64,000 bases of DNA, taken from Pontiellaceae bacterium B12227 (lineage in GTDB: Bacteria; Verrucomicrobiota; Kiritimatiellia; Kiritimatiellales; Pontiellaceae). The position numbers were made by a program, and so were the translations under genes. Location: positions 434,001 to 498,000 of the forward strand of contig JAROAZ010000001.1 in NCBI GenBank assembly GCA_029432775.1, given 5' to 3'. Positions within the stretch are counted from its first letter, which is position 1. Each line of letters begins with the position of its first letter. Of the stretch, positions 1 through 64,000 are shown one piece after another. The notes below the pieces were generated by a model. It had not been told where the DNA came from. It did no database searches and saw only the letters and a program-made list of their open reading frames with translations.

Positions 1-2
1 TC

Positions 3-149
3 ATCGATGGACAGATCGAGTGCCCTGCGCATAACGGACGCTTTGATATCCGCACCGGAAAGGCGACCCTCTCCCCCGCCTGCGATAAGATGCAAATTTT
101 CCCGGTTCGGCTGAAGAGCGGATCGGTTCAGCTGGGTCTTCCCGTTTGA
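3..149 (+). CDS. Rieske [2Fe-2S] ferredoxin, C-terminal end (5' truncated by window edge)
   Basis: The open frame enters from the left edge and stops with TGA at 147-149. The 48 visible residues contain C-P-A-H-N-G-R-F, the second half of the Rieske cluster motif (C-x2-H followed by G-x-F), then a short beta-rich tail, as in small stand-alone Rieske ferredoxins of the bph/nir type. The family carries one [2Fe-2S] cluster bound by two Cys and two His and passes electrons to oxygenases or reductases; the first Cys/His pair lies outside the window. The next gene starts 11 nt downstream, so they are probably co-transcribed. The partner enzyme cannot be seen. Family assignment is good; the role is open. 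Confidence 0.75.
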   Translation: MDGQIECPAHNGRFDIRTGKATLSPACDKMQIFPVRLKSGSVQLGLPV

Positions 150-160
150 AAAAGGAGTTT

Positions 161-970
161 ATGAAAATTAAATTTTTCTCCCCCCTGTGGGGGCATGAAC
201 ATGAAGACTTTGCACGCTACTGCCGACGGCTTGCCGAAGCTGGATTCGATGGAATGGAACTGAACCTTTCGGAAGACCTTGGCGATGCGAAAAAGCAACG
301 AGAAGCGCTGGCGGCAAATGGCCTGGACTATATTGCCCAGCATTCCGGCACACGAATGCCCGATTTTGAAACACACCGAACACACTACCGCACCAGCCTG
401 AAACGCATCGCATCTTTCCAACCCCGACTCATCAATTCCCACACCGGACGCGACTGGTTTACCTTCGAGCAAAACCTGGAGTTAATCGATATCGCAGTGG
501 AAATCAGCCAAGCCTTCGAGGTCCCCGTGGTACATGAAACGCATCGGGGGCGCTTTCCATTTTCCGCAGCGCTAACGCGCCGCTATCTCGAACACCGCCC
601 CGACCTTCGGCTTACAGCCGACTTTTCCCACTGGTGCTGTGTTTCGGAATCGTTCCTTCAGGACCAGAAAAAATCGGTAGATGCAGCGATTGACCGCACC
701 GACCACATCCACGCCCGAATCGGGCACGATCAAGGACCACAAGTCAACGATCCCCGGGCTCCGGAGTGGCAGCAGACCGTCGATCTCTATCTGGGGTGGT
801 GGGATAAAATCATTGCGGTGCATACCGCGAAGGGAACCGCTGAATTAACCATCACCACCGAATTCGGACCACCGCCCTACACCCCTGTGATTCCGCATTC
901 ACAGGAACCGGTTTCCAACCAGTGGGAGCTGAATGTGTACATGATGCATTTGCTCAAGAAGGATTTATAA
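161..970 (+). CDS. Sugar phosphate isomerase/epimerase-like TIM barrel protein
   Basis: A 269-residue cytoplasmic protein of the xylose isomerase-like / AP endonuclease 2 superfamily. Candidate metal ligands follow the family order: Glu126 (in HETHR), Asp154 (in TADFSH), His184 (in HIHAR) and Glu234 (in TTEFGPP). The family interconverts or dehydrates sugars and polyols with a divalent metal. I chose ATG 161 because AAAGGAG ends 3 nt upstream; an in-frame TTG at 146 would overlap the Rieske gene. Position between a Rieske protein and a sugar symporter suggests a step in catabolism of the imported sugar. The exact substrate cannot be read from the sequence. Confidence 0.8.
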   Translation: MKIKFFSPLWGHEHEDFARYCRRLAEAGFDGMELNLSEDLGDAKKQREALAANGLDYIAQHSGTRMPDFETHRTHYRTSLKRIASFQPRLINSHTGRDWFTFEQNLELIDIAVEISQAFEVPVVHETHRGRFPFSAALTRRYLEHRPDLRLTADFSHWCCVSESFLQDQKKSVDAAIDRTDHIHARIGHDQGPQVNDPRAPEWQQTVDLYLGWWDKIIAVHTAKGTAELTITTEFGPPPYTPVIPHSQEPVSNQWELNVYMMHLLKKDL

Positions 971-1082
971 GGAAACGGGTGTCGGAATTTTACCACCGCA
1001 TATTTTGAAAGATATTTTACCCCGATGTAGGCATTATATGAACCCGTTAGAAAAATACTTAAGGTAAGGAGATAACGATCCC

Positions 1083-2819
1083 ATGCTTAACATACTCGAT
1101 TTTTCAATTTTGATCGGCTACGTGCTGATGGTCATCGTGGTCGGTTGCGGTGCAGCCTGGTTTCAGAAACGAAAAGCGGCCCGACTCGGTAAAACACAGG
1201 ATGACGGCGCCTACTTTCTGGCGGCACGTACGCTGGCCTGGCCGATCATCGGTCTGTCGCTCTTTTCCACCAACATTTCCACGGTGCATATCGTGGCCCT
1301 GTGCGAAGAGGGGTTCCGCAGCGGCCTGGCCTTTGCCAACTTTGAACTGGCGGCCGTTTTCACATTGGTGATCCTGGCCGTGTTCTTTGTTCCGTTCTAC
1401 CTGCGCTCCCACATCACCACCCTGCCCGACTTTCTCGAAAAACGATTTAATCGCAACTGCCGAGATTTTCTCGCTTTCATTTCCATCATTTCCGCCATCT
1501 TTATCCATATCGGCGTTTCCCTCTATGCCGGCGCGGTGGTCATCAACGCGATGCTCGGCTTCGGTACCGAAGTCGCGCAGCTCATGCCGACCATGATTGC
1601 AATCGCCGTGGCCACCGGCCTCTACGTGGTGGTCGGCGGACTGCTGGCCGTCACCCTGACCGACGCTATTCAAACCACCACTCTGCTGATCGGGTCCGCC
1701 ATCGTCACCTATTTCGCCTTCACCAAACTCGGCGGATGGGGTGCCCTGCACGACACCGTCGGCCCGCACATGATCTCCGTCCTTCGTCCTTCCGGCGATT
1801 TCAGCGGCATGCCGTGGCACGCGGTGGTGCTTGGTTATCCCGTCATTGGGATCTGGTATTGGTGTACCGACCAGACGATCGTCCAGCGTGTACTCGGTGC
1901 CAAGAACGAAGATCACGGCAAAGCCGGTGCCCTGTTCGCCGGCTTTCTGAAACTGCTACCAATGTTCCTCTTTGTTCTGCCCGGCCTGCTCTGTCTGGCA
2001 CTGGTTAACAACGGCCTCCTGCCCGAACTGGCCGACACCAAAGAGGCATTCGCCCACATGGTGATGAACCTCTTGCCCGCCGGCATGAAGGGGCTGATTG
2101 TCGCCGCCCTGCTGGCCGCGCTCATGGGCACCATCGCCGGCGCGCTCAACTCCATCGCCACCCTTTTCGCATTTGACCTCTATAAACGGTTTAAGCCCGA
2201 TACTTCCGATAAAAAACTGGTGCATATCGGGCGTGCCGCCACCATCGTCGGCGTCATCCTGGCCATCATCTGGTCTCCCATCATTGGACAGTTTGATTCC
2301 ATCTACGGCGCGATTGCCTCGATGATCTGCTACATCTCACCACCGATTACCGCCGTCTTTATGGTCGGCATCTTCTGGAAACGCGCCACCGCCAAGGCAG
2401 GCACCATCACCTTGTGGTCCGGCTTTGCCATGGGCATGATCGTCTTCATTCTCGACCTGCTCAAAGCCCATACCGGATGGAGCATGCTCTTCATGCATTC
2501 CGCCGGTATGCTGTGCGGTATCTGCATTCTGATTATGATCATCGTCTCACTGATGAACAAAGACACCAACACCGAGGAAAACCTCAAACTGGTCTGGGAT
2601 TCACCGATGACTCCTCTGCGCATCAAAGGGGCGCCGGGCCTGTTGAACTATAAATTCCTGTCGATTCTGGCTCTGCTTGCCGCCTCCGCCATCTACTTCA
2701 TCTTCCGTGCACCGTCAGCAGAAAAACTCGAGGCCTGGAAGACCGCCAACCCGGAAAATGCCGCCAAGATTGAAGCGCATATACATCCGGAACTTGAAGT
2801 TCCAACCCCTGGAGAATAG
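1083..2819 (+). CDS. Sodium:solute symporter (SSS/SLC5 family)
   Basis: A 578-residue polytopic inner-membrane protein with roughly 13-14 hydrophobic segments and a short hydrophilic C-terminal tail. The stretch GLSLFSTNIST near residue 55 is the conserved SLC5 core around TM2 that forms part of the sodium/substrate site. Family members import sugars, polyols or organic acids with Na+. TAAGGAG lies 11 nt before the ATG. The 112-nt gap upstream could hold a promoter and contains two similar ATTTTACC boxes (about 996 and 1013). The stop is 2 nt from the next start, so it is in an operon with the mutarotase-like and UroD-like genes. Likely the uptake system for the monosaccharide released by the locus. 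Confidence 0.9.
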   Translation: MLNILDFSILIGYVLMVIVVGCGAAWFQKRKAARLGKTQDDGAYFLAARTLAWPIIGLSLFSTNISTVHIVALCEEGFRSGLAFANFELAAVFTLVILAVFFVPFYLRSHITTLPDFLEKRFNRNCRDFLAFISIISAIFIHIGVSLYAGAVVINAMLGFGTEVAQLMPTMIAIAVATGLYVVVGGLLAVTLTDAIQTTTLLIGSAIVTYFAFTKLGGWGALHDTVGPHMISVLRPSGDFSGMPWHAVVLGYPVIGIWYWCTDQTIVQRVLGAKNEDHGKAGALFAGFLKLLPMFLFVLPGLLCLALVNNGLLPELADTKEAFAHMVMNLLPAGMKGLIVAALLAALMGTIAGALNSIATLFAFDLYKRFKPDTSDKKLVHIGRAATIVGVILAIIWSPIIGQFDSIYGAIASMICYISPPITAVFMVGIFWKRATAKAGTITLWSGFAMGMIVFILDLLKAHTGWSMLFMHSAGMLCGICILIMIIVSLMNKDTNTEENLKLVWDSPMTPLRIKGAPGLLNYKFLSILALLAASAIYFIFRAPSAEKLEAWKTANPENAAKIEAHIHPELEVPTPGE

Positions 2820-2821
2820 TC

Positions 2822-3583
2822 ATGAAAAGAATCCTGTTTTTACTGGCCCTGTCCACACTTTCGGTTTTTGGATTTTCGCCCTATGAAAACTACCTGATGA
2901 GCGGCAAGCCCACCCGCGTCGGCCTGATTGCCTCGGTCAAGGCCGGCAGCGATACCGAACTGGATGCCGCCCTGCAGGCACTCGCAGAAAAGAAAACGAC
3001 CAAAGCCCTGAAGAAACAGAAGATCACCGGACTGGCCACCTACAAACAGACGTTTGCCGGTAAAACCTGGATCATGGTCTACTTCGACTACACGGGCAAA
3101 GAATACCTGCAGGCCGCCGCCACATTTGAAAAGGCCGTCGCTTTCCAAACCTTGGAAAAATGGATCGAGCCGCATCCGCGCGCTGCGCGCTACGGAACCC
3201 AATGGCTCCAGATGGAGTGGATCAACTATATCCGCGCCTCCCAAGAGAAGGGCGCGCCGACCGACCGCTTTGCCATGGTCACGCGAATTAAGCCGAAGAA
3301 AGAACAGGAATACCGCCTGCTCCACCAGACGGTCTGGCCCGGAGTGGTCGACCAGATGGTACGCAGTAATTACCGAAACTTTTCCGTTTTCTTTGTCGAG
3401 ATCGAAGACGAACTCTACGAATTTTTCCACGTCGACTATGTCGGGGACGACATCGAGAAGGATAATGGAATGACCAAACAGGATCCCTTCACCCAGCGAT
3501 GGTGGAAGATTACCGATGCCTGCCAGAATCCTCTGCCCGGTGCCAGCGGTCCGTGGCTGATGATGGACAAAATATCCAAATAA
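2822..3583 (+). CDS. Secreted tandem L-rhamnose mutarotase-like protein (DUF718 fold)
   Basis: A 253-residue protein with an N-terminal signal peptide (MKRILFLLALSTLSVFGF). The C-terminal ~110 residues (from VTRIKPKKEQEYRLLHQ) match the L-rhamnose mutarotase family, a dimeric alpha/beta-barrel that interconverts alpha and beta anomers. Residues ~30-140 look like a second, diverged ferredoxin-like half. Ordinary RhaM is about 105 residues and cytoplasmic, so both the doubled length and the signal peptide are unusual. Two nt after the symporter gene, so almost certainly co-translated with it: it may supply the transported anomer. A perfect TTCCAA-N3-TTGGAA palindrome lies inside (3143-3157) and encodes FQTLE. 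The sugar could also be L-fucose, since DUF718 relatives act on it. Confidence 0.72.
   Translation: MKRILFLLALSTLSVFGFSPYENYLMSGKPTRVGLIASVKAGSDTELDAALQALAEKKTTKALKKQKITGLATYKQTFAGKTWIMVYFDYTGKEYLQAAATFEKAVAFQTLEKWIEPHPRAARYGTQWLQMEWINYIRASQEKGAPTDRFAMVTRIKPKKEQEYRLLHQTVWPGVVDQMVRSNYRNFSVFFVEIEDELYEFFHVDYVGDDIEKDNGMTKQDPFTQRWWKITDACQNPLPGASGPWLMMDKISK
3143..3157. repeat. TTCCAA-N3-TTGGAA palindrome
   Basis: Perfect copy, spacer ACC, inside the mutarotase-like gene; read as F-Q-T-L-E. Confidence 0.9.
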
Positions 3584-3598
3584 CTAGGAAGTAGAATC

Positions 3599-4846
3599 AT
3601 GACTTCAAGAGAACGCGTACTCTCCGCCATCAACCACCAATCCACGAAACAGATACCGGTCGACATGGGATCGAATCCCAGCTCCGGCATTTCGGCCATG
3701 GGCTACACCAAACTCAAAACGGCACTCGGGATCGACTCCGGCCATACCCGCATCTTCGATGTCGTCCAGCAGTTGGCGCAGGTGGAGGATGAAGTCATCG
3801 ATGCCCTGGGCCTCGACATTATTGACATTGGTCGCGTCTTCAATACGTCCGATAACGATTGGTACGACATCACCATGCTCGACGGTTCCACTGCTCAATA
3901 TCCGAAGTGGTTCCGACCTTTGGAACGCGAAGACGGCTCCAACGAAGTGGAAGTGGATGGCATCGTTATTGCCCGCCGCCCGACCGACGGCGCCTTCTAC
4001 GACCAGACCCACTTTCCGTATGAAGGCGACTATCCCTCCGACTACAGCGATCTCCCCGCCGCCATGAACAAGGTGCTGTGGCAAAATCTGGCGCACAGTC
4101 CGTGGGACCATGCGGCCGACGACAACTTCTGGGTTGAGCTGCGCGAACGCACCCTCAAGCTGCGCGAACGCACCGACAAGGCACTGATGATCACCTGCGG
4201 ATGCAACCTCTTTGAATGGGGAACCTTCCTGCGCAAGCTGGACAATTTCCTGATGGATCTGCTGGCCGAACCCGAAGAGGTGGAAGGCCTGCTGGATGCG
4301 CTGATGGAGATACATCTCCAAGGATTGGAAAAGGTGTGCAATGCCGTGGGCGACATCGTCGACATCCTACGCTTCGGCGACGATCTCGGCACCACCGGCG
4401 GACTCTTCATGCCGCCGGATACCTACCGCGAACTTTTCAAGCCGCGCCACACCTTGCTGAATAAGTTTGTCCACGAAAACAGCCAGATGAAAACCTTCCT
4501 GCATTCGTGCGGTTCGATTTACCGCATTATGCCCGATCTCATAGAGGCGGGCTACGACATCATCAACCCCGTCCAGACCAACTGCTTTGAAATGGAACCA
4601 GAAAAGCTGAAGGCAGAATTCGGCAAAGACATCACCTTCTGGGGTGGCGGATGCGATACCGCCTCTATCCTGAACAAGGCCACACCCGACGAAGTCCGCA
4701 AGCACGTCCTTGAACGCTGCGAACTCTTCTCAAAAGACGGCGGGTTCATCTTCAACACCATCCACAACATTCTACCGGAAGTGCCCCCCGAAAACATCGT
4801 CGCCTGCTTCGACGCCGTAAAGGAATTCAACGGAAAATATTATTAA
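3599..4846 (+). CDS. Uroporphyrinogen decarboxylase-like (MtaA/UroD superfamily) protein 1
   Basis: A 415-residue cytoplasmic protein of the UroD/cobamide methyltransferase superfamily. It is not a heme enzyme by context. It has the zinc-binding H-x-C-G element (His302, Cys304) of MtaA/MtbA-like methyltransferases. The C-terminal region where MtaA has its third cysteine ligand instead reads T-I-H-N-I. GGGCD follows at the barrel end. Starts 15 nt after the mutarotase gene with an AGGAAG site. A diverged paralog lies at 13166-14416 in the same locus. Such UroD-like genes recur in sugar clusters of PVC bacteria, but the reaction is, to my knowledge, unproven; a methyl transfer or a decarboxylation on a sugar-derived compound are both possible. 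Confidence 0.78.
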   Translation: MTSRERVLSAINHQSTKQIPVDMGSNPSSGISAMGYTKLKTALGIDSGHTRIFDVVQQLAQVEDEVIDALGLDIIDIGRVFNTSDNDWYDITMLDGSTAQYPKWFRPLEREDGSNEVEVDGIVIARRPTDGAFYDQTHFPYEGDYPSDYSDLPAAMNKVLWQNLAHSPWDHAADDNFWVELRERTLKLRERTDKALMITCGCNLFEWGTFLRKLDNFLMDLLAEPEEVEGLLDALMEIHLQGLEKVCNAVGDIVDILRFGDDLGTTGGLFMPPDTYRELFKPRHTLLNKFVHENSQMKTFLHSCGSIYRIMPDLIEAGYDIINPVQTNCFEMEPEKLKAEFGKDITFWGGGCDTASILNKATPDEVRKHVLERCELFSKDGGFIFNTIHNILPEVPPENIVACFDAVKEFNGKYY

Positions 4847-4879
4847 AACCCATATCAAACACGTTATTGCACTAACGCT

Positions 4880-4933
4880 GCTCGGCACCGATCTTGCAGT
4901 CGCGGTGCTGAGCCAATATATGATCTTTTTATT
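4880..4933 (+). terminator. Rho-independent terminator after the symporter/UroD-like operon
   Basis: An 11-bp stem (GCTCGGCACCG at 4880-4890 with CGGTGCTGAGC at 4903-4913, one G-U pair) is followed 12 nt later by a T run (4926-4930) and more A/T. It lies 33 nt after the UroD-like stop, where an operon end is expected. Confidence 0.7.
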
Positions 4934-5000
4934 TAGACCTGCTTCTTCGAGGAACTGACCTGCCTTTATTTCAGTACTCTATCAATCACCGAAATATGTA

Positions 5001-5009
5001 GTTTTATTT
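5001..5009 (+). promoter_or_regulatory. GTTTTATTT element upstream of the lyase gene
   Basis: The 9-mer GTTTTATTT sits 82 nt before the chosen lyase start, in an A/T-rich stretch. The same word recurs upstream of other genes at 23817, 48302 and 51921. No clear -35/-10 pair could be fixed, so its role as a promoter element is only a suggestion. Confidence 0.3.
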
Positions 5010-5090
5010 GAAAACATTTGCGGGGCGACGTGTCTATTGAAAATCAGTCGTGGTCGATTGCTTTCTATCGAGCACCTAAATTTGGAAAAA

Positions 5091-8000
5091 ATGTGGCCGG
5101 TATTACAAATGATTAAATTAAGTACGCTTTTTATATTTTCGACCGCGCTGTTACTTCCGCAGTTATCTGAATCAGCGGAAACCACTGCGGCCTATATTCC
5201 GTTTTCAACCGCTCCGTCCGCGCAGACGGTTGCCGATACGATGCCGCCGATGGGCACCGACTATTCAAACAAACTCGAGCGCATGACCTTTTTTATGAAC
5301 GGAAACTTCACCTATCCGCTTCGTGATATTCATGACTATGCAACCGGCAACCGCTCCCGCGCCTTCCAGCTTTCACATCCGTTGCGCATCCATAGTCACA
5401 GCACGTACGATGTCAGCTGGGCCGACAGCAATGTGGTCAACAAATACACAAAAGAAGAGGTGGCCTCCTGGGCACCCCTTCATACGCCCGGCATCAAGAC
5501 ACCCAATCCACGCACAAAACTGGTCAACTGGACGTGGGACCCAGACGATCCGAACGTCATTCGCGATGTCACCAGCGGAGAGGCCTTCCCCAACGCGACC
5601 TATCCCGAAAACCAAACCGGCTATGGCGTCTCCGCCCAGGGAGAAGTGACATCCGTGACGTATTGGGAAGATCCGGCCTACGCCGCAAGCCCCTACACCG
5701 TCTACTGCACCGACGACACGAGCAAGCCCGACCAGAATATTTTTAACGGGCGTTATTATTTCACCGGTATGCGCGACTACCTGCGCAGTGAGTGGCTGAT
5801 GACCGCCATGGGTCCCCTTTCCCGCGCCTACCTGGAAAGCGGGAACGAGATCTATGCCGAATATGTGCGCGACATTCTCGTCGCCTATGCCGCCAACTAC
5901 AATTCCATGTTCGGGGTGCGGGAGCACATCAGCTCCAAGGGACGGATGGGCAGCTATGTCTTCGATCCGATGCTCAACCATATTGGCTCCCCGATGAAGC
6001 TGTTGCAACGCTTCCATCGAGATACCGGCTACCACGTCGGCATCGACCGCCTCAATGAACTGATGGACATCTATGATCGGGTTTACAGCGCAGACGCCTT
6101 CAACGAAACCGTTCCCGGCGAAGGGATCAGTGCCCGCGACTTTATCGAACAGAATTTCATAGAACCGATGTTTGACCTCTCGTGGGATACCCGCCCCGAT
6201 AAAGAAGGAGTCGTCGGCAATATTGCAGACTATGCGTTCGACACCTGTCACGCCGCTCTCGTGATGGGAAAGCCGGACTGGGCGCGCATGTGCAATGATT
6301 TTGTTGAAATCAACCTCACCCAAAGCATTGCCAGCTGGGATATGATTACGCTCGAATCACCCGGCTACCACATCAACTGGGCCGGCAATGTATCAAGAGC
6401 TGCCCACCTGATGAACTATTACGAGGATCCGCCAGGCTACACCGATGCCGACGGAGTGCACCTTAAAGGCAAGGACTACCGGCTGACTGAAAACTTCAAA
6501 CGCATGTTTACCAGCCCCGATGTGTTTCGCTATCCGGATGGACGAAACATCGCCGTGCACGATGCCGCCAACCGCGAACCTACAACCGTTAAGAATATCG
6601 GATGGCCGGACTACAGCGCCGGGGTCATCGAAAAGAGTCGCAACCGCATCGCGCCCGGCTTCGGACACACCTCGTTAGGCGACGGCGAAAATGACCGACA
6701 GATCCAGGCTCACCTGCATTGGTCCGGTGGCGGAAGTCACACGCACAACGATAATCTGACCATCGGCCTCTTCGCTTTCGGCCGCGAACTTTACGGCGAT
6801 CCGGGGTACAGCTGGGCGGACTATGCACGAGCTCCTTATGGCCACAATACGGTATTCATCAATGGCACGAGCCCGTACGTCGACGAGGGCCGCATCGGCA
6901 ACAATCTTTTCCATGCGCCCACCCTGCCCGGACTCGCCGTTAGCCGTATTGAACACACCCAGGACTACCGCTTTTCAGTTTCATCCGTCGACCGCTATCG
7001 CCGCACGCAAGCGCTCAACACCACGGACCTCGACCACCCCTATGTGATTGACCTGTTTGAAGTATTCGGAGGGAACAAACACGAATTTTTCCTGCAGGGC
7101 TCCATGCGCGACCGCATGCAGGCCGCCAGCAATCTTTCCGCCGGCGAAAAGCAGTCCTACACCACTGGCACCAGCTACTACAGCCTGCTGAGCAATATGG
7201 AGGTCGGCGATGTCCGCTCCAACACCACCGTCACCATGACCTACACCGACGATGCGCAACAGGGCGTCAAGATTCACGTAGCCCACGACGCCTCCGACAA
7301 CATGGAGCTGATCCTCGGTGACGGCCCGGTCTATTACGACACCTCCACACCCTCGTCCGGCGAATCCGGCATTTCGACCCCCAAGATGATCCTGCGGCGC
7401 GACGGCTCCAATCTGAAAACCGTTTTTGCCCTCGTCCATGAGCCCTTTACCGGCGGAGCAACAAGCATTCAATCCGTGGATAAAACCATCGTCGAAAGCA
7501 ACGGCGTACCCGTCGAGCTGGCCCTAACGATCACCTTCACCGACGGCCGCATCGACCACCACCTCTTCTCGCTCGACGGAACGGACGAAGTGAACATCGA
7601 GGATCAGCGCAGCATGTCGACCGGTCCGCTCAGCGCCAACGCCTCCTATGCTGCAGCCATTACCGATGGCGCTGATTGCGATCTCTACCTCGTCGGCGGA
7701 ACCTCCGCCAACTGCGGCACAAAAAGCCTCTCCGTCCCTGAAGCCGTCGTTACCGGTAGCCTGCTCGATACGCACCGCGCCATTCTCGGCGCCGAAGAAG
7801 ATGGATATATAAGCGATATCAACCTGCCGCTCGGCGAGCGACTCGATCGCGAAATGATCTACATCGACTTCCTCAACCCCGACGGCTCGGTCGATTTTGT
7901 CGACTCATTCGAAATCAAGCGCGTCGATGCGCACTCCAACGGCGTCTTCATCGCCATTCATCAGGATGCCGTAGTCGATTATGATCCGGCGGATGGACTC

Positions 8001-10286
8001 TATAAACAATATGCGGTGAACGAAAGCTTCCGCGAAGCGGCGCAGGTGCGCGTGCGCTATATGCCCTCGGCCTCGACGGTGCCCGTGGCACACATCACAC
8101 CGAACCAGGGACGCTGGGAGCGCGAAATGCCGTCCGAACTCCTGCCGGTCCACACCGAAGATATCGAGATCAACACCCGGTATTCCAACGGCACGGTTCG
8201 CATCGGCATCGATGCGCTGCCCGCCGGCACGGCAACCAACCAGCATATTGTTTCCACCTCGCAGGTGGCCGCCTCTGCCGCCGGTACGACGGTTCAGGCC
8301 CAGGCCGAAAACAGCGGCGGCGTGATGGTTTCGCCGCTCATCACACAGGGCTTCCGTAACATCCTGCCGATGCAGGCAGCAGGCACCACCTATCCCGGCC
8401 TGTTCTGCTCCTATTCCCAGGGCGGCGGAAGCGTGCTGCCGGATATCCGTGTACCTGAACTGGGACTATCCGATTCCAACGACTATGTCTATGAAGGCTT
8501 CATCGAAGTTCCAGCCTCCGGAACCTATTCCTTCCGCTATAGCGGTAAAGATGTCGTGCTTAAGATCAACGGCATCGAGATCGCCAACTCACTGACCGAC
8601 GAAACTCGGATCCCGTGGGCGGTACAGACGAGCTTGGAGGCGGGTCTGCATGCGTTTGAAATGTCGCTTACCTGGAATGATACCGACCAGGACAGCATGC
8701 GAAATATCAGTACCTTCTTCCTCGACTGGAAACTTCCCGGCTCGAACGACTTTGCACGTGTTCCATCCGAGGCATTCAGCCATACCGCTGTCGGAGCCAT
8801 TCCGTCTGTAACGTTACAGGCCACTCAAAATCCAACCAATACCCTGGCCTTCACCTTCTCGGTGGCTTCCTCCGACGACGGCCTCGGCTCCCCCATCCCC
8901 GCCTCAAACATTGGATGGGATCTCGACGGCGACGGGCGCATCGACTTTACCGGCGTGAGTTCGCTGAACCACACCTATCCAGTGATTGGAACCTATTCCG
9001 TGGAAGTCATCGCCGTTAACAGCGACGGCGAGCGCGCAACCGACACGGCGATGGTCGACGCCGGCTCCGCCCAGCCCAACCAACCGCCGGTCGCCTCCAA
9101 TCTAGTGGTTTCCGTAACCGAAAACGGCAGCACCAACATTACGCTGACCGGTTCTGACCCGGAAGGCAGCAACCTATTCTATCATCTGGTTGAGGATCCG
9201 GCCCATGGTACGCTCAGCGGCACGTTGCCCCTCCTGACCTACACACCGATCTCCAACTACAGCGGAGCCGACAGCTTTACCTACACCGTCAGCGACGGCC
9301 AGACCAACAGTGCTGAGGCCACCGTATCGATTACAGTTGCAGCCCTCCCTGAAGTCGCGGGCATTGTGAGTATTGGCTCCGCGTCACCGTCAGGCGGAAG
9401 CAATATTCTCGCGGGAGCGGAAGGCTCGGAGACCCGCAGCCGTGAGGTGATCCGCACCGACTCCCAGCAGTTTGTGGTGGGTCAGTCCTTTCAGCTGGAA
9501 GCCTTGCATCCGGGCCAAACCTATGAGCTGTCCGAGCTCTATCTGAAATCAAGAACCGCAGAAGATTTCGATGAATATTCGGATCTGCTGCAGATCAAAG
9601 TGTTTACCAACACCCAGGCGGGCGCCACCCTGCTGGGCACCTGGTCCTTCGACCTCGCTACTCTCGGTGATGGTACGGGAGCCAACGAAGTGGCCGCCTA
9701 CGAATGGGTACGCTTCAGCCTAGGTGACGGGCTGACGCTCGATGCCGGCGGAACCTACAGCTTCCTGATGTTCTTTGATGGCAGTTCCGGTCCGAACGAC
9801 ATCAACAAGTGGGGATTTATGCGCGACGATTCCGGCATCTATGCCGAAGGCAACCAATGGGAAGGCCGCAACACTGCCTCCCCCGCCTACGTGGCTTCCG
9901 ACTGGACTTCCAATCCCTGGAACAATGTGCTGGCCGACAGCAACGACGATTTCATGTTCTACATCGGCGGCTCTGTGGTCGCCGGTGATATCGACACCGA
10001 CGGTGACGGACTGACCGATGCGCAGGAGCTGGCACTCGGCACCGACCCCAACGATTCAAATTCTACATTCGGTATTGACGGCACGCCGCTTCCAATGTCT
10101 GGAAACATTCAGCTCACCTGGCCGAGCGCCACGGGCGTGCTCTACCGCATCTGGGAAAGTCCTGATCTGGTCGGATGGACTGTTACGCGTGACTGGACCC
10201 ATGCGCTGACCCCACCGGAGGATACAATTGAAGTTACCCTCACACCATCCAATGGCTTCTTCAAGGTCGAGGCAGAAATCGAATAA
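5091..10286 (+). CDS. Giant secreted heparinase II/III-like polysaccharide lyase, multidomain
   Basis: About 1731 residues. A signal peptide (hydrophobic run ending near SESA) is followed by an alpha/alpha-toroid domain (~50-530) and a heparinase II/III-type beta-sandwich. The latter carries the motif H543-WSGGG-SHTHNDN with His550 and His552, matching the family's metal/catalytic region. Later modules are a PA14-like domain (~1070-1226), a PKD domain (~1240-1325), a cadherin/Ig-like domain (~1328-1418), the unnamed SREVIRTDSQ module (~1421-1628), a DTDGDGLTD Ca-binding repeat (~1632-1656) and a C-terminal beta module. It should cleave uronate-containing polysaccharide outside the cell. ATG 5091 follows GGAAA; ATG 5109 is an alternative. 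The sulfatase gene follows after 19 nt, so both probably act on one sulfated glycan. The exact PL family is uncertain. Confidence 0.8.
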   Translation: MWPVLQMIKLSTLFIFSTALLLPQLSESAETTAAYIPFSTAPSAQTVADTMPPMGTDYSNKLERMTFFMNGNFTYPLRDIHDYATGNRSRAFQLSHPLRIHSHSTYDVSWADSNVVNKYTKEEVASWAPLHTPGIKTPNPRTKLVNWTWDPDDPNVIRDVTSGEAFPNATYPENQTGYGVSAQGEVTSVTYWEDPAYAASPYTVYCTDDTSKPDQNIFNGRYYFTGMRDYLRSEWLMTAMGPLSRAYLESGNEIYAEYVRDILVAYAANYNSMFGVREHISSKGRMGSYVFDPMLNHIGSPMKLLQRFHRDTGYHVGIDRLNELMDIYDRVYSADAFNETVPGEGISARDFIEQNFIEPMFDLSWDTRPDKEGVVGNIADYAFDTCHAALVMGKPDWARMCNDFVEINLTQSIASWDMITLESPGYHINWAGNVSRAAHLMNYYEDPPGYTDADGVHLKGKDYRLTENFKRMFTSPDVFRYPDGRNIAVHDAANREPTTVKNIGWPDYSAGVIEKSRNRIAPGFGHTSLGDGENDRQIQAHLHWSGGGSHTHNDNLTIGLFAFGRELYGDPGYSWADYARAPYGHNTVFINGTSPYVDEGRIGNNLFHAPTLPGLAVSRIEHTQDYRFSVSSVDRYRRTQALNTTDLDHPYVIDLFEVFGGNKHEFFLQGSMRDRMQAASNLSAGEKQSYTTGTSYYSLLSNMEVGDVRSNTTVTMTYTDDAQQGVKIHVAHDASDNMELILGDGPVYYDTSTPSSGESGISTPKMILRRDGSNLKTVFALVHEPFTGGATSIQSVDKTIVESNGVPVELALTITFTDGRIDHHLFSLDGTDEVNIEDQRSMSTGPLSANASYAAAITDGADCDLYLVGGTSANCGTKSLSVPEAVVTGSLLDTHRAILGAEEDGYISDINLPLGERLDREMIYIDFLNPDGSVDFVDSFEIKRVDAHSNGVFIAIHQDAVVDYDPADGLYKQYAVNESFREAAQVRVRYMPSASTVPVAHITPNQGRWEREMPSELLPVHTEDIEINTRYSNGTVRIGIDALPAGTATNQHIVSTSQVAASAAGTTVQAQAENSGGVMVSPLITQGFRNILPMQAAGTTYPGLFCSYSQGGGSVLPDIRVPELGLSDSNDYVYEGFIEVPASGTYSFRYSGKDVVLKINGIEIANSLTDETRIPWAVQTSLEAGLHAFEMSLTWNDTDQDSMRNISTFFLDWKLPGSNDFARVPSEAFSHTAVGAIPSVTLQATQNPTNTLAFTFSVASSDDGLGSPIPASNIGWDLDGDGRIDFTGVSSLNHTYPVIGTYSVEVIAVNSDGERATDTAMVDAGSAQPNQPPVASNLVVSVTENGSTNITLTGSDPEGSNLFYHLVEDPAHGTLSGTLPLLTYTPISNYSGADSFTYTVSDGQTNSAEATVSITVAALPEVAGIVSIGSASPSGGSNILAGAEGSETRSREVIRTDSQQFVVGQSFQLEALHPGQTYELSELYLKSRTAEDFDEYSDLLQIKVFTNTQAGATLLGTWSFDLATLGDGTGANEVAAYEWVRFSLGDGLTLDAGGTYSFLMFFDGSSGPNDINKWGFMRDDSGIYAEGNQWEGRNTASPAYVASDWTSNPWNNVLADSNDDFMFYIGGSVVAGDIDTDGDGLTDAQELALGTDPNDSNSTFGIDGTPLPMSGNIQLTWPSATGVLYRIWESPDLVGWTVTRDWTHALTPPEDTIEVTLTPSNGFFKVEAEIE

Positions 10287-10305
10287 TGAACCTCAAAGGA
10301 ACTTA

Positions 10306-12117
10306 ATGAAACACAGATTTTTTTTAACCACCCTGACTATTGCCGCCACCCTGCTGCTGAGTGCCGACGTTGCCACGGCGGCTTCGCAGCCCAACGTAAT
10401 CATCGTCATCACCGATGACCAGGGGTACGGCGATCTATCATGCCACGGCAACCCGGTGCTGCAAACTCCTGCCATGGACAAACTGCACGAGCAATCGGTG
10501 CGGCTGACCAACTTCCATGTCGATCCCACCTGCGCGCCGACGCGCGGCGCGCTGCTGACGGGCAAATATTCGCACCGCGCGCGCATCTGGCACACGATTG
10601 CCGGCGGCAACTGCATGCGGGCAAGCGAAACCACGATGGCCGACATTTTCAAAGCCTCCGGCTACCGCACCGGCTGCTTTGGAAAATGGCACCTGGGCGC
10701 GAGCTATCCCTACCGCCCGATAGATCGCGGCTTCGAGGAATGGGTGGGGCAAGGCGACGGCGGCACCGGCACCACTGCCGACTGGTTCACCAACGACCGC
10801 GTCAACGACATGTACATCCACAACGGCGAATGGGAGCAGTATGACGGCTGGGCCCCCGACGTCTTTTTCGAGAAGGCCATGGATTTCATGAAAGACGGCG
10901 ACCGGCCGTTCTTCACCTACCTGGCTACGTACATCCCCCATACCCCGCTCACGATTCCCGACAAAGCATGGGCCGATAAATATCGCGACAAGGTAAAGCT
11001 GAACGAAGCCTACTTCTTCGCCTGCATCGAAGGCGTCGACCGCCAGATTGCCAAACTCGATGCGTTCCTGCATGAAGAAGGGCTGGCCGACAACACCATC
11101 CTAATCTTCATGACCGACAACGGTGCCACCGGAGGAAAAAATGTCCACAACGCCGGCATGCGAGGCAACAAGGGAATGGTCTATGAAGGCGGCCATCGGG
11201 TGCCGTTCTTTATCCGCTGGCCCAGCGGCAAGCTCGCCCACGGTTCCGATGTGGGTGCACTCACGGCTCATATCGACGTGTCCCCCACCCTGATCGAACT
11301 CTGCAAACTGACCCCCCCGGTCAACGCCGATTTCGACGGACGCAGCTTCAAGGAGTTGCTCTACAACCCCGAAGCAACCACAACTGAACGTTCACTGGTG
11401 GTGGAAAAACAGCGCACCCTGAAGCCTGAAAAGTACGAAAAGTATGCTGTCATGAACCAGAAATGGCGGCTTGTTAAGGAGCAAAATGATGGAGCCCCGG
11501 AACTGTTCGATATTGCAGCGGATCCCGGTCAGCAGACTGACGTGGCCGACAAGCATCCGGAAATTGTGGAGTCGTTGCTGGCCGATTATGAGCAATACTG
11601 GAAACATGTCTCCCCCGGCGATCGCGTGGTGGCACGTCCAGTCATTGGAACAGCGCACGAAACCGAAACGCTGTTGCACGCTTCCGATCTGTATGCGCCG
11701 GCTCCCCCGTGGAACCATGCCTATGTTACCCAAGGTCGCACAGCCATCGCACCCTACCCCATTCGTATTGCGGAAAGCGGAACCTACCGCATTGAAGTAC
11801 GCCGCTGGCCGCGCGAAGCTGACGCCGCGATGAGCGGAGTTCCAACCTTTGGAAAAGAGGTGGATGCGTGGGTCTACGACAAACCAATCAAAAAACTGAT
11901 TTATAGCTATAGCGGCAAAGTAAAAGCCCTGCCCGTCGAATCGGTTCACCTGACGGTCGGCGCGATTGACCATACCAAACCGGTTTCCTCCACCGACACC
12001 TGCACCGTCTTCGAAGCATCACTGAAAAAAGGAGACTACAACCTGCAGGCCGACCTATTGGATAAACAGGGCAACCCCATCACCAGCGCCTACTATGTGT
12101 ATGTCCGCAATATTTGA
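10306..12117 (+). CDS. Secreted type I sulfatase (S1 family)
   Basis: A 603-residue protein with a signal peptide (to about ATAAS). The N-terminal metal motif is ITDDQGYGD, and the formylglycine signature is C76-A-P-T-R80, so the enzyme needs oxidation of Cys76 by an FGE or anaerobic maturase; neither is in this window. The later K/H region (GKWHLG) and the DNG element (MTDNGATGG) are also present. Residues ~460-603 form an extra beta-rich C-terminal domain beyond the usual ~450-residue core. I chose ATG 10306, preceded by AAAGGA; a longer reading from 10228 overlaps the lyase gene. Predicted to remove sulfate esters from the polysaccharide cut by the upstream lyase. It contains a perfect 15-bp palindrome at 11840-11854. 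Confidence 0.9.
   Translation: MKHRFFLTTLTIAATLLLSADVATAASQPNVIIVITDDQGYGDLSCHGNPVLQTPAMDKLHEQSVRLTNFHVDPTCAPTRGALLTGKYSHRARIWHTIAGGNCMRASETTMADIFKASGYRTGCFGKWHLGASYPYRPIDRGFEEWVGQGDGGTGTTADWFTNDRVNDMYIHNGEWEQYDGWAPDVFFEKAMDFMKDGDRPFFTYLATYIPHTPLTIPDKAWADKYRDKVKLNEAYFFACIEGVDRQIAKLDAFLHEEGLADNTILIFMTDNGATGGKNVHNAGMRGNKGMVYEGGHRVPFFIRWPSGKLAHGSDVGALTAHIDVSPTLIELCKLTPPVNADFDGRSFKELLYNPEATTTERSLVVEKQRTLKPEKYEKYAVMNQKWRLVKEQNDGAPELFDIAADPGQQTDVADKHPEIVESLLADYEQYWKHVSPGDRVVARPVIGTAHETETLLHASDLYAPAPPWNHAYVTQGRTAIAPYPIRIAESGTYRIEVRRWPREADAAMSGVPTFGKEVDAWVYDKPIKKLIYSYSGKVKALPVESVHLTVGAIDHTKPVSSTDTCTVFEASLKKGDYNLQADLLDKQGNPITSAYYVYVRNI
11840..11854. repeat. TTCCAA-N3-TTGGAA palindrome
   Basis: Perfect copy, spacer CCT, inside the sulfatase gene; read in the frame V-P-T-F-G-K. 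Confidence 0.9.
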
Positions 12118-12163
12118 AGAAGACAAGGATCCCTCGGTTGCAAAGGCAGGCGAATTGTGTCCA

Positions 12164-12169
12164 TATAAT
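12164..12169 (+). promoter_or_regulatory. Candidate -10 box (TATAAT) for a leaderless regulator transcript
   Basis: A perfect TATAAT ends only 5 nt before the AraC ATG at 12175, and no Shine-Dalgarno sequence is present. A start about 7 nt after the box would fall on the ATG. TTGCAA lies 20 nt upstream, a poor -35 spacing. The box sits inside CCAT-ATA-ATGG, a small inverted repeat that could be an operator. Confidence 0.35.
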
Positions 12170-12174
12170 GGGCT

Positions 12175-13071
12175 ATGAATTATTCGCAGCCATTCAAAAA
12201 AGGTCCCCGACTGGAACTGGGCTATATGCACGGAGGCGAAGTGGTCTATCAGCCTGGAGAAGTGCTGGGGCCGCGTATCCTGAAGGACTACGAATTGGTA
12301 ACCATCATTGAGGGAACCGTCAACTATGAATCGGACGGCGAAAGCCACCCGGTTAAGCCGGGCGATTTTATTCTCGGCCAACCGGGCTTTTCCGAAACCT
12401 ACCACTGGGATCGTCAGCAGCATACACGGCACGCCTTCTTTCACTTTGGCATCGAACGCGTTTCCTCCGACTGGCCAGATCCCGACCATTGGCCGCGTGT
12501 GCACAACGCAGCAAGCCCCCTGTGCACAAACCTGTTCAGACACATTCTCCAGCATATATATGAACACAACGACGGGCCCTCTGTCCGTCCATCCCCTGCC
12601 GATTGCCGCCTCGTAGAGGTGCTCTTGGATGCATTGCTTGAAACGCCGCATGCCGAGATCACCTCATTCGAGCGCGACCGGCCCGAACCGGTACGCCGCG
12701 CCCTGATGCATATTCGCCGGCTTGCCGAAGAAGATCCGCACCACCCTCTCACCCTCAATGAGCTGGCCGACCACGCGAACATCACAGAAAAACATCTTTG
12801 CCGGTTGTTCGCCAAGTGGGTGGGCCATTCGCCCATCCAAACCTATAGCCTCCTCAAACTGGAGGCCTCGCTTCCGTTGCTCACCCGAACCAACCTGAGC
12901 ATCAAGGAGGTGGCCCAACGTTGCGGCTTTGAAAACCCGCTCTATTTCTCTCGCCTTTTTTCCCGCCATTTCAACGGCTCGCCGAGCAGGTTCCGGGTGC
13001 AATTGCAGCAGGGAACGCCCCCTTTCCGAAAAATCCTGCCCGCCGACCTCACCCCGCGCATTCGTTGGTAG
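12175..13071 (+). CDS. AraC-family transcriptional regulator
   Basis: A 298-residue protein with an N-terminal cupin-like ligand-binding half (~1-130, GTVNYESDGESHPVKPGD) and a C-terminal double helix-turn-helix (~180-285). The second HTH contains the classic IKEVAQRCGFENPLYFSRLF signature that defines AraC/XylS regulators. Cupin-type AraC proteins usually sense a sugar and activate the adjacent catabolic genes. It sits centrally in the polysaccharide locus, 57 nt after the sulfatase gene and 94 nt before the second UroD-like gene, so it is the obvious local regulator. The ATG at 12175 lacks a ribosome binding site; the mRNA may be leaderless. Confidence 0.9.
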   Translation: MNYSQPFKKGPRLELGYMHGGEVVYQPGEVLGPRILKDYELVTIIEGTVNYESDGESHPVKPGDFILGQPGFSETYHWDRQQHTRHAFFHFGIERVSSDWPDPDHWPRVHNAASPLCTNLFRHILQHIYEHNDGPSVRPSPADCRLVEVLLDALLETPHAEITSFERDRPEPVRRALMHIRRLAEEDPHHPLTLNELADHANITEKHLCRLFAKWVGHSPIQTYSLLKLEASLPLLTRTNLSIKEVAQRCGFENPLYFSRLFSRHFNGSPSRFRVQLQQGTPPFRKILPADLTPRIRW

Positions 13072-13165
13072 CGAATTTTGTGCATATTCACGCAACCTAT
13101 TCACCCTACCCGATCTACCAGCCCCGTGTTCTAATGACTGATAAATAAACCAAGGACTTTAGATC

Positions 13166-14416
13166 ATGACTTCCCGCAAAAGGATGCTCCAATCGCTGAA
13201 TCATAGAGGGGGCCCGGTGCCCATCGACTTCGGATCGACGGCCATCACCGGCATGCACTGCTCTAATGTCGCCGCACTACGCGACCACTACGGTCTGGAA
13301 AAGAGACCGGTCAAAGTACACGAGCCCTACCAGATGCTCGGACTGATGGAGGACGACCTGCTCGATGCCATCGGCGTGGATACCGTCGGCATGGAACCGC
13401 TCTCCAATATTTTCGGATTTCCTTCCAATGATTGGAAACCGTGGACCGCGCCATGGGGTCAGGAGCTACTGGTCCCCGGAAAATTTAACGTCGTCCAGAA
13501 TGACAAAGGAACCTATATCTATCCGCAAGGAGATACCGAAGCCCCCTTCTCCGGGCACATGCCCACGACCGGATTCTTTTTCGACGCCATCATCCGCCAG
13601 CCGGAGATCGACGACGACAATCTCAATCCGGAAGACAACCTCGAGGAATTCAACCCGCTGACTGACGAGGAGCTGGGTCGCCTCAAACTCTACGCGAAAA
13701 CCGCCGAGGCCTCCGGTCGTTGCGTCATCGGCGGCGGCCCGGGCACGGCGCTGGGCGACATCGCACTCGTTCCCGCACCGTTTCTCAAGGAGCCCAAAGG
13801 CATCCGCGACATTACCGAGTGGTATATCTCGACCGCCATCCGTCAGGATTACATTCACGAGGTATTTACGCGCCAGACCAAGCTGGCTCTCGCCAACCTC
13901 GAAAAGATGTGGGCGTCCGTCGGCGAACTGATGGATGTGATTGTCATCTGCGGTACCGATTTCGGAACCCAGACCGGCAGTTTTTGCTCGCCAGAAACCT
14001 ACGATGAACTGTGGCACCCGTACTACCAACAGATGAACGACTGGATCCACGCCAATACAACGTGGAAAACCTTCAAACACTGCTGCGGCGCAGTTGAAAA
14101 CTTCATGGACCGCTTTATCGCCTCGGGCTTCGACATTATCAATCCGGTGCAATGCTCCGCCACCGGCATGGACCCGCAAGTGCTGAAAGATCGCTACGGC
14201 GACCGGATCACCTTCTGGGGCGGCGGAGTTGATACCCAGCACGTCCTGCCATTCGGCACCCCGGGGGAAGTCCGCGCCCAGGTATTGGAACGCTGCGAAA
14301 TCTTTTCCCAAAACGGCGGTTTCGTTTTCGATGCCATCCACAACGTGCAGGCCAACACACCGGTTGAAAATATGGTGGCTATGATCAATGCTGTTCACGA
14401 ATTTAATGAGAATTAA
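13166..14416 (+). CDS. Uroporphyrinogen decarboxylase-like (MtaA/UroD superfamily) protein 2
   Basis: A 416-residue paralog of the protein at 3599. The opening MTSRKRMLQSLNHRGG and the barrel order correspond. The zinc element reads H305-C-C307-G, and the GGGCD of paralog 1 is GGGVD here. The C-terminal A-I-H-N-V matches the T-I-H-N-I of paralog 1, so the family-specific histidine is kept. The two paralogs are clearly diverged, which suggests two substrates or a two-subunit arrangement rather than a recent duplication. An AAGGA site precedes the ATG, and the fusion glycosidase follows after 12 nt. It contains a perfect palindrome (13423-13437) that encodes SNDWK. The reaction is not known to me. 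Confidence 0.78.
   Translation: MTSRKRMLQSLNHRGGPVPIDFGSTAITGMHCSNVAALRDHYGLEKRPVKVHEPYQMLGLMEDDLLDAIGVDTVGMEPLSNIFGFPSNDWKPWTAPWGQELLVPGKFNVVQNDKGTYIYPQGDTEAPFSGHMPTTGFFFDAIIRQPEIDDDNLNPEDNLEEFNPLTDEELGRLKLYAKTAEASGRCVIGGGPGTALGDIALVPAPFLKEPKGIRDITEWYISTAIRQDYIHEVFTRQTKLALANLEKMWASVGELMDVIVICGTDFGTQTGSFCSPETYDELWHPYYQQMNDWIHANTTWKTFKHCCGAVENFMDRFIASGFDIINPVQCSATGMDPQVLKDRYGDRITFWGGGVDTQHVLPFGTPGEVRAQVLERCEIFSQNGGFVFDAIHNVQANTPVENMVAMINAVHEFNEN
13423..13437. repeat. TTCCAA-N3-TTGGAA palindrome
   Basis: Perfect copy, spacer TGA, inside UroD-like 2; read as S-N-D-W-K. The paralog UroD-like 1 has D-N-D-W-Y at this place without the palindrome. Confidence 0.9.
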
Positions 14417-14428
14417 GGAAACCGAACA

Positions 14429-17400
14429 ATGAAATTTTTCCGCACCCTCCTAGCCACTGTCTTGACCGCATCTTCTCTACATGCGGCGGAATATCACGTC
14501 TCGACGAAGGGTCTCGATCAAGAAAACACAGGCTCCAAATCGGCTCCCTTCAGGACCATATCGGCAGCAGCAAACATTGCTCAGCCTGGTGATGTGATCA
14601 CCGTACAAGCAGGAACCTACCGCGAGCGGATCAACCCACCGCGCGGAGGAGCTTCCGATGAACAGCGCATTGTTTATCAGGCTGCACCCGGCGAGCAGGT
14701 GGTGATTAAAGGTTCGGAGATCGTGACCGATTGGAAAAAGGTTGAGGGCGATGTATGGCAGGTGGTTTTGCCAAACTCATTTTTTGGCGAATTCAATCCC
14801 TTTGCTGATCTGATCTCCGGGAGCTGGTTTCACCGCAAGGGCCGGGATCACCACACCGGTGCGGTCTATCTGAATGGACGCCCGCTGACCGAGGCCGCCC
14901 AGAAGGAGCAACTGTTCAACTCCGTTCCGACCGCAAAAGCGGACTCCGGCTATTTGTTCAACCTCGAGTGGATGCGGACGACCGGTTCCGGCCAAACCCA
15001 TGTGTCTGCCGCTGACATGCTCAAAAAACTCGGAACAAAAACCGCGCCGACCGATGATGGAGGCGAATGCCTCGGGTTCATCAAAAACGGGGACTATGCA
15101 ACCTATGCCGTCGATTTTGGAAAGAACTCTGAGCATATGGAATTCCGGATAGCAACGGCGATGCACGGCGGCCTGATTGAAATCCGTCTGGACTCCCCGC
15201 AAGGCAAACTGCTGGGAACCTGTACGGTGTCCGATACCGGGGGCTGGCAAAGCTGGCGCACCGTCAAGGCCCCCATTGAACCGACCTCCGGCAAGAAGAC
15301 CGTCTGCCTTGCATTCAAGGCCAAGCCGATAGAGGAGCATGGCAGACCTCTTTGGTTTGCGAAAGTAGACGAACAAAATACAACCCTCTGGGCGCAATTC
15401 AAAACCGCTGACCCCAACAGGGCATTGGTGGAGGTCAACACGCGCCAGTCCGTGTTCTATCCAGCGGAGCCGGGAATCAACTATATCACCGTAAAGGGGT
15501 TTACACTTGAACATGCCGCCACGCCCTGGGCACCCCCCAATGCGGAGCAGATCGGATTGATCGGCACACACTGGTCCAAGGGATGGATTATCGAAAACAA
15601 CACCATCCGCCATTCCTCTTGCTCGGGCCTCTCTCTCGGAAAATACGGCGATGAGTTTGATAACATTTCCGACAGCGCCGACGGATACAATGGAACCATT
15701 CGCCGCGCCCTAGAAGAAGGCGGCTGGTCGAAAGAAACCATTGGCTCCCACACGGTTCGCAACAATCATATTTCGCACTGCGGGCAGGCCGGCATCGTCG
15801 GCAGTATGGGATGTGTTTTTTCAGTCATCACCGGCAATGAGATTCATGACATCCACATCAACCGCCCCTTCGGCGGATTCGAGCAGGCCGGCATCAAGTT
15901 CCACGGCCCCATCGATACCGTCATCAGCCATAATCGGATTTACCGTTGCGGGGGATTCGGCGGAATCTGGCTCGACTGGATGACCCAAGGAACACGCGTG
16001 ACCGGCAACCTGCTGCACGACAACCACGCTCAGGATCTCTTTGTTGAAGTCAACCACGGGCCGTTCTTGGTAGACAATAACCTATTTCTTTCAGCCCGGG
16101 GTCTGTACGAGTCTTCAGGCGGCGGGGCATACGTTCACAACCTGATCAACAACATTCGGGTGCGTGCGGAAAAAGGGCGCAGCACGCCTTTTCACAAACC
16201 GCACAGCACGGAAAAGCTCGGCCTGGCCAAGGTCGTCGGGGACGACGAACGATTTCACAACAACCTGTTTATCGGCACGGGCCTGTCCGTATACGACGCA
16301 TGGAATCCGGAACACCTGCAAGCCAGCGGAAACGTCTATCTGGCCGGAGCAAAATCAGCAGCAAACGAAACCGAGCCGCTCAACGTGCCCGGCTTCAATC
16401 CAGGCATCCAGCTTGTTGAAGAACAGAATGCGGTTTACCTCGAGCTCACGCTTCCGGAAACACTCACCGAACAGACAACCCTGCCCGTCACCACCAAACG
16501 GCTCGGCAAGGCCCGCGTACCCGATGCCGCATTCACCAATCCCGACGGCACGACCCTCTCCATCAATGCCGATTATTACGGAAAGAAAAGAGAACCAAAC
16601 CCCTCCGCCGGCCCGTTCCAGAATACCGGAAGCGGAACCCTCAAACTCAAAGTATGGCCAAAAGCCGAATCAGAAGAGCCTCCCACCCGCTCCTATGCCC
16701 CGCGAGCGGCGGTGGAAGCATGGAAGGATCTTCGGTTCGGCATGTTCATCCACTGGGGCCCGGTGGCGCTGACCGGGCACGAAATCGGCTGGTCGCGCGG
16801 CGGCCAGACGCCGATCGAGGAATATGACAACCTCTACAAACGCTTCAATCCGGAAAACTTTGATGCCGACGAATGGGTGCGTGTCGCCAAAGCCGCCGGC
16901 ATGAAATACATGGTGCTGACCACCAAGCACCACGACGGCTTCTGCCTGTGGCCGAGCGAATTCACCGACTACGATATCGGCGAAACGACCTTCAAGCGCG
17001 ATGTGGTCGGCGAGCTGGCCGAGGCCTGCCGCAAAGGCGGCATCGGTTTCGGAACGTACTATTCGGTCTGCGATTGGTGGCACCCGCTCTACCCCAAGGG
17101 CGGCCGCGCCGGAACCGTAGACAAGCCCACCGGCGATATGGACAAGTACATTGAACACCTGCAGAACCAGACCGCTGAGCTAATCAAAAACTATGGCCCG
17201 CTCACCACCATGTGGTTCGATGTGCCGCGCGATGTCAAATGGTACCACAACGAACCGACCATAGAGATGATGCGCGAGCTCCAGCCCAATCTCGTCGTCA
17301 ACAACCGCGCCTACTACGACAAGGATGTAGCCGATTACGAAACCCCCGAACAAAATCTTGGCACCTTCAACCGCGATCGTCCGTGGGAAACCTGCATGAC

Positions 17401-18274
17401 CATCGCCCGTCAATGGGCATGGAAACCCAATGATCCGGTCAAGTCGCTTGAACAGTGCCTGCACGGCCTGATCTATTCTGCAGGCGGCGATGGCAACTTT
17501 CTCTTTAACGTCGGTCCAAACGCCCTCGGTGAAATTGAACCGGAGCAGATCCAACGATTGGAAGAAATGGGCGAATGGGTTAACCGCTATTCCGATGGCA
17601 TCCACGCCACGCGCGGCGGCCCGTTCAAACCCTCCGGTTGGGGAGCATCCACCCACAAGGGTAACGACATCTATCTGTTCATCGCCCGCTGGCCCGCCGG
17701 CGGCATCCATAAACTTCCAATGGTTGGAACCCGCATCCTTAAAGCCGAAAATCGTTCCGGCAAAACGGTAGAGCTCAAACAAACATCCGACGGCTATGCG
17801 CTGACCGTTCCTGAAAGCGACCGTGATCCGGTCGCCACCGTAATAAAACTGACGGTCGAAAAACCCGCCAGCTCCATCGAACCGATGGACATGGGCACGG
17901 TTACCGGCGCACTGAGTTTCCGCAAACCTTCCAGCTCGTCTTCCATTCGTTGGAACCAGCAGAGCCAGGGGCCGCAACAGGCCTTCGACGACAATCCCGG
18001 CTCGCACTGGGTTCCGGGCGGAAAAGACGAAGAATGGCTCGCGGTCGACCTCGAAAAACCGCAGACGGTCAACACGGTCAAGATTCAACAGTATGCCGCC
18101 CACCTCAAGGAACTCTCCCTGCAGTTCGAACAGGGTGGCGAATGGAAAACCGTTTTCTCCGAAACCGATGTGAAGGGCGATATCGAAAAAACCTTCGAAC
18201 CCGTCAAAGCACAAAATTTCCGATTGCTGCTGAAAGGCGGCCACACCCATCTCAGCGAGTTTCAGCTGTACTAA
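14429..18274 (+). CDS. Secreted beta-helix (GH141-like) / CBM6-like / GH29 alpha-L-fucosidase / F5-8C fusion
   Basis: A 1281-residue secreted protein with a signal peptide ending at SSLHA. Residues ~20-680 are a right-handed beta-helix starting YHVSTKG with a GDVITVQAGTY turn, resembling GH141-type enzymes. A CBM6-like domain is inserted at ~205-305. Residues ~756-1100 are a GH29 alpha-L-fucosidase, with the start motif RFGMFIHWGP, the KHHDGFCLW strand, and Asp931 in MWFDVPRD as the expected nucleophile. Residues ~1160-1281 are an F5/8 type C (CBM32-like) domain. GH29 retains configuration and removes terminal L-fucose; the beta-helix could attack a neighbouring bond. Two catalytic-looking domains in one chain is unusual. 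It sits 12 nt after UroD-like 2 and 22 nt before GH97. Confidence 0.85.
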   Translation: MKFFRTLLATVLTASSLHAAEYHVSTKGLDQENTGSKSAPFRTISAAANIAQPGDVITVQAGTYRERINPPRGGASDEQRIVYQAAPGEQVVIKGSEIVTDWKKVEGDVWQVVLPNSFFGEFNPFADLISGSWFHRKGRDHHTGAVYLNGRPLTEAAQKEQLFNSVPTAKADSGYLFNLEWMRTTGSGQTHVSAADMLKKLGTKTAPTDDGGECLGFIKNGDYATYAVDFGKNSEHMEFRIATAMHGGLIEIRLDSPQGKLLGTCTVSDTGGWQSWRTVKAPIEPTSGKKTVCLAFKAKPIEEHGRPLWFAKVDEQNTTLWAQFKTADPNRALVEVNTRQSVFYPAEPGINYITVKGFTLEHAATPWAPPNAEQIGLIGTHWSKGWIIENNTIRHSSCSGLSLGKYGDEFDNISDSADGYNGTIRRALEEGGWSKETIGSHTVRNNHISHCGQAGIVGSMGCVFSVITGNEIHDIHINRPFGGFEQAGIKFHGPIDTVISHNRIYRCGGFGGIWLDWMTQGTRVTGNLLHDNHAQDLFVEVNHGPFLVDNNLFLSARGLYESSGGGAYVHNLINNIRVRAEKGRSTPFHKPHSTEKLGLAKVVGDDERFHNNLFIGTGLSVYDAWNPEHLQASGNVYLAGAKSAANETEPLNVPGFNPGIQLVEEQNAVYLELTLPETLTEQTTLPVTTKRLGKARVPDAAFTNPDGTTLSINADYYGKKREPNPSAGPFQNTGSGTLKLKVWPKAESEEPPTRSYAPRAAVEAWKDLRFGMFIHWGPVALTGHEIGWSRGGQTPIEEYDNLYKRFNPENFDADEWVRVAKAAGMKYMVLTTKHHDGFCLWPSEFTDYDIGETTFKRDVVGELAEACRKGGIGFGTYYSVCDWWHPLYPKGGRAGTVDKPTGDMDKYIEHLQNQTAELIKNYGPLTTMWFDVPRDVKWYHNEPTIEMMRELQPNLVVNNRAYYDKDVADYETPEQNLGTFNRDRPWETCMTIARQWAWKPNDPVKSLEQCLHGLIYSAGGDGNFLFNVGPNALGEIEPEQIQRLEEMGEWVNRYSDGIHATRGGPFKPSGWGASTHKGNDIYLFIARWPAGGIHKLPMVGTRILKAENRSGKTVELKQTSDGYALTVPESDRDPVATVIKLTVEKPASSIEPMDMGTVTGALSFRKPSSSSSIRWNQQSQGPQQAFDDNPGSHWVPGGKDEEWLAVDLEKPQTVNTVKIQQYAAHLKELSLQFEQGGEWKTVFSETDVKGDIEKTFEPVKAQNFRLLLKGGHTHLSEFQLY
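17715..17729. repeat. TTCCAA-N3-TTGGAA palindrome
   Basis: Perfect copy, spacer TGG, inside the GH29 fusion gene; read as L-P-M-V-G-T. Confidence 0.9.
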
Positions 18275-18296
18275 CCGAAATTCAGGAACCCTTATA

Positions 18297-20276
18297 ATGA
18301 ATAGCCGCTTACAGAACAAATTAATCCGGGGCCTATTGGCTGCGTTCGCAATTACCGAGACTTCAGTTTGGAGCCAGACGGTCACGACCACCAGTCCGGA
18401 TGGATCGGTGGAGGCAACAGTCGAGAACGTCGACTCTAACCTGAAGTTTTCATTGACCTGCTCGGGAGTGACTATTCTGGAACCCGGACAGCTGGGATTA
18501 ACGATTAATGGACAGGACTTCGGGAAGGGAATCAGTTCACTTTCCGAAACGGCTTCCGGTGCCGAGAACGACAGCTACCCTTGGCGCGGCGTAAAGTCGA
18601 CCGCTGTCAACCGCTGCAACACCAGAGAAATTACGGTTTCAGAACCTGACGGAAACTGGACGATGGAGCTGAAGGTCTTCAATGATGGAGCGGCATATCG
18701 TTTTGTTTTTCCGGGTTCAGACACACGCTCGATTTCTCAGAACGAGTTGACTCGTTGGAAAATACCGGCCGGTAGCGACCTCTGGTTCTATCGTGCGTAC
18801 GACACGGCAAGCTATGAAGGGATCTACAATAAAACGGCCGTTAAGAATCTGTCCACCGGCGGCGGTGAAAAATGGATGCCTCTCCCGCTGGTCGCCAAAC
18901 TATCGGACGACCTCTACCTCTGCATTTCAGAGTCCGGCGAATATCTCTATCCGGGCTCGATTGCGGGTGCCATGGGAAATCGTGAGATCATGCCGCGGAT
19001 CAAAAATACCACCAACAATTCCTTTAGCTGGGACGGTGAAATCCGGACGCCCTGGCGCACGTTTATGGTCGGCGATCTGAATGCACTGGTAAACTCCGAC
19101 ATCATCCACAATGTGGCACCGCCCGCTGATCTAAGTAAATTTAAGAAGGGCCATACAGATTGGATCAAGCCCGGCCGGTGTGGCTGGACCTGGTGGTCGA
19201 CCGCAACGCCGAGTGTATCGGCAGGAACGCCGGGTATGGATTGGGATCGTCAAAAAGGCTATGTCGACCATGCGGCGACTCTGGGATTTGAATATTACCT
19301 CGTGGATGAAGGTTGGGAAGAACCCGCTAAAGGCTGGTTAACGGGGACACCGGCAACGCCGTGGGCGCGATTAAAAGAACTCTGCGATTATGCCGACACG
19401 AAAGGCGTAAAAATTATGGTTTGGCGCGCGTGGCAGGATGGAGCGCCGAATAATAAATGGCCGAGTCGTATCGGGGTGGAAACGTTCACGCAGCGCGAAG
19501 AGTTTTTCAACCATCTGATCACCGCAGGGGTGGTTGGCGCAAAAATAGACTTTATGGATAGTGAGAGTAAGGAGCGGTTGCAGTTCTACCATGACTGTAT
19601 TGAGCACGCTGCGCAGAAGGGGCTGATGATCAACTTCCACGGCAGCAACAAACCCCGTGGCGAATCCCGCACCTGGCCGAATGAAATCTGTCGAGAAGGA
19701 ATCTACGGCATGGAATTTGAAATCTGGAGAGATCTTCCGAGCGCATGGTATTCCACGGTACCGTTTACCCGTCTGCTGGCCGGGCACGGCGACTTTACCC
19801 CGACCTCCTTTAATCCGGACCGTATCTCTGGAACGAGTTTTGCACTACAACTTGCGGCCTCGATTGTCACCACCTCGGGCGGCATACTCTGCTTTGCCGA
19901 CGACATGGATACCTACATCAACAGCAAAGCATTCGGAATCATCAAAAAAATCCCGGTCGCCTGGGATGAAACCATCGTGCTGCCAGGCTCTGAAATTGGA
20001 GAAACCGCCGCTTTTGCCCGCCGCAAGGGAAACGACTGGTACATCGGCATCATCAACGGGAACGCAACGAATACCAAAAGCTATACCCTTGATCTGTCAT
20101 TCCTTGGAACTGGAACCTATAAATCGGCAATCTACAAGGATAATATGGATACGGCCAACGACCTGATTCATATTGAAGGCACGCACTCGGCGACGGATAC
20201 AATTGAAGTTGAAATGCGAGCCAAAGGTGGATGCGTCATCTATCTCACGAAAGAAACCCTCCCGGAAAAAATATGA
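18297..20276 (+). CDS. GH97 family alpha-glycosidase
   Basis: A 659-residue secreted protein. The N-terminal beta-sandwich (~25-270, starting SPDGSVEA) is followed by a (beta/alpha)8 domain with GWTWWSTATPS and YYLVDEGW, both hallmarks of GH97, and a small C-terminal beta domain. GH97 contains inverting alpha-glucosidases and retaining alpha-galactosidases. Asp418 in A-K-I-D-F-M aligns by eye with the nucleophile position of the retaining branch, which would favour alpha-galactosidase; this is inference. It starts 22 nt after the fucosidase fusion with an AGGAACCC site. Its TGA overlaps the ATG of the desaturase gene (ATGA), so the two are translationally coupled. It would trim side chains of the same polysaccharide. 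Confidence 0.88.
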   Translation: MNSRLQNKLIRGLLAAFAITETSVWSQTVTTTSPDGSVEATVENVDSNLKFSLTCSGVTILEPGQLGLTINGQDFGKGISSLSETASGAENDSYPWRGVKSTAVNRCNTREITVSEPDGNWTMELKVFNDGAAYRFVFPGSDTRSISQNELTRWKIPAGSDLWFYRAYDTASYEGIYNKTAVKNLSTGGGEKWMPLPLVAKLSDDLYLCISESGEYLYPGSIAGAMGNREIMPRIKNTTNNSFSWDGEIRTPWRTFMVGDLNALVNSDIIHNVAPPADLSKFKKGHTDWIKPGRCGWTWWSTATPSVSAGTPGMDWDRQKGYVDHAATLGFEYYLVDEGWEEPAKGWLTGTPATPWARLKELCDYADTKGVKIMVWRAWQDGAPNNKWPSRIGVETFTQREEFFNHLITAGVVGAKIDFMDSESKERLQFYHDCIEHAAQKGLMINFHGSNKPRGESRTWPNEICREGIYGMEFEIWRDLPSAWYSTVPFTRLLAGHGDFTPTSFNPDRISGTSFALQLAASIVTTSGGILCFADDMDTYINSKAFGIIKKIPVAWDETIVLPGSEIGETAAFARRKGNDWYIGIINGNATNTKSYTLDLSFLGTGTYKSAIYKDNMDTANDLIHIEGTHSATDTIEVEMRAKGGCVIYLTKETLPEKI

Positions 20277-21274
20277 GTACTTCAGAACGAATTAAATGGT
20301 ATCGCACCCCCATCGATAAGGCGGAAATGAAAAAACTAATGGAGCGCAGCGATACACAGGGTCTACTGCAATGCCTTTCCATGATCGCGCTGTCCATCGT
20401 AACCGGCACCCTTTCGTTTTACTCGTTTCACCATTGGCCATGGTACGTCACGATGCTGGCCATCTATTTCCATGGCATGTGCTACTTCTTCCACGGAGCG
20501 CACGCCGCCATTCACGATCTATCGCATGGGACCCCGTTCAAGAGCAAAGGACTGAATGCCTTTTTCTACGGTTTCTTCGGCTTTATTTCCTGGACGAGCA
20601 CGGTGCGCTACCGCGCCAGCCACATGCAGCACCACCAGTTGACCACCCATACCGGCCGCGACCTCGAAGTGGTGCTGCCCTGGCTGCCCAGCCGATTGGA
20701 ATGGCTGGGCTACTGGACCTTCGACTGGAAACTGTTCTCCGGAAACCTCGACATACTTATCCGGCACAGCTTCGGCATCATTAAAGGGGACTGGGAACAC
20801 CGCCTGTTTCCCGAGTCCGATGCCAAGCTGCGCCGCAAGCTGTTCAACTGGGCGCGCTTTGTTTTGATCGGTCAGATTGCGATTGCCGCAGCGTTCATCT
20901 ATTTTGACCAGTGGATTATGCTGCTGCTCTTCACCTTCGCACCATTCATCGGCGGCATTCTTGCGTGGGCGGTCACCCTGCCCCAGCATGCCGGTCTTCC
21001 GGCCGACACCCCCGACTTCCGGCTGAACTGCCGCTCCGTCAAGGTGCATCCGTTCGTCGCCTTCCTGCATTGGCAAATGGACTACCACGTCGAACACCAC
21101 ATGAATGCCGGTGTCCCCTTCTTCAACCTGAAAAAATTGCGCAAGACCATCGAGCACGACATCCCTGAATACCATGGATTATTCGCCACATGGAAAGAGA
21201 TGCTGCCCGTTATGCGGCGCCAGAAAATCGATCCTGACTATTGCGTCACGCCGACACTTCCCTCCCAGGAGTAA
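20273..21274 (+). CDS. Fatty acid desaturase (membrane di-iron)
   Basis: A 333-residue integral membrane protein with the three histidine boxes of acyl desaturases: H81-DLS-H85 (with HGAH just before), H117-MQ-HH121 and H272-VE-HH276. Hydrophobic spans lie between boxes 1 and 2 and at ~205-240. The family introduces double bonds, or hydroxylates, using O2 and an electron donor such as ferredoxin. The start is the ATG at 20273 that overlaps the GH97 stop by 4 nt; a longer in-frame reading would run deep into GH97. Coupling to a glycosidase gene is odd for a lipid enzyme. Relatives also oxidise other substrates, so the substrate is not certain. It needs oxygen, which constrains the lifestyle. 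Confidence 0.85.
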   Translation: MSTSERIKWYRTPIDKAEMKKLMERSDTQGLLQCLSMIALSIVTGTLSFYSFHHWPWYVTMLAIYFHGMCYFFHGAHAAIHDLSHGTPFKSKGLNAFFYGFFGFISWTSTVRYRASHMQHHQLTTHTGRDLEVVLPWLPSRLEWLGYWTFDWKLFSGNLDILIRHSFGIIKGDWEHRLFPESDAKLRRKLFNWARFVLIGQIAIAAAFIYFDQWIMLLLFTFAPFIGGILAWAVTLPQHAGLPADTPDFRLNCRSVKVHPFVAFLHWQMDYHVEHHMNAGVPFFNLKKLRKTIEHDIPEYHGLFATWKEMLPVMRRQKIDPDYCVTPTLPSQE

Positions 21275-21587
21275 AGAGAGTCATCATCGATACGCGTAAA
21301 ATACGGCAATAAAAACCGTTCACGAAGGAACTGCTATGAAGAAACCACTCTCTCCGCTGATCAAACTCACCCCCATTGCGCTCTGCGCGATTTTTTCCCA
21401 AACCAGCTGGGGAGGAGGGAAGGCATCAAAAGCGGAAACACACGCTTAATCACTCTGCGGCATATCCCTGACAGAAACCACGAGCTATTTCCCTGGGCTC
21501 CAGATTACCACGCCATATCTGAACAAAAGAGGCTTCGGTTAAACATACGTTCTGCACGAACAAAATGACGCACACCTCGGTTCTGTG
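21275..21587. other. Intergenic stretch after the polysaccharide locus
   Basis: About 310 nt separating the plus-strand locus from the minus-strand lipoprotein gene. Apart from the short reading frame at 21336-21449, I see no RNA gene, repeat or clear terminator here. Confidence 0.5.
21336..21449 (+). CDS. Possible 37-residue exported peptide or decayed gene start
   Basis: A short frame beginning MKKPLSPLIKLTPIALCAIF after a GAAGGAACT ribosome binding site. The first 25 residues look like a signal peptide (Lys-rich start, hydrophobic core, A-x-x-S-W). The frame ends soon after at TAA 21447. Either it is a tiny secreted peptide or, more likely, the start of a larger exported gene whose body has been lost. 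No homology recognised. Confidence 0.3.
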   Translation: MKKPLSPLIKLTPIALCAIFSQTSWGGGKASKAETHA

Positions 21588-22943
21588 CTATTCTGAATTC
21601 TTTTTCATACGCTGATATTTCTGGGCAAAGACAGGATCTTCTTTCTCGATAGCGCTCCAAAGACGCGCAATGTAATCGGTTGGAAATGAATAAATGGGCA
21701 TATCTTCCTGCATAACCAATCCGCGTTGTTTTGGGGTTAAATCATAATACAGCATCATGAGCACGTCGCTGCTGACCCATGGACTGCTCCTGAAATAGCC
21801 ATGCCCTTTCCCCTCGGTCGATCCCTCGGCCTTGCAGACGCTCACAAAACTCAGCTTTTGCTGTAAATCGCTGAAGGCTTTCCGACCGGCTGCCTCCATC
21901 TCCTTCCCTCCGGTCCCCCATAATTCACCCAACCTTTCCCGGCGGGTTAGGAAACGGGCGGCACTCAGCGCTTTGTCTGCGGATGACACATAAATCGTCA
22001 TGTGTTGCAAAACGTCTAGCAGGCCGTCAGCAAGGTAGGCGCCAAAGGTATTCCGATCCAGATCGCTTCCGACAAGGATCACATTGCCGACCTGGACGTT
22101 TTTCTGCGCTTCCTCAGGGGAATTCCCTGCATTCATCAGCGCGAGTTGTTCCAGCGCCCTCAACACCAGTCGCGTGCCATTGCTGTAGCCGATAATGTGG
22201 ACCTCCTCGGCGTTTGTCTCCTCCGCCACGAACTCCAGCAACAGCCGCAAGTTCCGCGCAAAACCAACCGCGGTATCGCTGTCCTTAATGTAGGCGAATT
22301 TGCTGGGCGTTGAGGGCCATGAATAAGCAATGAATGCCCCGTTGTAGCCTAGGAAATGCCACAGCTCCATAGACACCAGCAGTGGATTTTCAAATGCGAC
22401 CTTGTAGCCATGCACATAGATGTAGACATGTTTTTTCTTGGATCCGGCAAGCTGGCGGTTGATGGCATCGGCAAATTCCCTCGTTGCATCCTGCGGGCGC
22501 AATTCTTCACTCACCAGCGCGGTATCCAACCAGAACGGGAGTGTATTCTGAATGATGCCCCACTCATCCACATTGGAAATCTTTACCGGGAAGCTTTCTG
22601 CACGCGACTTCAACAAGGAGACATCGCGTGCCATTTCCCAGGTAAAATCCTTTTGGCCGAACTGAACCTGCGCCAGCCCAACGCGAACAGCATACCCCGG
22701 ATCGCTTAGATAATACTGCTCTTTGTCTTCCTTCCCACTGGGTTTTCTATCCGTGGCGAACAGGATCCCGTTATGGGACATTGCCTGATATTGCTGCGCA
22801 TCGGGCAAAAGGTTCAGTAGGCCGTCTCCATAAACGTCAGGCGCGGGCATCAGATCGATCTGGTCCACCGGCGGGCTGGAACACCCAGCTAGAAAAATTA
22901 TTAGCAGGCCGGCCGGCCGAAAAAATCGCTGAATATCCAACAT
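21588..22943 (-). CDS. DUF900-like alpha/beta hydrolase lipoprotein
   Basis: A 451-residue protein. The signal peptide ends in L-A-G-C-S-S, a lipobox, so it is probably membrane anchored. The central part (~170-300) is an alpha/beta hydrolase of the DUF900/esterase-like family: YIYVHGYKVAFENP gives the oxyanion strand, YSWPS follows, and IGYSNGTR contains the nucleophile elbow G-Y-S-N-G. A later Asp/His pair completes the triad but cannot be fixed by eye. Such proteins are predicted lipases or esterases of unknown substrate. AAGGAGA sits before the ATG. Transcribed away from the polysaccharide locus, as a single gene. Confidence 0.78.
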   Translation of the reverse strand: MLDIQRFFRPAGLLIIFLAGCSSPPVDQIDLMPAPDVYGDGLLNLLPDAQQYQAMSHNGILFATDRKPSGKEDKEQYYLSDPGYAVRVGLAQVQFGQKDFTWEMARDVSLLKSRAESFPVKISNVDEWGIIQNTLPFWLDTALVSEELRPQDATREFADAINRQLAGSKKKHVYIYVHGYKVAFENPLLVSMELWHFLGYNGAFIAYSWPSTPSKFAYIKDSDTAVGFARNLRLLLEFVAEETNAEEVHIIGYSNGTRLVLRALEQLALMNAGNSPEEAQKNVQVGNVILVGSDLDRNTFGAYLADGLLDVLQHMTIYVSSADKALSAARFLTRRERLGELWGTGGKEMEAAGRKAFSDLQQKLSFVSVCKAEGSTEGKGHGYFRSSPWVSSDVLMMLYYDLTPKQRGLVMQEDMPIYSFPTDYIARLWSAIEKEDPVFAQKYQRMKKNSE

Positions 22944-23208
22944 GGTCTTCTCTCCTTATCAAGGGATTGAATGTATCTCAAACCCAGCTTTACAAGCAAT
23001 GTTAATGAGGCAAAAGCAGGCGCAAAGCACCACCGGCTCCATGGCACCTGATGGCAGTGTGCTGAGAGACAGGATCCTGCGTTCAGGCGGGTCAATTTCC
23101 GGTAAAGGTGCGTTACGGTAATTGGATAAAGAGTAGATGGATAATGTTGTAGAAAAAGTCTCTTTAGTATAGATTTTACAGTCATTATTCAATCCAGCGG
23201 AGTGCTCT

Positions 23209-23748
23209 ATGCTTAAATATTTTTTTCTTGGTTTTATCGCCTGCGGCCTTACGGGGTGTGCGACGCTATCGATGGACCAACGCATTGAACTCGATGCCAT
23301 GGCGGCAACGAATCTCCAACAGATGGCTGCCTGCAACCCCGGCCTGGAAGAAAAACTGGAGGAATGCAAGGGGTACTTAACCCTGGATGCACGTCTGGTT
23401 AAGATTCCTTTTATTGGATGGGGAGGCGGAAAGGGAGTCTTATTTGATACCACAACCGGGCATCGAACCTATCTCAAAGTTTCACGAATGGATGTGGGCG
23501 GAGGCGGAGGAATTCGCGAATTTGATGTTTTGATTGTGATATACGATGAAAAGCTCTTGCAGAAAGCTCAGAACGGTAAGTGGAGTTATGGTTTAGGAGC
23601 GGAAGCCTCGGCAGGCACGGCCAGCGCCGAAGGTTCCCGCGATCAGCTTCAAACAGAAAAAAAATATGAGCTTTTCTCCCGTTCAGAGCGTGGTGCCTCT
23701 GTAACCTGGACCTTGCAAGCGATTCGCTTTAAGCCTTATAAGGACTGA
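23209..23748 (+). CDS. SYLF/YSC84-like lipoprotein
   Basis: A 179-residue protein with a lipoprotein signal (L-T-G-C-A at ~17). The body has the glycine-rich GWGGGKGVLFD and VGGGGGIREFD stretches followed by VLIVIYDEK, which resemble the lipid-binding SYLF (Ysc84) domain. SYLF proteins associate with membranes; bacterial ones have no settled function. The last nine residues (AIRFKPYKD) are encoded by a sequence that recurs as a remnant near 26760. The paralogous small exported protein at 23900 follows. Confidence 0.6.
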   Translation: MLKYFFLGFIACGLTGCATLSMDQRIELDAMAATNLQQMAACNPGLEEKLEECKGYLTLDARLVKIPFIGWGGGKGVLFDTTTGHRTYLKVSRMDVGGGGGIREFDVLIVIYDEKLLQKAQNGKWSYGLGAEASAGTASAEGSRDQLQTEKKYELFSRSERGASVTWTLQAIRFKPYKD

Positions 23749-23816
23749 TTCCGCCCCGGTCCCTTTTACCTTGAGACAACTACCGTTGCACCCTCCAAGA
23801 TAGATTGTTTTATTTC

Positions 23817-23825
23817 AAAATAGAC
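23817..23825 (+). promoter_or_regulatory. GTTTTATTT element upstream of small exported protein
   Basis: The same 9-mer as at 5001, 48302 and 51921, here 75 nt before the ATG at 23900. No confident -35/-10 pair is visible around it. Confidence 0.28.
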
Positions 23826-23899
23826 GCAATCAGTTTTTCAAAGCATAATATCGGTATTCCATAAGGAAGTCGTATTGTTAAACCTAAGGGAGATAAGTT

Positions 23900-24334
23900 A
23901 TGAATAATAGAGTTAAGCTACTAATCGCACTTTGCACGCTGTGTGCTGCCGGATCATTTGCAGAGCCCAAGGGCTGGGGTATCGGTTTGGGCACGTTTGA
24001 AGGCGACGTCGGCGGCCAGGTCCGCAAAAGTTTTGCATTCGGGGATGAGCGCCAATTTGCAGTCGACCTTCAGGCCGGATTGTATAATCAAAGGAAATGG
24101 ACCGGCCGCTTTGATGCGGACTTTCATTTTATTTTCATGCCGAAAGAAACCTTCAGCCTTTACCCACTGGCGGGTGTTGACTTTGCCTTGCAAGACGGAA
24201 GACATCGGTGGGGCGGCAACCTAGGTGGTGGCGCACTGATTGATCTAAACACCGACACCAGTCTTTTTTTCGAACTGAAATATGTCGGAGGCGATTGGAA
24301 TGGATTTGCCTTTACAGGAGGCATCTTCTTTTAA
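23900..24334 (+). CDS. Small exported beta-barrel-like protein, copy 1
   Basis: 144 residues. A signal peptide (cleavage after AAGSFA) is followed by alternating polar/hydrophobic strands ending in GGIFF, with a terminal Phe as in outer-membrane barrels. I recognise no named family. The protein at 28774-29208 is nearly identical (only scattered substitutions such as E/D, R/W, A/V), and both have a GGGA-type ribosome binding site. The nearby neighbours differ between the copies. A small porin-like or surface protein is likely; function unknown. Confidence 0.7.
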   Translation: MNNRVKLLIALCTLCAAGSFAEPKGWGIGLGTFEGDVGGQVRKSFAFGDERQFAVDLQAGLYNQRKWTGRFDADFHFIFMPKETFSLYPLAGVDFALQDGRHRWGGNLGGGALIDLNTDTSLFFELKYVGGDWNGFAFTGGIFF

Positions 24335-24376
24335 GTGATGCGTACTACTTGCACATGCATAATTCAATAGACTGAA

Positions 24377-24397
24377 GAACCCAGCTCGGGTTCATTT
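24377..24397 (+). terminator. Weak hairpin terminator after copy 1
   Basis: GAACCC (24377-24382) and GGGTTC (24388-24393) form a 6-bp stem with a 5-nt loop, then ATTTT. It stands between convergent genes. Confidence 0.4.
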
Positions 24398-24601
24398 TCC
24401 TGCTGAGGTGCCGAGAGCGAAGAACTATTCGTTCTGAACCCTCAACCTCGGCGGGATTCTTCCTCGGACCGATATAAGGCAGGTACATGTCCTGATTCCA
24501 AGGGATATTTTGACCCTCGGAAATGCAGAGCGTGTAAATGATATTCTCTGCGCTCCTGCGGCTCTGCAAGGAGGACAATCGGAGTTTTTCCCGAAATGGT
24601 A

Positions 24602-25111
24602 TTATTTAGATTTTTTCTTCTTCATTTGGTACTGGATTCCCCGCGACACGGCGACAATCAGAACGGCCCCGAGCAACGAAAAAAGCAGTTCCTCATAGCC
24701 GATGGTCACCGTGCCCCAATCATAATTAATCTCAGCAACGCGCACTACCATGCCCCCAATAAACGCACCACCCAGCCCCAGGGCCAAACGACCTGCTATA
24801 CCCAATGCGGTACATCCGACCTTCGAGAACATACCGGCGATAGAAGCGACGAGAACCCCCATGAGAACAAACGCCACATTTTCATCGCGCGTCCGGTTTA
24901 CCAAGCGGTTATCCGAAATCCGGGTCTGCAAGGTCGCAACACCATCGGTCACGGCCTTCGTTGACTGACTTACGGCCTCCTTGGACTTTGTACCAACCGA
25001 AGAGCCATCCGCAGCGAAACAAGGTGTTGCAACAACCAGTAAAAAAAGAAGGAGAACAGCGAACTGAAATACTGCACGCCATGGCATTGGATTTATTCGG
25101 GTTGCTTTCAT
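24602..25111 (-). CDS. GlsB/YeaQ/YmgE-like small membrane protein
   Basis: 169 residues with an N-terminal signal or anchor (FAVLLLFLLVVATPCFA), a polar linker (~35-75), then three hydrophobic spans. ALGIAGRLALGLGGAFIGG and LLFSLLGAVLIVAVSRG resemble the transglycosylase-associated YmgE/GlsB family, which is usually ~80-100 residues without the long N-terminal part. The tail MKKKKSK is cytoplasmic. Often stress or envelope induced in other bacteria. A GGGAG sequence precedes the ATG. Assignment is by pattern only. Confidence 0.5.
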   Translation of the reverse strand: MKATRINPMPWRAVFQFAVLLLFLLVVATPCFAADGSSVGTKSKEAVSQSTKAVTDGVATLQTRISDNRLVNRTRDENVAFVLMGVLVASIAGMFSKVGCTALGIAGRLALGLGGAFIGGMVVRVAEINYDWGTVTIGYEELLFSLLGAVLIVAVSRGIQYQMKKKKSK

Positions 25112-25311
25112 TATTTAGTCTCCCATGTTTTTGTTTTTTTAGTATTTTTGGAAAGAAGAGGAGGACGCCGCCGCCGACCTACTAGCATGCCCCTTCTATC
25201 CGATCCAGTAGCGGACGCCGCCGACCCGGAAAATCTGAGCCTCTCCAGCATTTTCTGACACCAGCATATTAAATGACACGAACTTGACTTTATTCTTTTA
25301 ATTCACGCTCT

Positions 25312-25935
25312 CTACAGCTTTTTTTCTACAGAAAGTGCGACCACCTTGGTGATTTCAAAGACGACCTTTGCGCCGACATTCTGTTTGGTCAGATCCACAT
25401 CTGGGCGAACATCCACCGTTTCAAACCGTCCATCCTCAAACGTCAGCGTGGCCGTGTGCGCCTCCACGTCGATCGCCGTGACAGTCGCCGTGATACGAGC
25501 CGTTTCCGCCACCATGCCGCCCGGTTGCTCGCCTTTGGCAGCTCCAATGGCCACCGCAACCGCCCCACCATCGTCTGCAGCATTTTCATCGCCGATGTAG
25601 ATTGCCAATTCCTCAGACACCAGCGCCTTCACACGATCCCCCTTCTGGATCTGATCGAAATTGATGGCTTCCGGCCCCACCGTTATGGGAATTTTTTCCC
25701 CGTCCGGCACCAGTAACGTGGCTGTGCGCTTCTCTTGATTGATCGCAACAACCTCAGCATCAAGCGTCAGCGTGTCGATGATGACTCCACCGGGAACCCC
25801 TTCCGCAATGATCATCGCCATCGATGTTTCAGAGGAAGGTGCTGCCTTTGAAGTCGTATCTTCCCTACAGCCATTGATCACGACTGCCAGTGTTGCCAGA
25901 GCGACAGCACACATTATTGATTTATAAGTTGTCAT
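25312..25935 (-). CDS. Lipoprotein with two tandem beta domains, unknown function
   Basis: 207 residues. The lipobox is V-I-N-G-C. After a short linker come two similar halves: AEVVAINQEKRTATLLVPDG (~60-110) and ATVTAIDVEAHTATLTFEDG (~147-200). Each reads like a small OB- or SH3-type beta domain, so the protein is probably an internal duplication. TAAGGAG precedes the ATG. Its neighbours are other envelope proteins. I do not recognise a named family. Confidence 0.6.
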   Translation of the reverse strand: MTTYKSIMCAVALATLAVVINGCREDTTSKAAPSSETSMAMIIAEGVPGGVIIDTLTLDAEVVAINQEKRTATLLVPDGEKIPITVGPEAINFDQIQKGDRVKALVSEELAIYIGDENAADDGGAVAVAIGAAKGEQPGGMVAETARITATVTAIDVEAHTATLTFEDGRFETVDVRPDVDLTKQNVGAKVVFEITKVVALSVEKKL

Positions 25936-26832
25936 TGTTTTCTCCTTACCCCATCAGGTTTGTTTATATTGTTCGGCTATTATCCCATGTACACTTCGGC
26001 GGCATCCTGCCCGGCCGAAATATTGCTTAGAACATGTAGCGCATCCTACGGTTATCTGATGTGCCCTAAGCCTGAAGGAAGCACCCGTCTGGCAGAATTG
26101 ATAGTGGTTTTTAAAATCGATCACGACCTGTTCCCTGATAGGAATTCTCCATATGAATGGTTCTGCTTATGCTCTTTGCCAGTAATTATCCTCACTTAAT
26201 CAGCCTGCCCGTTAAACTGTATGGATCCTGAAACGATCTCGACCGTAACTACAAGTAAATAAGTCATTTTATCTCATTTCATACATTAAAAGGTAAAAGG
26301 AATAAATTTGAGTGTCTTGAATTTCTGCTGAAGAGAGACTCCTCTGTGCACGACCGATGCTGAATATGATGAACTGTATGGGCGCTGATACAGCGTCGCT
26401 CACCCAAACCTTGTAAAAATTCGAATACATCACAAAAAATTCCACAAAAGATACTCCGGAAATGCAGTACAAATCCACCATCAAGAAAACCTGTTGCAAA
26501 AGCGGGATACCTCATGCAAGAAAGTTGATTTCGTTCTGGCACACTACTGTTCCATGTATAGAATTAAATGTATTTTTTTGAAGAAGGAGTGAGTATAACA
26601 CATATGTATTTTATTCTACGAACATTACCAGCAGATCAACATCACAGCCGACTATGGCTCTCAGTTGAAGGACGCCCAACGAAACCTTCGGCCCCATTTG
26701 CTCAATAGACTATTGTACTGATGGCCGCAACAGCCTGCCGAACCAGAACCTCACAAGCCGTTCGCTTTAAGCCTTACAAGAATCAATCTCTTATAGTAGG
26801 CTTTTTTTTAATTCACGCGGAAGAGACCACCC
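25936..26832. other. Long non-coding or decayed stretch
   Basis: About 900 nt without a convincing gene. It is A/T-richer than its surroundings and contains short frames on both strands that lack ribosome binding sites and recognisable domains. Its last ~90 nt contain the gene-end remnant described separately. It probably represents eroded coding DNA. Confidence 0.5.
26742..26790 (+). pseudogene. Remnant of a SYLF-lipoprotein gene 3' end
   Basis: The segment shares 16 consecutive bases (TTCGCTTTAAGCCTTA) with the end of the gene at 23209-23748 (there 23723-23738), with further scattered matches on both sides. Together these cover the codons for (A)(V/I)RFKPYK. The reading frame upstream is not open, so only the end of a former paralog appears to survive. 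It lies upstream of the second copy of the small exported protein, as the intact gene lies upstream of the first. Confidence 0.5.
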
Positions 26833-28410
26833 ATGCCTGACAGAGTTCGTAGTAGTAAGACCGTGCACAAACCCAGCAATGAAGAGATTCGGGCCCAGCT
26901 CAGAAGTATCACGGAAAGTGTAGACTTTGACACGAGCCAGCGGGCTGTGGATTTCCTGCGTTTCGTCGTGAACGAGACGCTGGCCGATCGCGCCAACGCC
27001 ATTTCCCAGCACGCTATCGCCAGTCAGGTTTTCGGCCGCAGAGACGAGTTCGATCCCTCCAGCGATCCGATTGTCCGTATGCAGGCCGCCCGGGTCCGCC
27101 GATCGCTCGAGCATTACTACCTCACCGCGGGATCAGTTGACTCTGTCTTGATCGGGCTGCCCAAGGGATCCTACGTGCCGACCTTCGAGTTCCGCCAACC
27201 CTCTCCGGCGGAATCCCAGCCCACCGCCGCGTCTGCCGCAGGCAATTCCTGGCCAACGCTTCTAGTTTCTCCGCTCCGCAACCTGACGGGGAGGCAGACC
27301 GTGGAATTCATTACACAGGGGCTTGTGTCCGATCTGGCAGCGGAGCTAAGCCGGAACAAAGCGATTCACGTCTTCCTTTCCCCCGGGGTGACGGATGGGC
27401 CGAAACGGGATGCACGATTCGAATTATCCGGCACCATTGCCCAGAGGGGAGATGATCTCAAAATCAACCTTCATCTGGTTGATGGGGCTACCGGCCGACA
27501 AACATGGGCGAATACGTATTCCTGCCCGTCAGGCCCCGACCAGGGAACCGTTCTCGATGAGGTCGTACAAGCCTCCGTAGCGATGATTGCAGAAGAACAC
27601 GGCATCCTGACCATCCACTTAAAGGAGGAATCGCTTCAGCGGCCCCTAACCGACAGCAAAGGCTACGAGGCCATCCTGCGCCATCACCATTTTGAAGCCA
27701 CAAACGAGCCGCAGGCTTTTATTGAAGCCCTCGCGGCCCTTCGTCAGGCCGTAAAGTTCAATCCCGACTGCGCCCTATGCTGGTCCTACCTTGCCCGACT
27801 GGGCGGGATTCACTGGAGTCTGGGCGTGCCGGGCGAATTTATCCCCATTGAAGATTCGATTACAGCGGCTCGCCGCGGCGTAGCACTTGCCCCGCAGGAC
27901 GTGCGCAGCCACGGTGTGTTGGCTTATGTACTTCTGATCGCCGATGAGACCGACCAGGCACGATCCGAGGCCCGCGCGGCCCTTCAGCTTGCAGGATCGT
28001 CCATCTTCTGGCTCGACACGATCGGCTATCTACTCACACTGGCGGGCGACTGGGAGAAAGGGCCGCAACTCATTCGTAACTCCCTTCGGATCAACCCGTT
28101 TCCCCGCAGATCCTCCTACAGTGCACTGTGGTTGGATGCTCTCCGTCGGGATGACTTAGCAGAAGCCTTTGCCACGGCCGCAGCATATGCCCCGGAAATG
28201 AACTTCTGGAGCCCTTTGATTGAGGCGGTCACGCTGGTCGCCGACAATCGGGTTGACGAGGCCGCCCCCCATATCGAGCGTCTGTTGCAGTTCAAACCGG
28301 ACTTCTCCGAGCGCGGCCACTGGCTCATCACACGCTACGTGAAATTTCCGCCGCTGGTGCAACGAATCGAGAACGCGCTCTCGAAAGCAGGACTCGACCT
28401 CGTGGGCTGA
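26833..28410 (+). CDS. TPR protein with FlgO/TolB-like and conserved N-terminal module
   Basis: 525 residues, no signal peptide. Residues ~10-110 (AVDFLRFVVNETLADRA, then VFGRRDEFDPSSDPIVRMQA and LPKGSYVPTFE) match the N-terminal module common in adenylate cyclase- and TPR-linked proteins of proteobacteria and PVC bacteria. Residues ~130-250 look like the FlgO/TolB-N alpha-beta domain, and ~270-525 contains TPR-like helical pairs rich in small residues. The known family combination suggests a cytoplasmic signalling or regulatory scaffold; its output is unknown. It sits between a gene remnant and the second small exported protein, so it may have inserted into the duplicated segment. Confidence 0.65.
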   Translation: MPDRVRSSKTVHKPSNEEIRAQLRSITESVDFDTSQRAVDFLRFVVNETLADRANAISQHAIASQVFGRRDEFDPSSDPIVRMQAARVRRSLEHYYLTAGSVDSVLIGLPKGSYVPTFEFRQPSPAESQPTAASAAGNSWPTLLVSPLRNLTGRQTVEFITQGLVSDLAAELSRNKAIHVFLSPGVTDGPKRDARFELSGTIAQRGDDLKINLHLVDGATGRQTWANTYSCPSGPDQGTVLDEVVQASVAMIAEEHGILTIHLKEESLQRPLTDSKGYEAILRHHHFEATNEPQAFIEALAALRQAVKFNPDCALCWSYLARLGGIHWSLGVPGEFIPIEDSITAARRGVALAPQDVRSHGVLAYVLLIADETDQARSEARAALQLAGSSIFWLDTIGYLLTLAGDWEKGPQLIRNSLRINPFPRRSSYSALWLDALRRDDLAEAFATAAAYAPEMNFWSPLIEAVTLVADNRVDEAAPHIERLLQFKPDFSERGHWLITRYVKFPPLVQRIENALSKAGLDLVG

Positions 28411-28773
28411 GGGACATTTTGCGCCAGAAACAGATCAGCATCCGCTTGCCGCGCGGCAGGCGACCCCGCCTACACTGCCACTACTCGCTCTCCTCCAGTT
28501 ATGATTTTAACACCCCTCTGTCTGATCGACGCAAAATGATTGCTCGTAACGAAGTCTATGGGTCCATAGTGCACTCTATTCTCAGGGAGGATACCACAGG
28601 GTTTCGGATAACGTAAATGACCGTAAGTTACGCTCATGTTACTATCCGATCAGCGAGACAAACGGCATTATAAAGTCATTAAATTTGTACGGCGTCCGAT
28701 AAAATACAATGAAGTAATTATCGTACGGAAAGTACGGGAACACGATTCGTTTAAATCATAAGGGGGATCAGTC
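28411..28773. other. Intergenic stretch with hairpin and GTACGG repeats
   Basis: Contains a 7-bp hairpin (GCTTGCC 28444-28450, GGCAGGC 28455-28461) shortly after the TPR gene, without a T run. Three GTACGG words lie in the last ~100 nt before the next gene (near 28689, 28724 and 28734). Nothing else supported. Confidence 0.4.
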
Positions 28774-29208
28774 ATGAAGAATAAAGTCACGCTACTCATC
28801 GCATTATGCACGCTGTGTGCTGCTGGGTCATTTGCAGAACCGAAAGGTTGGGGAATAGGGCTCGGCACGTTTGATGGCGACTTCGGCGGTCAGGTCCGGA
28901 AAAGTTTTGCATTCGGGGATGAGAACCAATTTGCCGTAGACCTTCAGGCCGGATTGTATAATCAATGGAAATGGACCGGTCGTTTTGATGCTGACTTTCA
29001 TTTTATTTTTATGCCGAAAGAAACCTTCAGCCTGTATCCATTGGTCGGTGCTGACTTTGCATTGCAGGACGGCAGACATCGGTGGGGGGCCAATCTTGGC
29101 GGGGGCGCACTGATTGACCTTAATGCCGACACCAGTCTTTTTTTCGAACTGAAATATGTCGGAGGCGACTGGAATGGATTCGCCTTTACCGGGGGCATTT
29201 TCTTTTAA
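28774..29208 (+). CDS. Small exported beta-barrel-like protein, copy 2
   Basis: 144 residues, near-identical to the protein at 23900 over its full length (signal peptide, GWGIGLGTF, FHFIFMPKETFSLYPL, GGDWNGFAFTGGIFF). The start is supported by AAGGGGGA before the ATG. The upstream non-coding sequence differs from copy 1, so the two are separately controlled. Followed by a hairpin and the outer-membrane-type protein at 29327. Family and function not recognised. Confidence 0.7.
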   Translation: MKNKVTLLIALCTLCAAGSFAEPKGWGIGLGTFDGDFGGQVRKSFAFGDENQFAVDLQAGLYNQWKWTGRFDADFHFIFMPKETFSLYPLVGADFALQDGRHRWGANLGGGALIDLNADTSLFFELKYVGGDWNGFAFTGGIFF

Positions 29209-29250
29209 GCAGCAGGGAAGCTCCAAATGCGGGGGCCCAAACAGCACGGC

Positions 29251-29264
29251 AACCCGGCCGGGTT
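29251..29264 (+). terminator. Palindromic hairpin after copy 2
   Basis: AACCCGGCCGGGTT is a perfect 14-nt palindrome, able to form a 5-bp stem with a GGCC loop. It lies 42 nt after the stop but has no T run; a terminator or a processing site is possible. Confidence 0.4.
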
Positions 29265-29326
29265 CTTCCGCAGTACCATCATTATAAATAAAGCAACCCA
29301 TTATCATCATAACAAGGGGAATTATC

Positions 29327-30154
29327 ATGAATGCAAAAACAACATCCTGCATAGCCACCGGACTTCTGCTCTTGGCAACACCGCTGGCTTACGCCCAGGA
29401 AGCTGAGGAGGCTCTTAGTGCATCAGATATTGCAAAAGAGACCCAAAACCCGATGGCTGATCTCATTAGCGTACCGATCCAGAATAACTTTGCTTTCGGC
29501 ATCGGGCCCAAGGATGGATCTCAGTATGTCATGAACATTCAGCCCGTCATCCCGACCGATCTATCCGATGATTGGCGGCTCATTAACCGAGTTGTGGCCC
29601 CGCTGATCAGCAACAACAAGGTTCTGGGAAGCAAAGCCGGGCTCGGCGATATTCAATATCAGGGATTTATCGGCCCCGCCAAAGAGGGAAAAATTATCTG
29701 GGGGTTGGGCCCCATCCTTTCGATGCCAACCGCTACCGACACAACCCTTGGCACGGGAAAATGGAGTGCAGGACCTGGAGCTGTCGCTGTATTCATGGAA
29801 GGCCCATGGGTTGCAGGTGCGCTCATTAATAACATTTGGTCTTTTGCCGGAAAAAGCGATCGCCAAGACGTGAATGCGATGCTGATTCAATACTTCGTCA
29901 CCTATAACTTTGATAAAGGGTGGTATGTTACAACCTCTCCGATTAATACGGCCAACTGGGAAGCTTCCAGCGGAGATCAGTGGACCGTTCCTCTGGGCGG
30001 TGGTTTTGGTAAAGTGGTGTTCGCGGGGGAACTGCCGATCAACCTGCAACTGCAGGCCTATTACAATGTCGTCACCCCCGACAACGGTCCGGATTGGTCC
30101 ATGCGTTTCCAAATCCAGACCGTTTTGCCCAAGTCTCTATTTGGCATGAAATAA
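29327..30154 (+). CDS. Neuromedin U-like / phenol MetA-pathway family outer-membrane protein
   Basis: 275 residues. A signal peptide (cleavage after PLAYA) is followed by a beta-strand-rich body. The stretch NPMADLISVPIQNNFAFGIG near residue 43 is typical of the bacterial proteins annotated as neuromedin U, together with NIQPVIP, the GDIQYQ strand and a C-terminal Q-T-V-L-P-K. These are predicted outer-membrane channels of unknown substrate, often beside hydrolases and DUF1254 proteins. AAGGGGA precedes the ATG. Confidence 0.72.
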   Translation: MNAKTTSCIATGLLLLATPLAYAQEAEEALSASDIAKETQNPMADLISVPIQNNFAFGIGPKDGSQYVMNIQPVIPTDLSDDWRLINRVVAPLISNNKVLGSKAGLGDIQYQGFIGPAKEGKIIWGLGPILSMPTATDTTLGTGKWSAGPGAVAVFMEGPWVAGALINNIWSFAGKSDRQDVNAMLIQYFVTYNFDKGWYVTTSPINTANWEASSGDQWTVPLGGGFGKVVFAGELPINLQLQAYYNVVTPDNGPDWSMRFQIQTVLPKSLFGMK

Positions 30155-30214
30155 TCCGCCCTATTTCTAAGGAAATAGGTTGCTCTTGATATCCAACAAC
30201 CGAGACCCATTAAC

Positions 30215-30247
30215 CGGAACGGCAAAACCTCTGATTTTGCCGTTCCG
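30215..30247. promoter_or_regulatory. Strong 13-bp hairpin before the dehydrogenase gene
   Basis: CGGAACGGCAAAA (30215-30227) pairs perfectly with TTTTGCCGTTCCG (30235-30247) around a 7-nt loop. It starts 60 nt after the upstream stop and ends 22 nt before the next ATG. The lack of a trailing T run on either strand makes it an atypical terminator; it could also act on the leader of the next gene. A second stem, CCTATTTC/GAAATAGG, lies at about 30161-30180. Confidence 0.5.
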
Positions 30248-30269
30248 CTACTAATAAGGACCTTTCACT

Positions 30270-31166
30270 ATGATAATTAAAAACGTAACCATTGCAGGCG
30301 GCGGAACCTTAGGCTCTCAAGTGGCATGGCAAACGGCCTTTCACGGATTTAACGTCACGGTTTATGATGCATTTGAGAAAGGAATCGATGCGAGCAAATC
30401 ATTTCATCAACAGTTTGCGGAACTGTTTTTAAATGAACGTGGAGTGTCCCAAAAAGAAATCGACCAAACCATGGCCCGAATTAATTACACCACGAACCTG
30501 CAGGAAGCGGTAAAGGATGCCGATTTAATCAGCGAGTCCGTCCCTGAAAGCGAAGAAATTAAAAAGAGTTTTTATAATGAAGTGGGAAAGGTGGCCCCCG
30601 AAAAAACGATTTTCACCACCAACTCATCCACCACACTTCCCAGTGCATATGCAAAAGAAACAGGGCGTCCCGGAAAATTCCTGGCCTTACATTTTGCCAA
30701 CGGAATATGGGATGCCAATGTCGGCGAAGTGATGGGACACCCGAGTACCGATCCTGAAATATTTGATCGAGTGATTGAATTTGCAAAAGAGATAGGAATG
30801 GTGCCGATCCCCATTCACAAAGAACAAAACGGATACGTATTAAACTCATTATTAGTGCCCTTCCTATCCGCTGCCGCAAACCTGATGATCAATGGGGTAT
30901 CTGATATTGAAAGCATTGATAAAACGTGGATGATTTCTTTTAAAACCCAAATGGGGCCGTTTGGCATCATGGATATGGTTGGAATGCAGACCATGTATAA
31001 CATTGATATGTTATGGGGAGAAAAGCTGGGCGACCAAGCTATGCTGGATCGCGCAAAATTCATCAAAGAAAATTATATCGACCAAGGTAAAATGGGAGCA
31101 AGTTCCTGTGAAGGATTTTATACCTATCCCAACCCCAGCTATGCAGACCCCGATTTCTTAAAATAA
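30270..31166 (+). CDS. 3-hydroxyacyl-CoA dehydrogenase family protein
   Basis: 298 residues, cytoplasmic. The N-terminal Rossmann domain opens with TIAGGGTLGSQVA (G-x-G-x-x-G), and the ALHFANGIWDANVGEVM and HKEQNGYVLNSLL segments correspond to the catalytic-domain junction of 3-hydroxybutyryl/3-hydroxyacyl-CoA dehydrogenases. The family oxidises 3-hydroxyacyl-CoA with NAD+. Its length matches the monofunctional type (~285 residues). AAGGACC sits before the ATG. No other beta-oxidation gene is nearby, so the substrate is unclear. The gene looks more A/T-rich than the glycosidase genes. Confidence 0.85.
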   Translation: MIIKNVTIAGGGTLGSQVAWQTAFHGFNVTVYDAFEKGIDASKSFHQQFAELFLNERGVSQKEIDQTMARINYTTNLQEAVKDADLISESVPESEEIKKSFYNEVGKVAPEKTIFTTNSSTTLPSAYAKETGRPGKFLALHFANGIWDANVGEVMGHPSTDPEIFDRVIEFAKEIGMVPIPIHKEQNGYVLNSLLVPFLSAAANLMINGVSDIESIDKTWMISFKTQMGPFGIMDMVGMQTMYNIDMLWGEKLGDQAMLDRAKFIKENYIDQGKMGASSCEGFYTYPNPSYADPDFLK

Positions 31167-31275
31167 AAAAGTCGGGTGACTATACTGTTAATGTTGTTCT
31201 ATTTCGATCGGGAGTTTAGGATGACGATGGTTTTTGGAACAAACAGAGTTCATTTAATGATGCGAGAATCAGGCA

Positions 31276-32064
31276 ATGAGACATACCATTAAACCAACAC
31301 GGAAAACTATTTTAAGAGCACTTGGAATCACAACCATGTTCCTGGCTCTGGTCGGTTGCACCACCCCTTCCCGGCAACAAGCTGCTCCAACCGTCGTGCC
31401 GGAAATTCATCCGGGTATTTTAACGGGCTATTTGAACGCGGAGGAGCACCCCAACAGCCTGGAATTATTGCTGCCTCCACCGGCGGAAGGTTCGGCGGCG
31501 TTTGCGCGCGATATGGAGGCGAGTAAGGCGAGTTTTGCGTTACGGGGAACGAAGCGGTGGGATCAGGCCATCCAGGATGCCGACCTCATCTTTCCAGCCG
31601 CCGCCGATGCCTTTACCGATGCGATCGGCTTCCAGATATCGGAAGATGAAACCCCGTTTCTCTACCAGCTCTTGCGCCGTACCTTAGCCGACGCCGGGCT
31701 TTCGACCTACACCGCGAAGAAGCACTACCAACGCCCGCGCCCCTTCATGAGCAACGGCCAACCCATCGGAACGCCCGACGAAGAGGAAGCATTGCGTAAC
31801 GATGGATCCTATCCTTCCGGCCATACCGCCATCGGCTGGGCCTGGGCCCTCATCCTGACCGAAGTGGTTCCTGAAAAAACCGATGCCATCCTTCAACGCG
31901 GATATGAATTCGGACAAAGCCGGGTCATCTGCAACGTCCATTGGCAGAGCGATGTCGATGCCGGACGAATCATGGGAGCGGCCGCGGTTGCGCGACTGCA
32001 TGCAAACAAGGATTTCCTGAGCGACCTCGAACGAGCAAAGCAGGAAGCGATTCAAAAACGATAG
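31276..32064 (+). CDS. PAP2-type class A acid phosphatase lipoprotein
   Basis: 262 residues with a lipobox (L-V-G-C-T). All three parts of the acid phosphatase signature are visible: the Lys/Arg-Pro element (KKHYQRPRP), P-S-G-H in GSYPSGHTA, and S-R-x5-H-x3-D in SRVICNVHWQSDVDAG. The family hydrolyses phosphomonoesters in the periplasm by a phosphohistidine intermediate. It starts the run of closely spaced genes that continues with the DUF1254 proteins (25 nt gap). Confidence 0.88.
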   Translation: MRHTIKPTRKTILRALGITTMFLALVGCTTPSRQQAAPTVVPEIHPGILTGYLNAEEHPNSLELLLPPPAEGSAAFARDMEASKASFALRGTKRWDQAIQDADLIFPAAADAFTDAIGFQISEDETPFLYQLLRRTLADAGLSTYTAKKHYQRPRPFMSNGQPIGTPDEEEALRNDGSYPSGHTAIGWAWALILTEVVPEKTDAILQRGYEFGQSRVICNVHWQSDVDAGRIMGAAAVARLHANKDFLSDLERAKQEAIQKR

Positions 32065-32089
32065 AAACCAAACGTAGGAGATGTAAACC

Positions 32090-33148
32090 ATGAAACAAAC
32101 TTTCACTCATCGAGTTACAGTTCGATCCCTGCCCATTTTCCTATTCATACTTTCGGCCTATTCGGTCGCGACCGCCGCTGAGTCTGAAGAACAGGTTCGC
32201 GTGAACGTCAAAAACTTTGTGCGGGCCGAGTCGGATCATATGATCCGTGCCAATATGAAAGGGTTTAACCTTGGATTTGACAAGTTGACTCATTTGCGTA
32301 AACCCACCACGCCGGATAACCAGCCGACGATCCGCATGAACCAGGACACGCTCTACTCTTCGATGGGTCTGGACCTCTCGAAACCCGTAAAGATTACATT
32401 GCCAGAAGTCGATGGGCGTTATATGTCGATGCTGGTCGTCAGCCAGGATCACTATATGATCGCAGAGTCAAAACCGGGAACCTACAAACTGACCGAGAAA
32501 TCGGTGGGCACCCGCTTCGCTCTCGTGACCATTCGCACCTTTTATGACGCGGGAGATCCTGATGACCTTGCCAAAGCTCACGCAGCCCAAGACAAGATCA
32601 CAATGAGTGGTGGAGGAAGAGGACCGTTCGATGCCCCGAACTGGAACACCGATCAGCTTAAGGCAGCGCGCAAGGCGCTAAGCGACTTGGGCGCACTAGG
32701 ATTTGACGCCAAGTACGCTTTTGGAACAAAGGACGAGGTTCGTCCTGTCGACTATCTGGTCGGTGCCGCAGCAGGATGGGGAGGCATGCCGGCCAAGGCC
32801 GCCTCCTATATTGTCGATAGCGTTGAACAAAATGACGGCAAGATTCCCCATTCCGTCACCGTTAAAGATGTGCCCGTGGACGCCTTCTGGTCGGTCACCG
32901 TCTACAACGAGGACGGCTATCTTGACGCGAATGATCTCGGTATAAATAGCTACAATAACTTCTCGGCAAAGCGCAATGAAGACGGCTCGTACACGATCCA
33001 TTTCGGAGGGGATCCTAAAAGTGTGAACTACCTGCCGATCACCAAGGGCTGGAACTATGCCGTGCGGATGTACCTCCCGCGCAAAGAAATTCTCAATGGC
33101 ACCTGGACCTTCCCTCAAGTAACACCGTTAAAAACAGGAGAGAAATAA
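32090..33148 (+). CDS. DUF1254/DUF1214 protein 1 (short form)
   Basis: 352 residues with an N-terminal signal peptide (~30 residues, ending SVATAA). The DUF1254 part contains NQDTLYSSMGLDLSKPV and the DUF1214 part contains DAFWSVTVYNEDGYL plus the terminal WNYAVRMYLPRKEIL. The protein is about 140 residues shorter than the three related proteins nearby. TAGGAG precedes the ATG, and the stop is 1 nt from the next start. Exported; no enzymatic function is established for these domains to my knowledge. Confidence 0.82.
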   Translation: MKQTFTHRVTVRSLPIFLFILSAYSVATAAESEEQVRVNVKNFVRAESDHMIRANMKGFNLGFDKLTHLRKPTTPDNQPTIRMNQDTLYSSMGLDLSKPVKITLPEVDGRYMSMLVVSQDHYMIAESKPGTYKLTEKSVGTRFALVTIRTFYDAGDPDDLAKAHAAQDKITMSGGGRGPFDAPNWNTDQLKAARKALSDLGALGFDAKYAFGTKDEVRPVDYLVGAAAGWGGMPAKAASYIVDSVEQNDGKIPHSVTVKDVPVDAFWSVTVYNEDGYLDANDLGINSYNNFSAKRNEDGSYTIHFGGDPKSVNYLPITKGWNYAVRMYLPRKEILNGTWTFPQVTPLKTGEK

Positions 33149-33149
33149 G

Positions 33150-34628
33150 ATGAATCCTAGCGCCAAAACTCGAAACCGACTGCGCTCTATCTTGTGCGGC
33201 GCCCTCAGCCTTCCGTTATTCGCATCCGGTTCACCTGCCCAATCAATGCCGAAGGACCCCATTGGAGGCAAGCCCCCATCAGGATCTAAGGCCTCAGTAA
33301 AAGATCTCGATTACCAGGTCAAATACCAGAGAGCTTTCGAGGCGGTGCTCTGGTCGATGCCGGCGGTAGCCATCTATGGCTTTACCCATGCGACCGAGGG
33401 TATCGGAGGCGGGAATAATACCGTTCTGGCTTTTTCAAAGCCTGCCGCGCCGAATGCGGAGTTGTTAACGGCTAATAATGTGACTCCTTACCTGTCATCA
33501 TTAACCGATCTAAGCAAGGGGCCGGTGGTGGTGGAAATTCCTGCAGCAACGGACAAGGCAAGTCTTTATGGACAGATCGTCGACCACTGGCAATTGTCAA
33601 TTGCCGACGTTGGGCCATCGGGTATCGACAAAGGTAAAGGCGGAAAAATTCTGCTGACGCCTCCCGGTTATGCCAAGCAGATTCCGTCCGGCTATATCGA
33701 AATCAAAAGCCCCAGTTACCGGGTTTATTTCGCCTTCCGTTCGATCAAGAGTGAAACCGCAACAACTGATGATGCTTATGCGTATGCTAAGACCCTGAAG
33801 ATGTATTATCTGGATGATCCCAAAGAAACTCAATTCATCGACCCCTCCGATATGCAGTTTTCATCACTACCCTCCTACGATGAGCGTTGGTTTGAGGATG
33901 TATACGCGATCTTCAGCCTGGAGAATGTTAAAGAGCAGGATAAAGTAATGATGGGCATGTTGGCCTCCCTCGGCATTGAAAAGGGTAAACCTTATAGCCC
34001 GGATGAAAAGACTAGGAAAGCTATGCGTCAGGCCGTAATCGATGCGTACTACTATATGCAGAATCGGATTTTACATTCTGCCGATGTATCACGAACTTGG
34101 TGGAAAGGTAAACACTGGGGTAATGGCATGTTTACAGACACCAACAGTGGCTTCAGTTTTATCTATGATAATATGATCGATATCGACACCCGAGCGGAGC
34201 GATATTTTGTAGGCACATATTATCCCCAAAAACTAGGACCGCAGCCTGCTACACAATATCTCTTTGCGTTAGCCGATGCTGACGGTAATGAGTTAGAAGC
34301 GGGTAAAACCTACTCATTTACCATGCCTGCCAACCCGCCGATCGAACAGTTCTGGTCTTTGATTGTATACGATTTGGAAACCTGGGCCTTTATCTATACC
34401 CCGGAACAGCTCCCCGGTCTCTCTTCTGCCATCGATGGTGAAACCATGCAGAAAAATGAAGACGGCAGCACGACACTCTATTTCGGCCCAAAAGCGCCCC
34501 AAGGGCTCGAATCCAACTGGATTCCAACCGCTGGGAAAAAGCCGTTACCCGTACTTCGTGTTTATGGCGGCACCGAGAAATTTTGGGACAAATCCTGGAC
34601 GATGCCGGATGTTCAATTGGTAAAGTAA
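33150..34628 (+). CDS. DUF1254/DUF1214 protein 2
   Basis: 492 residues. A signal peptide is followed by DUF1254 (~60-200: ANNVTPYLSSLTDLSKGPVV, then a strand with GPSGIDKGKGGKILLTPPGY) and DUF1214 (~370-490: IEQFWSLIVYDLET, GLESNWIPT). The ATG is 1 nt after the upstream stop and follows AGGAGA, so they are translated together. Related by sequence to the proteins at 37161 and 38671. The function of the family is not known. Confidence 0.85.
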   Translation: MNPSAKTRNRLRSILCGALSLPLFASGSPAQSMPKDPIGGKPPSGSKASVKDLDYQVKYQRAFEAVLWSMPAVAIYGFTHATEGIGGGNNTVLAFSKPAAPNAELLTANNVTPYLSSLTDLSKGPVVVEIPAATDKASLYGQIVDHWQLSIADVGPSGIDKGKGGKILLTPPGYAKQIPSGYIEIKSPSYRVYFAFRSIKSETATTDDAYAYAKTLKMYYLDDPKETQFIDPSDMQFSSLPSYDERWFEDVYAIFSLENVKEQDKVMMGMLASLGIEKGKPYSPDEKTRKAMRQAVIDAYYYMQNRILHSADVSRTWWKGKHWGNGMFTDTNSGFSFIYDNMIDIDTRAERYFVGTYYPQKLGPQPATQYLFALADADGNELEAGKTYSFTMPANPPIEQFWSLIVYDLETWAFIYTPEQLPGLSSAIDGETMQKNEDGSTTLYFGPKAPQGLESNWIPTAGKKPLPVLRVYGGTEKFWDKSWTMPDVQLVK

Positions 34629-34660
34629 TTTCAGGGAACAACGCATAAAGGAAAATCGAA

Positions 34661-37036
34661 ATGAGTATTTTAAGAAAAATAAGCACAATGGCCCTTCTGG
34701 CATTCATAGGTTCAGTTGCAGCGCAGGCAGCCCCTAAAACAGATGGTTCTATTTTACCCTTCCCTGAACCGGGTCAAGCTAGTGTGACGGGGAAGACCCT
34801 AAAGGATTCAAAACATCAGTGGCGAAAAACGGAGAATCATCTACCAGCAGATGCTCCAAACATCGTCATTTTCATGACCGATGATGCAGGGTTCTCCAAT
34901 CCGGAAGTATTTGGCGGCCCCATTCATATGCCTACGATGGCGCGCTTGGCAAAATCCGGTATCAGCTACAATTCTTTTCACACGACGGCCATGTGTTCTC
35001 CTACGAGAGCATCCATATTGACTGGGCGTAACCACCATAGAGTCGGTGCGGGGCAGATTGCCGAGTTTGCTTCGGACTGGGATGGATATGTAGGTAAGAT
35101 ACCCAAGTCAACAGCAACCGTCGCAACCGTACTGAATGCCTACGGGTACAATACGGCCGCTTTTGGCAAGTGGCACAACACCCCCGTGACGGACATCACC
35201 AAACTCGGACCTTTCGACCGCTATCCAACCGGTATGGGATTTGACTACTTTTATGGATTTTTGGCAGGTGAAACATCACAGTATGAACCCGTCCTGTTTG
35301 AGAATACCAGCCCCATTGAAATACCACACACTCCCAAATACCACCTAACGGAGGATTTGGCGGAAAAAGCTATTCAGTGGATTCAAACCAGTAAAACCCT
35401 CTCCCCTGAAAAACCTTTCTTCGTTTATTTCACGCCGGGTGCCGTTCATGGCCCTCACCATATTTTCAAAGAATGGTCAGATAAATATGAGGGCCAGTTT
35501 GACGAAGGCTGGGAAGCGCTGAGAAACATTACCATTGAAAAGCAAAAAGAGCTGGGATGGATTCCTCAGGATGCCGTTCTAAACCCATTGGCAGAAAGCA
35601 TGCAAAAATGGGATGACATTCCTCAGAATCAACGCGAGTTTCAAACACGATTGATGGAGATCTATGCAGGGTTTTTAGAGCATACCGATGTTCAGTACGG
35701 GAAAATTGTCGATGAGATTGAGCGTCAGGGACTGCTGGATAATACCCTTATTATCTACATTCACTCCGACAATGGTCCTGATGCTCAAGGAAGAGAAGGC
35801 AGTATTTCTGAATTACTCGCGCATAACTCTATGCCCTCCACCATTGACCAACACCTTGAAGTACTAAACAGAGACTATGGCGGTCTGGATGCGTTAGGTG
35901 GACCGAAGCTCGACATCATGTATCACCATGGTTGGGCGTATGCGGGAGCATCACCCTTTCAAGGAACAAAACTACTGGCTGCGTACCTAGGAGGCACTCG
36001 CACCCCCTTGGTTATCTCATGGCCTGCAAAGATCAACCCTGATGGGAAAATCCGTTCACAGTTTCATCATGTCAACGACATCGCCGCTACTCTCTATGAG
36101 ATTCTTGATATTACCCCTCCCAAAGTTGTAAATGGAGTAAAACAGCAACCCCTTGATGGAGTATCGATGGTTTACACCTTTGACCATCCTGAGGCAAAAC
36201 CGGCCAAGCAGACTCAATATTTTGAGGTCATGGGGAGTCGTGGTGTTTATCATGATGGTTGGATCGCAGGAACCTTTGGTCCCAAGGCCCCTTGGTCAGC
36301 AGATCCATCCGGTATGATCGACTGGCAACCAGAGACAGATCAATGGGAACTTTATAATCTCAACGATGACTACTCCCAATCAAAAGATCTTGCTCAAGAG
36401 AATCCAAAAAAACTGGCTGAATTAAAAAGAGTCTTTGATAAAGAGGCGAAAGAAAACCTCGTATATCCTATTGGTGCAGGGCTATACACCGCCTTTTACA
36501 ACGCCAGCGAAATGCCCTCATCCCCCCTAAATGAATGGACCTTTTATGAAGGTCAGACTCGGATTCCAGAAGGTTTAGCTCCTAAATTTACAAGCGGACG
36601 CTCTTCTATGGTAGTGATTGATGCCAACATTGCTAAAGGTGCAGAAGGGGTGATCTTTGCTCTTGGAGGTATCTCTGCGGGATTCACGGTTTATATGGAT
36701 AAGGGGTTCTTAAAAGCTGAATATAATGCCATGACCTTGAATCGCTACAAAATTAGTTCTAAATCAGCCATTCCAACCGGTAAGGTACAAATAGAAGTAA
36801 TCACAACGTATGATGCCAAGGAACGTATGGCTCCTGCGACCATTACTTTGAAAGTGAATGGCAAAGAAGTTGGCCAGGGACGTATAGAACAATCGGTTCC
36901 AGGTATCTTCACTGCCTCTGAAACCTTTGATATAGGCATGGACCTAAATGCACCCGTGTCACTTGATTACTATGATCGAGTGCCATTTAGGTTTAACGGC
37001 AAGATTGAAAAAATTCATATTAAATACATCGATTAG
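34661..37036 (+). CDS. Arylsulfatase, S1_4 (AtsA)-like, with C-terminal extension
   Basis: 791 residues, exported. The sulfatase core has the metal motif MTDDAGFSN, the formylglycine signature C112-S-P-T-R116 followed by ASILTGRN, the AAFGKWHN element and the second metal site HSDNGPDAQG. It resembles the Pseudomonas AtsA / S1_4 arylsulfatases but is ~250 residues longer; the extra C-terminal part (~620-791) is beta-rich. Substrates in this branch are aryl or alkyl sulfates rather than glycans, which separates it from the other sulfatases in the window. It sits between DUF1254 genes (32 nt after one), AAAGGA precedes the ATG, and its base composition is visibly more A/T-rich than that of the region A sulfatase. 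Confidence 0.88.
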   Translation: MSILRKISTMALLAFIGSVAAQAAPKTDGSILPFPEPGQASVTGKTLKDSKHQWRKTENHLPADAPNIVIFMTDDAGFSNPEVFGGPIHMPTMARLAKSGISYNSFHTTAMCSPTRASILTGRNHHRVGAGQIAEFASDWDGYVGKIPKSTATVATVLNAYGYNTAAFGKWHNTPVTDITKLGPFDRYPTGMGFDYFYGFLAGETSQYEPVLFENTSPIEIPHTPKYHLTEDLAEKAIQWIQTSKTLSPEKPFFVYFTPGAVHGPHHIFKEWSDKYEGQFDEGWEALRNITIEKQKELGWIPQDAVLNPLAESMQKWDDIPQNQREFQTRLMEIYAGFLEHTDVQYGKIVDEIERQGLLDNTLIIYIHSDNGPDAQGREGSISELLAHNSMPSTIDQHLEVLNRDYGGLDALGGPKLDIMYHHGWAYAGASPFQGTKLLAAYLGGTRTPLVISWPAKINPDGKIRSQFHHVNDIAATLYEILDITPPKVVNGVKQQPLDGVSMVYTFDHPEAKPAKQTQYFEVMGSRGVYHDGWIAGTFGPKAPWSADPSGMIDWQPETDQWELYNLNDDYSQSKDLAQENPKKLAELKRVFDKEAKENLVYPIGAGLYTAFYNASEMPSSPLNEWTFYEGQTRIPEGLAPKFTSGRSSMVVIDANIAKGAEGVIFALGGISAGFTVYMDKGFLKAEYNAMTLNRYKISSKSAIPTGKVQIEVITTYDAKERMAPATITLKVNGKEVGQGRIEQSVPGIFTASETFDIGMDLNAPVSLDYYDRVPFRFNGKIEKIHIKYID

Positions 37037-37160
37037 GACGTCCCTGCGTAAAGAATGATGGTTCAATAATGGGCTAACAATCGGTTCAGCAGACGGTGCA
37101 GAACCGAGCGTTAGTTTACATGTAAAACCCTCGTGGGCGTCAAAACAGGAGCACCATAAA

Positions 37161-38648
37161 ATGAGAGCATGTTTGAAAACCAAAACGATCCTGAGCCCGG
37201 CCTTATGCGCCGTTCTCAGCTTTCCGTTAATCGCGTCAGTATCACAAGCGGAACTGAGAGAGTCCAGTGTTGGACCCCTTGAATATATCGGCGGCTACCC
37301 CACCGCAGAAAGCGCTCAAAAATTATACGACGAGCTTGACTTACAACGAGCGGTCGAAGCCTACTTATGGGCTTTGCCGATGGCGTCGTATGGTGCGATG
37401 GCCGAGGCGAAACAAAAACTCGGTGTCGGCGATCATGCCGTCACCGTCGTTGATAAATCAGCAGAATCTCAACAGCTCATCCTCACTGCCAACCAGGATA
37501 CGATTTATATGTCCGGTACCTTCGACCTCTCCAAAGGGCCGATGGTTGTTGATATTCCTGCTGGCTTACTCGGAACCATGAATAATATTTGGCAGCAACC
37601 GCTGGTTGATCTCGGCGGACCGTTTTCTCCCGAGCAAAACAAGGGTGGACGCTTTCTAATTCTTCCTCCTAATTACGATGGGCCGATGCCTGCCATCGCT
37701 TATCATGTGGTCAAATCCGATTCAAATACGGTCATTTATTATCTACGGGCGATTCCTCAGTCAGAAGATGATTTACCGAGACTGAAGAAATTAGTCAGAA
37801 GCTTTAAACAATACCGTTTAAGCGAAGCTCAGAACCCACCTGAAATGACCTTCATCTCCATGACAGGGAAAAAGGCTGATTTTCTGACAAACGAAGGGTT
37901 TGAATATTTTGAAGCCCTTTCCCGCTATATAAACGCCAACCCTCCACGCCCGCAAGACATGGCGATGCTGGGCCTGTTAGAGACACTTGGAATTGCACAT
38001 GGTCGCGAATTCAATCCCGACAAGCGGATGAAAAGAATCCTAACGGAAGCTGCAAAAAAAGGACGCGCCATGGCCGAGGTTATTGCCTGGCATCCGCGCG
38101 TTCCAGAAGCAGATCTTCATCCTTACAAAGGAAGCCCATGGAAAAAGATATTTATCTCTGAAGACCCCACCTTCCACACCCCGGATTATCTGGCCATCGA
38201 TCAACGGACCCGATATGGATTTGAAGCGATTGGAACCTCTAAATCCATGACCGTGGCGGCTCCAGGACAGGGATCTCAATACGTTGGTGTATATCAGGAT
38301 AATAAAGGGAACTGGCTCACAGGAGACCACACCTTTACCATTCGTCTTCCAAAGGATATCCCTGCGGCCAATTTCTGGTCGCTATCGGTCTATGATAACC
38401 ACTCTCGCTCACTCATCCAAAATGAGCAAGGCCGAGCAACAGCTGGCACCGTGCACGGAGCAGTTCCAAATGAGGATGGGTCGGTCGATCTCTACTATGG
38501 ACCTATCTGCCCGGAGGGTGTTCCTGAAGCCAACTGGATTCAGACCAAACCCGGCGTAGGATTCTTCGTATATCTTCGACTCTACGGCCCGCTGGAAAGC
38601 TTCTTTGATAAAACCTGGCGTCCAGGCGATCCCAAGTTGGTAAAATAA
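37161..38648 (+). CDS. DUF1254/DUF1214 protein 3
   Basis: 495 residues with a signal peptide ending ASVSQA. DUF1254 motifs are visible (LTANQDTIYMSGTFDLSKGP, then DLGGPFSPEQNKGGRFLILP). The DUF1214 part has AANFWSLSVYDNHSRS, EANWIQT and the terminal LRLYGPLESFFDKTWRPGD. The last block is nearly the same in the protein at 38671 (LRLYGPLEPWFDKTWKPGD), so these two are close paralogs. CAGGAG precedes the ATG. A 124-nt gap separates it from the sulfatase gene. Confidence 0.86.
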   Translation: MRACLKTKTILSPALCAVLSFPLIASVSQAELRESSVGPLEYIGGYPTAESAQKLYDELDLQRAVEAYLWALPMASYGAMAEAKQKLGVGDHAVTVVDKSAESQQLILTANQDTIYMSGTFDLSKGPMVVDIPAGLLGTMNNIWQQPLVDLGGPFSPEQNKGGRFLILPPNYDGPMPAIAYHVVKSDSNTVIYYLRAIPQSEDDLPRLKKLVRSFKQYRLSEAQNPPEMTFISMTGKKADFLTNEGFEYFEALSRYINANPPRPQDMAMLGLLETLGIAHGREFNPDKRMKRILTEAAKKGRAMAEVIAWHPRVPEADLHPYKGSPWKKIFISEDPTFHTPDYLAIDQRTRYGFEAIGTSKSMTVAAPGQGSQYVGVYQDNKGNWLTGDHTFTIRLPKDIPAANFWSLSVYDNHSRSLIQNEQGRATAGTVHGAVPNEDGSVDLYYGPICPEGVPEANWIQTKPGVGFFVYLRLYGPLESFFDKTWRPGDPKLVK

Positions 38649-38670
38649 TTTAGATAATAGGAGAAAATCT

Positions 38671-40188
38671 ATGAAAACGAACAAAACAAAGAGCGTACTC
38701 TGTATTGCGCTAACCACCCTGCTGCTCACCTCTTTTACACATGCAAAAGAGACACCATCCCCCAAATATGCTGCGGATGTGCCTGAAACCCTACTCACTC
38801 CCGACCAGGTAAAGACTGATTTACTCGGCGACCTCGAATTTTTCGATGGTATGCCCAGTGAAGCAACGGTTCAGAAAAGTTTTGACTTTCTCGACGTATC
38901 GCGAGGGGTAGAGACGTTTCTATCCGGCATGCCGGCCGTTTCCATCTATGCCATGCTTGAAGGGCTTAAAGATGCGGGCTTGAAACCGGGAGACCTCGGG
39001 CTTTTTGGAGAATTGATGGATGCCCGCACCCTGTTCCTGACGGCGCAATCAACGACTCCGTATGCATTTGTTGAGGTCGACTTAAAAAAGGGCCCGGTCG
39101 TTGTTGAAATCCCCGGGCCCGTATTGGGCTCTCTTGATGATGCATTTTTCCGCTTCGTGAGTGACGTTGGCCTAACCGGCCCCGACCAAGGCAAGGGGGG
39201 TAAATATCTCTTTATTGGTCCCGACTATGAAGGCGAAATTCCTGAAGGCTACTTTGTGGCTAAATCTAAAACCTATCGTCACTGGCTGTTCATGCGTGTT
39301 TTTGTGAAAGACGGTGATTTAGAGGGTTCTACCAAAGAGCTGAAAGAAGGTTTTCGTTGCTATCCACTGGCGAAAGCCAACAAGCCGCCCAAACAAAAGA
39401 TCATCGATCTGTCGGGCAAAAAGTTTAATACCATTCATGCCAACAACGAGTACTTCTATGAAGAACTCAACGCCGTGATTCAGTATGAACCCGCCGATGC
39501 GTTTGATGCTGAACTGGTAGGACTTTTTGCCTCTATCGGCATTAAAAAAGGGCACCCCTTCGCGCCGGACGCACGGATGAAAAAGATCCTGAAAGACGCG
39601 GCTGCAATCGGCAACGCTTCGGCGCGCTCCCTCGTTTTCCGCCCGCGCGATCCAGCTGTGTATTTCTATCCGGACCGTCAATGGTATACCTCCTTTGCCG
39701 GCGGCCATGATTTCATGGACAACGGAGAAATGAAGATTGATGGTCGTACTATTTTTCACTATGTGGCGACCGGTATTACTCCCGCCATGTCTATGCCTAA
39801 AGTAGGAACGGGATCGGCCTATGCCTTTACGCCCCACGATGCAGACGGAAACTACCTCGATGGTGGAAACACCTATAAAGTAACCCTTCCCGCACCCATC
39901 CCCGTGAACAACTTCTGGTCCTTCATGGTCTATTCCGGTCAACACCGCTCCATGCTGGAGACCGATCAAAAAGAAGCCGGCCTCGATAGTAACAGCCCAA
40001 GCATTAAGGCCAACGAAGATGGGTCTTATACCGTTTGGTTTGCGCCAGAAGCACCTGAAGGTCACGAAGGCAACTGGATCCAAACCGTACCGGGTAAAAG
40101 CTTCAACATCCTGCTTCGCCTCTATGGCCCGCTGGAACCCTGGTTCGACAAAACATGGAAGCCAGGCGACTTAGAACTCGTCAAATAA
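38671..40188 (+). CDS. DUF1254/DUF1214 protein 4
   Basis: 505 residues with a signal peptide ending SFTHA. Layout as in the previous protein: DUF1254 (~90-230, SDVGLTGPDQGKGGKYLFIG) and DUF1214 (~380-505, VNNFWSFMVYSGQHRS, EGNWIQT). Close paralog of the protein at 37161, from which it is 22 nt away; AATAGGAG precedes the ATG. It ends the array, and a terminator follows 9 nt later. Function unknown. Confidence 0.86.
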   Translation: MKTNKTKSVLCIALTTLLLTSFTHAKETPSPKYAADVPETLLTPDQVKTDLLGDLEFFDGMPSEATVQKSFDFLDVSRGVETFLSGMPAVSIYAMLEGLKDAGLKPGDLGLFGELMDARTLFLTAQSTTPYAFVEVDLKKGPVVVEIPGPVLGSLDDAFFRFVSDVGLTGPDQGKGGKYLFIGPDYEGEIPEGYFVAKSKTYRHWLFMRVFVKDGDLEGSTKELKEGFRCYPLAKANKPPKQKIIDLSGKKFNTIHANNEYFYEELNAVIQYEPADAFDAELVGLFASIGIKKGHPFAPDARMKKILKDAAAIGNASARSLVFRPRDPAVYFYPDRQWYTSFAGGHDFMDNGEMKIDGRTIFHYVATGITPAMSMPKVGTGSAYAFTPHDADGNYLDGGNTYKVTLPAPIPVNNFWSFMVYSGQHRSMLETDQKEAGLDSNSPSIKANEDGSYTVWFAPEAPEGHEGNWIQTVPGKSFNILLRLYGPLEPWFDKTWKPGDLELVK

Positions 40189-40196
40189 CCTCGACT

Positions 40197-40223
40197 GCCC
40201 CTTTCGAGGGGCTTGAGCTTTTT
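40197..40223 (+). terminator. Rho-independent terminator after the DUF1254 array
   Basis: GCCCCT (40197-40202) and AGGGGC (40207-40212) form a 6-bp stem closed by a TTCG loop, the stable UUCG type, followed by TTGAGCTTTTT. A standard intrinsic terminator. Confidence 0.8.
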
Positions 40224-40434
40224 ATCTAGCTAAGGTTGTCGGAACCCCCGGGTTTTTTACCAAAGTTTGCCGGAAAGATTGAAATACAGAGGGTTTTATC
40301 CATCAAAAGAAAACAACAATACGAAATATAAAACGAACTCAAAACGCACCAGTCGCCGGGTTCGAATTGGTGTTTGAATCTTTACGCACCATTGCCCAAC
40401 TCATCAATAACCCATAACCAAAAGGAAAGTTAAC

Positions 40435-41004
40435 ATGAAGAAATTCACCATTATTGCGTTATCCATTATCGTTGCATCGGGAGCCATAGCGGAGTCCAAA
40501 CCCTTCCAGTTATCGCTGGTGCCGGATGTCGCAATCGAAGATCGAGATACGGATATTAACGGGGTATCCCTCGGTGTTTGGAATGAAAACCCCAGTGAAA
40601 AGTTCCAGTGGCAATTCGGTTTCGTGAATGGTGCGACGGGCGATAGCGTGGGTGTTCAGTGGTTCATCTTTCTTCCGACCATCTTCAACTATGCCGAAAA
40701 CTATATGGGCGCGCAGATGGCTTGGGTCAACTACACAGCAGGCGAAATGACCGGCCTGCAATGGGGATGGCTTGGTAACTACGCGGGTGACCTGACGGGA
40801 GGGCAGCTCGGGATCGTCAACATTGCAAAAGCAGTTGATGGCGGATTTCAGTGGGGTGCCGTGAACTATGCGGAATCCGCAAACAACCTGTTCCAATTGG
40901 GCTTCGTGAATATTATTCTGGATAACGAATGGTTCAGCGACTTCCCCAACGATCTGGCTACCGGCTTCGTTTTTGTCAACTGGACGTTTGGTGCCACGAG
41001 GTAA
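40435..41004 (+). CDS. Surface-repeat protein (LA_2272-like)
   Basis: 189 residues. A signal peptide (to AIAES) is followed by short repeats of the form G-x-Q-x-G-x-x-N, for example QWQFGFVNGA, TGLQWGWLGNYAG, TGGQLGIVNIA and GGFQWGAVNYA. This resembles the repeat region of LA_2272-type surface proteins, whose function is unknown. AAAGGA precedes the ATG. It follows the terminator of the DUF1254 array and so is its own transcription unit. Confidence 0.6.
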   Translation: MKKFTIIALSIIVASGAIAESKPFQLSLVPDVAIEDRDTDINGVSLGVWNENPSEKFQWQFGFVNGATGDSVGVQWFIFLPTIFNYAENYMGAQMAWVNYTAGEMTGLQWGWLGNYAGDLTGGQLGIVNIAKAVDGGFQWGAVNYAESANNLFQLGFVNIILDNEWFSDFPNDLATGFVFVNWTFGATR

Positions 41005-41241
41005 AGAGAGCCAAATCCATTTTTTGGAAACGAGTTCTGTGGTGAGTCGAATTTGACATCCCGGGACGCAAGACCTTTGCGTTCGGGGAGGCCTTGTTTC
41101 GAATCCGGGTTTCCACTCTGTATGGAAGCAAATGGGTCGAACTGGGCTCTGCGCATGGGGTTCGAACAGGAGTAAAAATAGGAACATGAAGTGAAATACA
41201 TTGATCCGTACTCAATCTGTTGCGATGTATATTCCTGCATC

Positions 41242-43929
41242 ATGAAACGTCCTGTTTCTAAAATCTATATTCGTATAGGCCTTCTTCTGTGTGCTCTGGT
41301 TGTTCCTCAGGTTATGGCCGTGAATACTTCCACGGCGACCCGCGAGGCTAAGGCGACTTCGGTTAAACCCGATATCGGTCTGGGAGAAGAAACGAAGCCC
41401 CTACAGGAGACTGCGGGGGCGGATTCCATCCTCGACCGGCTTGCCGCACAGAATGAGGAACTCACCCGGACGCTAAAGGAACAGGCCGCGGAGCTCGACC
41501 AGATGCTCGAGCAACGCGAGCAGGTTGAGAAGCTCCAGATACGGATTGAATCCGATCTCAAGGATCTGCAGGGCGCCCTGAAGGCATACGGTCGTACCGA
41601 GGGCTTCGGCAGCTTGCTATTGCGGCAGCGGGAATCCCTGCCGGACAGACGGGTTTACGTGCGCCGTGCCCGTGAGCGCGAGCGACAATTCGCGGCACTC
41701 GGGGTGCGGCAATTGGATCACAAAGACGAAGCCCGCCGGATTGCCGATCTGGACCTGGCCGTTGCAACGTTCGAGGCCCGGATACCGGCGGACAAAGTCA
41801 AACAGCTGCATGGTTCGCTCGTCAAGTTGGTAGAGGAACGGCAACTCCTGCTGGGCGAGATCATGGCCGCCGATGAACTCTATCTTGCCGAACTAAACAA
41901 GCTGGAGATCGCCGAGCAGAATTTGCAGGGCGCGGCGCAGCTGTGCGACGAGTTCTTGGCGGAAAATTTACTATGGCTTCGTAGCGCAGAGCCCATCAGA
42001 TGGAAGGACCTTACCGGCTTGCCTGAGGAAATACGGAGACTACTAGATCCCGCGTTGTGGTTGGAAATGGGACGCACCGTCCGTCGCGAGGTTGTGCCCT
42101 CTCCCCTGTTCTGGATCATGGTGGCATTCGTCGCGATGTCGGTTGCGAAACGAAGAACAATTTTAGTACGCATTCAGGGATATGCCGAACGGAGTGGCTA
42201 TACACCTCCTGTTCGGATCGCTTACACCCTGCGCACGATGATTGAAACTCTGGCTGCCGCGCTGCCGTGGCCGCTTTTGTTGGCGGCAATCGGCTGGAAG
42301 CTGCGATGGGCGACCCCCACGAGCAGCCTTTCTTACGACACAGGCCGCATCATCCTGAGCCTTTCTTTGGATCTCTACCTGCTGCGGGCATGGTACATGA
42401 TGTGCATTCCCGGAGGAATGGCTGAGGCACATTTCCATTGGCCGGTACGCGAAGTTCGTCTGTTGCGCAGGGCGCTTGGGCGCTTGACCGGGATCTATGT
42501 TCCTGTCGTATTTTTGATGCGCTTCGCGAATCACCTGGTGCCTGCTGAGGCCGGAGGCACGCTTGCCAGACTCGTTTTGGTACTCTGGAGCAGCGCCTTC
42601 ATGCTGTTTTTCTACCAAATATTGAACGCCCATCGAGAATGGCAAGCGCAGGGAAACCGTGCCCATGGAGCGGGCTTTCTGGCCCGCGTCTACTCCCTCA
42701 GGTACGCATTGGTGATGATCGCCTTCCCGCTGGGGCTGGCCGTGTTAACGCTCACCGGCTACGTCTACTCTGCCACCGAACTGGCGAAGATGTTTGTCCA
42801 TACCCTGGGCATGGTCGCCGTTCTCGTTGCGCTGTATCAACTCATCCTGTGTTTGATACGGATCGCGTATGCCGCGGCCGTGGAGCGCCAACAGACCGCT
42901 CTCAAGGCACGGGATTGCGAAAAAGACACGGCCGAGGATGATCCGCTTTCCATCGACGAACCGGAGATTGATCTCGAGGCACTGAATGACGATACCGGGA
43001 AACTGGTTAAAATGGGAGCCATCACCGCCGGACTGGCGGGGTTGTATATGATCTGGCACGAGTTGCTCCAGGCCCTGCGAATTCTCAACGAGGTCACCCT
43101 CGGTAACACCACGCTGGGCCGCGTTGTTCTGGCCTTGCTGGCCATTATTTTTACCACCGTCCTGGCCCGGCGACTGCCGGCCGCCCTCGAAATCGTCCTG
43201 TTGCGGTTTACCGATCAGCCGACCGGAACCCGTCACGCAACAACTACGCTCTACACCTATGCCATCGTGACCCTCGGTGCCCTGTTTGCGATGAATGCTA
43301 TTGGCCTTCGATGGGCCCAGTTCCAGTGGCTCGTCGCGGCCCTCGGCGTCGGCATCGGCTTCGGCCTGCAGGAAATGGTGGCCAACTTTTTTAGCGGCCT
43401 CATCATCCTGTTCGAGCGGCCGATCCGGGTCGGCGACGTGGTGACCGTCGGAGATACCGACGGCGTGGTAACCCGGATTCGTATACGGGCCACCACCATT
43501 CGCAACTGGGACCGCAAAGAGCTGCTGGTCCCCAACAAGGAATTTATCACGGGCCGTCTCCTCAACTGGACGCTATCTGATCAGGTGATCCGGGTGATCA
43601 TTGACGTGGGAGTGGCCTACGGATCTGATACCGAAAAAGCCCTCGCCCTGATGGAAGAGGCCGCAAGAGAGAACGAAAACGTACTGGACGATCCACCGCC
43701 AATGGTGTCATTCGAGAGCTTCGACGACAATGCGCTTTCCCTGCACCTGCGCGCATATCTGGATGCCATCGACAAACGCCTTCTTACCACGACAGATCTT
43801 CACAAGGCTATCGATCGCAAGTTCAGAGAGTTCGGCATTGTCATCGCCTTCCCGCAGAGGGACGTCCATCTCGACATCAGCCAGCCGTTGCCCTTCAGCG
43901 CAGATCCGCAGGAAGAGGAAGTGAAGTAG
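41242..43929 (+). CDS. Large mechanosensitive channel, MscK/KefA-like (MscS family)
   Basis: 895 residues. A signal peptide (MKRPVSKIYIRIGLLLC) is followed by a coiled-coil periplasmic region (~30-270, Glu/Gln/Arg-rich heptads), then about ten membrane spans and the C-terminal MscS core. The pore-lining helix and beta domain read GIGFGLQEMVANFFSGLI, then ERPIRVGDVVTVGDTDGVV and LLVPNKEFITGRLLNW. The family releases solutes under membrane tension; MscK members also respond to ions. I chose ATG 41242 because it gives a clean signal peptide; GTG 41191 is in frame upstream. Stand-alone gene. Confidence 0.88.
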   Translation: MKRPVSKIYIRIGLLLCALVVPQVMAVNTSTATREAKATSVKPDIGLGEETKPLQETAGADSILDRLAAQNEELTRTLKEQAAELDQMLEQREQVEKLQIRIESDLKDLQGALKAYGRTEGFGSLLLRQRESLPDRRVYVRRARERERQFAALGVRQLDHKDEARRIADLDLAVATFEARIPADKVKQLHGSLVKLVEERQLLLGEIMAADELYLAELNKLEIAEQNLQGAAQLCDEFLAENLLWLRSAEPIRWKDLTGLPEEIRRLLDPALWLEMGRTVRREVVPSPLFWIMVAFVAMSVAKRRTILVRIQGYAERSGYTPPVRIAYTLRTMIETLAAALPWPLLLAAIGWKLRWATPTSSLSYDTGRIILSLSLDLYLLRAWYMMCIPGGMAEAHFHWPVREVRLLRRALGRLTGIYVPVVFLMRFANHLVPAEAGGTLARLVLVLWSSAFMLFFYQILNAHREWQAQGNRAHGAGFLARVYSLRYALVMIAFPLGLAVLTLTGYVYSATELAKMFVHTLGMVAVLVALYQLILCLIRIAYAAAVERQQTALKARDCEKDTAEDDPLSIDEPEIDLEALNDDTGKLVKMGAITAGLAGLYMIWHELLQALRILNEVTLGNTTLGRVVLALLAIIFTTVLARRLPAALEIVLLRFTDQPTGTRHATTTLYTYAIVTLGALFAMNAIGLRWAQFQWLVAALGVGIGFGLQEMVANFFSGLIILFERPIRVGDVVTVGDTDGVVTRIRIRATTIRNWDRKELLVPNKEFITGRLLNWTLSDQVIRVIIDVGVAYGSDTEKALALMEEAARENENVLDDPPPMVSFESFDDNALSLHLRAYLDAIDKRLLTTTDLHKAIDRKFREFGIVIAFPQRDVHLDISQPLPFSADPQEEEVK

Positions 43930-44029
43930 TAATGAACTACAGAATTCCAATGCTTGGAAGTGCACGCAGCTACTTCCAAAGATTGGAAACGTTGCATGAA
44001 CGAGGAAGCGTTTAACCCGAGAAGAATCT
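43930..44029. repeat. Intergenic pair of TTCCAA-N3-TTGGAA palindromes
   Basis: Two perfect copies (43945-43959, spacer TGC; 43974-43988, spacer AGA), 29 nt apart from start to start, lie between the channel gene and the decayed cardiolipin synthase. Being outside genes and close together, they are the best candidates for a protein-binding site or dyad array. Confidence 0.8.
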
Positions 44030-44634
44030 ATGAGACCCAATATTCCACGATTAAGCACAAAGAAATATTTCGTCATCACCCTTCTCCTTCCCCTTAGCTT
44101 TTGCACTACGGTCTGGGCGGACTGGGCTCGAATTCTTGACGATCCTATCGAGGCGGGCGCGGCTCGAATCGACATTATTCAACAAGCTCAAGAAACCATC
44201 GATGTGGAGTACTATGCGATTAAGGAAGGTAAGGCCGCCGACCTTTTTTTCGGGTTACTCTTCGATACGGCCGATCGAGGGGCGTTATAATTTAACAAAG
44301 GCGATTCTTTTTCAATCCGCAGAGGGGTGGACCCAAGCCCGTTTACACCAATGGTTTCCTGCATGCAAAAACCATTTTAATCGATGATCAAACCGTTGCC
44401 GTCGGAACGGCCAACCTGGATAACCGCTCACTGCGGCTTAACTCGTGGGTGGATGCCCAGGCCTTCGCCGCTGAAATGGAAAACATGTATTGTGAAGCTT
44501 TCAAGTCCGCCCGACTCATGACGGCCGACGACTTGAGCCTGAGCCCATGGTGGTTCAAACTGGCCGTCCGTTTTGCACGCTTAACCGCGCCCATTCAGTC
44601 AATCAAATCGCCAAATTTATTTAAACTCCCATGA
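44030..44634 (+). pseudogene. Decayed cardiolipin synthase / phospholipase D-like gene
   Basis: The first 86 codons give a signal-like start (YFVITLLLPLSFCTTVWA) and AQETIDVEYYAIKEG, typical of the first PLD half, then stop at 44290. After about 40 nt another frame reads PKPVYTNGFLHAKTILIDD, with the HKD element H-x-K-x4-D, and continues through NLDNRSLRLNSW to the end (44634). An intact gene would be over 1 kb, so most of the middle, including the first HKD motif, is missing and the frames no longer match. Not expected to be active. The following two envelope genes are on the opposite strand. Confidence 0.75.
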
Positions 44635-44670
44635 AAACATTCCTTTCCTTAGAATTTCCTCTACGTGCAC

Positions 44671-45855
44671 TTATTGATCCCGAGAATAGTAGTTTCCAAA
44701 AACAAGCTCTACCCCTACACGAATGCCCGGGTCGACTTGCCAATTGTGCTCATCTCTCCAAATTAATTCGGGTGTAACGTTCAGAAAAACCCAATAACTA
44801 TACACGGGTTGCCTATACCTAATTTGGACCCGGTACCGATCCATCGTATGACTACCTCGATAATGGTGGCCATATAAGCTGAAACTGCCCTCTATAGCTC
44901 GGTTTGAATAAAGAATATTGCTTCTGCGGCTTCCTGTTATCTCTTCGTCAAAGATTCTTAGAAGAGAAAAGGTCTGATTCCACTCCGCCCCGTTAGATAC
45001 TTCGGTTAAACGCACGCCGGTGGATGAGCCGAAGACCGTGCGTATATTTATCCATTTTAGTAAACCCAAAGTGGTTACTTCACCAAATCCATCATCCGAC
45101 TCCCAATAAAAACGTTGTTTCGGAGAAATCATCCACCCCTTCACCTCCCAGTCTTTTTTTATTTCACTTTTCAAAAACAAAATGGGTGGCCATGTAACCT
45201 TAATGCCCACCGAATTTTTAATTAAACGCAGGTATTTAATGGCGGGTTGTCGTGATAATCCTACTAAAAGGTCACTCTCTGTATCCTCCGTCGGGCGAGT
45301 CCCTGGAAGTTCATCCAACGATGCTGTTTTAACAAACAAATCAAGTTTTTTTTCCAGTCGAGGCAATTCAACAACAACATCGAGATCAGAATTTAACTCA
45401 CCCTTTATTCCATCGTTTCGCTCCAACTTAACATCCGAACTATAGCGAAAGCTCGACCGTTTAGCCTTTTTAAACTCCACAGGATCTAACTCTGAACCGT
45501 AATGACTATCGATGAGATTAATGGAATCGTTATAGGTCACATCCATCGTAAACTGAATATAGTCCGCACGCTCCGACCAACTATTAAAATAGGCGGGCTT
45601 ACCTTGTTTTATTTTATCCCATTCCAAGTCCGTCAACAGGGTATCTGGCATACTTTCAGCGAACTGATCCTCAAGTTTCTTTTTAATCACCTTGTTTGCT
45701 TCATATATGGCAACAAGTTTATTCGTCTTACAACTCATCTCCAGTTCTTCAGAACCGATCTTTTCAGCGGGCTGATCATCTGCCTGAGCGTTCCATGAGA
45801 TAGAAAGGAAAATAATAACCCGTAACAGTCCCTTTATCTGAGTTGGTTTACTCAT
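44671..45855 (-). CDS. Exported protein of unknown function, probable outer-membrane barrel
   Basis: 394 residues, signal peptide ending SWNAQA. An alpha-helical N-terminal third (~40-110) is followed by about 250 residues of alternating strands with many Trp/Tyr, for example RYRVQIRYRQPVYSYWVFLNV. The last strand ends GVELVFGNYY. This fits a periplasmic helical region plus an outer-membrane barrel, but I recognise no family. Its ATG overlaps the stop of the gene at 45855-46403 by one base (TAATG), so the pair is co-translated. The genes are A/T-rich compared with the glycosidases. Confidence 0.6.
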   Translation of the reverse strand: MSKPTQIKGLLRVIIFLSISWNAQADDQPAEKIGSEELEMSCKTNKLVAIYEANKVIKKKLEDQFAESMPDTLLTDLEWDKIKQGKPAYFNSWSERADYIQFTMDVTYNDSINLIDSHYGSELDPVEFKKAKRSSFRYSSDVKLERNDGIKGELNSDLDVVVELPRLEKKLDLFVKTASLDELPGTRPTEDTESDLLVGLSRQPAIKYLRLIKNSVGIKVTWPPILFLKSEIKKDWEVKGWMISPKQRFYWESDDGFGEVTTLGLLKWINIRTVFGSSTGVRLTEVSNGAEWNQTFSLLRIFDEEITGSRRSNILYSNRAIEGSFSLYGHHYRGSHTMDRYRVQIRYRQPVYSYWVFLNVTPELIWRDEHNWQVDPGIRVGVELVFGNYYSRDQ

Positions 45856-46403
45856 TACAAATCATCACCCTTCAAATCATAAAAGAAAAAACCCAGCACA
45901 CCGTCTAAGATTTCAACAGGATCGGTTCCCAGATCCGCACCGACATAGCCCAACTGAGCCCCCAAGACAAACTCACTCGCCGTATACTCAGGTTCATACC
46001 AGCTTTCATCCGTGGCATCGGCCAAGCTAAATTGAAGCCCTTTATACTCTTCTCGGCCATAAAACCCTTTGACTCGTTTTGGATATCGGGGGCCAGGCAA
46101 GCCGAAATAATGGGTTTTATAGGATCCGGCAAAAGAAGAAATCGGTTCACTCATCCGAAAGGTTGCAGCCCAGCCTTTTCCAACTCGAATACGGCACCTC
46201 ACAATATCGGTTACATCGAGAACTCGGTTAGGAACGTACCATAAAATACGATGCCCCCAGGACGGCTTCGGCTCTTCTTTTTTCTTTTTTTCAGCAACGT
46301 GGCGTGGAGTTACGTATTCACTTTCATGCGCATAGGCTCTATACGAAGAGAAAATCATGACAATCATAAGCATCCATTTCAAATATCGCATTCTATTTTT
46401 CAT
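45855..46403 (-). CDS. Exported protein of unknown function, coupled to the barrel protein
   Basis: 182 residues from the ATG at 46403, chosen because GGAGGAGGA lies just before it; a longer reading to 46436 lacks such a site. The signal peptide (MLMIVMIFSSYRAYA) is followed by a basic linker and a conserved-looking core: WYVPNRVLDVTDIVRCRIRV, PISSFAGSYKTHYFGLPG. It ends with an acidic stretch that contains GLFFFYDLK-like strands. No known family recognised. One-base overlap with the next gene suggests the products work together at the envelope. Confidence 0.6.
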   Translation of the reverse strand: MKNRMRYLKWMLMIVMIFSSYRAYAHESEYVTPRHVAEKKKKEEPKPSWGHRILWYVPNRVLDVTDIVRCRIRVGKGWAATFRMSEPISSFAGSYKTHYFGLPGPRYPKRVKGFYGREEYKGLQFSLADATDESWYEPEYTASEFVLGAQLGYVGADLGTDPVEILDGVLGFFFYDLKGDDL

Positions 46404-47080
46404 TCCTCCTCCATCTTCCATATAATGCACCGCCAATCAGAAGCGTTGTGTAGTATTAAAAAAGGGAGTTACCAGTGAGTTTTAGAATTCGAAATTCCCC
46501 CTTACGGCATTTATGACATATCATTGGCACCTTTCTCAACTGCCACTTTCCATCTCGGCAAATTTTCGGAAATATGAGAACCTTCAGAGGAGAGCTCTCC
46601 AAACATTGGAAAAACAATAGGGGTTGGGCTCGAAGAGACGTCTAGATTTGGGATCCGCTAGAAAACCGGAAACAAACAAAAATAAGAGAACCTTGAAAAA
46701 CCATCCGGTAATAGTTAACGATTTATAGCTATTGGTTGAAAGGATAACCTATAACCGCAACAACGCAAGTAGGGTAACGTTCCAACCCTTGGAACTGCCC
46801 GAATTTGGCACCCTGTGCTTGGTCAGCAAATCCGAAAGGATGGATCAGCCATGAGACGGTTTGCCTGAACGACCATGCTGTTCAAACTTTTGTTTTAAAA
46901 CCGTCCTTTAGTCTTGAAGATGTACCCGCTTTATATATCGTTCTATTTAGCAATCACAAATGCCCCGTTGAACTGAATAAAGAGACAACCATTGCAGCGC
47001 CCCACCTTACGTTACCATCACTGCTGCCGACCTGGCCGAAGCCTTGGCAATCTCACAATCTGGAATTTATTTTACAACTT
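46404..47080. other. Intergenic stretch between divergent genes
   Basis: About 680 nt between the minus-strand pair and the outer-membrane gene at 47081. It carries one perfect palindrome at 46780-46794 (spacer CCC) and a one-mismatch copy at 46597-46611. An open frame runs from 46805 into the next gene but has no ribosome binding site and an unlikely composition, so I treat it as leader or non-coding. Confidence 0.5.
46780..46794. repeat. TTCCAA-N3-TTGGAA palindrome
   Basis: Perfect copy, spacer CCC, in the non-coding region about 290 nt upstream of the outer-membrane protein start. Confidence 0.85.
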
Positions 47081-48175
47081 ATGAAAATATCCAACCCCTT
47101 CGGAATTTCTCTGCTTGCACTTTTTTTCGTCTCCTCGGTTTTCGGGGCGGAGACTAACCAGGCTGACGAGGTCGAGACAGAAAGAGGAAGCCCATGGCTG
47201 GCCGCTCCGCTCGTAGTAATGAATCCCGCCTTCGGAAACGGCTTCGGCGCTGTAGGATTGTACTTTTTCAAGCCAGACCCCACCGACACGGTTTCCCCCG
47301 CCTCAACGCTTGGACTCGTTGGGCTATACTCGGACACGGACAGCCATTTCGCCGGCCTTTTTTCACAAATATACCTGAAGGAGGATTTATGGCGCGTGGC
47401 CGCCGGAGCTATTAATGGGAAAATAAATAATGAATTCAATGTCGAAGGTTTCAGCCGGACGGTTGAATTTTCCACTAAGGTGAATGCCGTTTTCACACGG
47501 ATTGATCGCCGCATCGCCGGCAACTATTTTCTGGGAACCCGGATAGGCGTGGTTGATATGCGCTACATCGAAGGAAACGCCTTGAGCAAAATTTACTTTA
47601 ATCTTTTTAACGTCGAGGACGACCTCTCCGGCCAGTTTGCCCTCATTGGTTTCCACGACTCGCGGGACGATGTCCGTTATCCGGAAAGTGGAAATTATTC
47701 CGAAGCCACTCTGAGCTTCATTCCTGAATGGCTGGGTTCTGCGGAGGGCTACCACGCACTGGAACTGTTCGCCAACCAATACATTTCACCCCGAGAACGC
47801 CAGGTGCTAGCACTGCGCGCCTTTGGGCGCTTCACCCCTTCGGACACCCCCTACTCCGGACTTTCCACCCTTGGTCGGCAAAGCGACCTGCGCGGCTACA
47901 CCTCGGGGGAAAAACTGGCCGAAAACCTAATCACGCTGCAGGCGGAATACCGCTGGTTCTTTACTAAACGAATGGGCGCCGTGGGTTTTGCCGGAATTTC
48001 AGAACTTTACAACGGCTCCATAGGGAACATCAATAAAGACACCTTCTACCCCAGCGCAGGACTCGGCCTCCGCTACATGCTGAACGAAGAAAACAAAATG
48101 AATTTCCGGTTCGACTACGCCTGGGGATCGAACGACGAAAGCGGTTTTTATATCGGAGTCGGTGAATCCTTCTAA
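47081..48175 (+). CDS. Omp85/surface antigen-type outer-membrane barrel protein
   Basis: 364 residues from ATG 47081 (MKISNPFGISLLALFFVSSV, signal peptide). The body is beta-strand rich. GLSTLGRQSDLRGYTSGE and the following strand match the (V/I)RG(Y/F) region of the bacterial surface antigen (Omp85/TpsB) barrel, and the C-terminus ends in a strand with a terminal Phe (GVGESF). Unlike BamA it has no POTRA domains, so it resembles short barrel-only members whose role is uncertain. Frame continuity upstream to 46805 is not convincing coding. Confidence 0.72.
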   Translation: MKISNPFGISLLALFFVSSVFGAETNQADEVETERGSPWLAAPLVVMNPAFGNGFGAVGLYFFKPDPTDTVSPASTLGLVGLYSDTDSHFAGLFSQIYLKEDLWRVAAGAINGKINNEFNVEGFSRTVEFSTKVNAVFTRIDRRIAGNYFLGTRIGVVDMRYIEGNALSKIYFNLFNVEDDLSGQFALIGFHDSRDDVRYPESGNYSEATLSFIPEWLGSAEGYHALELFANQYISPRERQVLALRAFGRFTPSDTPYSGLSTLGRQSDLRGYTSGEKLAENLITLQAEYRWFFTKRMGAVGFAGISELYNGSIGNINKDTFYPSAGLGLRYMLNEENKMNFRFDYAWGSNDESGFYIGVGESF

Positions 48176-48301
48176 GCTCGGGGATCCGGATAAAACCAGG
48201 CCACCGGCGCTTTTAGTCAGGCCGGGATAATCGATCGGCTTTCGTCGGTTTTTGTAAAATCCAACCTTTTGGCTTGAATAAAAACCCAATTTAAATATAT
48301 C

Positions 48302-48310
48302 GTTTTATTT
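48302..48310 (+). promoter_or_regulatory. GTTTTATTT element upstream of GH43
   Basis: The 9-mer sits 40 nt before the GH43 ATG, in an A/T-rich leader. The closest to a start codon of the four copies noted. Confidence 0.3.
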
Positions 48311-48349
48311 TTCATTAAAAAAAACAGATTATTTACATAAGGGATCATT

Positions 48350-49402
48350 ATGTCTGACAACAACAACCAGGAAGAGTTAAGCGATGCCGAACTCGTTACC
48401 GCACGCGATATGGCCCGTGCCGCCACCATGCAGCCGAAAAACTCCCCTCTCGTGACTCACATGTACACCGCCGACCCATCGGCCCATGTGTTCAACAACA
48501 AAATCTACATCTATCCATCGCATGACATCAAAACGGATATGCCGATGAATGACGATGGCGATCATTTCGCGATGCGCGACTACCACGTGTTTTCGCTAGA
48601 TCGACCGTTCGGCAAAGTGAACGACCATGGATGCGCGTTGGATATTGACGATGTTAAATGGGCGGGCAAACAGATGTGGGCACCCGATGCCGCAGAGAAA
48701 GACGGAAAGTACTACCTCTACTTCCCTGCGCGCAAACATAATGGAATATTCGCAATCGGTGTGGCCGTCGGTGACCGCCCGGAAGGACCATTTGTTGCGG
48801 AAAAAAACGAAATCGAAGGCTCCTACAGCATCGACCCGGCCGTCTATCAAGATGATGACAAAGAACACTACATCTACTTCGGCGGCCTCTGGGGCGGACA
48901 GCTCCAACAGTGGAACAGCAAGAACGAACACACCGGCGACATCTACCCCGATGACGACCAACCGGCCATCCCGCCGCGCGTAGCCAAACTGAAGGACAAC
49001 ATGCTGGAGCTGGCCGAAGAGGTGCGCGAAATTGAGATTCTTGATAAAAACGGCGAACTGCTGAAAGCCGGCGACCTGGAACGCCGCTACTTTGAAGGCC
49101 CGTGGATGCACAAATATAACGGGAAATATTACTTCTCCTATTCCACCGGCGAAACCCACAATATTTGCTACGCAACCGGCGACTCACCCTACGGTCCCTT
49201 CACCTATCAGGGAAAAATTCTGACCCCCGTTCTCGGTTGGACCTCGCACCATTCGGTCGCTGAATACAAAGGCAAGTGGTACCTCTTCTATCACGACTGC
49301 CAGCTCTCCGGTGGCGAGACCCACCTGCGCAATATAAAAATGGCCGAATTGACCTACAACGAAGATGGTACCATCCGAACGATTGATCCTTATTATAATT
49401 GA
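48350..49402 (+). CDS. GH43 family glycosidase (beta-xylosidase / arabinofuranosidase-like)
   Basis: 350 residues, no signal peptide, so probably cytoplasmic. A five-bladed propeller with the three family acids: Asp42 in YTADPSAH (base), Asp162 in SIDPAV (pKa modulator) and Glu249 in YFEGPW (acid). MWAPDA and the HHSV element further match. GH43 enzymes invert and release xylose, arabinose or galactose. A cytoplasmic form would act on imported oligosaccharides. TAAGGGA precedes the ATG. The gene stands alone with no sulfatase next to it. Confidence 0.88.
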   Translation: MSDNNNQEELSDAELVTARDMARAATMQPKNSPLVTHMYTADPSAHVFNNKIYIYPSHDIKTDMPMNDDGDHFAMRDYHVFSLDRPFGKVNDHGCALDIDDVKWAGKQMWAPDAAEKDGKYYLYFPARKHNGIFAIGVAVGDRPEGPFVAEKNEIEGSYSIDPAVYQDDDKEHYIYFGGLWGGQLQQWNSKNEHTGDIYPDDDQPAIPPRVAKLKDNMLELAEEVREIEILDKNGELLKAGDLERRYFEGPWMHKYNGKYYFSYSTGETHNICYATGDSPYGPFTYQGKILTPVLGWTSHHSVAEYKGKWYLFYHDCQLSGGETHLRNIKMAELTYNEDGTIRTIDPYYN

Positions 49403-49586
49403 ATATAAATGCCCTGGAACACGGTCAACAGCCTGTAACCCCAGACCATGATCGTTTAAATGATCACCATCGAACGAAGTTCTTTCCCGGCCGCATATGC
49501 TGCTCGAAAACCTATTCGGCGCGCTTGCATTCACGACCGCCAGCAGTAAAGTAATGTTGTTTTTCGATCAACGGATGTGGTTGTTT

Positions 49587-50027
49587 ATGGGTATGGAATT
49601 ATCATTTGAGTACAAAAGCGATGTGCTGCTGACGGTCATCAAAGGCGACTTAGAGTTAGAGGCCGCAAACCGTTGCGTGGATCAATTGCTCATAGCCGCC
49701 ATCGATTTTCGTGCGGAAAGACTCCTGCTCGACTGTCGGAATCTGCAAGGCTCATATTCAACCCGCGACCGATTCATGCATACCGACTATACGTGCGAAA
49801 GTATTCTGGCAGCCCAGAACAACAATCGAATTAAAACCATACGCATTGCCTACGTTGCCCGCCCAATGATCATCGATCCACATCGTTTCGGCGAAACCGT
49901 GGCCCGCAACCGGGGCATTGATATTTTCGTAACAGAAAATTGGTCCGATGCAGTTGAATGGCTCGGCAGAAATACTGAGCAGCTCCCGTCGACTGAACTT
50001 TCCTGCAAATCGGAAATAAGCACCTGA
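49587..50027 (+). CDS. STAS-like small cytoplasmic protein
   Basis: 146 residues from ATG 49587 (49593 and 49497 are possible). The start LSFEYKSDVLLTVIKGDLEL, then a Leu-rich strand (AERLLLDCRNLQG) and a long helix, suggest a SpoIIAA/STAS fold. No phosphorylatable Ser at the usual place could be assigned. The start is uncertain because only a distant GGA is present. Lies between GH43 and the convergent sulfatase; function not known. Confidence 0.45.
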   Translation: MGMELSFEYKSDVLLTVIKGDLELEAANRCVDQLLIAAIDFRAERLLLDCRNLQGSYSTRDRFMHTDYTCESILAAQNNNRIKTIRIAYVARPMIIDPHRFGETVARNRGIDIFVTENWSDAVEWLGRNTEQLPSTELSCKSEIST

Positions 50028-50192
50028 AGAAGAATTCCTTCCTATCTAATGAACTTCATTCGTTCGCATGAAGCACTGAAGAAACGTTCCAGGCAGAATG
50101 CCATTCAGACCAATTACGCACTACGCCTTCCTCTGGGCATCCGTCGAAAATTGCGCCACCAAAGGCTGAGCAGACAACCCTCCCCATAATAG

Positions 50193-51815
50193 CTATTGGT
50201 CATTCACCTTACAGGGGGCGATTTCGGCTATCTTTTGCTGCAGCGCCTTTTCGTAGACTGCAACGCGCTGAGCCTGCTCGGGGCTGCCCGAAATATTCCG
50301 GGTTTCAAGTGGATCCTTTTTGTAGTCGTAGAGTTCGATAAAGGCGGGTTCTGTTTCCATACCAAAACCGGGTCTCTTTGCTTTGTACACCTTTTCGTCC
50401 AGAACCTTGTACCACGCAACATAACGATAGCGCTCATCACGCAACGCATAGCCCATGTAGACTTTCCCGCTGGGCGTACGGGGATATTGACTTAAAGCAA
50501 ATTCTCTCACCTTTTCCGCCTTTCCATCCATGAGTACGGCAAGGCTTTTCCCCGGCAAATGAGATGGGATTTCCAATCCGGCCAGATCGCACAAGGTCGG
50601 GAAGATGTCAACAAACTCCGTCGGAGCTTGAGTCTTCATGCCCTTAGCCTTCATTCCCGGCGCGGCCATGATCAGCGGAGAGCGGGTGCCCTGCTCAAAG
50701 TTCGAGTGCTTGCACCACATATTATGGTCGCCCAGGTGCCATCCATGATCGCCCCACAGGCAGATAATGGTGCTGTCGGCAATGCCCAGTTCGTCGAGCT
50801 GGTTGAGCAGGCGCCCGATCTGCGCATCGATGTAGCTGACACAGGCCATGTAGCCATGGATCAGGTTGCGCTGATACTCTTCAGGTAACATGTCATCTTT
50901 CGGAACATCAGAATACATGCCGCGCAGCTCCCACCCCGGCTGGTAGCCGATCGACGGTGCGCCTTCCGGCTGCTTCATATAGTCAGCCAGTTCGATTTCC
51001 GCAGGATCGTAGAGATCCCAATATTTTTTCGGAGCCACAAACGGCAGGTGTGGTTTTTGGTAACCCACAGAAAGAAAGAACGGCTTATCAGCGGCTGCCA
51101 GTTTCTCGAGCAGCTTCATGGCGCCGGCGGTCCGGGCACCATCGTAGTAGGCATCGTCCGGCACATCGCAGCATTCAAATGCGGGGCGTGATCCGGGACT
51201 GCTCAAAATAGTTTCTTTTTCGCTGCGCCCCTCCTTTTTCTTTTTCTCCTGACGATAAAGATCATCCGCAGCTTTATTCAAACGCCGGGTTTCCGGGTCC
51301 TGGAAAGCGTATTGCGGCGATTCATACCCTTTGGCAATGAGCATATTTTCACCATGTTTCGAATACGGGATCGACCATGAGGGTTCGTCGAGCATCTTAT
51401 CGACACAGCGGCTATCGTAGGTTTTTCCTAGACCGGTAGTTTCGTAACCCATCTGTCTGAAATACTGCGGGATGGTCAGGATATCCGGATTCATGTCGCG
51501 CATTTTAGTGGAGAGATCATAGATGCGGGTGGTATCCGGATAAAGCCCGGTCATCAGGCTGGCGCGCGACGGTCCGCATACGGCCTGTTGGCAATGGTTG
51601 TTCAGAAAAACCATACCGCGCTCGGCCAAACGATCAATGTTTGGCGTCTTAATCGAGTCATCACCATAACAGGCCAGCATTGGTTTAAGGTCGTCGATGG
51701 GAATAAACAGCACATTCGGTCGTATTTTCGGCTGAGCGGCAGCCAATGCGGATGCACGTTCAACCGCAGTAATTAAAATAAGCAACGATAGTAATGCCGG
51801 AACATATATTTTCAT
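50193..51815 (-). CDS. Type I sulfatase, S1_7-like (iduronate-2-sulfatase related)
   Basis: 540 residues, signal peptide ending RASALAA. The metal motif is PIDDLKPMLACYG and the formylglycine signature is C80-G-P-S-R84 followed by ASLMTGLYPD. GYETTGLGKTYD and WGDHGWHLGDHNMW correspond to the family catalytic blocks. Close in style to iduronate-2-sulfatase (S1_7), which removes sulfate from uronic acids or fucose-like sugars. A single gene on the minus strand, divergent from the GH36 gene with 568 nt between them. Confidence 0.9.
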   Translation of the reverse strand: MKIYVPALLSLLILITAVERASALAAAQPKIRPNVLFIPIDDLKPMLACYGDDSIKTPNIDRLAERGMVFLNNHCQQAVCGPSRASLMTGLYPDTTRIYDLSTKMRDMNPDILTIPQYFRQMGYETTGLGKTYDSRCVDKMLDEPSWSIPYSKHGENMLIAKGYESPQYAFQDPETRRLNKAADDLYRQEKKKKEGRSEKETILSSPGSRPAFECCDVPDDAYYDGARTAGAMKLLEKLAAADKPFFLSVGYQKPHLPFVAPKKYWDLYDPAEIELADYMKQPEGAPSIGYQPGWELRGMYSDVPKDDMLPEEYQRNLIHGYMACVSYIDAQIGRLLNQLDELGIADSTIICLWGDHGWHLGDHNMWCKHSNFEQGTRSPLIMAAPGMKAKGMKTQAPTEFVDIFPTLCDLAGLEIPSHLPGKSLAVLMDGKAEKVREFALSQYPRTPSGKVYMGYALRDERYRYVAWYKVLDEKVYKAKRPGFGMETEPAFIELYDYKKDPLETRNISGSPEQAQRVAVYEKALQQKIAEIAPCKVNDQ

Positions 51816-52383
51816 ATCAAACCCTGGGTTAGTCCTAATCAGAACAGTGGATAAAAGTAAGGGGGCTGGTTCAGATTAATAAGCCCCGCACGTCCACTAT
51901 CATGCATTTCGGAATAATATGTTTTATTTACAATTAAAATCAATAGCTAAATTACCGTTATGAAGATTTCCGGGCGGACACGGCGGATATTCGGTGATAA
52001 CAGGTTGAAATTCATAACAGAAACTGAATGGCCACTGCTTTACCCGGTCTCTCCTGCCTCCTACGAAGCGCCCCTCTGGAAGTCGGCAAAAGCCCAATCC
52101 CAGATACCGAACACGTCCTGAGCCTCCACAACAACTGATCCAGGTTCCTCCTTCCCCATCGAACTTCATCCTTTAGAAGAAACCATTGTCCTTCATGCGA
52201 TAGCAAGACCCACTACTCACCCCATCCTTTAAGCAACATAAGTGTCGCGAACTTTTTTCAGAAATATCAATATAGATTACGGTTTTGACCGTAGCGGGCG
52301 TTTACTGAATGACAAGTATTCACGGTACATACTGAGAGCCTTGCATCCAACACATCTATTTAAACAGCAGGAAAAGGAAACTG
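51816..52383. other. Divergent promoter region between sulfatase and GH36
   Basis: About 570 nt. A GTTTTATTT element is at 51921-51929. Short frames on the minus strand (52012-52206, 51924-52169) have no clear support. Promoters for both flanking genes should lie here, but no convincing -35/-10 pair could be fixed. Confidence 0.4.
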
Positions 52384-54432
52384 ATGAAACCGAATTGTAC
52401 AATCATAGCGCTCGCCGCACTGGCCTCTTTGGCAGTATACGGCACCCCGACCCTCGACTTCCAAACATTGGAAACAGGCGTTAAAATCCTCGAAAATCAT
52501 TCCGCCCGTCCCGATTCTAAAGGCGTTATGAATACCTTCACGCTGAAGGTCCCGGAGTTCAGCCGAGGCGTCTACTACCGCGGCCAGTGGTGGCCCTATG
52601 CCGGTAACCGCATGACCGGCCGCCACATCACCGAACCCAACGGTCCGGAGGGCGGCATCTTTCTTCTGCTGGAACTCAAGGCGGGCGGCTACCTCGCCGT
52701 ACTCCCCCTCTCCGGCGACCAGGCCTATTCCTGGTTCGCACCGAACGGCTCCGATTTCATCCTCAAATTCGGCACGCACGGCAAGGCCTCCATTAAAGGC
52801 GATTTTCCATTGGTGGCCTGGGCGCAAGGTGCAACACCGTATGAGGCCTGTTCCAAGGTTTGGAAGTCTGCGAGTGAAACACCGCAGATTGCAGGGCACA
52901 TGAAGCTGCGCGGGGAAAAGGACTATCCCGACATGTTCCGCTACCTCGGCTGGTGCTCCTGGGAGGAGTTTCATAAAAACATCACCTCCGACCTGTTGGT
53001 CGAACAGCTCAAAGGGCTCGCCGCCTCCCCTGCCCCCGTCCGCTATTTCCTCGTCGACGACGGCCACTTCAACAACCAGACGCTCAAACCGAAAGCGGAT
53101 ATCTTCCCGCGGGGCTACAAGCCGCTGACCGATCTACGCTCGGACGATGGCATCCGCTGGGTCGGCATGTGGCACGCATTAATGGGCGAATGCAACGCCG
53201 TCCGCGCACCCGGCCAGCTCGGCGACATCGATAAGCACATGATGACCACCTACAATAAAAAGAAGGTCGCCAAGCCTAATGCATCCGATGCGGAAGCCTT
53301 CCTCAAATACCTATTCAGCTTTTCAAAGCGCGACGACATCGACTTCGTGAAAGTTGACTTCTATGGCGGTCTGCTCCCCTACTATGCTGGCACCGGTGCG
53401 GGCTCTATTACAGCCGATTTCCCAGCAACCAATGCGAACGCGATCGATAATCCCGCCGAAGCAACCGTCAACTATGCCCGCGTCTACCAGAGGGTGGTCG
53501 AAGATCAGTTCGACGGACTGATCAACTGCAACTGGCACCAGCCGCAGTTCCTCTTCAACTCCGGCAACTCATCGGTAGGCCGTTGCAGTGCCGACTACAG
53601 CAAGGGTAATCTGAAAAAAGCCAAAGCCCACCTCTACGACTCCTATGCCGCCATGCCCTGGCTCGGTCAGATTGCCTGGGGCGACCACGACATGTTTCAT
53701 TCCAACGACAAGTTTGCCGGACGCATGATGGCCATCTCCAAGGCCCTCTCCGGCGCACCGGTCTACCTGTCCGATCCCTACGATCATCTGGACCTCGAAA
53801 ACATCAAACCGCTCTGCTACGAAGACGGCCTGCTGCTGCGGCCGCTCGCGCCGGCCGCGCCGCTACCCGAGGATGTTTTCCAACCCTTGGAAGCCAAACG
53901 CCTGCACCGCGCCATGGCACCGCTGGCCCACCGTTCAGTCGCCCTAGCCGTCTATAACTTCCACGGCGATGCTAAAAAAGATAATCCTGAATTCTCCACC
54001 ACAATTGTTCCGGCCGACTATGCCGCAGCCGGCGGCATGATGCAGCCGTTTTCCAATGATTGGAAACTTCCGGCTGAAGGATTAATCGTCTACGACTATT
54101 ACAAGGGAACCGCACAGAAAATGAATACCGGATACGACGTTTCCATCGAAGGGTTCGGCGATTGCCTGCTGCAGCTCAGCCCGATCAAGAATGGATGGTC
54201 AGTCATCGGCCGCACCGACAAATATCTTTCCGGTGCTGCGGTTGAATCAATCAAAGCCGATAAAAAATCACTCACGGTTCAACTTCATGAATCCGGCCCG
54301 TTCGGCCTCTGGCTGAATAAGGGAACGCCGGTCGCCGAAGGCGTCACGTTTACCGACAAAGGCAACGGCTTCTTCGTTGCCGATCTTCCGGTAAAGGCTG
54401 AGCCGATTCAGTTCACGATCAAACGGAAATAG
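52384..54432 (+). CDS. GH36-like (raffinose synthase/Sip1 family) secreted enzyme
   Basis: 682 residues, signal peptide (to LAVYG). The (beta/alpha)8 domain has the raffinose-synthase/Sip1 marks GWCSWEEFH (~198), Asp325 in K323-V-D325-F (likely nucleophile) and Asp404 in SADYS (likely acid/base). Family members cleave or transfer alpha-galactosyl groups. A C-terminal beta-sandwich (~590-682) closes the protein. Four perfect copies of the TTCCAA-N3-TTGGAA palindrome lie in this single gene (52459, 52851, 53878, 54051). The sulfatase gene follows after 6 nt, so the pair should act on the same sulfated galactan-type substrate. Confidence 0.85.
   Translation: MKPNCTIIALAALASLAVYGTPTLDFQTLETGVKILENHSARPDSKGVMNTFTLKVPEFSRGVYYRGQWWPYAGNRMTGRHITEPNGPEGGIFLLLELKAGGYLAVLPLSGDQAYSWFAPNGSDFILKFGTHGKASIKGDFPLVAWAQGATPYEACSKVWKSASETPQIAGHMKLRGEKDYPDMFRYLGWCSWEEFHKNITSDLLVEQLKGLAASPAPVRYFLVDDGHFNNQTLKPKADIFPRGYKPLTDLRSDDGIRWVGMWHALMGECNAVRAPGQLGDIDKHMMTTYNKKKVAKPNASDAEAFLKYLFSFSKRDDIDFVKVDFYGGLLPYYAGTGAGSITADFPATNANAIDNPAEATVNYARVYQRVVEDQFDGLINCNWHQPQFLFNSGNSSVGRCSADYSKGNLKKAKAHLYDSYAAMPWLGQIAWGDHDMFHSNDKFAGRMMAISKALSGAPVYLSDPYDHLDLENIKPLCYEDGLLLRPLAPAAPLPEDVFQPLEAKRLHRAMAPLAHRSVALAVYNFHGDAKKDNPEFSTTIVPADYAAAGGMMQPFSNDWKLPAEGLIVYDYYKGTAQKMNTGYDVSIEGFGDCLLQLSPIKNGWSVIGRTDKYLSGAAVESIKADKKSLTVQLHESGPFGLWLNKGTPVAEGVTFTDKGNGFFVADLPVKAEPIQFTIKRK
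52459..52473. repeat. TTCCAA-N3-TTGGAA palindrome
   Basis: Perfect copy, spacer ACA, inside GH36. Read in frame as F-Q-T-L-E, the same peptide as at 3143-3157 (spacer ACC). Confidence 0.9.
52851..52865. repeat. TTCCAA-N3-TTGGAA palindrome
   Basis: Perfect copy, spacer GGT, inside GH36; read in the frame giving S-K-V-W-K. Confidence 0.9.
53878..53892. repeat. TTCCAA-N3-TTGGAA palindrome
   Basis: Perfect copy, spacer CCC, inside GH36; read as F-Q-P-L-E. Confidence 0.9.
54051..54065. repeat. TTCCAA-N3-TTGGAA palindrome
   Basis: Perfect copy, spacer TGA, inside GH36; read as S-N-D-W-K, the peptide also encoded by the copy at 13423-13437 in UroD-like 2. Confidence 0.9.
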
Positions 54433-54438
54433 AACACC

Positions 54439-55887
54439 ATGAAACGAAGACGCTTTTTTCAGACTCTTTCGACCGCAGCAGCCGCTGTTTCCTGCCACGC
54501 GGCAAACAACGTCACGAAACCCAACGTGGTCTTTTTCCTGATTGATGATATGGGCTGGAAGGATCTCGGTTGCTTCGGCGCCAAGCTATATGAGACACCG
54601 AATATCGATCGGCTCTGCGCCGAAGGCGTCCGCTTTCCGCAGGCTTACACATCGGCCGCCATTTGCTCGCCTGCCCGCGCCACCGCGCTGACCGGTCGCC
54701 ACCCGATGAAAATGCAGATGTGGAATCACATGCACTTTCTTCCGCAAGGCCAGAAAATTCTGCCGCAATACCTGAAAGATGCCGGCTACCAGAATTGGCA
54801 CGTCGGCAAGTGGCATATGGGCAACGAAAAGGATAAGACCTTTCCCGAAGATCTCGGCTTCGACACCAACATCGGCGGCTGGACGGCGTGGGGTCCGGGC
54901 TCCTACTTCTGGCCCTACCTATGGAACGGTAAGGCGCATAACCGCAACAGTGTTCCCATGCTGAAAGAAGATGGTAAGGAAGGCGAACAACTGACCGACC
55001 GCCTCACCGAAGAGGCACTCAAGTTGATTGATGCCCGCCAGCCCGATCAACCGTTCTACCTCAATTTCTGGTACTACTCTGTTCACAACCAGAAGGAAGC
55101 CAAAGCGGAGCTCATCAAAAAGTACGAGCGCAAGATCCGGGCGATGGAGCTCGAAAAAACAGTCCGACTGGATCCGGGCACGGGGAAAAACCTGCTCACC
55201 AGCGAAACAAACGCAAAATATGCTGCTATGATCGAGACGGTCGACCACTCCGTCGGCCGTGTGATCGAAAAACTCAAAGCCATCGGCGAATACGACAACA
55301 CCCTGTTTATCTTCTTTTCCGACAACGGTTCCACCACCGACGATGTTCCCTGCACGCCACTCAACGGCGGCAAGAACTCAACCTACGAAGCGGGCGTACG
55401 CGTGCCCGGTTTCATGGCGTGGAAAGGCCGCATCCCTGCCGGCACGGAATACAACCATTCCATGTACATCGGCGATGTATTCAACACCGTCATGGAAGCA
55501 ACCGGTCAGACCATTCCTGCCAACCATGAAACCGACAGCACCTCGCTGCTGCCCGTGTTCGCCGGCAAACAGCTGCCGCCCCGCGAGTTTGTCTGGTATT
55601 TCCCCGACACACGCGAACGCTGGGGGCAACGCGCCAATGCCGCCATTTTTGACGAAAAGAGCGGCATGAAATATTTCATGTTTTTCAATGGCGATGGCGA
55701 CGAGCTCTACGACCTCAACAAGGATATCGGCGAAACAACCAACCTGATTGAGCAGCAACCTGAAACCGCGCAGGCCCTGCAGCAGCGCCTGGTAAAATTC
55801 CTTAAGCAAAACATGGAAGGCCTGCCGCCCACCAAACCCAATTTCCAAGCGAGTGTTGAACAACGCCTAGGGCTTACTATAGAATAG
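54439..55887 (+). CDS. Secreted type I sulfatase (S1 family)
   Basis: 482 residues with a Tat-like start (MKRRRFFQTLSTAAAAVSC; Arg-rich n-region but no full twin-Arg consensus). The metal site is LIDDMGWKDLG, the formylglycine signature is C76-S-P-A-R80, the GKWHMGNE element follows, and FFSDNGSTTDD is the second metal site. The length is close to the core family. It is 6 nt after GH36 and 4 nt before the PhoD-like gene, so all three probably share a transcript. It should desulfate the galactan-type substrate of GH36, though the exact position cannot be told. Confidence 0.9.
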   Translation: MKRRRFFQTLSTAAAAVSCHAANNVTKPNVVFFLIDDMGWKDLGCFGAKLYETPNIDRLCAEGVRFPQAYTSAAICSPARATALTGRHPMKMQMWNHMHFLPQGQKILPQYLKDAGYQNWHVGKWHMGNEKDKTFPEDLGFDTNIGGWTAWGPGSYFWPYLWNGKAHNRNSVPMLKEDGKEGEQLTDRLTEEALKLIDARQPDQPFYLNFWYYSVHNQKEAKAELIKKYERKIRAMELEKTVRLDPGTGKNLLTSETNAKYAAMIETVDHSVGRVIEKLKAIGEYDNTLFIFFSDNGSTTDDVPCTPLNGGKNSTYEAGVRVPGFMAWKGRIPAGTEYNHSMYIGDVFNTVMEATGQTIPANHETDSTSLLPVFAGKQLPPREFVWYFPDTRERWGQRANAAIFDEKSGMKYFMFFNGDGDELYDLNKDIGETTNLIEQQPETAQALQQRLVKFLKQNMEGLPPTKPNFQASVEQRLGLTIE

Positions 55888-55891
55888 CTGC

Positions 55892-57330
55892 ATGAAAGAA
55901 CAACATATCGCATTTGTGACCATTGCTATAGCGATCGTCAGCCTGGTCGGAGGCTGTTCTACGGGCGGTCACAAGGCGGCCAAGCCGGTGCTCGATTTTG
56001 TATGGAGTGGCGGGGTAAGCGATTCATCGGCCTCGATTGTTGCAGGGGTTAAAGCCCACCAGAAAATTAAACAGAAACAGGTCGTAGACTATGCGCTATT
56101 CAAAGATCAGGCCATGACCCAGCGGGTGGCGAACGGCACCAAGAAAACCGCTGCATCACCCCCTGGCATTGCCAGGATTACCTTTTCAAAACTCCAGGCC
56201 GACACCCGCTACTATTTTTGCGTAGGAGTTAACGGGGTATTGGAGAGCGAACTGAACGATCAGGATAATGGCGAACATGCCTATACCGGAACGTTCCGAA
56301 CCTTTCCCGCTGCCGGACAGCCGGCTTCTTTCAACTTTATCCATACCTGCAGCACCAAAGCGGGTTCCGAAGGCGATCCTGTTTTTGAGACCATTAAAAA
56401 ACAAAAACCGCTGTTCTTCATGCATACCGGCGACTTCTTCTATGCCGACCAAGGCGGCAACAGCTATACCAATGAAGCAGGCTTCCGCAACTGCTACGCT
56501 AAAAACCTGAATTGCTTTGATGGCGTGGACGCCACATCCCAGGCATCGCTCTATCGAAGCACACCGATTATCTATATGTGGGATGATCATGATTTTGGAA
56601 AAAATGATTGTGTGGGCGAGGTCCCTCCGGGAAAAGATTCCAAGCCCCTCGCCCATGCCGTCTATCGCGAATATGTCCCCCACTACCCGCTAACCGGAAG
56701 AAAGGAAAACCCGATCTATCAGGCCTTCACCGTTGGGCGTATTCGCTTTATCCTGACCGACCTGCGCACCGCGGCGGAAAAACCCGGCAACGATCAAAAA
56801 AGCACGCGATTGGGCCGTAAACAAAAACGCTGGTTCAAGAAAGAACTACGCAATGCCAACGGAAAATTCCCACTCATCGTATGGGTGACCACCATTCCGT
56901 GGAACGGCAAGGCTGATCCCGGACATGACCGTTGGCAAGCTATGCTGCGGAACGCACCGAAATCGCCAATTTCATCAAAGAACATAAAATCAAAGGGCTC
57001 TGCGCGATCTCGGGCGACATGCATGCCACCGCCATTGATGACGGCAGCAACACCGATTTTTCCGATGGTGGAGGCGCAGGGTTCCCCATCTTTCATTCCG
57101 GCCCGCTGGGCACCCACACCTCCATCAAAGCCGGCCCCTACAACCAAGGTGCCAGTGCAGCCCCTCGGCAATTCGGGCTGGTGGAAATCAATGATGACGG
57201 AAAAACTATTCGCGTTACGTGGAGCGGGCGTGATGAAAATAACCAGATCCTCAAAAGTACAGCGAAAGGAGAGGGCTATCCGGCACTGGGAACCCTCCTC
57301 CAATATTCGTTTGAGGTTTCTTCAGAATGA
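55892..57330 (+). pseudogene. PhoD-like phosphatase, interrupted by a frameshift
   Basis: The start (lipobox L-V-G-G-C-S), an N-terminal Ig-like domain (~30-135) and a metallophosphatase core with FMHTGDFFYAD and WDDHDFGKND match the PhoD family. After about base 56940 the first frame loses similarity. The next frame gives YAAERTEIANFIKEHKIKG, then AISGDMHATAIDDGS with the expected GDMH metal site, and stops at 57330. One missing base between codons for W-Q and Y-A would restore a full protein. It may be a real mutation or a sequencing error. The PhoD family cleaves phosphodiesters or monoesters outside the cell; it may be a passenger of the sulfatase operon. Confidence 0.8.
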
Positions 57331-57380
57331 CACCCCTCTTGGTTTCAACATAGACGATGCCGCCAGTTCCGTTGCGCACT

Positions 57381-57395
57381 GGAGCTGGAAGCTCC
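57381..57395. terminator. Hairpin between convergent genes
   Basis: GGAGCT (57381-57386) and AGCTCC (57390-57395) form a 6-bp stem with a 3-nt loop, and a GGGG/CCCC stem lies about 25 nt further on. Located between convergent PhoD-like and sulfatase genes, so it may act on both strands, though T runs are weak. Confidence 0.4.
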
Positions 57396-57447
57396 ATCAC
57401 ATTCGCTGCAAACAACGGGGTGTTAGCCCCAACGCTTCACAATAAAC

Positions 57448-60195
57448 CTACTGAGGTATAGTCGGACGGATAAACAGCTTGCCCGCCGAACCGGACAGAG
57501 AATCCGGAATGGTAACCGTGGTCGGGATTCCTCCGCTCTCGCCATCCAGCGTGGTAAAGACCTGCCAGTTTCCCTCGATAAGATTGGTGGTCGTCTCAAT
57601 GTTGTAGCGCGCCCCATCGAGCAGATTCCTTATGGTATAGTCCATTTCTCCGTTTGCATTGATAACCGATGACGTGGCATTGGAAGCATCGGGCACGGCG
57701 GGATCCAAACCGAATGCAAGTTCGTGATAGTAGCTCAGGCCGTCGCCATCGGCATCTTCCAGCAGCGCGGGATAGGTTGCGATGACCGGCCCGACATTGT
57801 CATAGGCCACCAGGTCGCGCCCCAAACCGATGCGGGCATCAGGAGCGTAGTCGCCGGTGGATGCCATCCAGTCAGCCAGAATTTTGCGATAAGCTTTGAG
57901 CTCGTCTGCATACGCCGGATTGTCAGCGAGGTTGTTGACCTCAAAGGGATCGGCCTGAAGGTCGTAGAATTCCTCTGGCACCTTGTTGCCGAGGAAATAG
58001 CGCTGCTCGGAAGTCAAACTCACGCTGTTTGTCATACTTCGTGGATTAAGAATCCTATTGGCATAATTCCCGTTGATGAAGGGAAGCTCCGGGTAGAAGT
58101 GCCGGAGATATTTAAAGCGATGACCCACAACGGCCCGCGAGCGGTCAAAGATGCCATCAACTCCGTCACGCGTGGCGAACACATGAGAGCGGCTGGTCAG
58201 ATCGGCATTGAAAAGATCCAGTCCTTCCATCTTTGGTGGACGCACCGCATTCCCCGCATTAATGCAGGTTGTGGCGATGTCGATGATGCTGGTCAGGTTG
58301 GTGTCCACGGAGCCGGGAGCAACCTGCCCCGGCCAACGGATGATCATCGGTACGTGGATGCCGGTCTCATAGAGCCACTGCTTGTGGCGCATAGTCGCAC
58401 GGCCATGATCGGAGGCCAGAATAACCAGCGTGTTGTCCGCTTCCCCACTCAGTTCCAGTCCTTCAAGAAACCGGCCGACCACATAATCGGTGGCGGAAAC
58501 CGCATTGAGGGACTGAGCAACATAATTACGCCAGTCGGCCGTATCCTCAAGATAAGGAGGAAGGGTGACCTCATTCGGGTTGACCGCCAAGGATGGAACC
58601 TGCGCATTAGCCCAGGTGGTTCCGGTACCAAAGCCATGCGCCTTCCCCGTTTCGATATTCACAAAGGCGAAGAAGGGCTGCCCCGGGGTCCGGTTGGTCC
58701 AGGCTCCCCCTTTGAAAATAGTATGGGGATCACAATACGGGCTGTCATTGGGCCCCGTAAAGGTGAAATCGTGGATGTACTGGAAGATATGCGGATCGCT
58801 GCCCTTAGCCAAACTTTTCGTGGAATGGCTGTCGTTGGCAAAGTTGAGATCGGTTTTGCCGGATGCGCCCCAGCGAATATCTCCGTTACTCACATTCACG
58901 GTGAAATATCCCGCATCCGATAAGGCTTCCGGAAGCGAGCCATGCCCCTCCGGCAACTGGTCAATATAGTGACTGCGGTGATGCGGCGCCCCAATGGTTG
59001 TGACATAGTTTCCGGATAACAGAGCCGTATGCGATGGGGAGCAGACCGGGTTGGCCACATAGGCGCGGGTATAGCGGATTCCGGTAGAGGCAAGTGTGTC
59101 GATGTTCGGCGTATGCGTGAGGTCTGCATCCGGAGAGATCCCGAAGGAACCATCGTAACAACCAAATGTGGGATCGAGATCGTCGAGATAGATCATGAAA
59201 ATGTTGGGTTGATTAAGCGAAGCATCCGGCATCGCAGATGCTTCCAGCGAATCGGCCGACTCCTCATCCAGATTATTCTTCGCCGAAACCACATAATAAT
59301 AGGTCGTTCCATTCACCGCATTAGTATCCACAAAAAGGGGTGCTGTTGGAACCGCGCCCGGCACGGCTGCATACGGGCCGTTGGAAGTGACCGAACGCTT
59401 GACGACAAAGTGGTCGAACCCGGCCTGATTATTGGAATCCCAACTCAAGCTGATCTTCCCGTTACCCGGAACGGCGGTGACGCCAGTCGGCACATCCGGA
59501 ACGGCTACTTCGCTCGTCTGAACCACCAAAATGGCGTTTGCATGAATACTTCCCGCCTGCGAGGAGAAGGTCAACGACTGGGTGGTTGCATCTGCGGTAA
59601 AACTGCCGACGGCATGCTGCCCATAATCATCCGGCTCTCCCGTGGACACCGCCCCGTTCATGATGCTCACCGTATTCCCGAGGCCATCACCCAATATGAG
59701 GTATTTATAGTTGCGCTGATCATTATAGAAAACCTGAACCTTATAGTCATCGCCAATGGTTAAACCCGAAAGCGAAAGGGTTCCGGTTTTAATCTGATTC
59801 GGATAAGCCAGGCTTCCGATGACGAGATCAAAGTTTGCATCGCCCGTGGAAGCCATGATAACCGGTGCTTTATAGATCGCACTCGCGGCCAGCTTCCCGG
59901 TACCAACGCTCTCGCCGGCATCAGCACCCGTTGAAACAAAATCCAAACCGGCAAATGTTTGCGCCGTAAAGTGGTAGGAACTGGTTCCAGAACCCCCTGC
60001 TCCAGTTACGGTCGAGGAGGATGCCCCCAGGTTGTAGGCGTGCAGTACATTACCTTCAACCAACTGGGATTTACCCGTGGTATCCGTGGCGTCACTCCAG
60101 CTGATGGGGGCAGCGCACGATTCCCTTGGCATGGCGAATGCGGCTAGGCAACCCAGCAACATTAAAAAGTTCGTTTTCAGTGTATTGTATTTCAT
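57448..60195 (-). CDS. Large multidomain sulfatase with atypical CSPSH signature
   Basis: 915 residues, ATG 60195 (MKYNTLKTNFLMLLGCLAAF, signal peptide). A ~200-residue beta-rich domain (~30-225) and a fibronectin III domain (~230-325, YYVVSAKNNLDEES) precede the sulfatase core (~335-770). The core metal motif is IYLDDLDPTFGCYDG, and the formylglycine site reads C385-S-P-S-H389 in place of C-x-P-x-R. The second metal site ASDHGRATMRH looks intact. A DADGDGLSYYHELAFGLDP repeat and a C-terminal beta module follow. The Arg to His change could affect maturation or activity. It is downstream of the SUMF1-like gene on the same strand, with a one-mismatch palindrome between them (60240-60254). Confidence 0.82.
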   Translation of the reverse strand: MKYNTLKTNFLMLLGCLAAFAMPRESCAAPISWSDATDTTGKSQLVEGNVLHAYNLGASSSTVTGAGGSGTSSYHFTAQTFAGLDFVSTGADAGESVGTGKLAASAIYKAPVIMASTGDANFDLVIGSLAYPNQIKTGTLSLSGLTIGDDYKVQVFYNDQRNYKYLILGDGLGNTVSIMNGAVSTGEPDDYGQHAVGSFTADATTQSLTFSSQAGSIHANAILVVQTSEVAVPDVPTGVTAVPGNGKISLSWDSNNQAGFDHFVVKRSVTSNGPYAAVPGAVPTAPLFVDTNAVNGTTYYYVVSAKNNLDEESADSLEASAMPDASLNQPNIFMIYLDDLDPTFGCYDGSFGISPDADLTHTPNIDTLASTGIRYTRAYVANPVCSPSHTALLSGNYVTTIGAPHHRSHYIDQLPEGHGSLPEALSDAGYFTVNVSNGDIRWGASGKTDLNFANDSHSTKSLAKGSDPHIFQYIHDFTFTGPNDSPYCDPHTIFKGGAWTNRTPGQPFFAFVNIETGKAHGFGTGTTWANAQVPSLAVNPNEVTLPPYLEDTADWRNYVAQSLNAVSATDYVVGRFLEGLELSGEADNTLVILASDHGRATMRHKQWLYETGIHVPMIIRWPGQVAPGSVDTNLTSIIDIATTCINAGNAVRPPKMEGLDLFNADLTSRSHVFATRDGVDGIFDRSRAVVGHRFKYLRHFYPELPFINGNYANRILNPRSMTNSVSLTSEQRYFLGNKVPEEFYDLQADPFEVNNLADNPAYADELKAYRKILADWMASTGDYAPDARIGLGRDLVAYDNVGPVIATYPALLEDADGDGLSYYHELAFGLDPAVPDASNATSSVINANGEMDYTIRNLLDGARYNIETTTNLIEGNWQVFTTLDGESGGIPTTVTIPDSLSGSAGKLFIRPTIPQ

Positions 60196-60257
60196 ATCAA
60201 ATCTCTGGCTTGCGGAAACAACATGCACAAACAAAAAGTTTCCAATGCCTGGAAAAG

Positions 60258-61343
60258 TTACAGTGAGGAAACGACTGTGCGGAAGCCGATCTGATTATCA
60301 GATGAAAAAGCACTTTTGGTCACCGACTCATCGCCGCAACGAAGCTGGTCGCCGGCAGAGTGCCACGACCCGCCACGGACCGTTTGCTGTGAAGTCCAGG
60401 TAACTGGTGTGGCGGGACCTGTGAATTCCATCACATTACCCACCATGTTATATAACCCATATCCATTGACTGGAAGATCTCCGACCGGTGCCGTATAAGG
60501 AGCAACATCGCCGTTGAACCAGTAGCTGGGATGATAGCCTGCACTCAAATCATACGTCGGAAAAAGATAACTGGAACCATAATAGACGGCATCCGCGTGC
60601 GAAACCGTATTGCCTAGGGGGAAGCGCTTGCCGGACTGGCCGCCGCGGGCGGCATATTCCCACTCCTCGCTGGTCGGCAGACGAAAGCCGCGGACATCGA
60701 GATTACATTCAACTGTAAAGGAAGCCGAAAAGTCGTAGGTTCGGAACACTTCGCTATTATTCTTCGTGTAACAAGGAGTTAGGCCCTCCATTTCACTCTT
60801 TGCATTGCAGTAAAGGGCGCAGTCGTACCAACGGACCGTATTGACAGGATGTCCCGCAGCCTTGGCAGCCCCTTTGTTTGTTGAAATGGTGTAGCCGTTT
60901 TGGGACGCCCACAGGGCCACATCATCCCAATCCTCCTTGCTGACCTCCATCTCGTCCATCCAGAAGCGGTCCACTGTCAGGGAATAACTTCCAAAGTCTG
61001 GATCGGTACCGCTATTGCTTCCCGCCAGAATCAACTTCATGCCGGGCGAAGGAGGAGGAAGCTCGTAGGATTCGGCATGAAAGAAGTACGATGCGTCTGA
61101 AAGATTGGTCGTAAATTGGCCCGGTGTCACCACTTGGCTGGTCAAATCGTTCCAACCCCCGATGATCATGTCCGACCGGCCATAGAGACGATAGCCCTTA
61201 CTGGGCGATGAGAACCAACTGACCTCGACCGCGACCTCATCCGCAACCTTCTCGCACGAAATTGTCGTTTCCACTGCCCTTGTGCCTGCCGTCAAGCCAA
61301 CCACCAACATTATGGCATACCATTTGTTTTTCCCGTTCTTCAT
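60258..61343 (-). CDS. SUMF1-fold protein (formylglycine-generating enzyme family), lacks catalytic Cys
   Basis: 361 residues with a signal peptide (MLVVGLTAGTRA). Residues ~45-110 are a beta module, and ~115-361 is the FGE-sulfatase fold: DRFWMDEMEVSKEDWDDV, NTVRWYDCALYCNAKSE, RGFRLPTSEEWEYAARGG, YNMVGNVMEFTG and RGGSWHSAGDQLRCGDE. In true FGE the stretch after RGGS carries two cysteines five residues apart that hold copper; here only one Cys is found and it is not in register. Exported, so it is more likely a binding or structural SUMF1-fold protein than a maturase. It lies upstream of the atypical sulfatase on the same strand, 62 nt apart. Confidence 0.78.
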   Translation of the reverse strand: MKNGKNKWYAIMLVVGLTAGTRAVETTISCEKVADEVAVEVSWFSSPSKGYRLYGRSDMIIGGWNDLTSQVVTPGQFTTNLSDASYFFHAESYELPPPSPGMKLILAGSNSGTDPDFGSYSLTVDRFWMDEMEVSKEDWDDVALWASQNGYTISTNKGAAKAAGHPVNTVRWYDCALYCNAKSEMEGLTPCYTKNNSEVFRTYDFSASFTVECNLDVRGFRLPTSEEWEYAARGGQSGKRFPLGNTVSHADAVYYGSSYLFPTYDLSAGYHPSYWFNGDVAPYTAPVGDLPVNGYGLYNMVGNVMEFTGPATPVTWTSQQTVRGGSWHSAGDQLRCGDESVTKSAFSSDNQIGFRTVVSSL

Positions 61344-61457
61344 ACCCTGTTCCTTAACGTGCTTTTTACAAAACCAACTGACTTACAAATCCATTTAATT
61401 AAAAGGAGATGCGGTAACTCCGCACCTCCTTGCTTTCGTTATCGATCGTCACACGGA

Positions 61458-62216
61458 CTAGAGCTTAAAGCGGCGGCGCACGAACAGGATACTCGTGCCA
61501 ACCATCGCAACCAGACCAAGCGTCGCCGGTTCCGGGATCACCTCGGCATTGACGTAAAAATTGAAGTCGTCATTTGCGTCGGAAATCATATTGCTCCATT
61601 CTGTTCCGCCGCCAGCATCCCAGTCGGCGATACTGTAGGAGGCATTATTACGCCCTTCGAATTGATTACCGCCACTATAGATGCCACCGTCATCCCGATA
61701 CCACCCCCACTTGTTGATGGCGGTCGCTCCGGAACTTGCATCGAAGCCCATGAGAAAGCTATATGAGCCGCCATCGGCTAAAACCAACCCGCTGTCCAAC
61801 GTAAACTTAACCCAGTCGCCTTTCGCCACATCAGCATCTGTAGATCCATCATCAAAGGCATTCACATCAAAGGAATATGTTCCGAGGGCAGTGCCTGAAG
61901 TTCCTGAAAACACTCTAATCTGAAGATTATCCGTATATACACTGAAGTCTTCACCCGTAAATGACCTGAGGTAGATATCGGTAAGCTTATAATCCTCAGT
62001 CGGAGCCAAGGTCGCCAACGTGAAGGATTGCCCCACCACATACTGCTGGGTATCGGTGCGAATGACCTCACGCGAACGGTTATCAGAACCGACTCCCGCC
62101 CCCTCAAGCTTGTTATTTCCAGTGATTGGATCAGTCGATCCAACATTTGTAATCACCCCTGCCTGCGCGCTGATGGCGGCGACAGAGACCAGTGCAATGA
62201 GTACTGTTTTTTTCAT
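61458..62216 (-). CDS. PEP-CTERM exported protein with SREV module
   Basis: 252 residues: a signal peptide (LIALVSVAAISAQA), one copy of the unnamed module (SREVIRTDTQQYVVGQSFTL, then DDGGIYSGGNQFEGRN), and a PEP-CTERM tail (VIPEPATLGLVAMVGTS plus RRR). PEP-CTERM tails are cut and anchored by exosortase (EpsH/XrtA); none is in this window. AAGGAG precedes the ATG. A probable surface or extracellular-matrix protein. Same strand as its neighbours (114-nt gap to the SUMF1-like gene, 76-nt gap from the partial gene upstream). Confidence 0.85.
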   Translation of the reverse strand: MKKTVLIALVSVAAISAQAGVITNVGSTDPITGNNKLEGAGVGSDNRSREVIRTDTQQYVVGQSFTLATLAPTEDYKLTDIYLRSFTGEDFSVYTDNLQIRVFSGTSGTALGTYSFDVNAFDDGSTDADVAKGDWVKFTLDSGLVLADGGSYSFLMGFDASSGATAINKWGWYRDDGGIYSGGNQFEGRNNASYSIADWDAGGGTEWSNMISDANDDFNFYVNAEVIPEPATLGLVAMVGTSILFVRRRFKL

Positions 62217-62292
62217 GTTTATTACTCCTTTTCTCTGCCCTCCAGCTGGCGCCCCGCCTTACACGGAACGTTGCCTTGGGAGACCAAATCAA

Positions 62293-64000
62293 TTAATCAG
62301 CCAGTTCAACCTTGAGCTTCATGAACTGTGAACCTTCTACCGTTGTGGAAATCCGGTTGGTTACGGATTCAAAGCCGTCGACCACCGGGGATGCATCAAC
62401 AAATTCGGTGACGTTGGTGATTTGGCCATGGACCAGATCAATAGAGGAAAAGACATCGTAGATCAGACCACGATCGACCGCATCGTAGCGACGGTTGTAG
62501 ACATAGTACATCCAACCGCCATCCGCAGTGGCTACCGGCATGATGGTGGCAACGTCATTGGTGGTAGGATCACCGCCCAGTGCATATTCAAGGAGCTCAG
62601 ACATGCCGTCTAAGTCGGTATCATCCAACATATCAGCTACATTCGCACCGTTCGCTCCTGCCCACGTGGCATAGAGTTCAGAGGGGGTAACCGTCGTTGC
62701 ACCGGTGTTAATGAAGAAGCACAGGTCGTCGTTATCATCTGCAGCAATCAAAGCCCAAGGATCGGTGTCCCATTGAGGATAGGCATCGCCAGACTGGGTG
62801 ATGTATTCATACTGTTTCCCACCCCCATAGATCCCCGTGTCGCTGCGCCGGAGCCCCCATTTATTGCCTGCACCTTTTTCAGACCAATGCACAAGAAAAC
62901 TGTTTTCACCCTCCGGCAGAACGACACCGCTGTCCTGTAAAACGAAACGCACCCAATCATTATTGACAACTTCGTTACCATCGCCCTGGTCGTTGGCCGC
63001 ACCATTGAAAATAGAAACGTGTTCCAGTGTGGCGGAAGCACCCACTCCGGAAAAGATCTTGATTTCTACGCTGCCCGTATAGGTGCCGAAGTCCTCGGTG
63101 CTAGCCGACTTCAGATAGATTTCGGTCACGTTTGTGGATGCGGACAGGGTGAAGGACTGTCCAACCACAAAGGTCTGGGAGTCGGAGCGAATAAATTCCC
63201 GTGAACGGGAGGTGACTGCATCATCCCCTCCAATAAGGCCCGACGGAACATTGGTGCCGACATTGGACATCATGCCGGACCCGGCAAGCACAGTAATGGT
63301 TACCGTACCCAGCTCGCTATTTGTTTCTCCATCGCTGGCAAAATAGGTAAAGATGTCCGTACCGCTGAATCCCGGGTCAGCCGAGTACGTAAGATCAGGG
63401 GACGTTCCGCTTAACGTGCCGTTAGTCGGCGAATGAACGGTAAAGGTCAGTGGATCACCGTTGGCATCGCTGCCGGTCAGAGTAAAATCCACCGCATTGG
63501 TGAGAATAGTAGTTTTACTGATGTCATCGACGACCGGGGGGAGGTTTTCAGTAATCAGTTCGTTAACTGAAAAGCGCATGTCCGCGTTAGCAATGGCAAC
63601 CACCTCACCGCCGGCACCTTGTGGGGCGTCAGTATCCCACGGATCCGTATCAAAGTTAGCTGCATCATAATCATTTGCACTTGATGCCGGGCGGAGTTCA
63701 TCGCCGCCGGTATACCGATCGTTGCTGGTATTCCGTTGGAAATTCAACCGGTGATCAGCATCGAGCGATGCAAACGTAAGGATAAAGCTGTAGGTGCTCC
63801 CATTGGTCATCGAGATCCCTGAACCCAGCCCAAACTCAAGCCAAACATCGTCAAGACCATCGCCGAGCGTTTTTGCATCATAAGAGTACGAACCCAGCTC
63901 GACTGCTGTTGCCGCCGTCGCGCCACTGAACACTTTCAGTTTGAAGGTCACCGGCGAAGCATATGCTGAGGCAAAGTCCTCGGGAGAAGTCAGAAACAGC
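62293..64000 (-). CDS. Large secreted modular protein, N-terminus beyond window
   Basis: At least 568 residues; the frame stays open to the right edge. Visible in order: most of one SREV module (edge to ~63570), a cadherin/Ig-like domain (LPPVVDDISKTTILTNAVDF, ~63270-63550), a second full SREV module (SREFIRSDSQTFVVGQSFTL, ~62690-63250), and a C-terminal part with DTDLDGMSELLEYALGGDP followed by a beta module. There is no PEP-CTERM tail. It resembles the tail of the lyase at 5091. A surface adhesin or the tail of a larger enzyme; the catalytic domain, if any, is outside the window. Confidence 0.75.
   Translation of the reverse strand, partial: LFLTSPEDFASAYASPVTFKLKVFSGATAATAVELGSYSYDAKTLGDGLDDVWLEFGLGSGISMTNGSTYSFILTFASLDADHRLNFQRNTSNDRYTGGDELRPASSANDYDAANFDTDPWDTDAPQGAGGEVVAIANADMRFSVNELITENLPPVVDDISKTTILTNAVDFTLTGSDANGDPLTFTVHSPTNGTLSGTSPDLTYSADPGFSGTDIFTYFASDGETNSELGTVTITVLAGSGMMSNVGTNVPSGLIGGDDAVTSRSREFIRSDSQTFVVGQSFTLSASTNVTEIYLKSASTEDFGTYTGSVEIKIFSGVGASATLEHVSIFNGAANDQGDGNEVVNNDWVRFVLQDSGVVLPEGENSFLVHWSEKGAGNKWGLRRSDTGIYGGGKQYEYITQSGDAYPQWDTDPWALIAADDNDDLCFFINTGATTVTPSELYATWAGANGANVADMLDDTDLDGMSELLEYALGGDPTTNDVATIMPVATADGGWMYYVYNRRYDAVDRGLIYDVFSSIDLVHGQITNVTEFVDASPVVDGFESVTNRISTTVEGSQFMKLKVELAD

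What the first reader, a model, noticed from the sequence alone, without database searches (positions are those of the whole stretch)
3143..60254. Dispersed 15-bp palindrome TTCCAA-N3-TTGGAA, strongly over-represented
Eleven perfect copies (3143, 11840, 13423, 17715, 43945, 43974, 46780, 52459, 52851, 53878, 54051) and at least seven one-mismatch copies (3911, 4316, 10090, 17549, 17941, 46597, 60240). A pattern fixing 12 bases is expected far less than once in 64 kb. Spacers vary (ACC, CCT, TGA, TGG, TGC, AGA, CCC, ACA, GGT), so the dyad itself is what is kept. Copies fall in all three reading frames (F-Q-x-L-E, S-x-x-W-K, L/V-P-x-x-G) and in spacers, so protein sequence alone cannot explain them. 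Options: a chromosome-organising or replication-linked motif, a genome-wide iterated palindrome comparable to cyanobacterial HIP1, a methylation target, or an uptake signal. I know of no description of this motif.
Basis: partly seen in the sequence, partly recalled or inferred. Interest (0 to 1): 0.78.

Follow-up and report, generated by a model that had tools for sequence, protein, structure and literature searches.

The report
Genome-wide palindrome code in Kiritimatiellia bacteria
A 15-base mirror-image DNA word is written more than a thousand times across this bacterium's chromosome, appears to be kept by selection, exists in two lineage-specific spellings among its relatives, and is most likely the landing site of a still unidentified DNA-binding protein.

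Summary
TTCCAA-N3-TTGGAA occurs 11 times in the window (shuffles: 0) and 1132 times in the 6.29 Mb genome, against 1 for the reversed pattern. The gap is exactly 3; the consensus is TTTCCAR-NSN-YTGGAAA. In a phylum sample only its own class, Kiritimatiellia, is rich: 36 of 131 genomes with at least 10 copies, 0 of 256 outside. Copies come and go by point substitution, also inside genes, and stay intact between species more often than other 15-mers. They are three to four times denser between genes. Close neighbours sit mostly about two or three helical turns apart. New here: 10 of 80 class genomes spell it TTCCAY-N3-RTGGAA; none of the 80 is rich in both, and the spelling differs within two genera. 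I read it as binding sites of a dimeric, cooperative, chromosome-wide protein. That protein is not identified: the class's Lrp/AsnC protein, suggested by the spacing, does not fit. An uptake signal is the main rival. No description was found in the searches made.

The parts
3143..3157 (.). perfect site TTCCAAACCTTGGAA, inside ORF 2822-3583 (frame FQTLE)
3911..3925 (.). one-mismatch site TTCCGACCTTTGGAA, inside ORF 3599-4846
4316..4330 (.). one-mismatch site CTCCAAGGATTGGAA, inside ORF 3599-4846
   Evidence: tolerance
10090..10104 (.). inner-base variant TTCCAATGTCTGGAA
11840..11854 (.). perfect site TTCCAACCTTTGGAA, inside sulfatase ORF 10228-12117
13423..13437 (.). perfect site TTCCAATGATTGGAA, inside URO-D-like ORF 13166-14416
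17549..17563 (.). one-mismatch site ATCCAACGATTGGAA
17715..17729 (.). perfect site TTCCAATGGTTGGAA, inside fucosidase-type ORF 14429-18274
17941..17955 (.). one-mismatch site TTCCATTCGTTGGAA
43945..43959 (.). perfect site TTCCAATGCTTGGAA, noncoding, 16 bp after the MscK-like ORF; first of a pair spaced 29 bp
43974..43988 (.). perfect site TTCCAAAGATTGGAA, second of the pair
46597..46611 (.). one-mismatch site CTCCAAACATTGGAA
46780..46794 (.). perfect site TTCCAACCCTTGGAA, noncoding, just before ORF 46805-48175 (Omp85-like)
52459..52473 (.). perfect site TTCCAAACATTGGAA in ORF 52384-54432 (raffinose-synthase-like); 2 mismatches in the orthologue of G404
52851..52865 (.). perfect site TTCCAAGGTTTGGAA, same ORF; intact in G404 (aligned loci 76% identical)
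53878..53892 (.). perfect site TTCCAACCCTTGGAA, same ORF; one mismatch in G404
54051..54065 (.). perfect site TTCCAATGATTGGAA, same ORF; intact in G404
60240..60254 (.). inner-base variant TTCCAATGCCTGGAA

Best explanation
The motif is the double-stranded DNA binding site of one sequence-specific protein that binds as a symmetric dimer (half-site TTCCA plus one variable inner base, half-sites held exactly 3 bp apart) and contacts a second dimer mostly about two or three helical turns away. With 1132 perfect and 2297 relaxed sites in this genome, three to four times denser between genes but present in every kind of intergenic gap and inside genes, it works like a nucleoid-associated, chromosome-organising protein rather than a promoter regulator. 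Sites arise by ordinary point mutation and are then retained. Changes in the protein's reading head gave a second spelling in several lineages, after which the genome's sites were rewritten. SHOWN: abundance, exact geometry, retention between species above background, preferred spacings, richness only in Kiritimatiellia within the phylum sample, two spellings not found together. INFERRED: that one protein reads it, that it oligomerises, that retention is selection rather than a drive such as biased transformation, and that the role is chromosome organisation. The protein is unknown.
For: Geometry: 149 copies at gap 3, 0 at gaps 0-2 and 4-8; of 148 one-mismatch copies the TCC core carries 11 and the innermost A 88, 75 of them A to G. 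Both inner bases changed to G in 15 sites, 9.4 expected if halves are independent. Retention: of 26 perfect G000 sites aligned to G159/G245, 18 are perfect there; 10 of the 18 are the seeds by which I chose the regions, so 8 of 16 unseeded; flags 9 seeds and prints 9 of 17; background for all 15-mers 7.3%. Against G404, 2 of 8 (background 5.2%). Of 10 coding sites perfect in one genome only, 7 have an amino-acid difference at a fixed base. Spacing: of 75 listed perfect pairs at 20-40 bp, 51 at 21-23 or 31-33 (p 2e-12, bins chosen after seeing the data); with 20-22 and 31-32 set by 10.5 bp per turn, 35 of 75 (p 2e-5); 2 at 34-40. Other families: arrays of 2-7 sites spaced 22 or 30-32, spacers unrelated (regions mostly chosen for close pairs). 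Noncoding 520 against 172/Mb in stretches not chosen for sites. Spellings.
Against: No binding protein was found. 12 of 75 pairs lie at 27-28 bp, about half a turn out of phase. No ori/ter trend in the one complete genome sampled (63 sites in 20 stretches). Copy number within one genus runs from 0 to 1177, odd for an essential chromosome organiser. The two spellings resemble the dialects of DNA uptake sequences. Retention rests on 24 sites outside the seeds (16 + 8), and a small composition-matched control set kept 5 of 20.
Confidence: 0.5

Rival explanations
1. DNA uptake signal: a competence receptor prefers DNA carrying the word, and biased transformation spreads and keeps it. The spellings would be exchange barriers like Neisseriaceae DUS dialects.
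For: DUS: thousands of copies and eight dialects (PMC3630211, abstract and outline); more DUES than expected in non-coding DNA (PMC1939737, passages). Here: dispersed copies, noncoding excess, fixed core with lineage variants. ComEC domain present in 77 of 80 class genomes.
Against: PMC1939737 states that DUES are not palindromes. Preferred spacings by helical turns have no reason under uptake. ComEC is present in motif-free genomes too, so it does not discriminate.
Confidence: 0.2
2. Global transcription regulator with an unusually large regulon.
For: Noncoding density 709/Mb against 171/Mb coding; a pair kept in G000 and G245 just before a gene that I read as lysA (seed pair, my reading of the protein); a site kept before rplE in two low-copy genomes (my reading). 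In G081 and G032 a site lies about 40 bp before lrp. Triple arrays in other families are rarest in convergent gaps: 8 of 50.
Against: In G000 convergent gaps have the highest density (8 sites in 6,452 bp); the other array classes are even: 15, 14, 13; 101 of 149 copies are inside genes.
Confidence: 0.12
3. HIP1-like word produced or maintained by methylation-dependent repair or restriction-modification, without a structural role.
For: HIP1 is a genome-wide palindrome with alternates in exceptional genomes, which then carry a methyltransferase for the alternate (PMC4390886, passages). CCA-N5-TGG has the form of an interrupted restriction site (recalled).
Against: 12 fixed bases over 15 bp is long for a methyltransferase site (recalled); repair creating a gapped dyad is hard to picture; preferred spacings are unexplained. 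No methylation data.
Confidence: 0.08
4. REP-like mobile palindrome spread by Y1 (RAYT-type) transposases.
For: Palindromic arrays between genes. Y1 copies per Mb rise with motif density: Spearman 0.36, p 0.001 over 80 genomes; medians 1.5 against 0.8 per Mb, p 0.002. 36 of 38 motif-bearing genomes have a Y1 protein.
Against: Aligned sites differ by substitutions, no inserted DNA seen; one site fell in a gapped stretch. Spacers between array copies are unrelated. 2 of 38 motif-bearing genomes lack Y1 and 30 of 40 motif-poor ones have it (2 intermediate genomes left out).
Confidence: 0.03
5. RNA hairpin in transcripts.
For: A 6-bp stem with a 3-base loop, -4.2 kcal/mol. Inner variants keep a G-U pair on the mRNA strand in 40 of 65 coding cases (p 0.08).
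Against: Sequence, not only pairing, is kept; a C/G in the loop centre and spacings by helical turns point to double-stranded DNA.
Confidence: 0.03

Closest known systems
HIP1 (GCGATCGC) of cyanobacteria and its alternates
   Same: Genome-wide iterated palindrome, lineage-restricted, alternates in exceptional genomes, function unsettled (PMC4390886, passages).
   Different: HIP1 is an ungapped 8-mer tied to GATC/CGATCG methyltransferases. Here: a gapped 15-17 bp site of two half-sites, phased pairs and arrays, spellings that differ only in the inner base. HIP1 itself occurs twice in the window.
DNA uptake sequences and their dialects (Neisseriaceae, Pasteurellaceae)
   Same: Very many copies, fixed core with dialects, excess between genes.
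   Different: Not palindromic; no helical phasing known to me (recalled).
CdbA sites, Myxococcus xanthus nucleoid protein
   Same: 569 ChIP peaks over the chromosome in genes and between them, about 35% intergenic where less than 10% of the genome is (PMC7156744, passages); here 48 of 149 copies in the 10% that is noncoding.
   Different: CdbA reads a moderately specific direct repeat; here a highly specific inverted repeat.
Lrp/AsnC family sites
   Same: Adjacent sites two or three helical turns apart (PMC2995911, passages); 15-bp 6-N3-6 palindromes (recalled).
   Different: The class's common Lrp/AsnC protein does not track motif density or spelling and its recognition helix is variable. Centre base is C/G, not A/T (Lrp preference recalled).
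Noc, MatP, SlmA, KOPS, Chi sites (all recalled, not looked up)
   Same: Chromosome-organising or repair-linked words; Chi density in E. coli is of the same order.
   Different: Noc, MatP and SlmA sites number in the tens; KOPS and Chi are oriented, not palindromic. No ori/ter bias seen here.

Membership tests
HIP1-like iterated palindrome | strong genome-wide over-representation of a palindrome | tested here: met
   1132 against 1; permuted palindromes mean 0.03 where the motif has 149
HIP1-like iterated palindrome | cognate methyltransferase / methylated site | not testable with these tools
   no methylation data; methyltransferases were not searched
HIP1-like iterated palindrome | the sequence GCGATCGC | tested here: not met
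   2 copies in the window
DNA uptake sequence | non-palindromic oriented word | tested here: not met
   strict dyad with exact gap; that DUES are not palindromes: PMC1939737 passage
DNA uptake sequence | core with lineage dialects | tested here: met
   A and Y spellings; none of 80 genomes has 10 or more of both
DNA uptake sequence | preferential uptake of motif-bearing DNA | not testable with these tools
   experiment needed; ComEC in 77 of 80, so uninformative
REP/RAYT element | copies spread as inserted DNA | tested here: not met
   substitutions at aligned sites; one of 26 fell in a gapped stretch
REP/RAYT element | accompanied by a Y1 transposase | tested here: inconclusive
   present in 36 of 38 motif-bearing and 30 of 40 motif-poor genomes; rank correlation 0.36
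Lrp/AsnC binding site | neighbouring sites two or three helical turns apart | tested here: met
   with a minority at 27-28 bp; rule from PMC2995911
Lrp/AsnC binding site | a cognate Lrp whose presence and recognition helix track the motif | tested here: not met
   Lrp in 73 of 80 genomes, motif-poor ones included; helix variable within the A spelling; helix proline in 8 of 10 Y, 6 of 32 A and 3 of 6 motif-poor genomes (two second-copy proteins left out)
Lrp/AsnC binding site | autoregulatory sites at the lrp promoter | tested here: not met
   2 of 27 loci of the common lrp gene have a site close upstream (G081 perfect, G032 one mismatch; both family f2)
ori/ter-linked chromosome motif | density trend between origin and terminus | tested here: inconclusive
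   G081: 37 sites in the 10 stretches nearer the origin, 26 in the other 10, counted by hand; origin taken from the GC-skew switch; one genome
sequence-specific nucleoid-associated protein site | hundreds of sites over the chromosome, in and between genes | tested here: met
sequence-specific nucleoid-associated protein site | an identified abundant binding protein | not testable with these tools
   no binding data; of DNA-binding families only Lrp/AsnC was searched

The most novel reading that the evidence does not exclude
Kiritimatiellia possess a chromosome-wide, protein-read DNA code: up to about 340 strict dyads per Mb, kept even where the fixed bases dictate amino acids, assembled in phased arrays, and switched between at least two spellings in several lineages, so that the reader protein and all its sites must have co-evolved. 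It would be a new class of nucleoid-organising (or self-marking) system whose reader can be found by matching recognition residues to spellings.
Probability: 0.45. Interest if true: 0.88.

Novelty: new variant of a known kind. Interest (0 to 1): 0.78.

Why it matters
Genome-wide iterated words such as HIP1 have no agreed function. That makes the open question of why a bacterium would write one word a thousand times into its genes directly testable by pull-down, ChIP and transformation.

Tried and rejected
Gene next to the arrays as reader: clustering of neighbours in 136 loci. The largest cluster (70 loci) is made largely of reading frames over the arrays themselves; of the next ones I scanned 8 proteins, which were common families (oxidoreductases, ABC transporters, two-component proteins and others). 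Low-copy genomes as pointers to a core regulon: 20 neighbour proteins of arrays, from low-copy and other genomes, were mixed, six of them defence-like; two sites are shared between low-copy genomes, before genes I read as rplE and fusA; not a regulon.

Lrp/AsnC as reader: prompted by spacing, rejected on presence and recognition helix. An early impression, on 4 Y-spelling genomes, that a helix proline marks that spelling fell when G264 and G291 (Y, no proline) and four A genomes of family f3 (proline) were added; G090 and G104 (A) had it already. An earlier count said that no motif lies at the lrp promoter; that is wrong for G081 and G032.

Y1 transposases and ComEC. Replication linkage: none seen in one genome.

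Families f1 and f2 were not counted for the Y spelling.
Full report
OBSERVATION. TTCCAA-N3-TTGGAA occurs 11 times in the window at the stated places and 19 times with up to one mismatch; shuffles give 0 and 0.30. In the whole genome (G000, 6,294,789 bases, 206 contigs, window = C111:434001-498000) there are 1132 perfect copies and 1 of the reversed pattern. In 659 kb of it (400 kb of C111, the window, and 195 kb chosen around conserved pairs) there are 149 perfect, 148 one-mismatch and 149 two-mismatch copies; 89 permuted palindromes of the same composition average 0.03, 1.0 and 15.6.

EXACT FORM. The half-sites are 3 bp apart; gaps 0-2 and 4-8 give none. In 96 copies the middle base is C or G in 91, and the base just outside is T (A on the other side) in 55%. 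Of 148 one-mismatch copies, 75 have the innermost A changed to G; the TCC core accounts for 11. A working consensus is TTTCCAR-NSN-YTGGAAA. With TTCCA-N5-TGGAA the genome has 2297 copies against 6 for the control. Both inner bases changed to G together occur 15 times, 9.4 expected if the halves are independent, which suits a dimer.

WHERE IN THE GENOME. With a simple hexamer gene caller of my own (466 genes), coding DNA has 171 copies/Mb and noncoding 709/Mb in the 659 kb (101 and 48 copies); in the 464 kb not chosen for sites, 172 and 520/Mb (72 and 24 copies, p 2e-5). Coding copies fall in all frames. Noncoding copies lie in every type of gap, most densely in convergent ones (8 in 6,452 bp). 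In loci with triple arrays from other members of the class the picture differs: of 121 arrays of three or more, 44 lie in a reading frame of at least 120 aa (some surely spurious), 27 at an edge, and the rest in tandem (15 and 13), divergent (14) and convergent (8) gaps. In G081, a single-contig genome, 20 evenly spaced 20-kb stretches hold 63 copies with no clear trend between origin and terminus.

EVOLUTION. Orthologous alignments show sites gained or lost by substitution; no inserted DNA was seen, and one site fell in a gapped stretch. Of 26 perfect G000 sites in 71 kb aligned to G159 or G245, 18 are perfect in the relative, 5 have one mismatch, 2 have four and 1 is gapped. Ten of the 18 are the seeds by which I chose the regions; without them it is 8 of 16. 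One search flagged only nine of the seeds and so prints 9 of 17. For all 66,240 gap-free 15-mers the same 12 positions agree in 7.3%; a small composition-matched set gave 5 of 20. Against G404, 2 of 8 are perfect, 2 have one mismatch, 2 two, 1 three and 1 is gapped (background 5.2%); that region was chosen around a gene with four sites in G000, not for conservation. In 17 conserved sites (seeds included) the spacer is no better kept than its surroundings (mean 0.76 against 0.83). Of ten coding sites perfect in only one of two genomes, seven have an amino-acid difference at a codon holding a changed fixed base (over six codons including spacer and edge, shows nine). Retention of the dyad is therefore supported on a modest sample; selection is the simplest reading, but a drive such as biased transformation would look alike.

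SPACING. One search counts 83 perfect pairs with 20-40 bp between starts in seven genus members and lists 75 from six of them: 16 at 22-23, 12 at 27-28, 33 at 31-33, 2 at 34-40. In other families arrays of two to seven sites have spacings of 22 or 30-32, with spacers that share little but A/T-rich edges (regions mostly chosen because close pairs were listed). In these 116 loci neighbour spacings are 31 (215), 32 (131), 22 (13), 30 (7), 33 (5), 20 (3), and 17, 39, 41, 42 once each; the pattern itself selects 31-32. About two and three helical turns imply contacts between proteins on one face of double-stranded DNA. The 27-28 class does not fit this and is unexplained.

DISTRIBUTION AND SPELLINGS. 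In 387 genomes of the phylum, drawn from a larger group, 36 of 131 in the window's class have at least 10 perfect copies and 0 of 256 outside (largest 5) (tallied by hand, group sizes checked). Within the genus (28 genomes) counts run from 0 to 1177. Relaxing the inner base showed that several genomes thought empty are not: G068 302, G095 271, G225 221, G335 181, G047 183, G239 141. In the stretches of G095, G047, G239 and G068 that I read, the sites are mostly TTCCAY-N3-RTGGAA and close neighbours are 31 (14), 32 (2) or 22 (1) apart. Of 80 class genomes examined (families f1 and f2 not among them), 10 have at least 10 copies of this Y spelling (14 to 298) with at most 2 of the A spelling; the 23 A-rich ones have at most 6 Y copies. 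G239 (Y) shares a genus with G253 and G362 (A); G264 (Y, only 14 copies) shares one with G074 (A); family f10 holds both. So the word has been rewritten several times.

NAMES. By size G387, G404 and G035 match Pontiella desulfatans (8.66 Mb), P. sulfatireligans (7.40 Mb) and P. agarivorans (4,436,865 bp, 12 contigs); G081 (3,882,676 bp, 52.9% GC in my sample) matches a 3.88 Mb, 53.1% GC strain in the same comparison table (passages read). This is inference from size; I recall the last as Tichowtungia aerotolerans. The window's genome would then belong to Pontiella or its GTDB equivalent (lineage).

Archaeal Lrp-type proteins bind sites two or three turns apart (PMC2995911, passages). Such a protein is present in 73 of 80 class genomes, motif-poor ones included. 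Of 27 loci of the common gene only G081 and G032 have a site close to its start. Its recognition helix varies among A-spelling genomes at the exposed positions, and no residue that I saw separates the spellings: a proline occurs in 8 of 10 Y, 6 of 32 A and 3 of 6 motif-poor genomes. Array neighbours gave no candidate. ComEC (77 of 80) is uninformative; Y1 transposases correlate weakly with motif density but are found in most genomes of either kind.

CONCLUSION. A retained, protein-type, chromosome-wide dyad with preferred spacings and two spellings. I think a nucleoid-type dimeric protein the likeliest reader (0.5), an uptake receptor next (0.2). The literature library gave nothing on this word: and exact strings (0 papers). 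Subscription journals are mostly not in that library.

Noticed in passing
L105:5362-5376 (G391) and L113:5835-5849 (G394): In two low-copy genomes of the genus a perfect site is kept just before a gene that I read as rplE, inside a ribosomal protein operon.
   Followed up: partly
L103:9935-9949 (G087) and L113:13639-13653 (G394): Before a gene that I read as fusA the motif is embedded in a longer inverted repeat (GGAAGGTTCCAA-N3-TTGGAACCTTCC) with a changed loop, possibly a regulatory hairpin.
   Followed up: no
G121:C1:1409676-1410500 and C1:1893839-1894171: A ComEC match with three in-frame TAG and a Y1 transposase match with one TAG in the same genome (family f17): possible reassignment of TAG, or decay.
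   Followed up: no
L029 (G038), L027 (G059), L033 (G371), L042 (G162): Arrays lie beside defence-like genes (ResIII helicase, HARE-HTH protein, AbiEii, DUF6602, Schlafen/Fic-like, type I specificity subunit). In the low-copy genomes G038 and G059 they may be imported DNA.
   Followed up: partly
window 10228-12117, 34661-37036, 50193-51815, 54439-55887, 57448-60234, 14429-18274, 3599-4846, 13166-14416: Three Pfam sulfatases and two more ORFs with sub-cut-off sulfatase matches, an alpha-L-fucosidase with CBM6 and F5/8 domains, and two URO-D-like genes: a sulfated-polysaccharide degradation region.
   Followed up: partly
ORFs of about 730-1370 aa in families f3, f7, f8, f9, f10, f16, f26, f27, f33: A second, larger protein with a ComEC/Rec2 domain match, often in two pieces, besides the usual ComEC.
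   Followed up: no
L437-L442 (G239): A different inverted repeat, TCATACTT-N4, occurs three times in 64 kb.
   Followed up: no
L423, L424 (IMGVR_UViG_3300035698_006241): A putative viral contig with several phased arrays; it may be host DNA or a Kiritimatiellia phage adapted to the word.
   Followed up: partly
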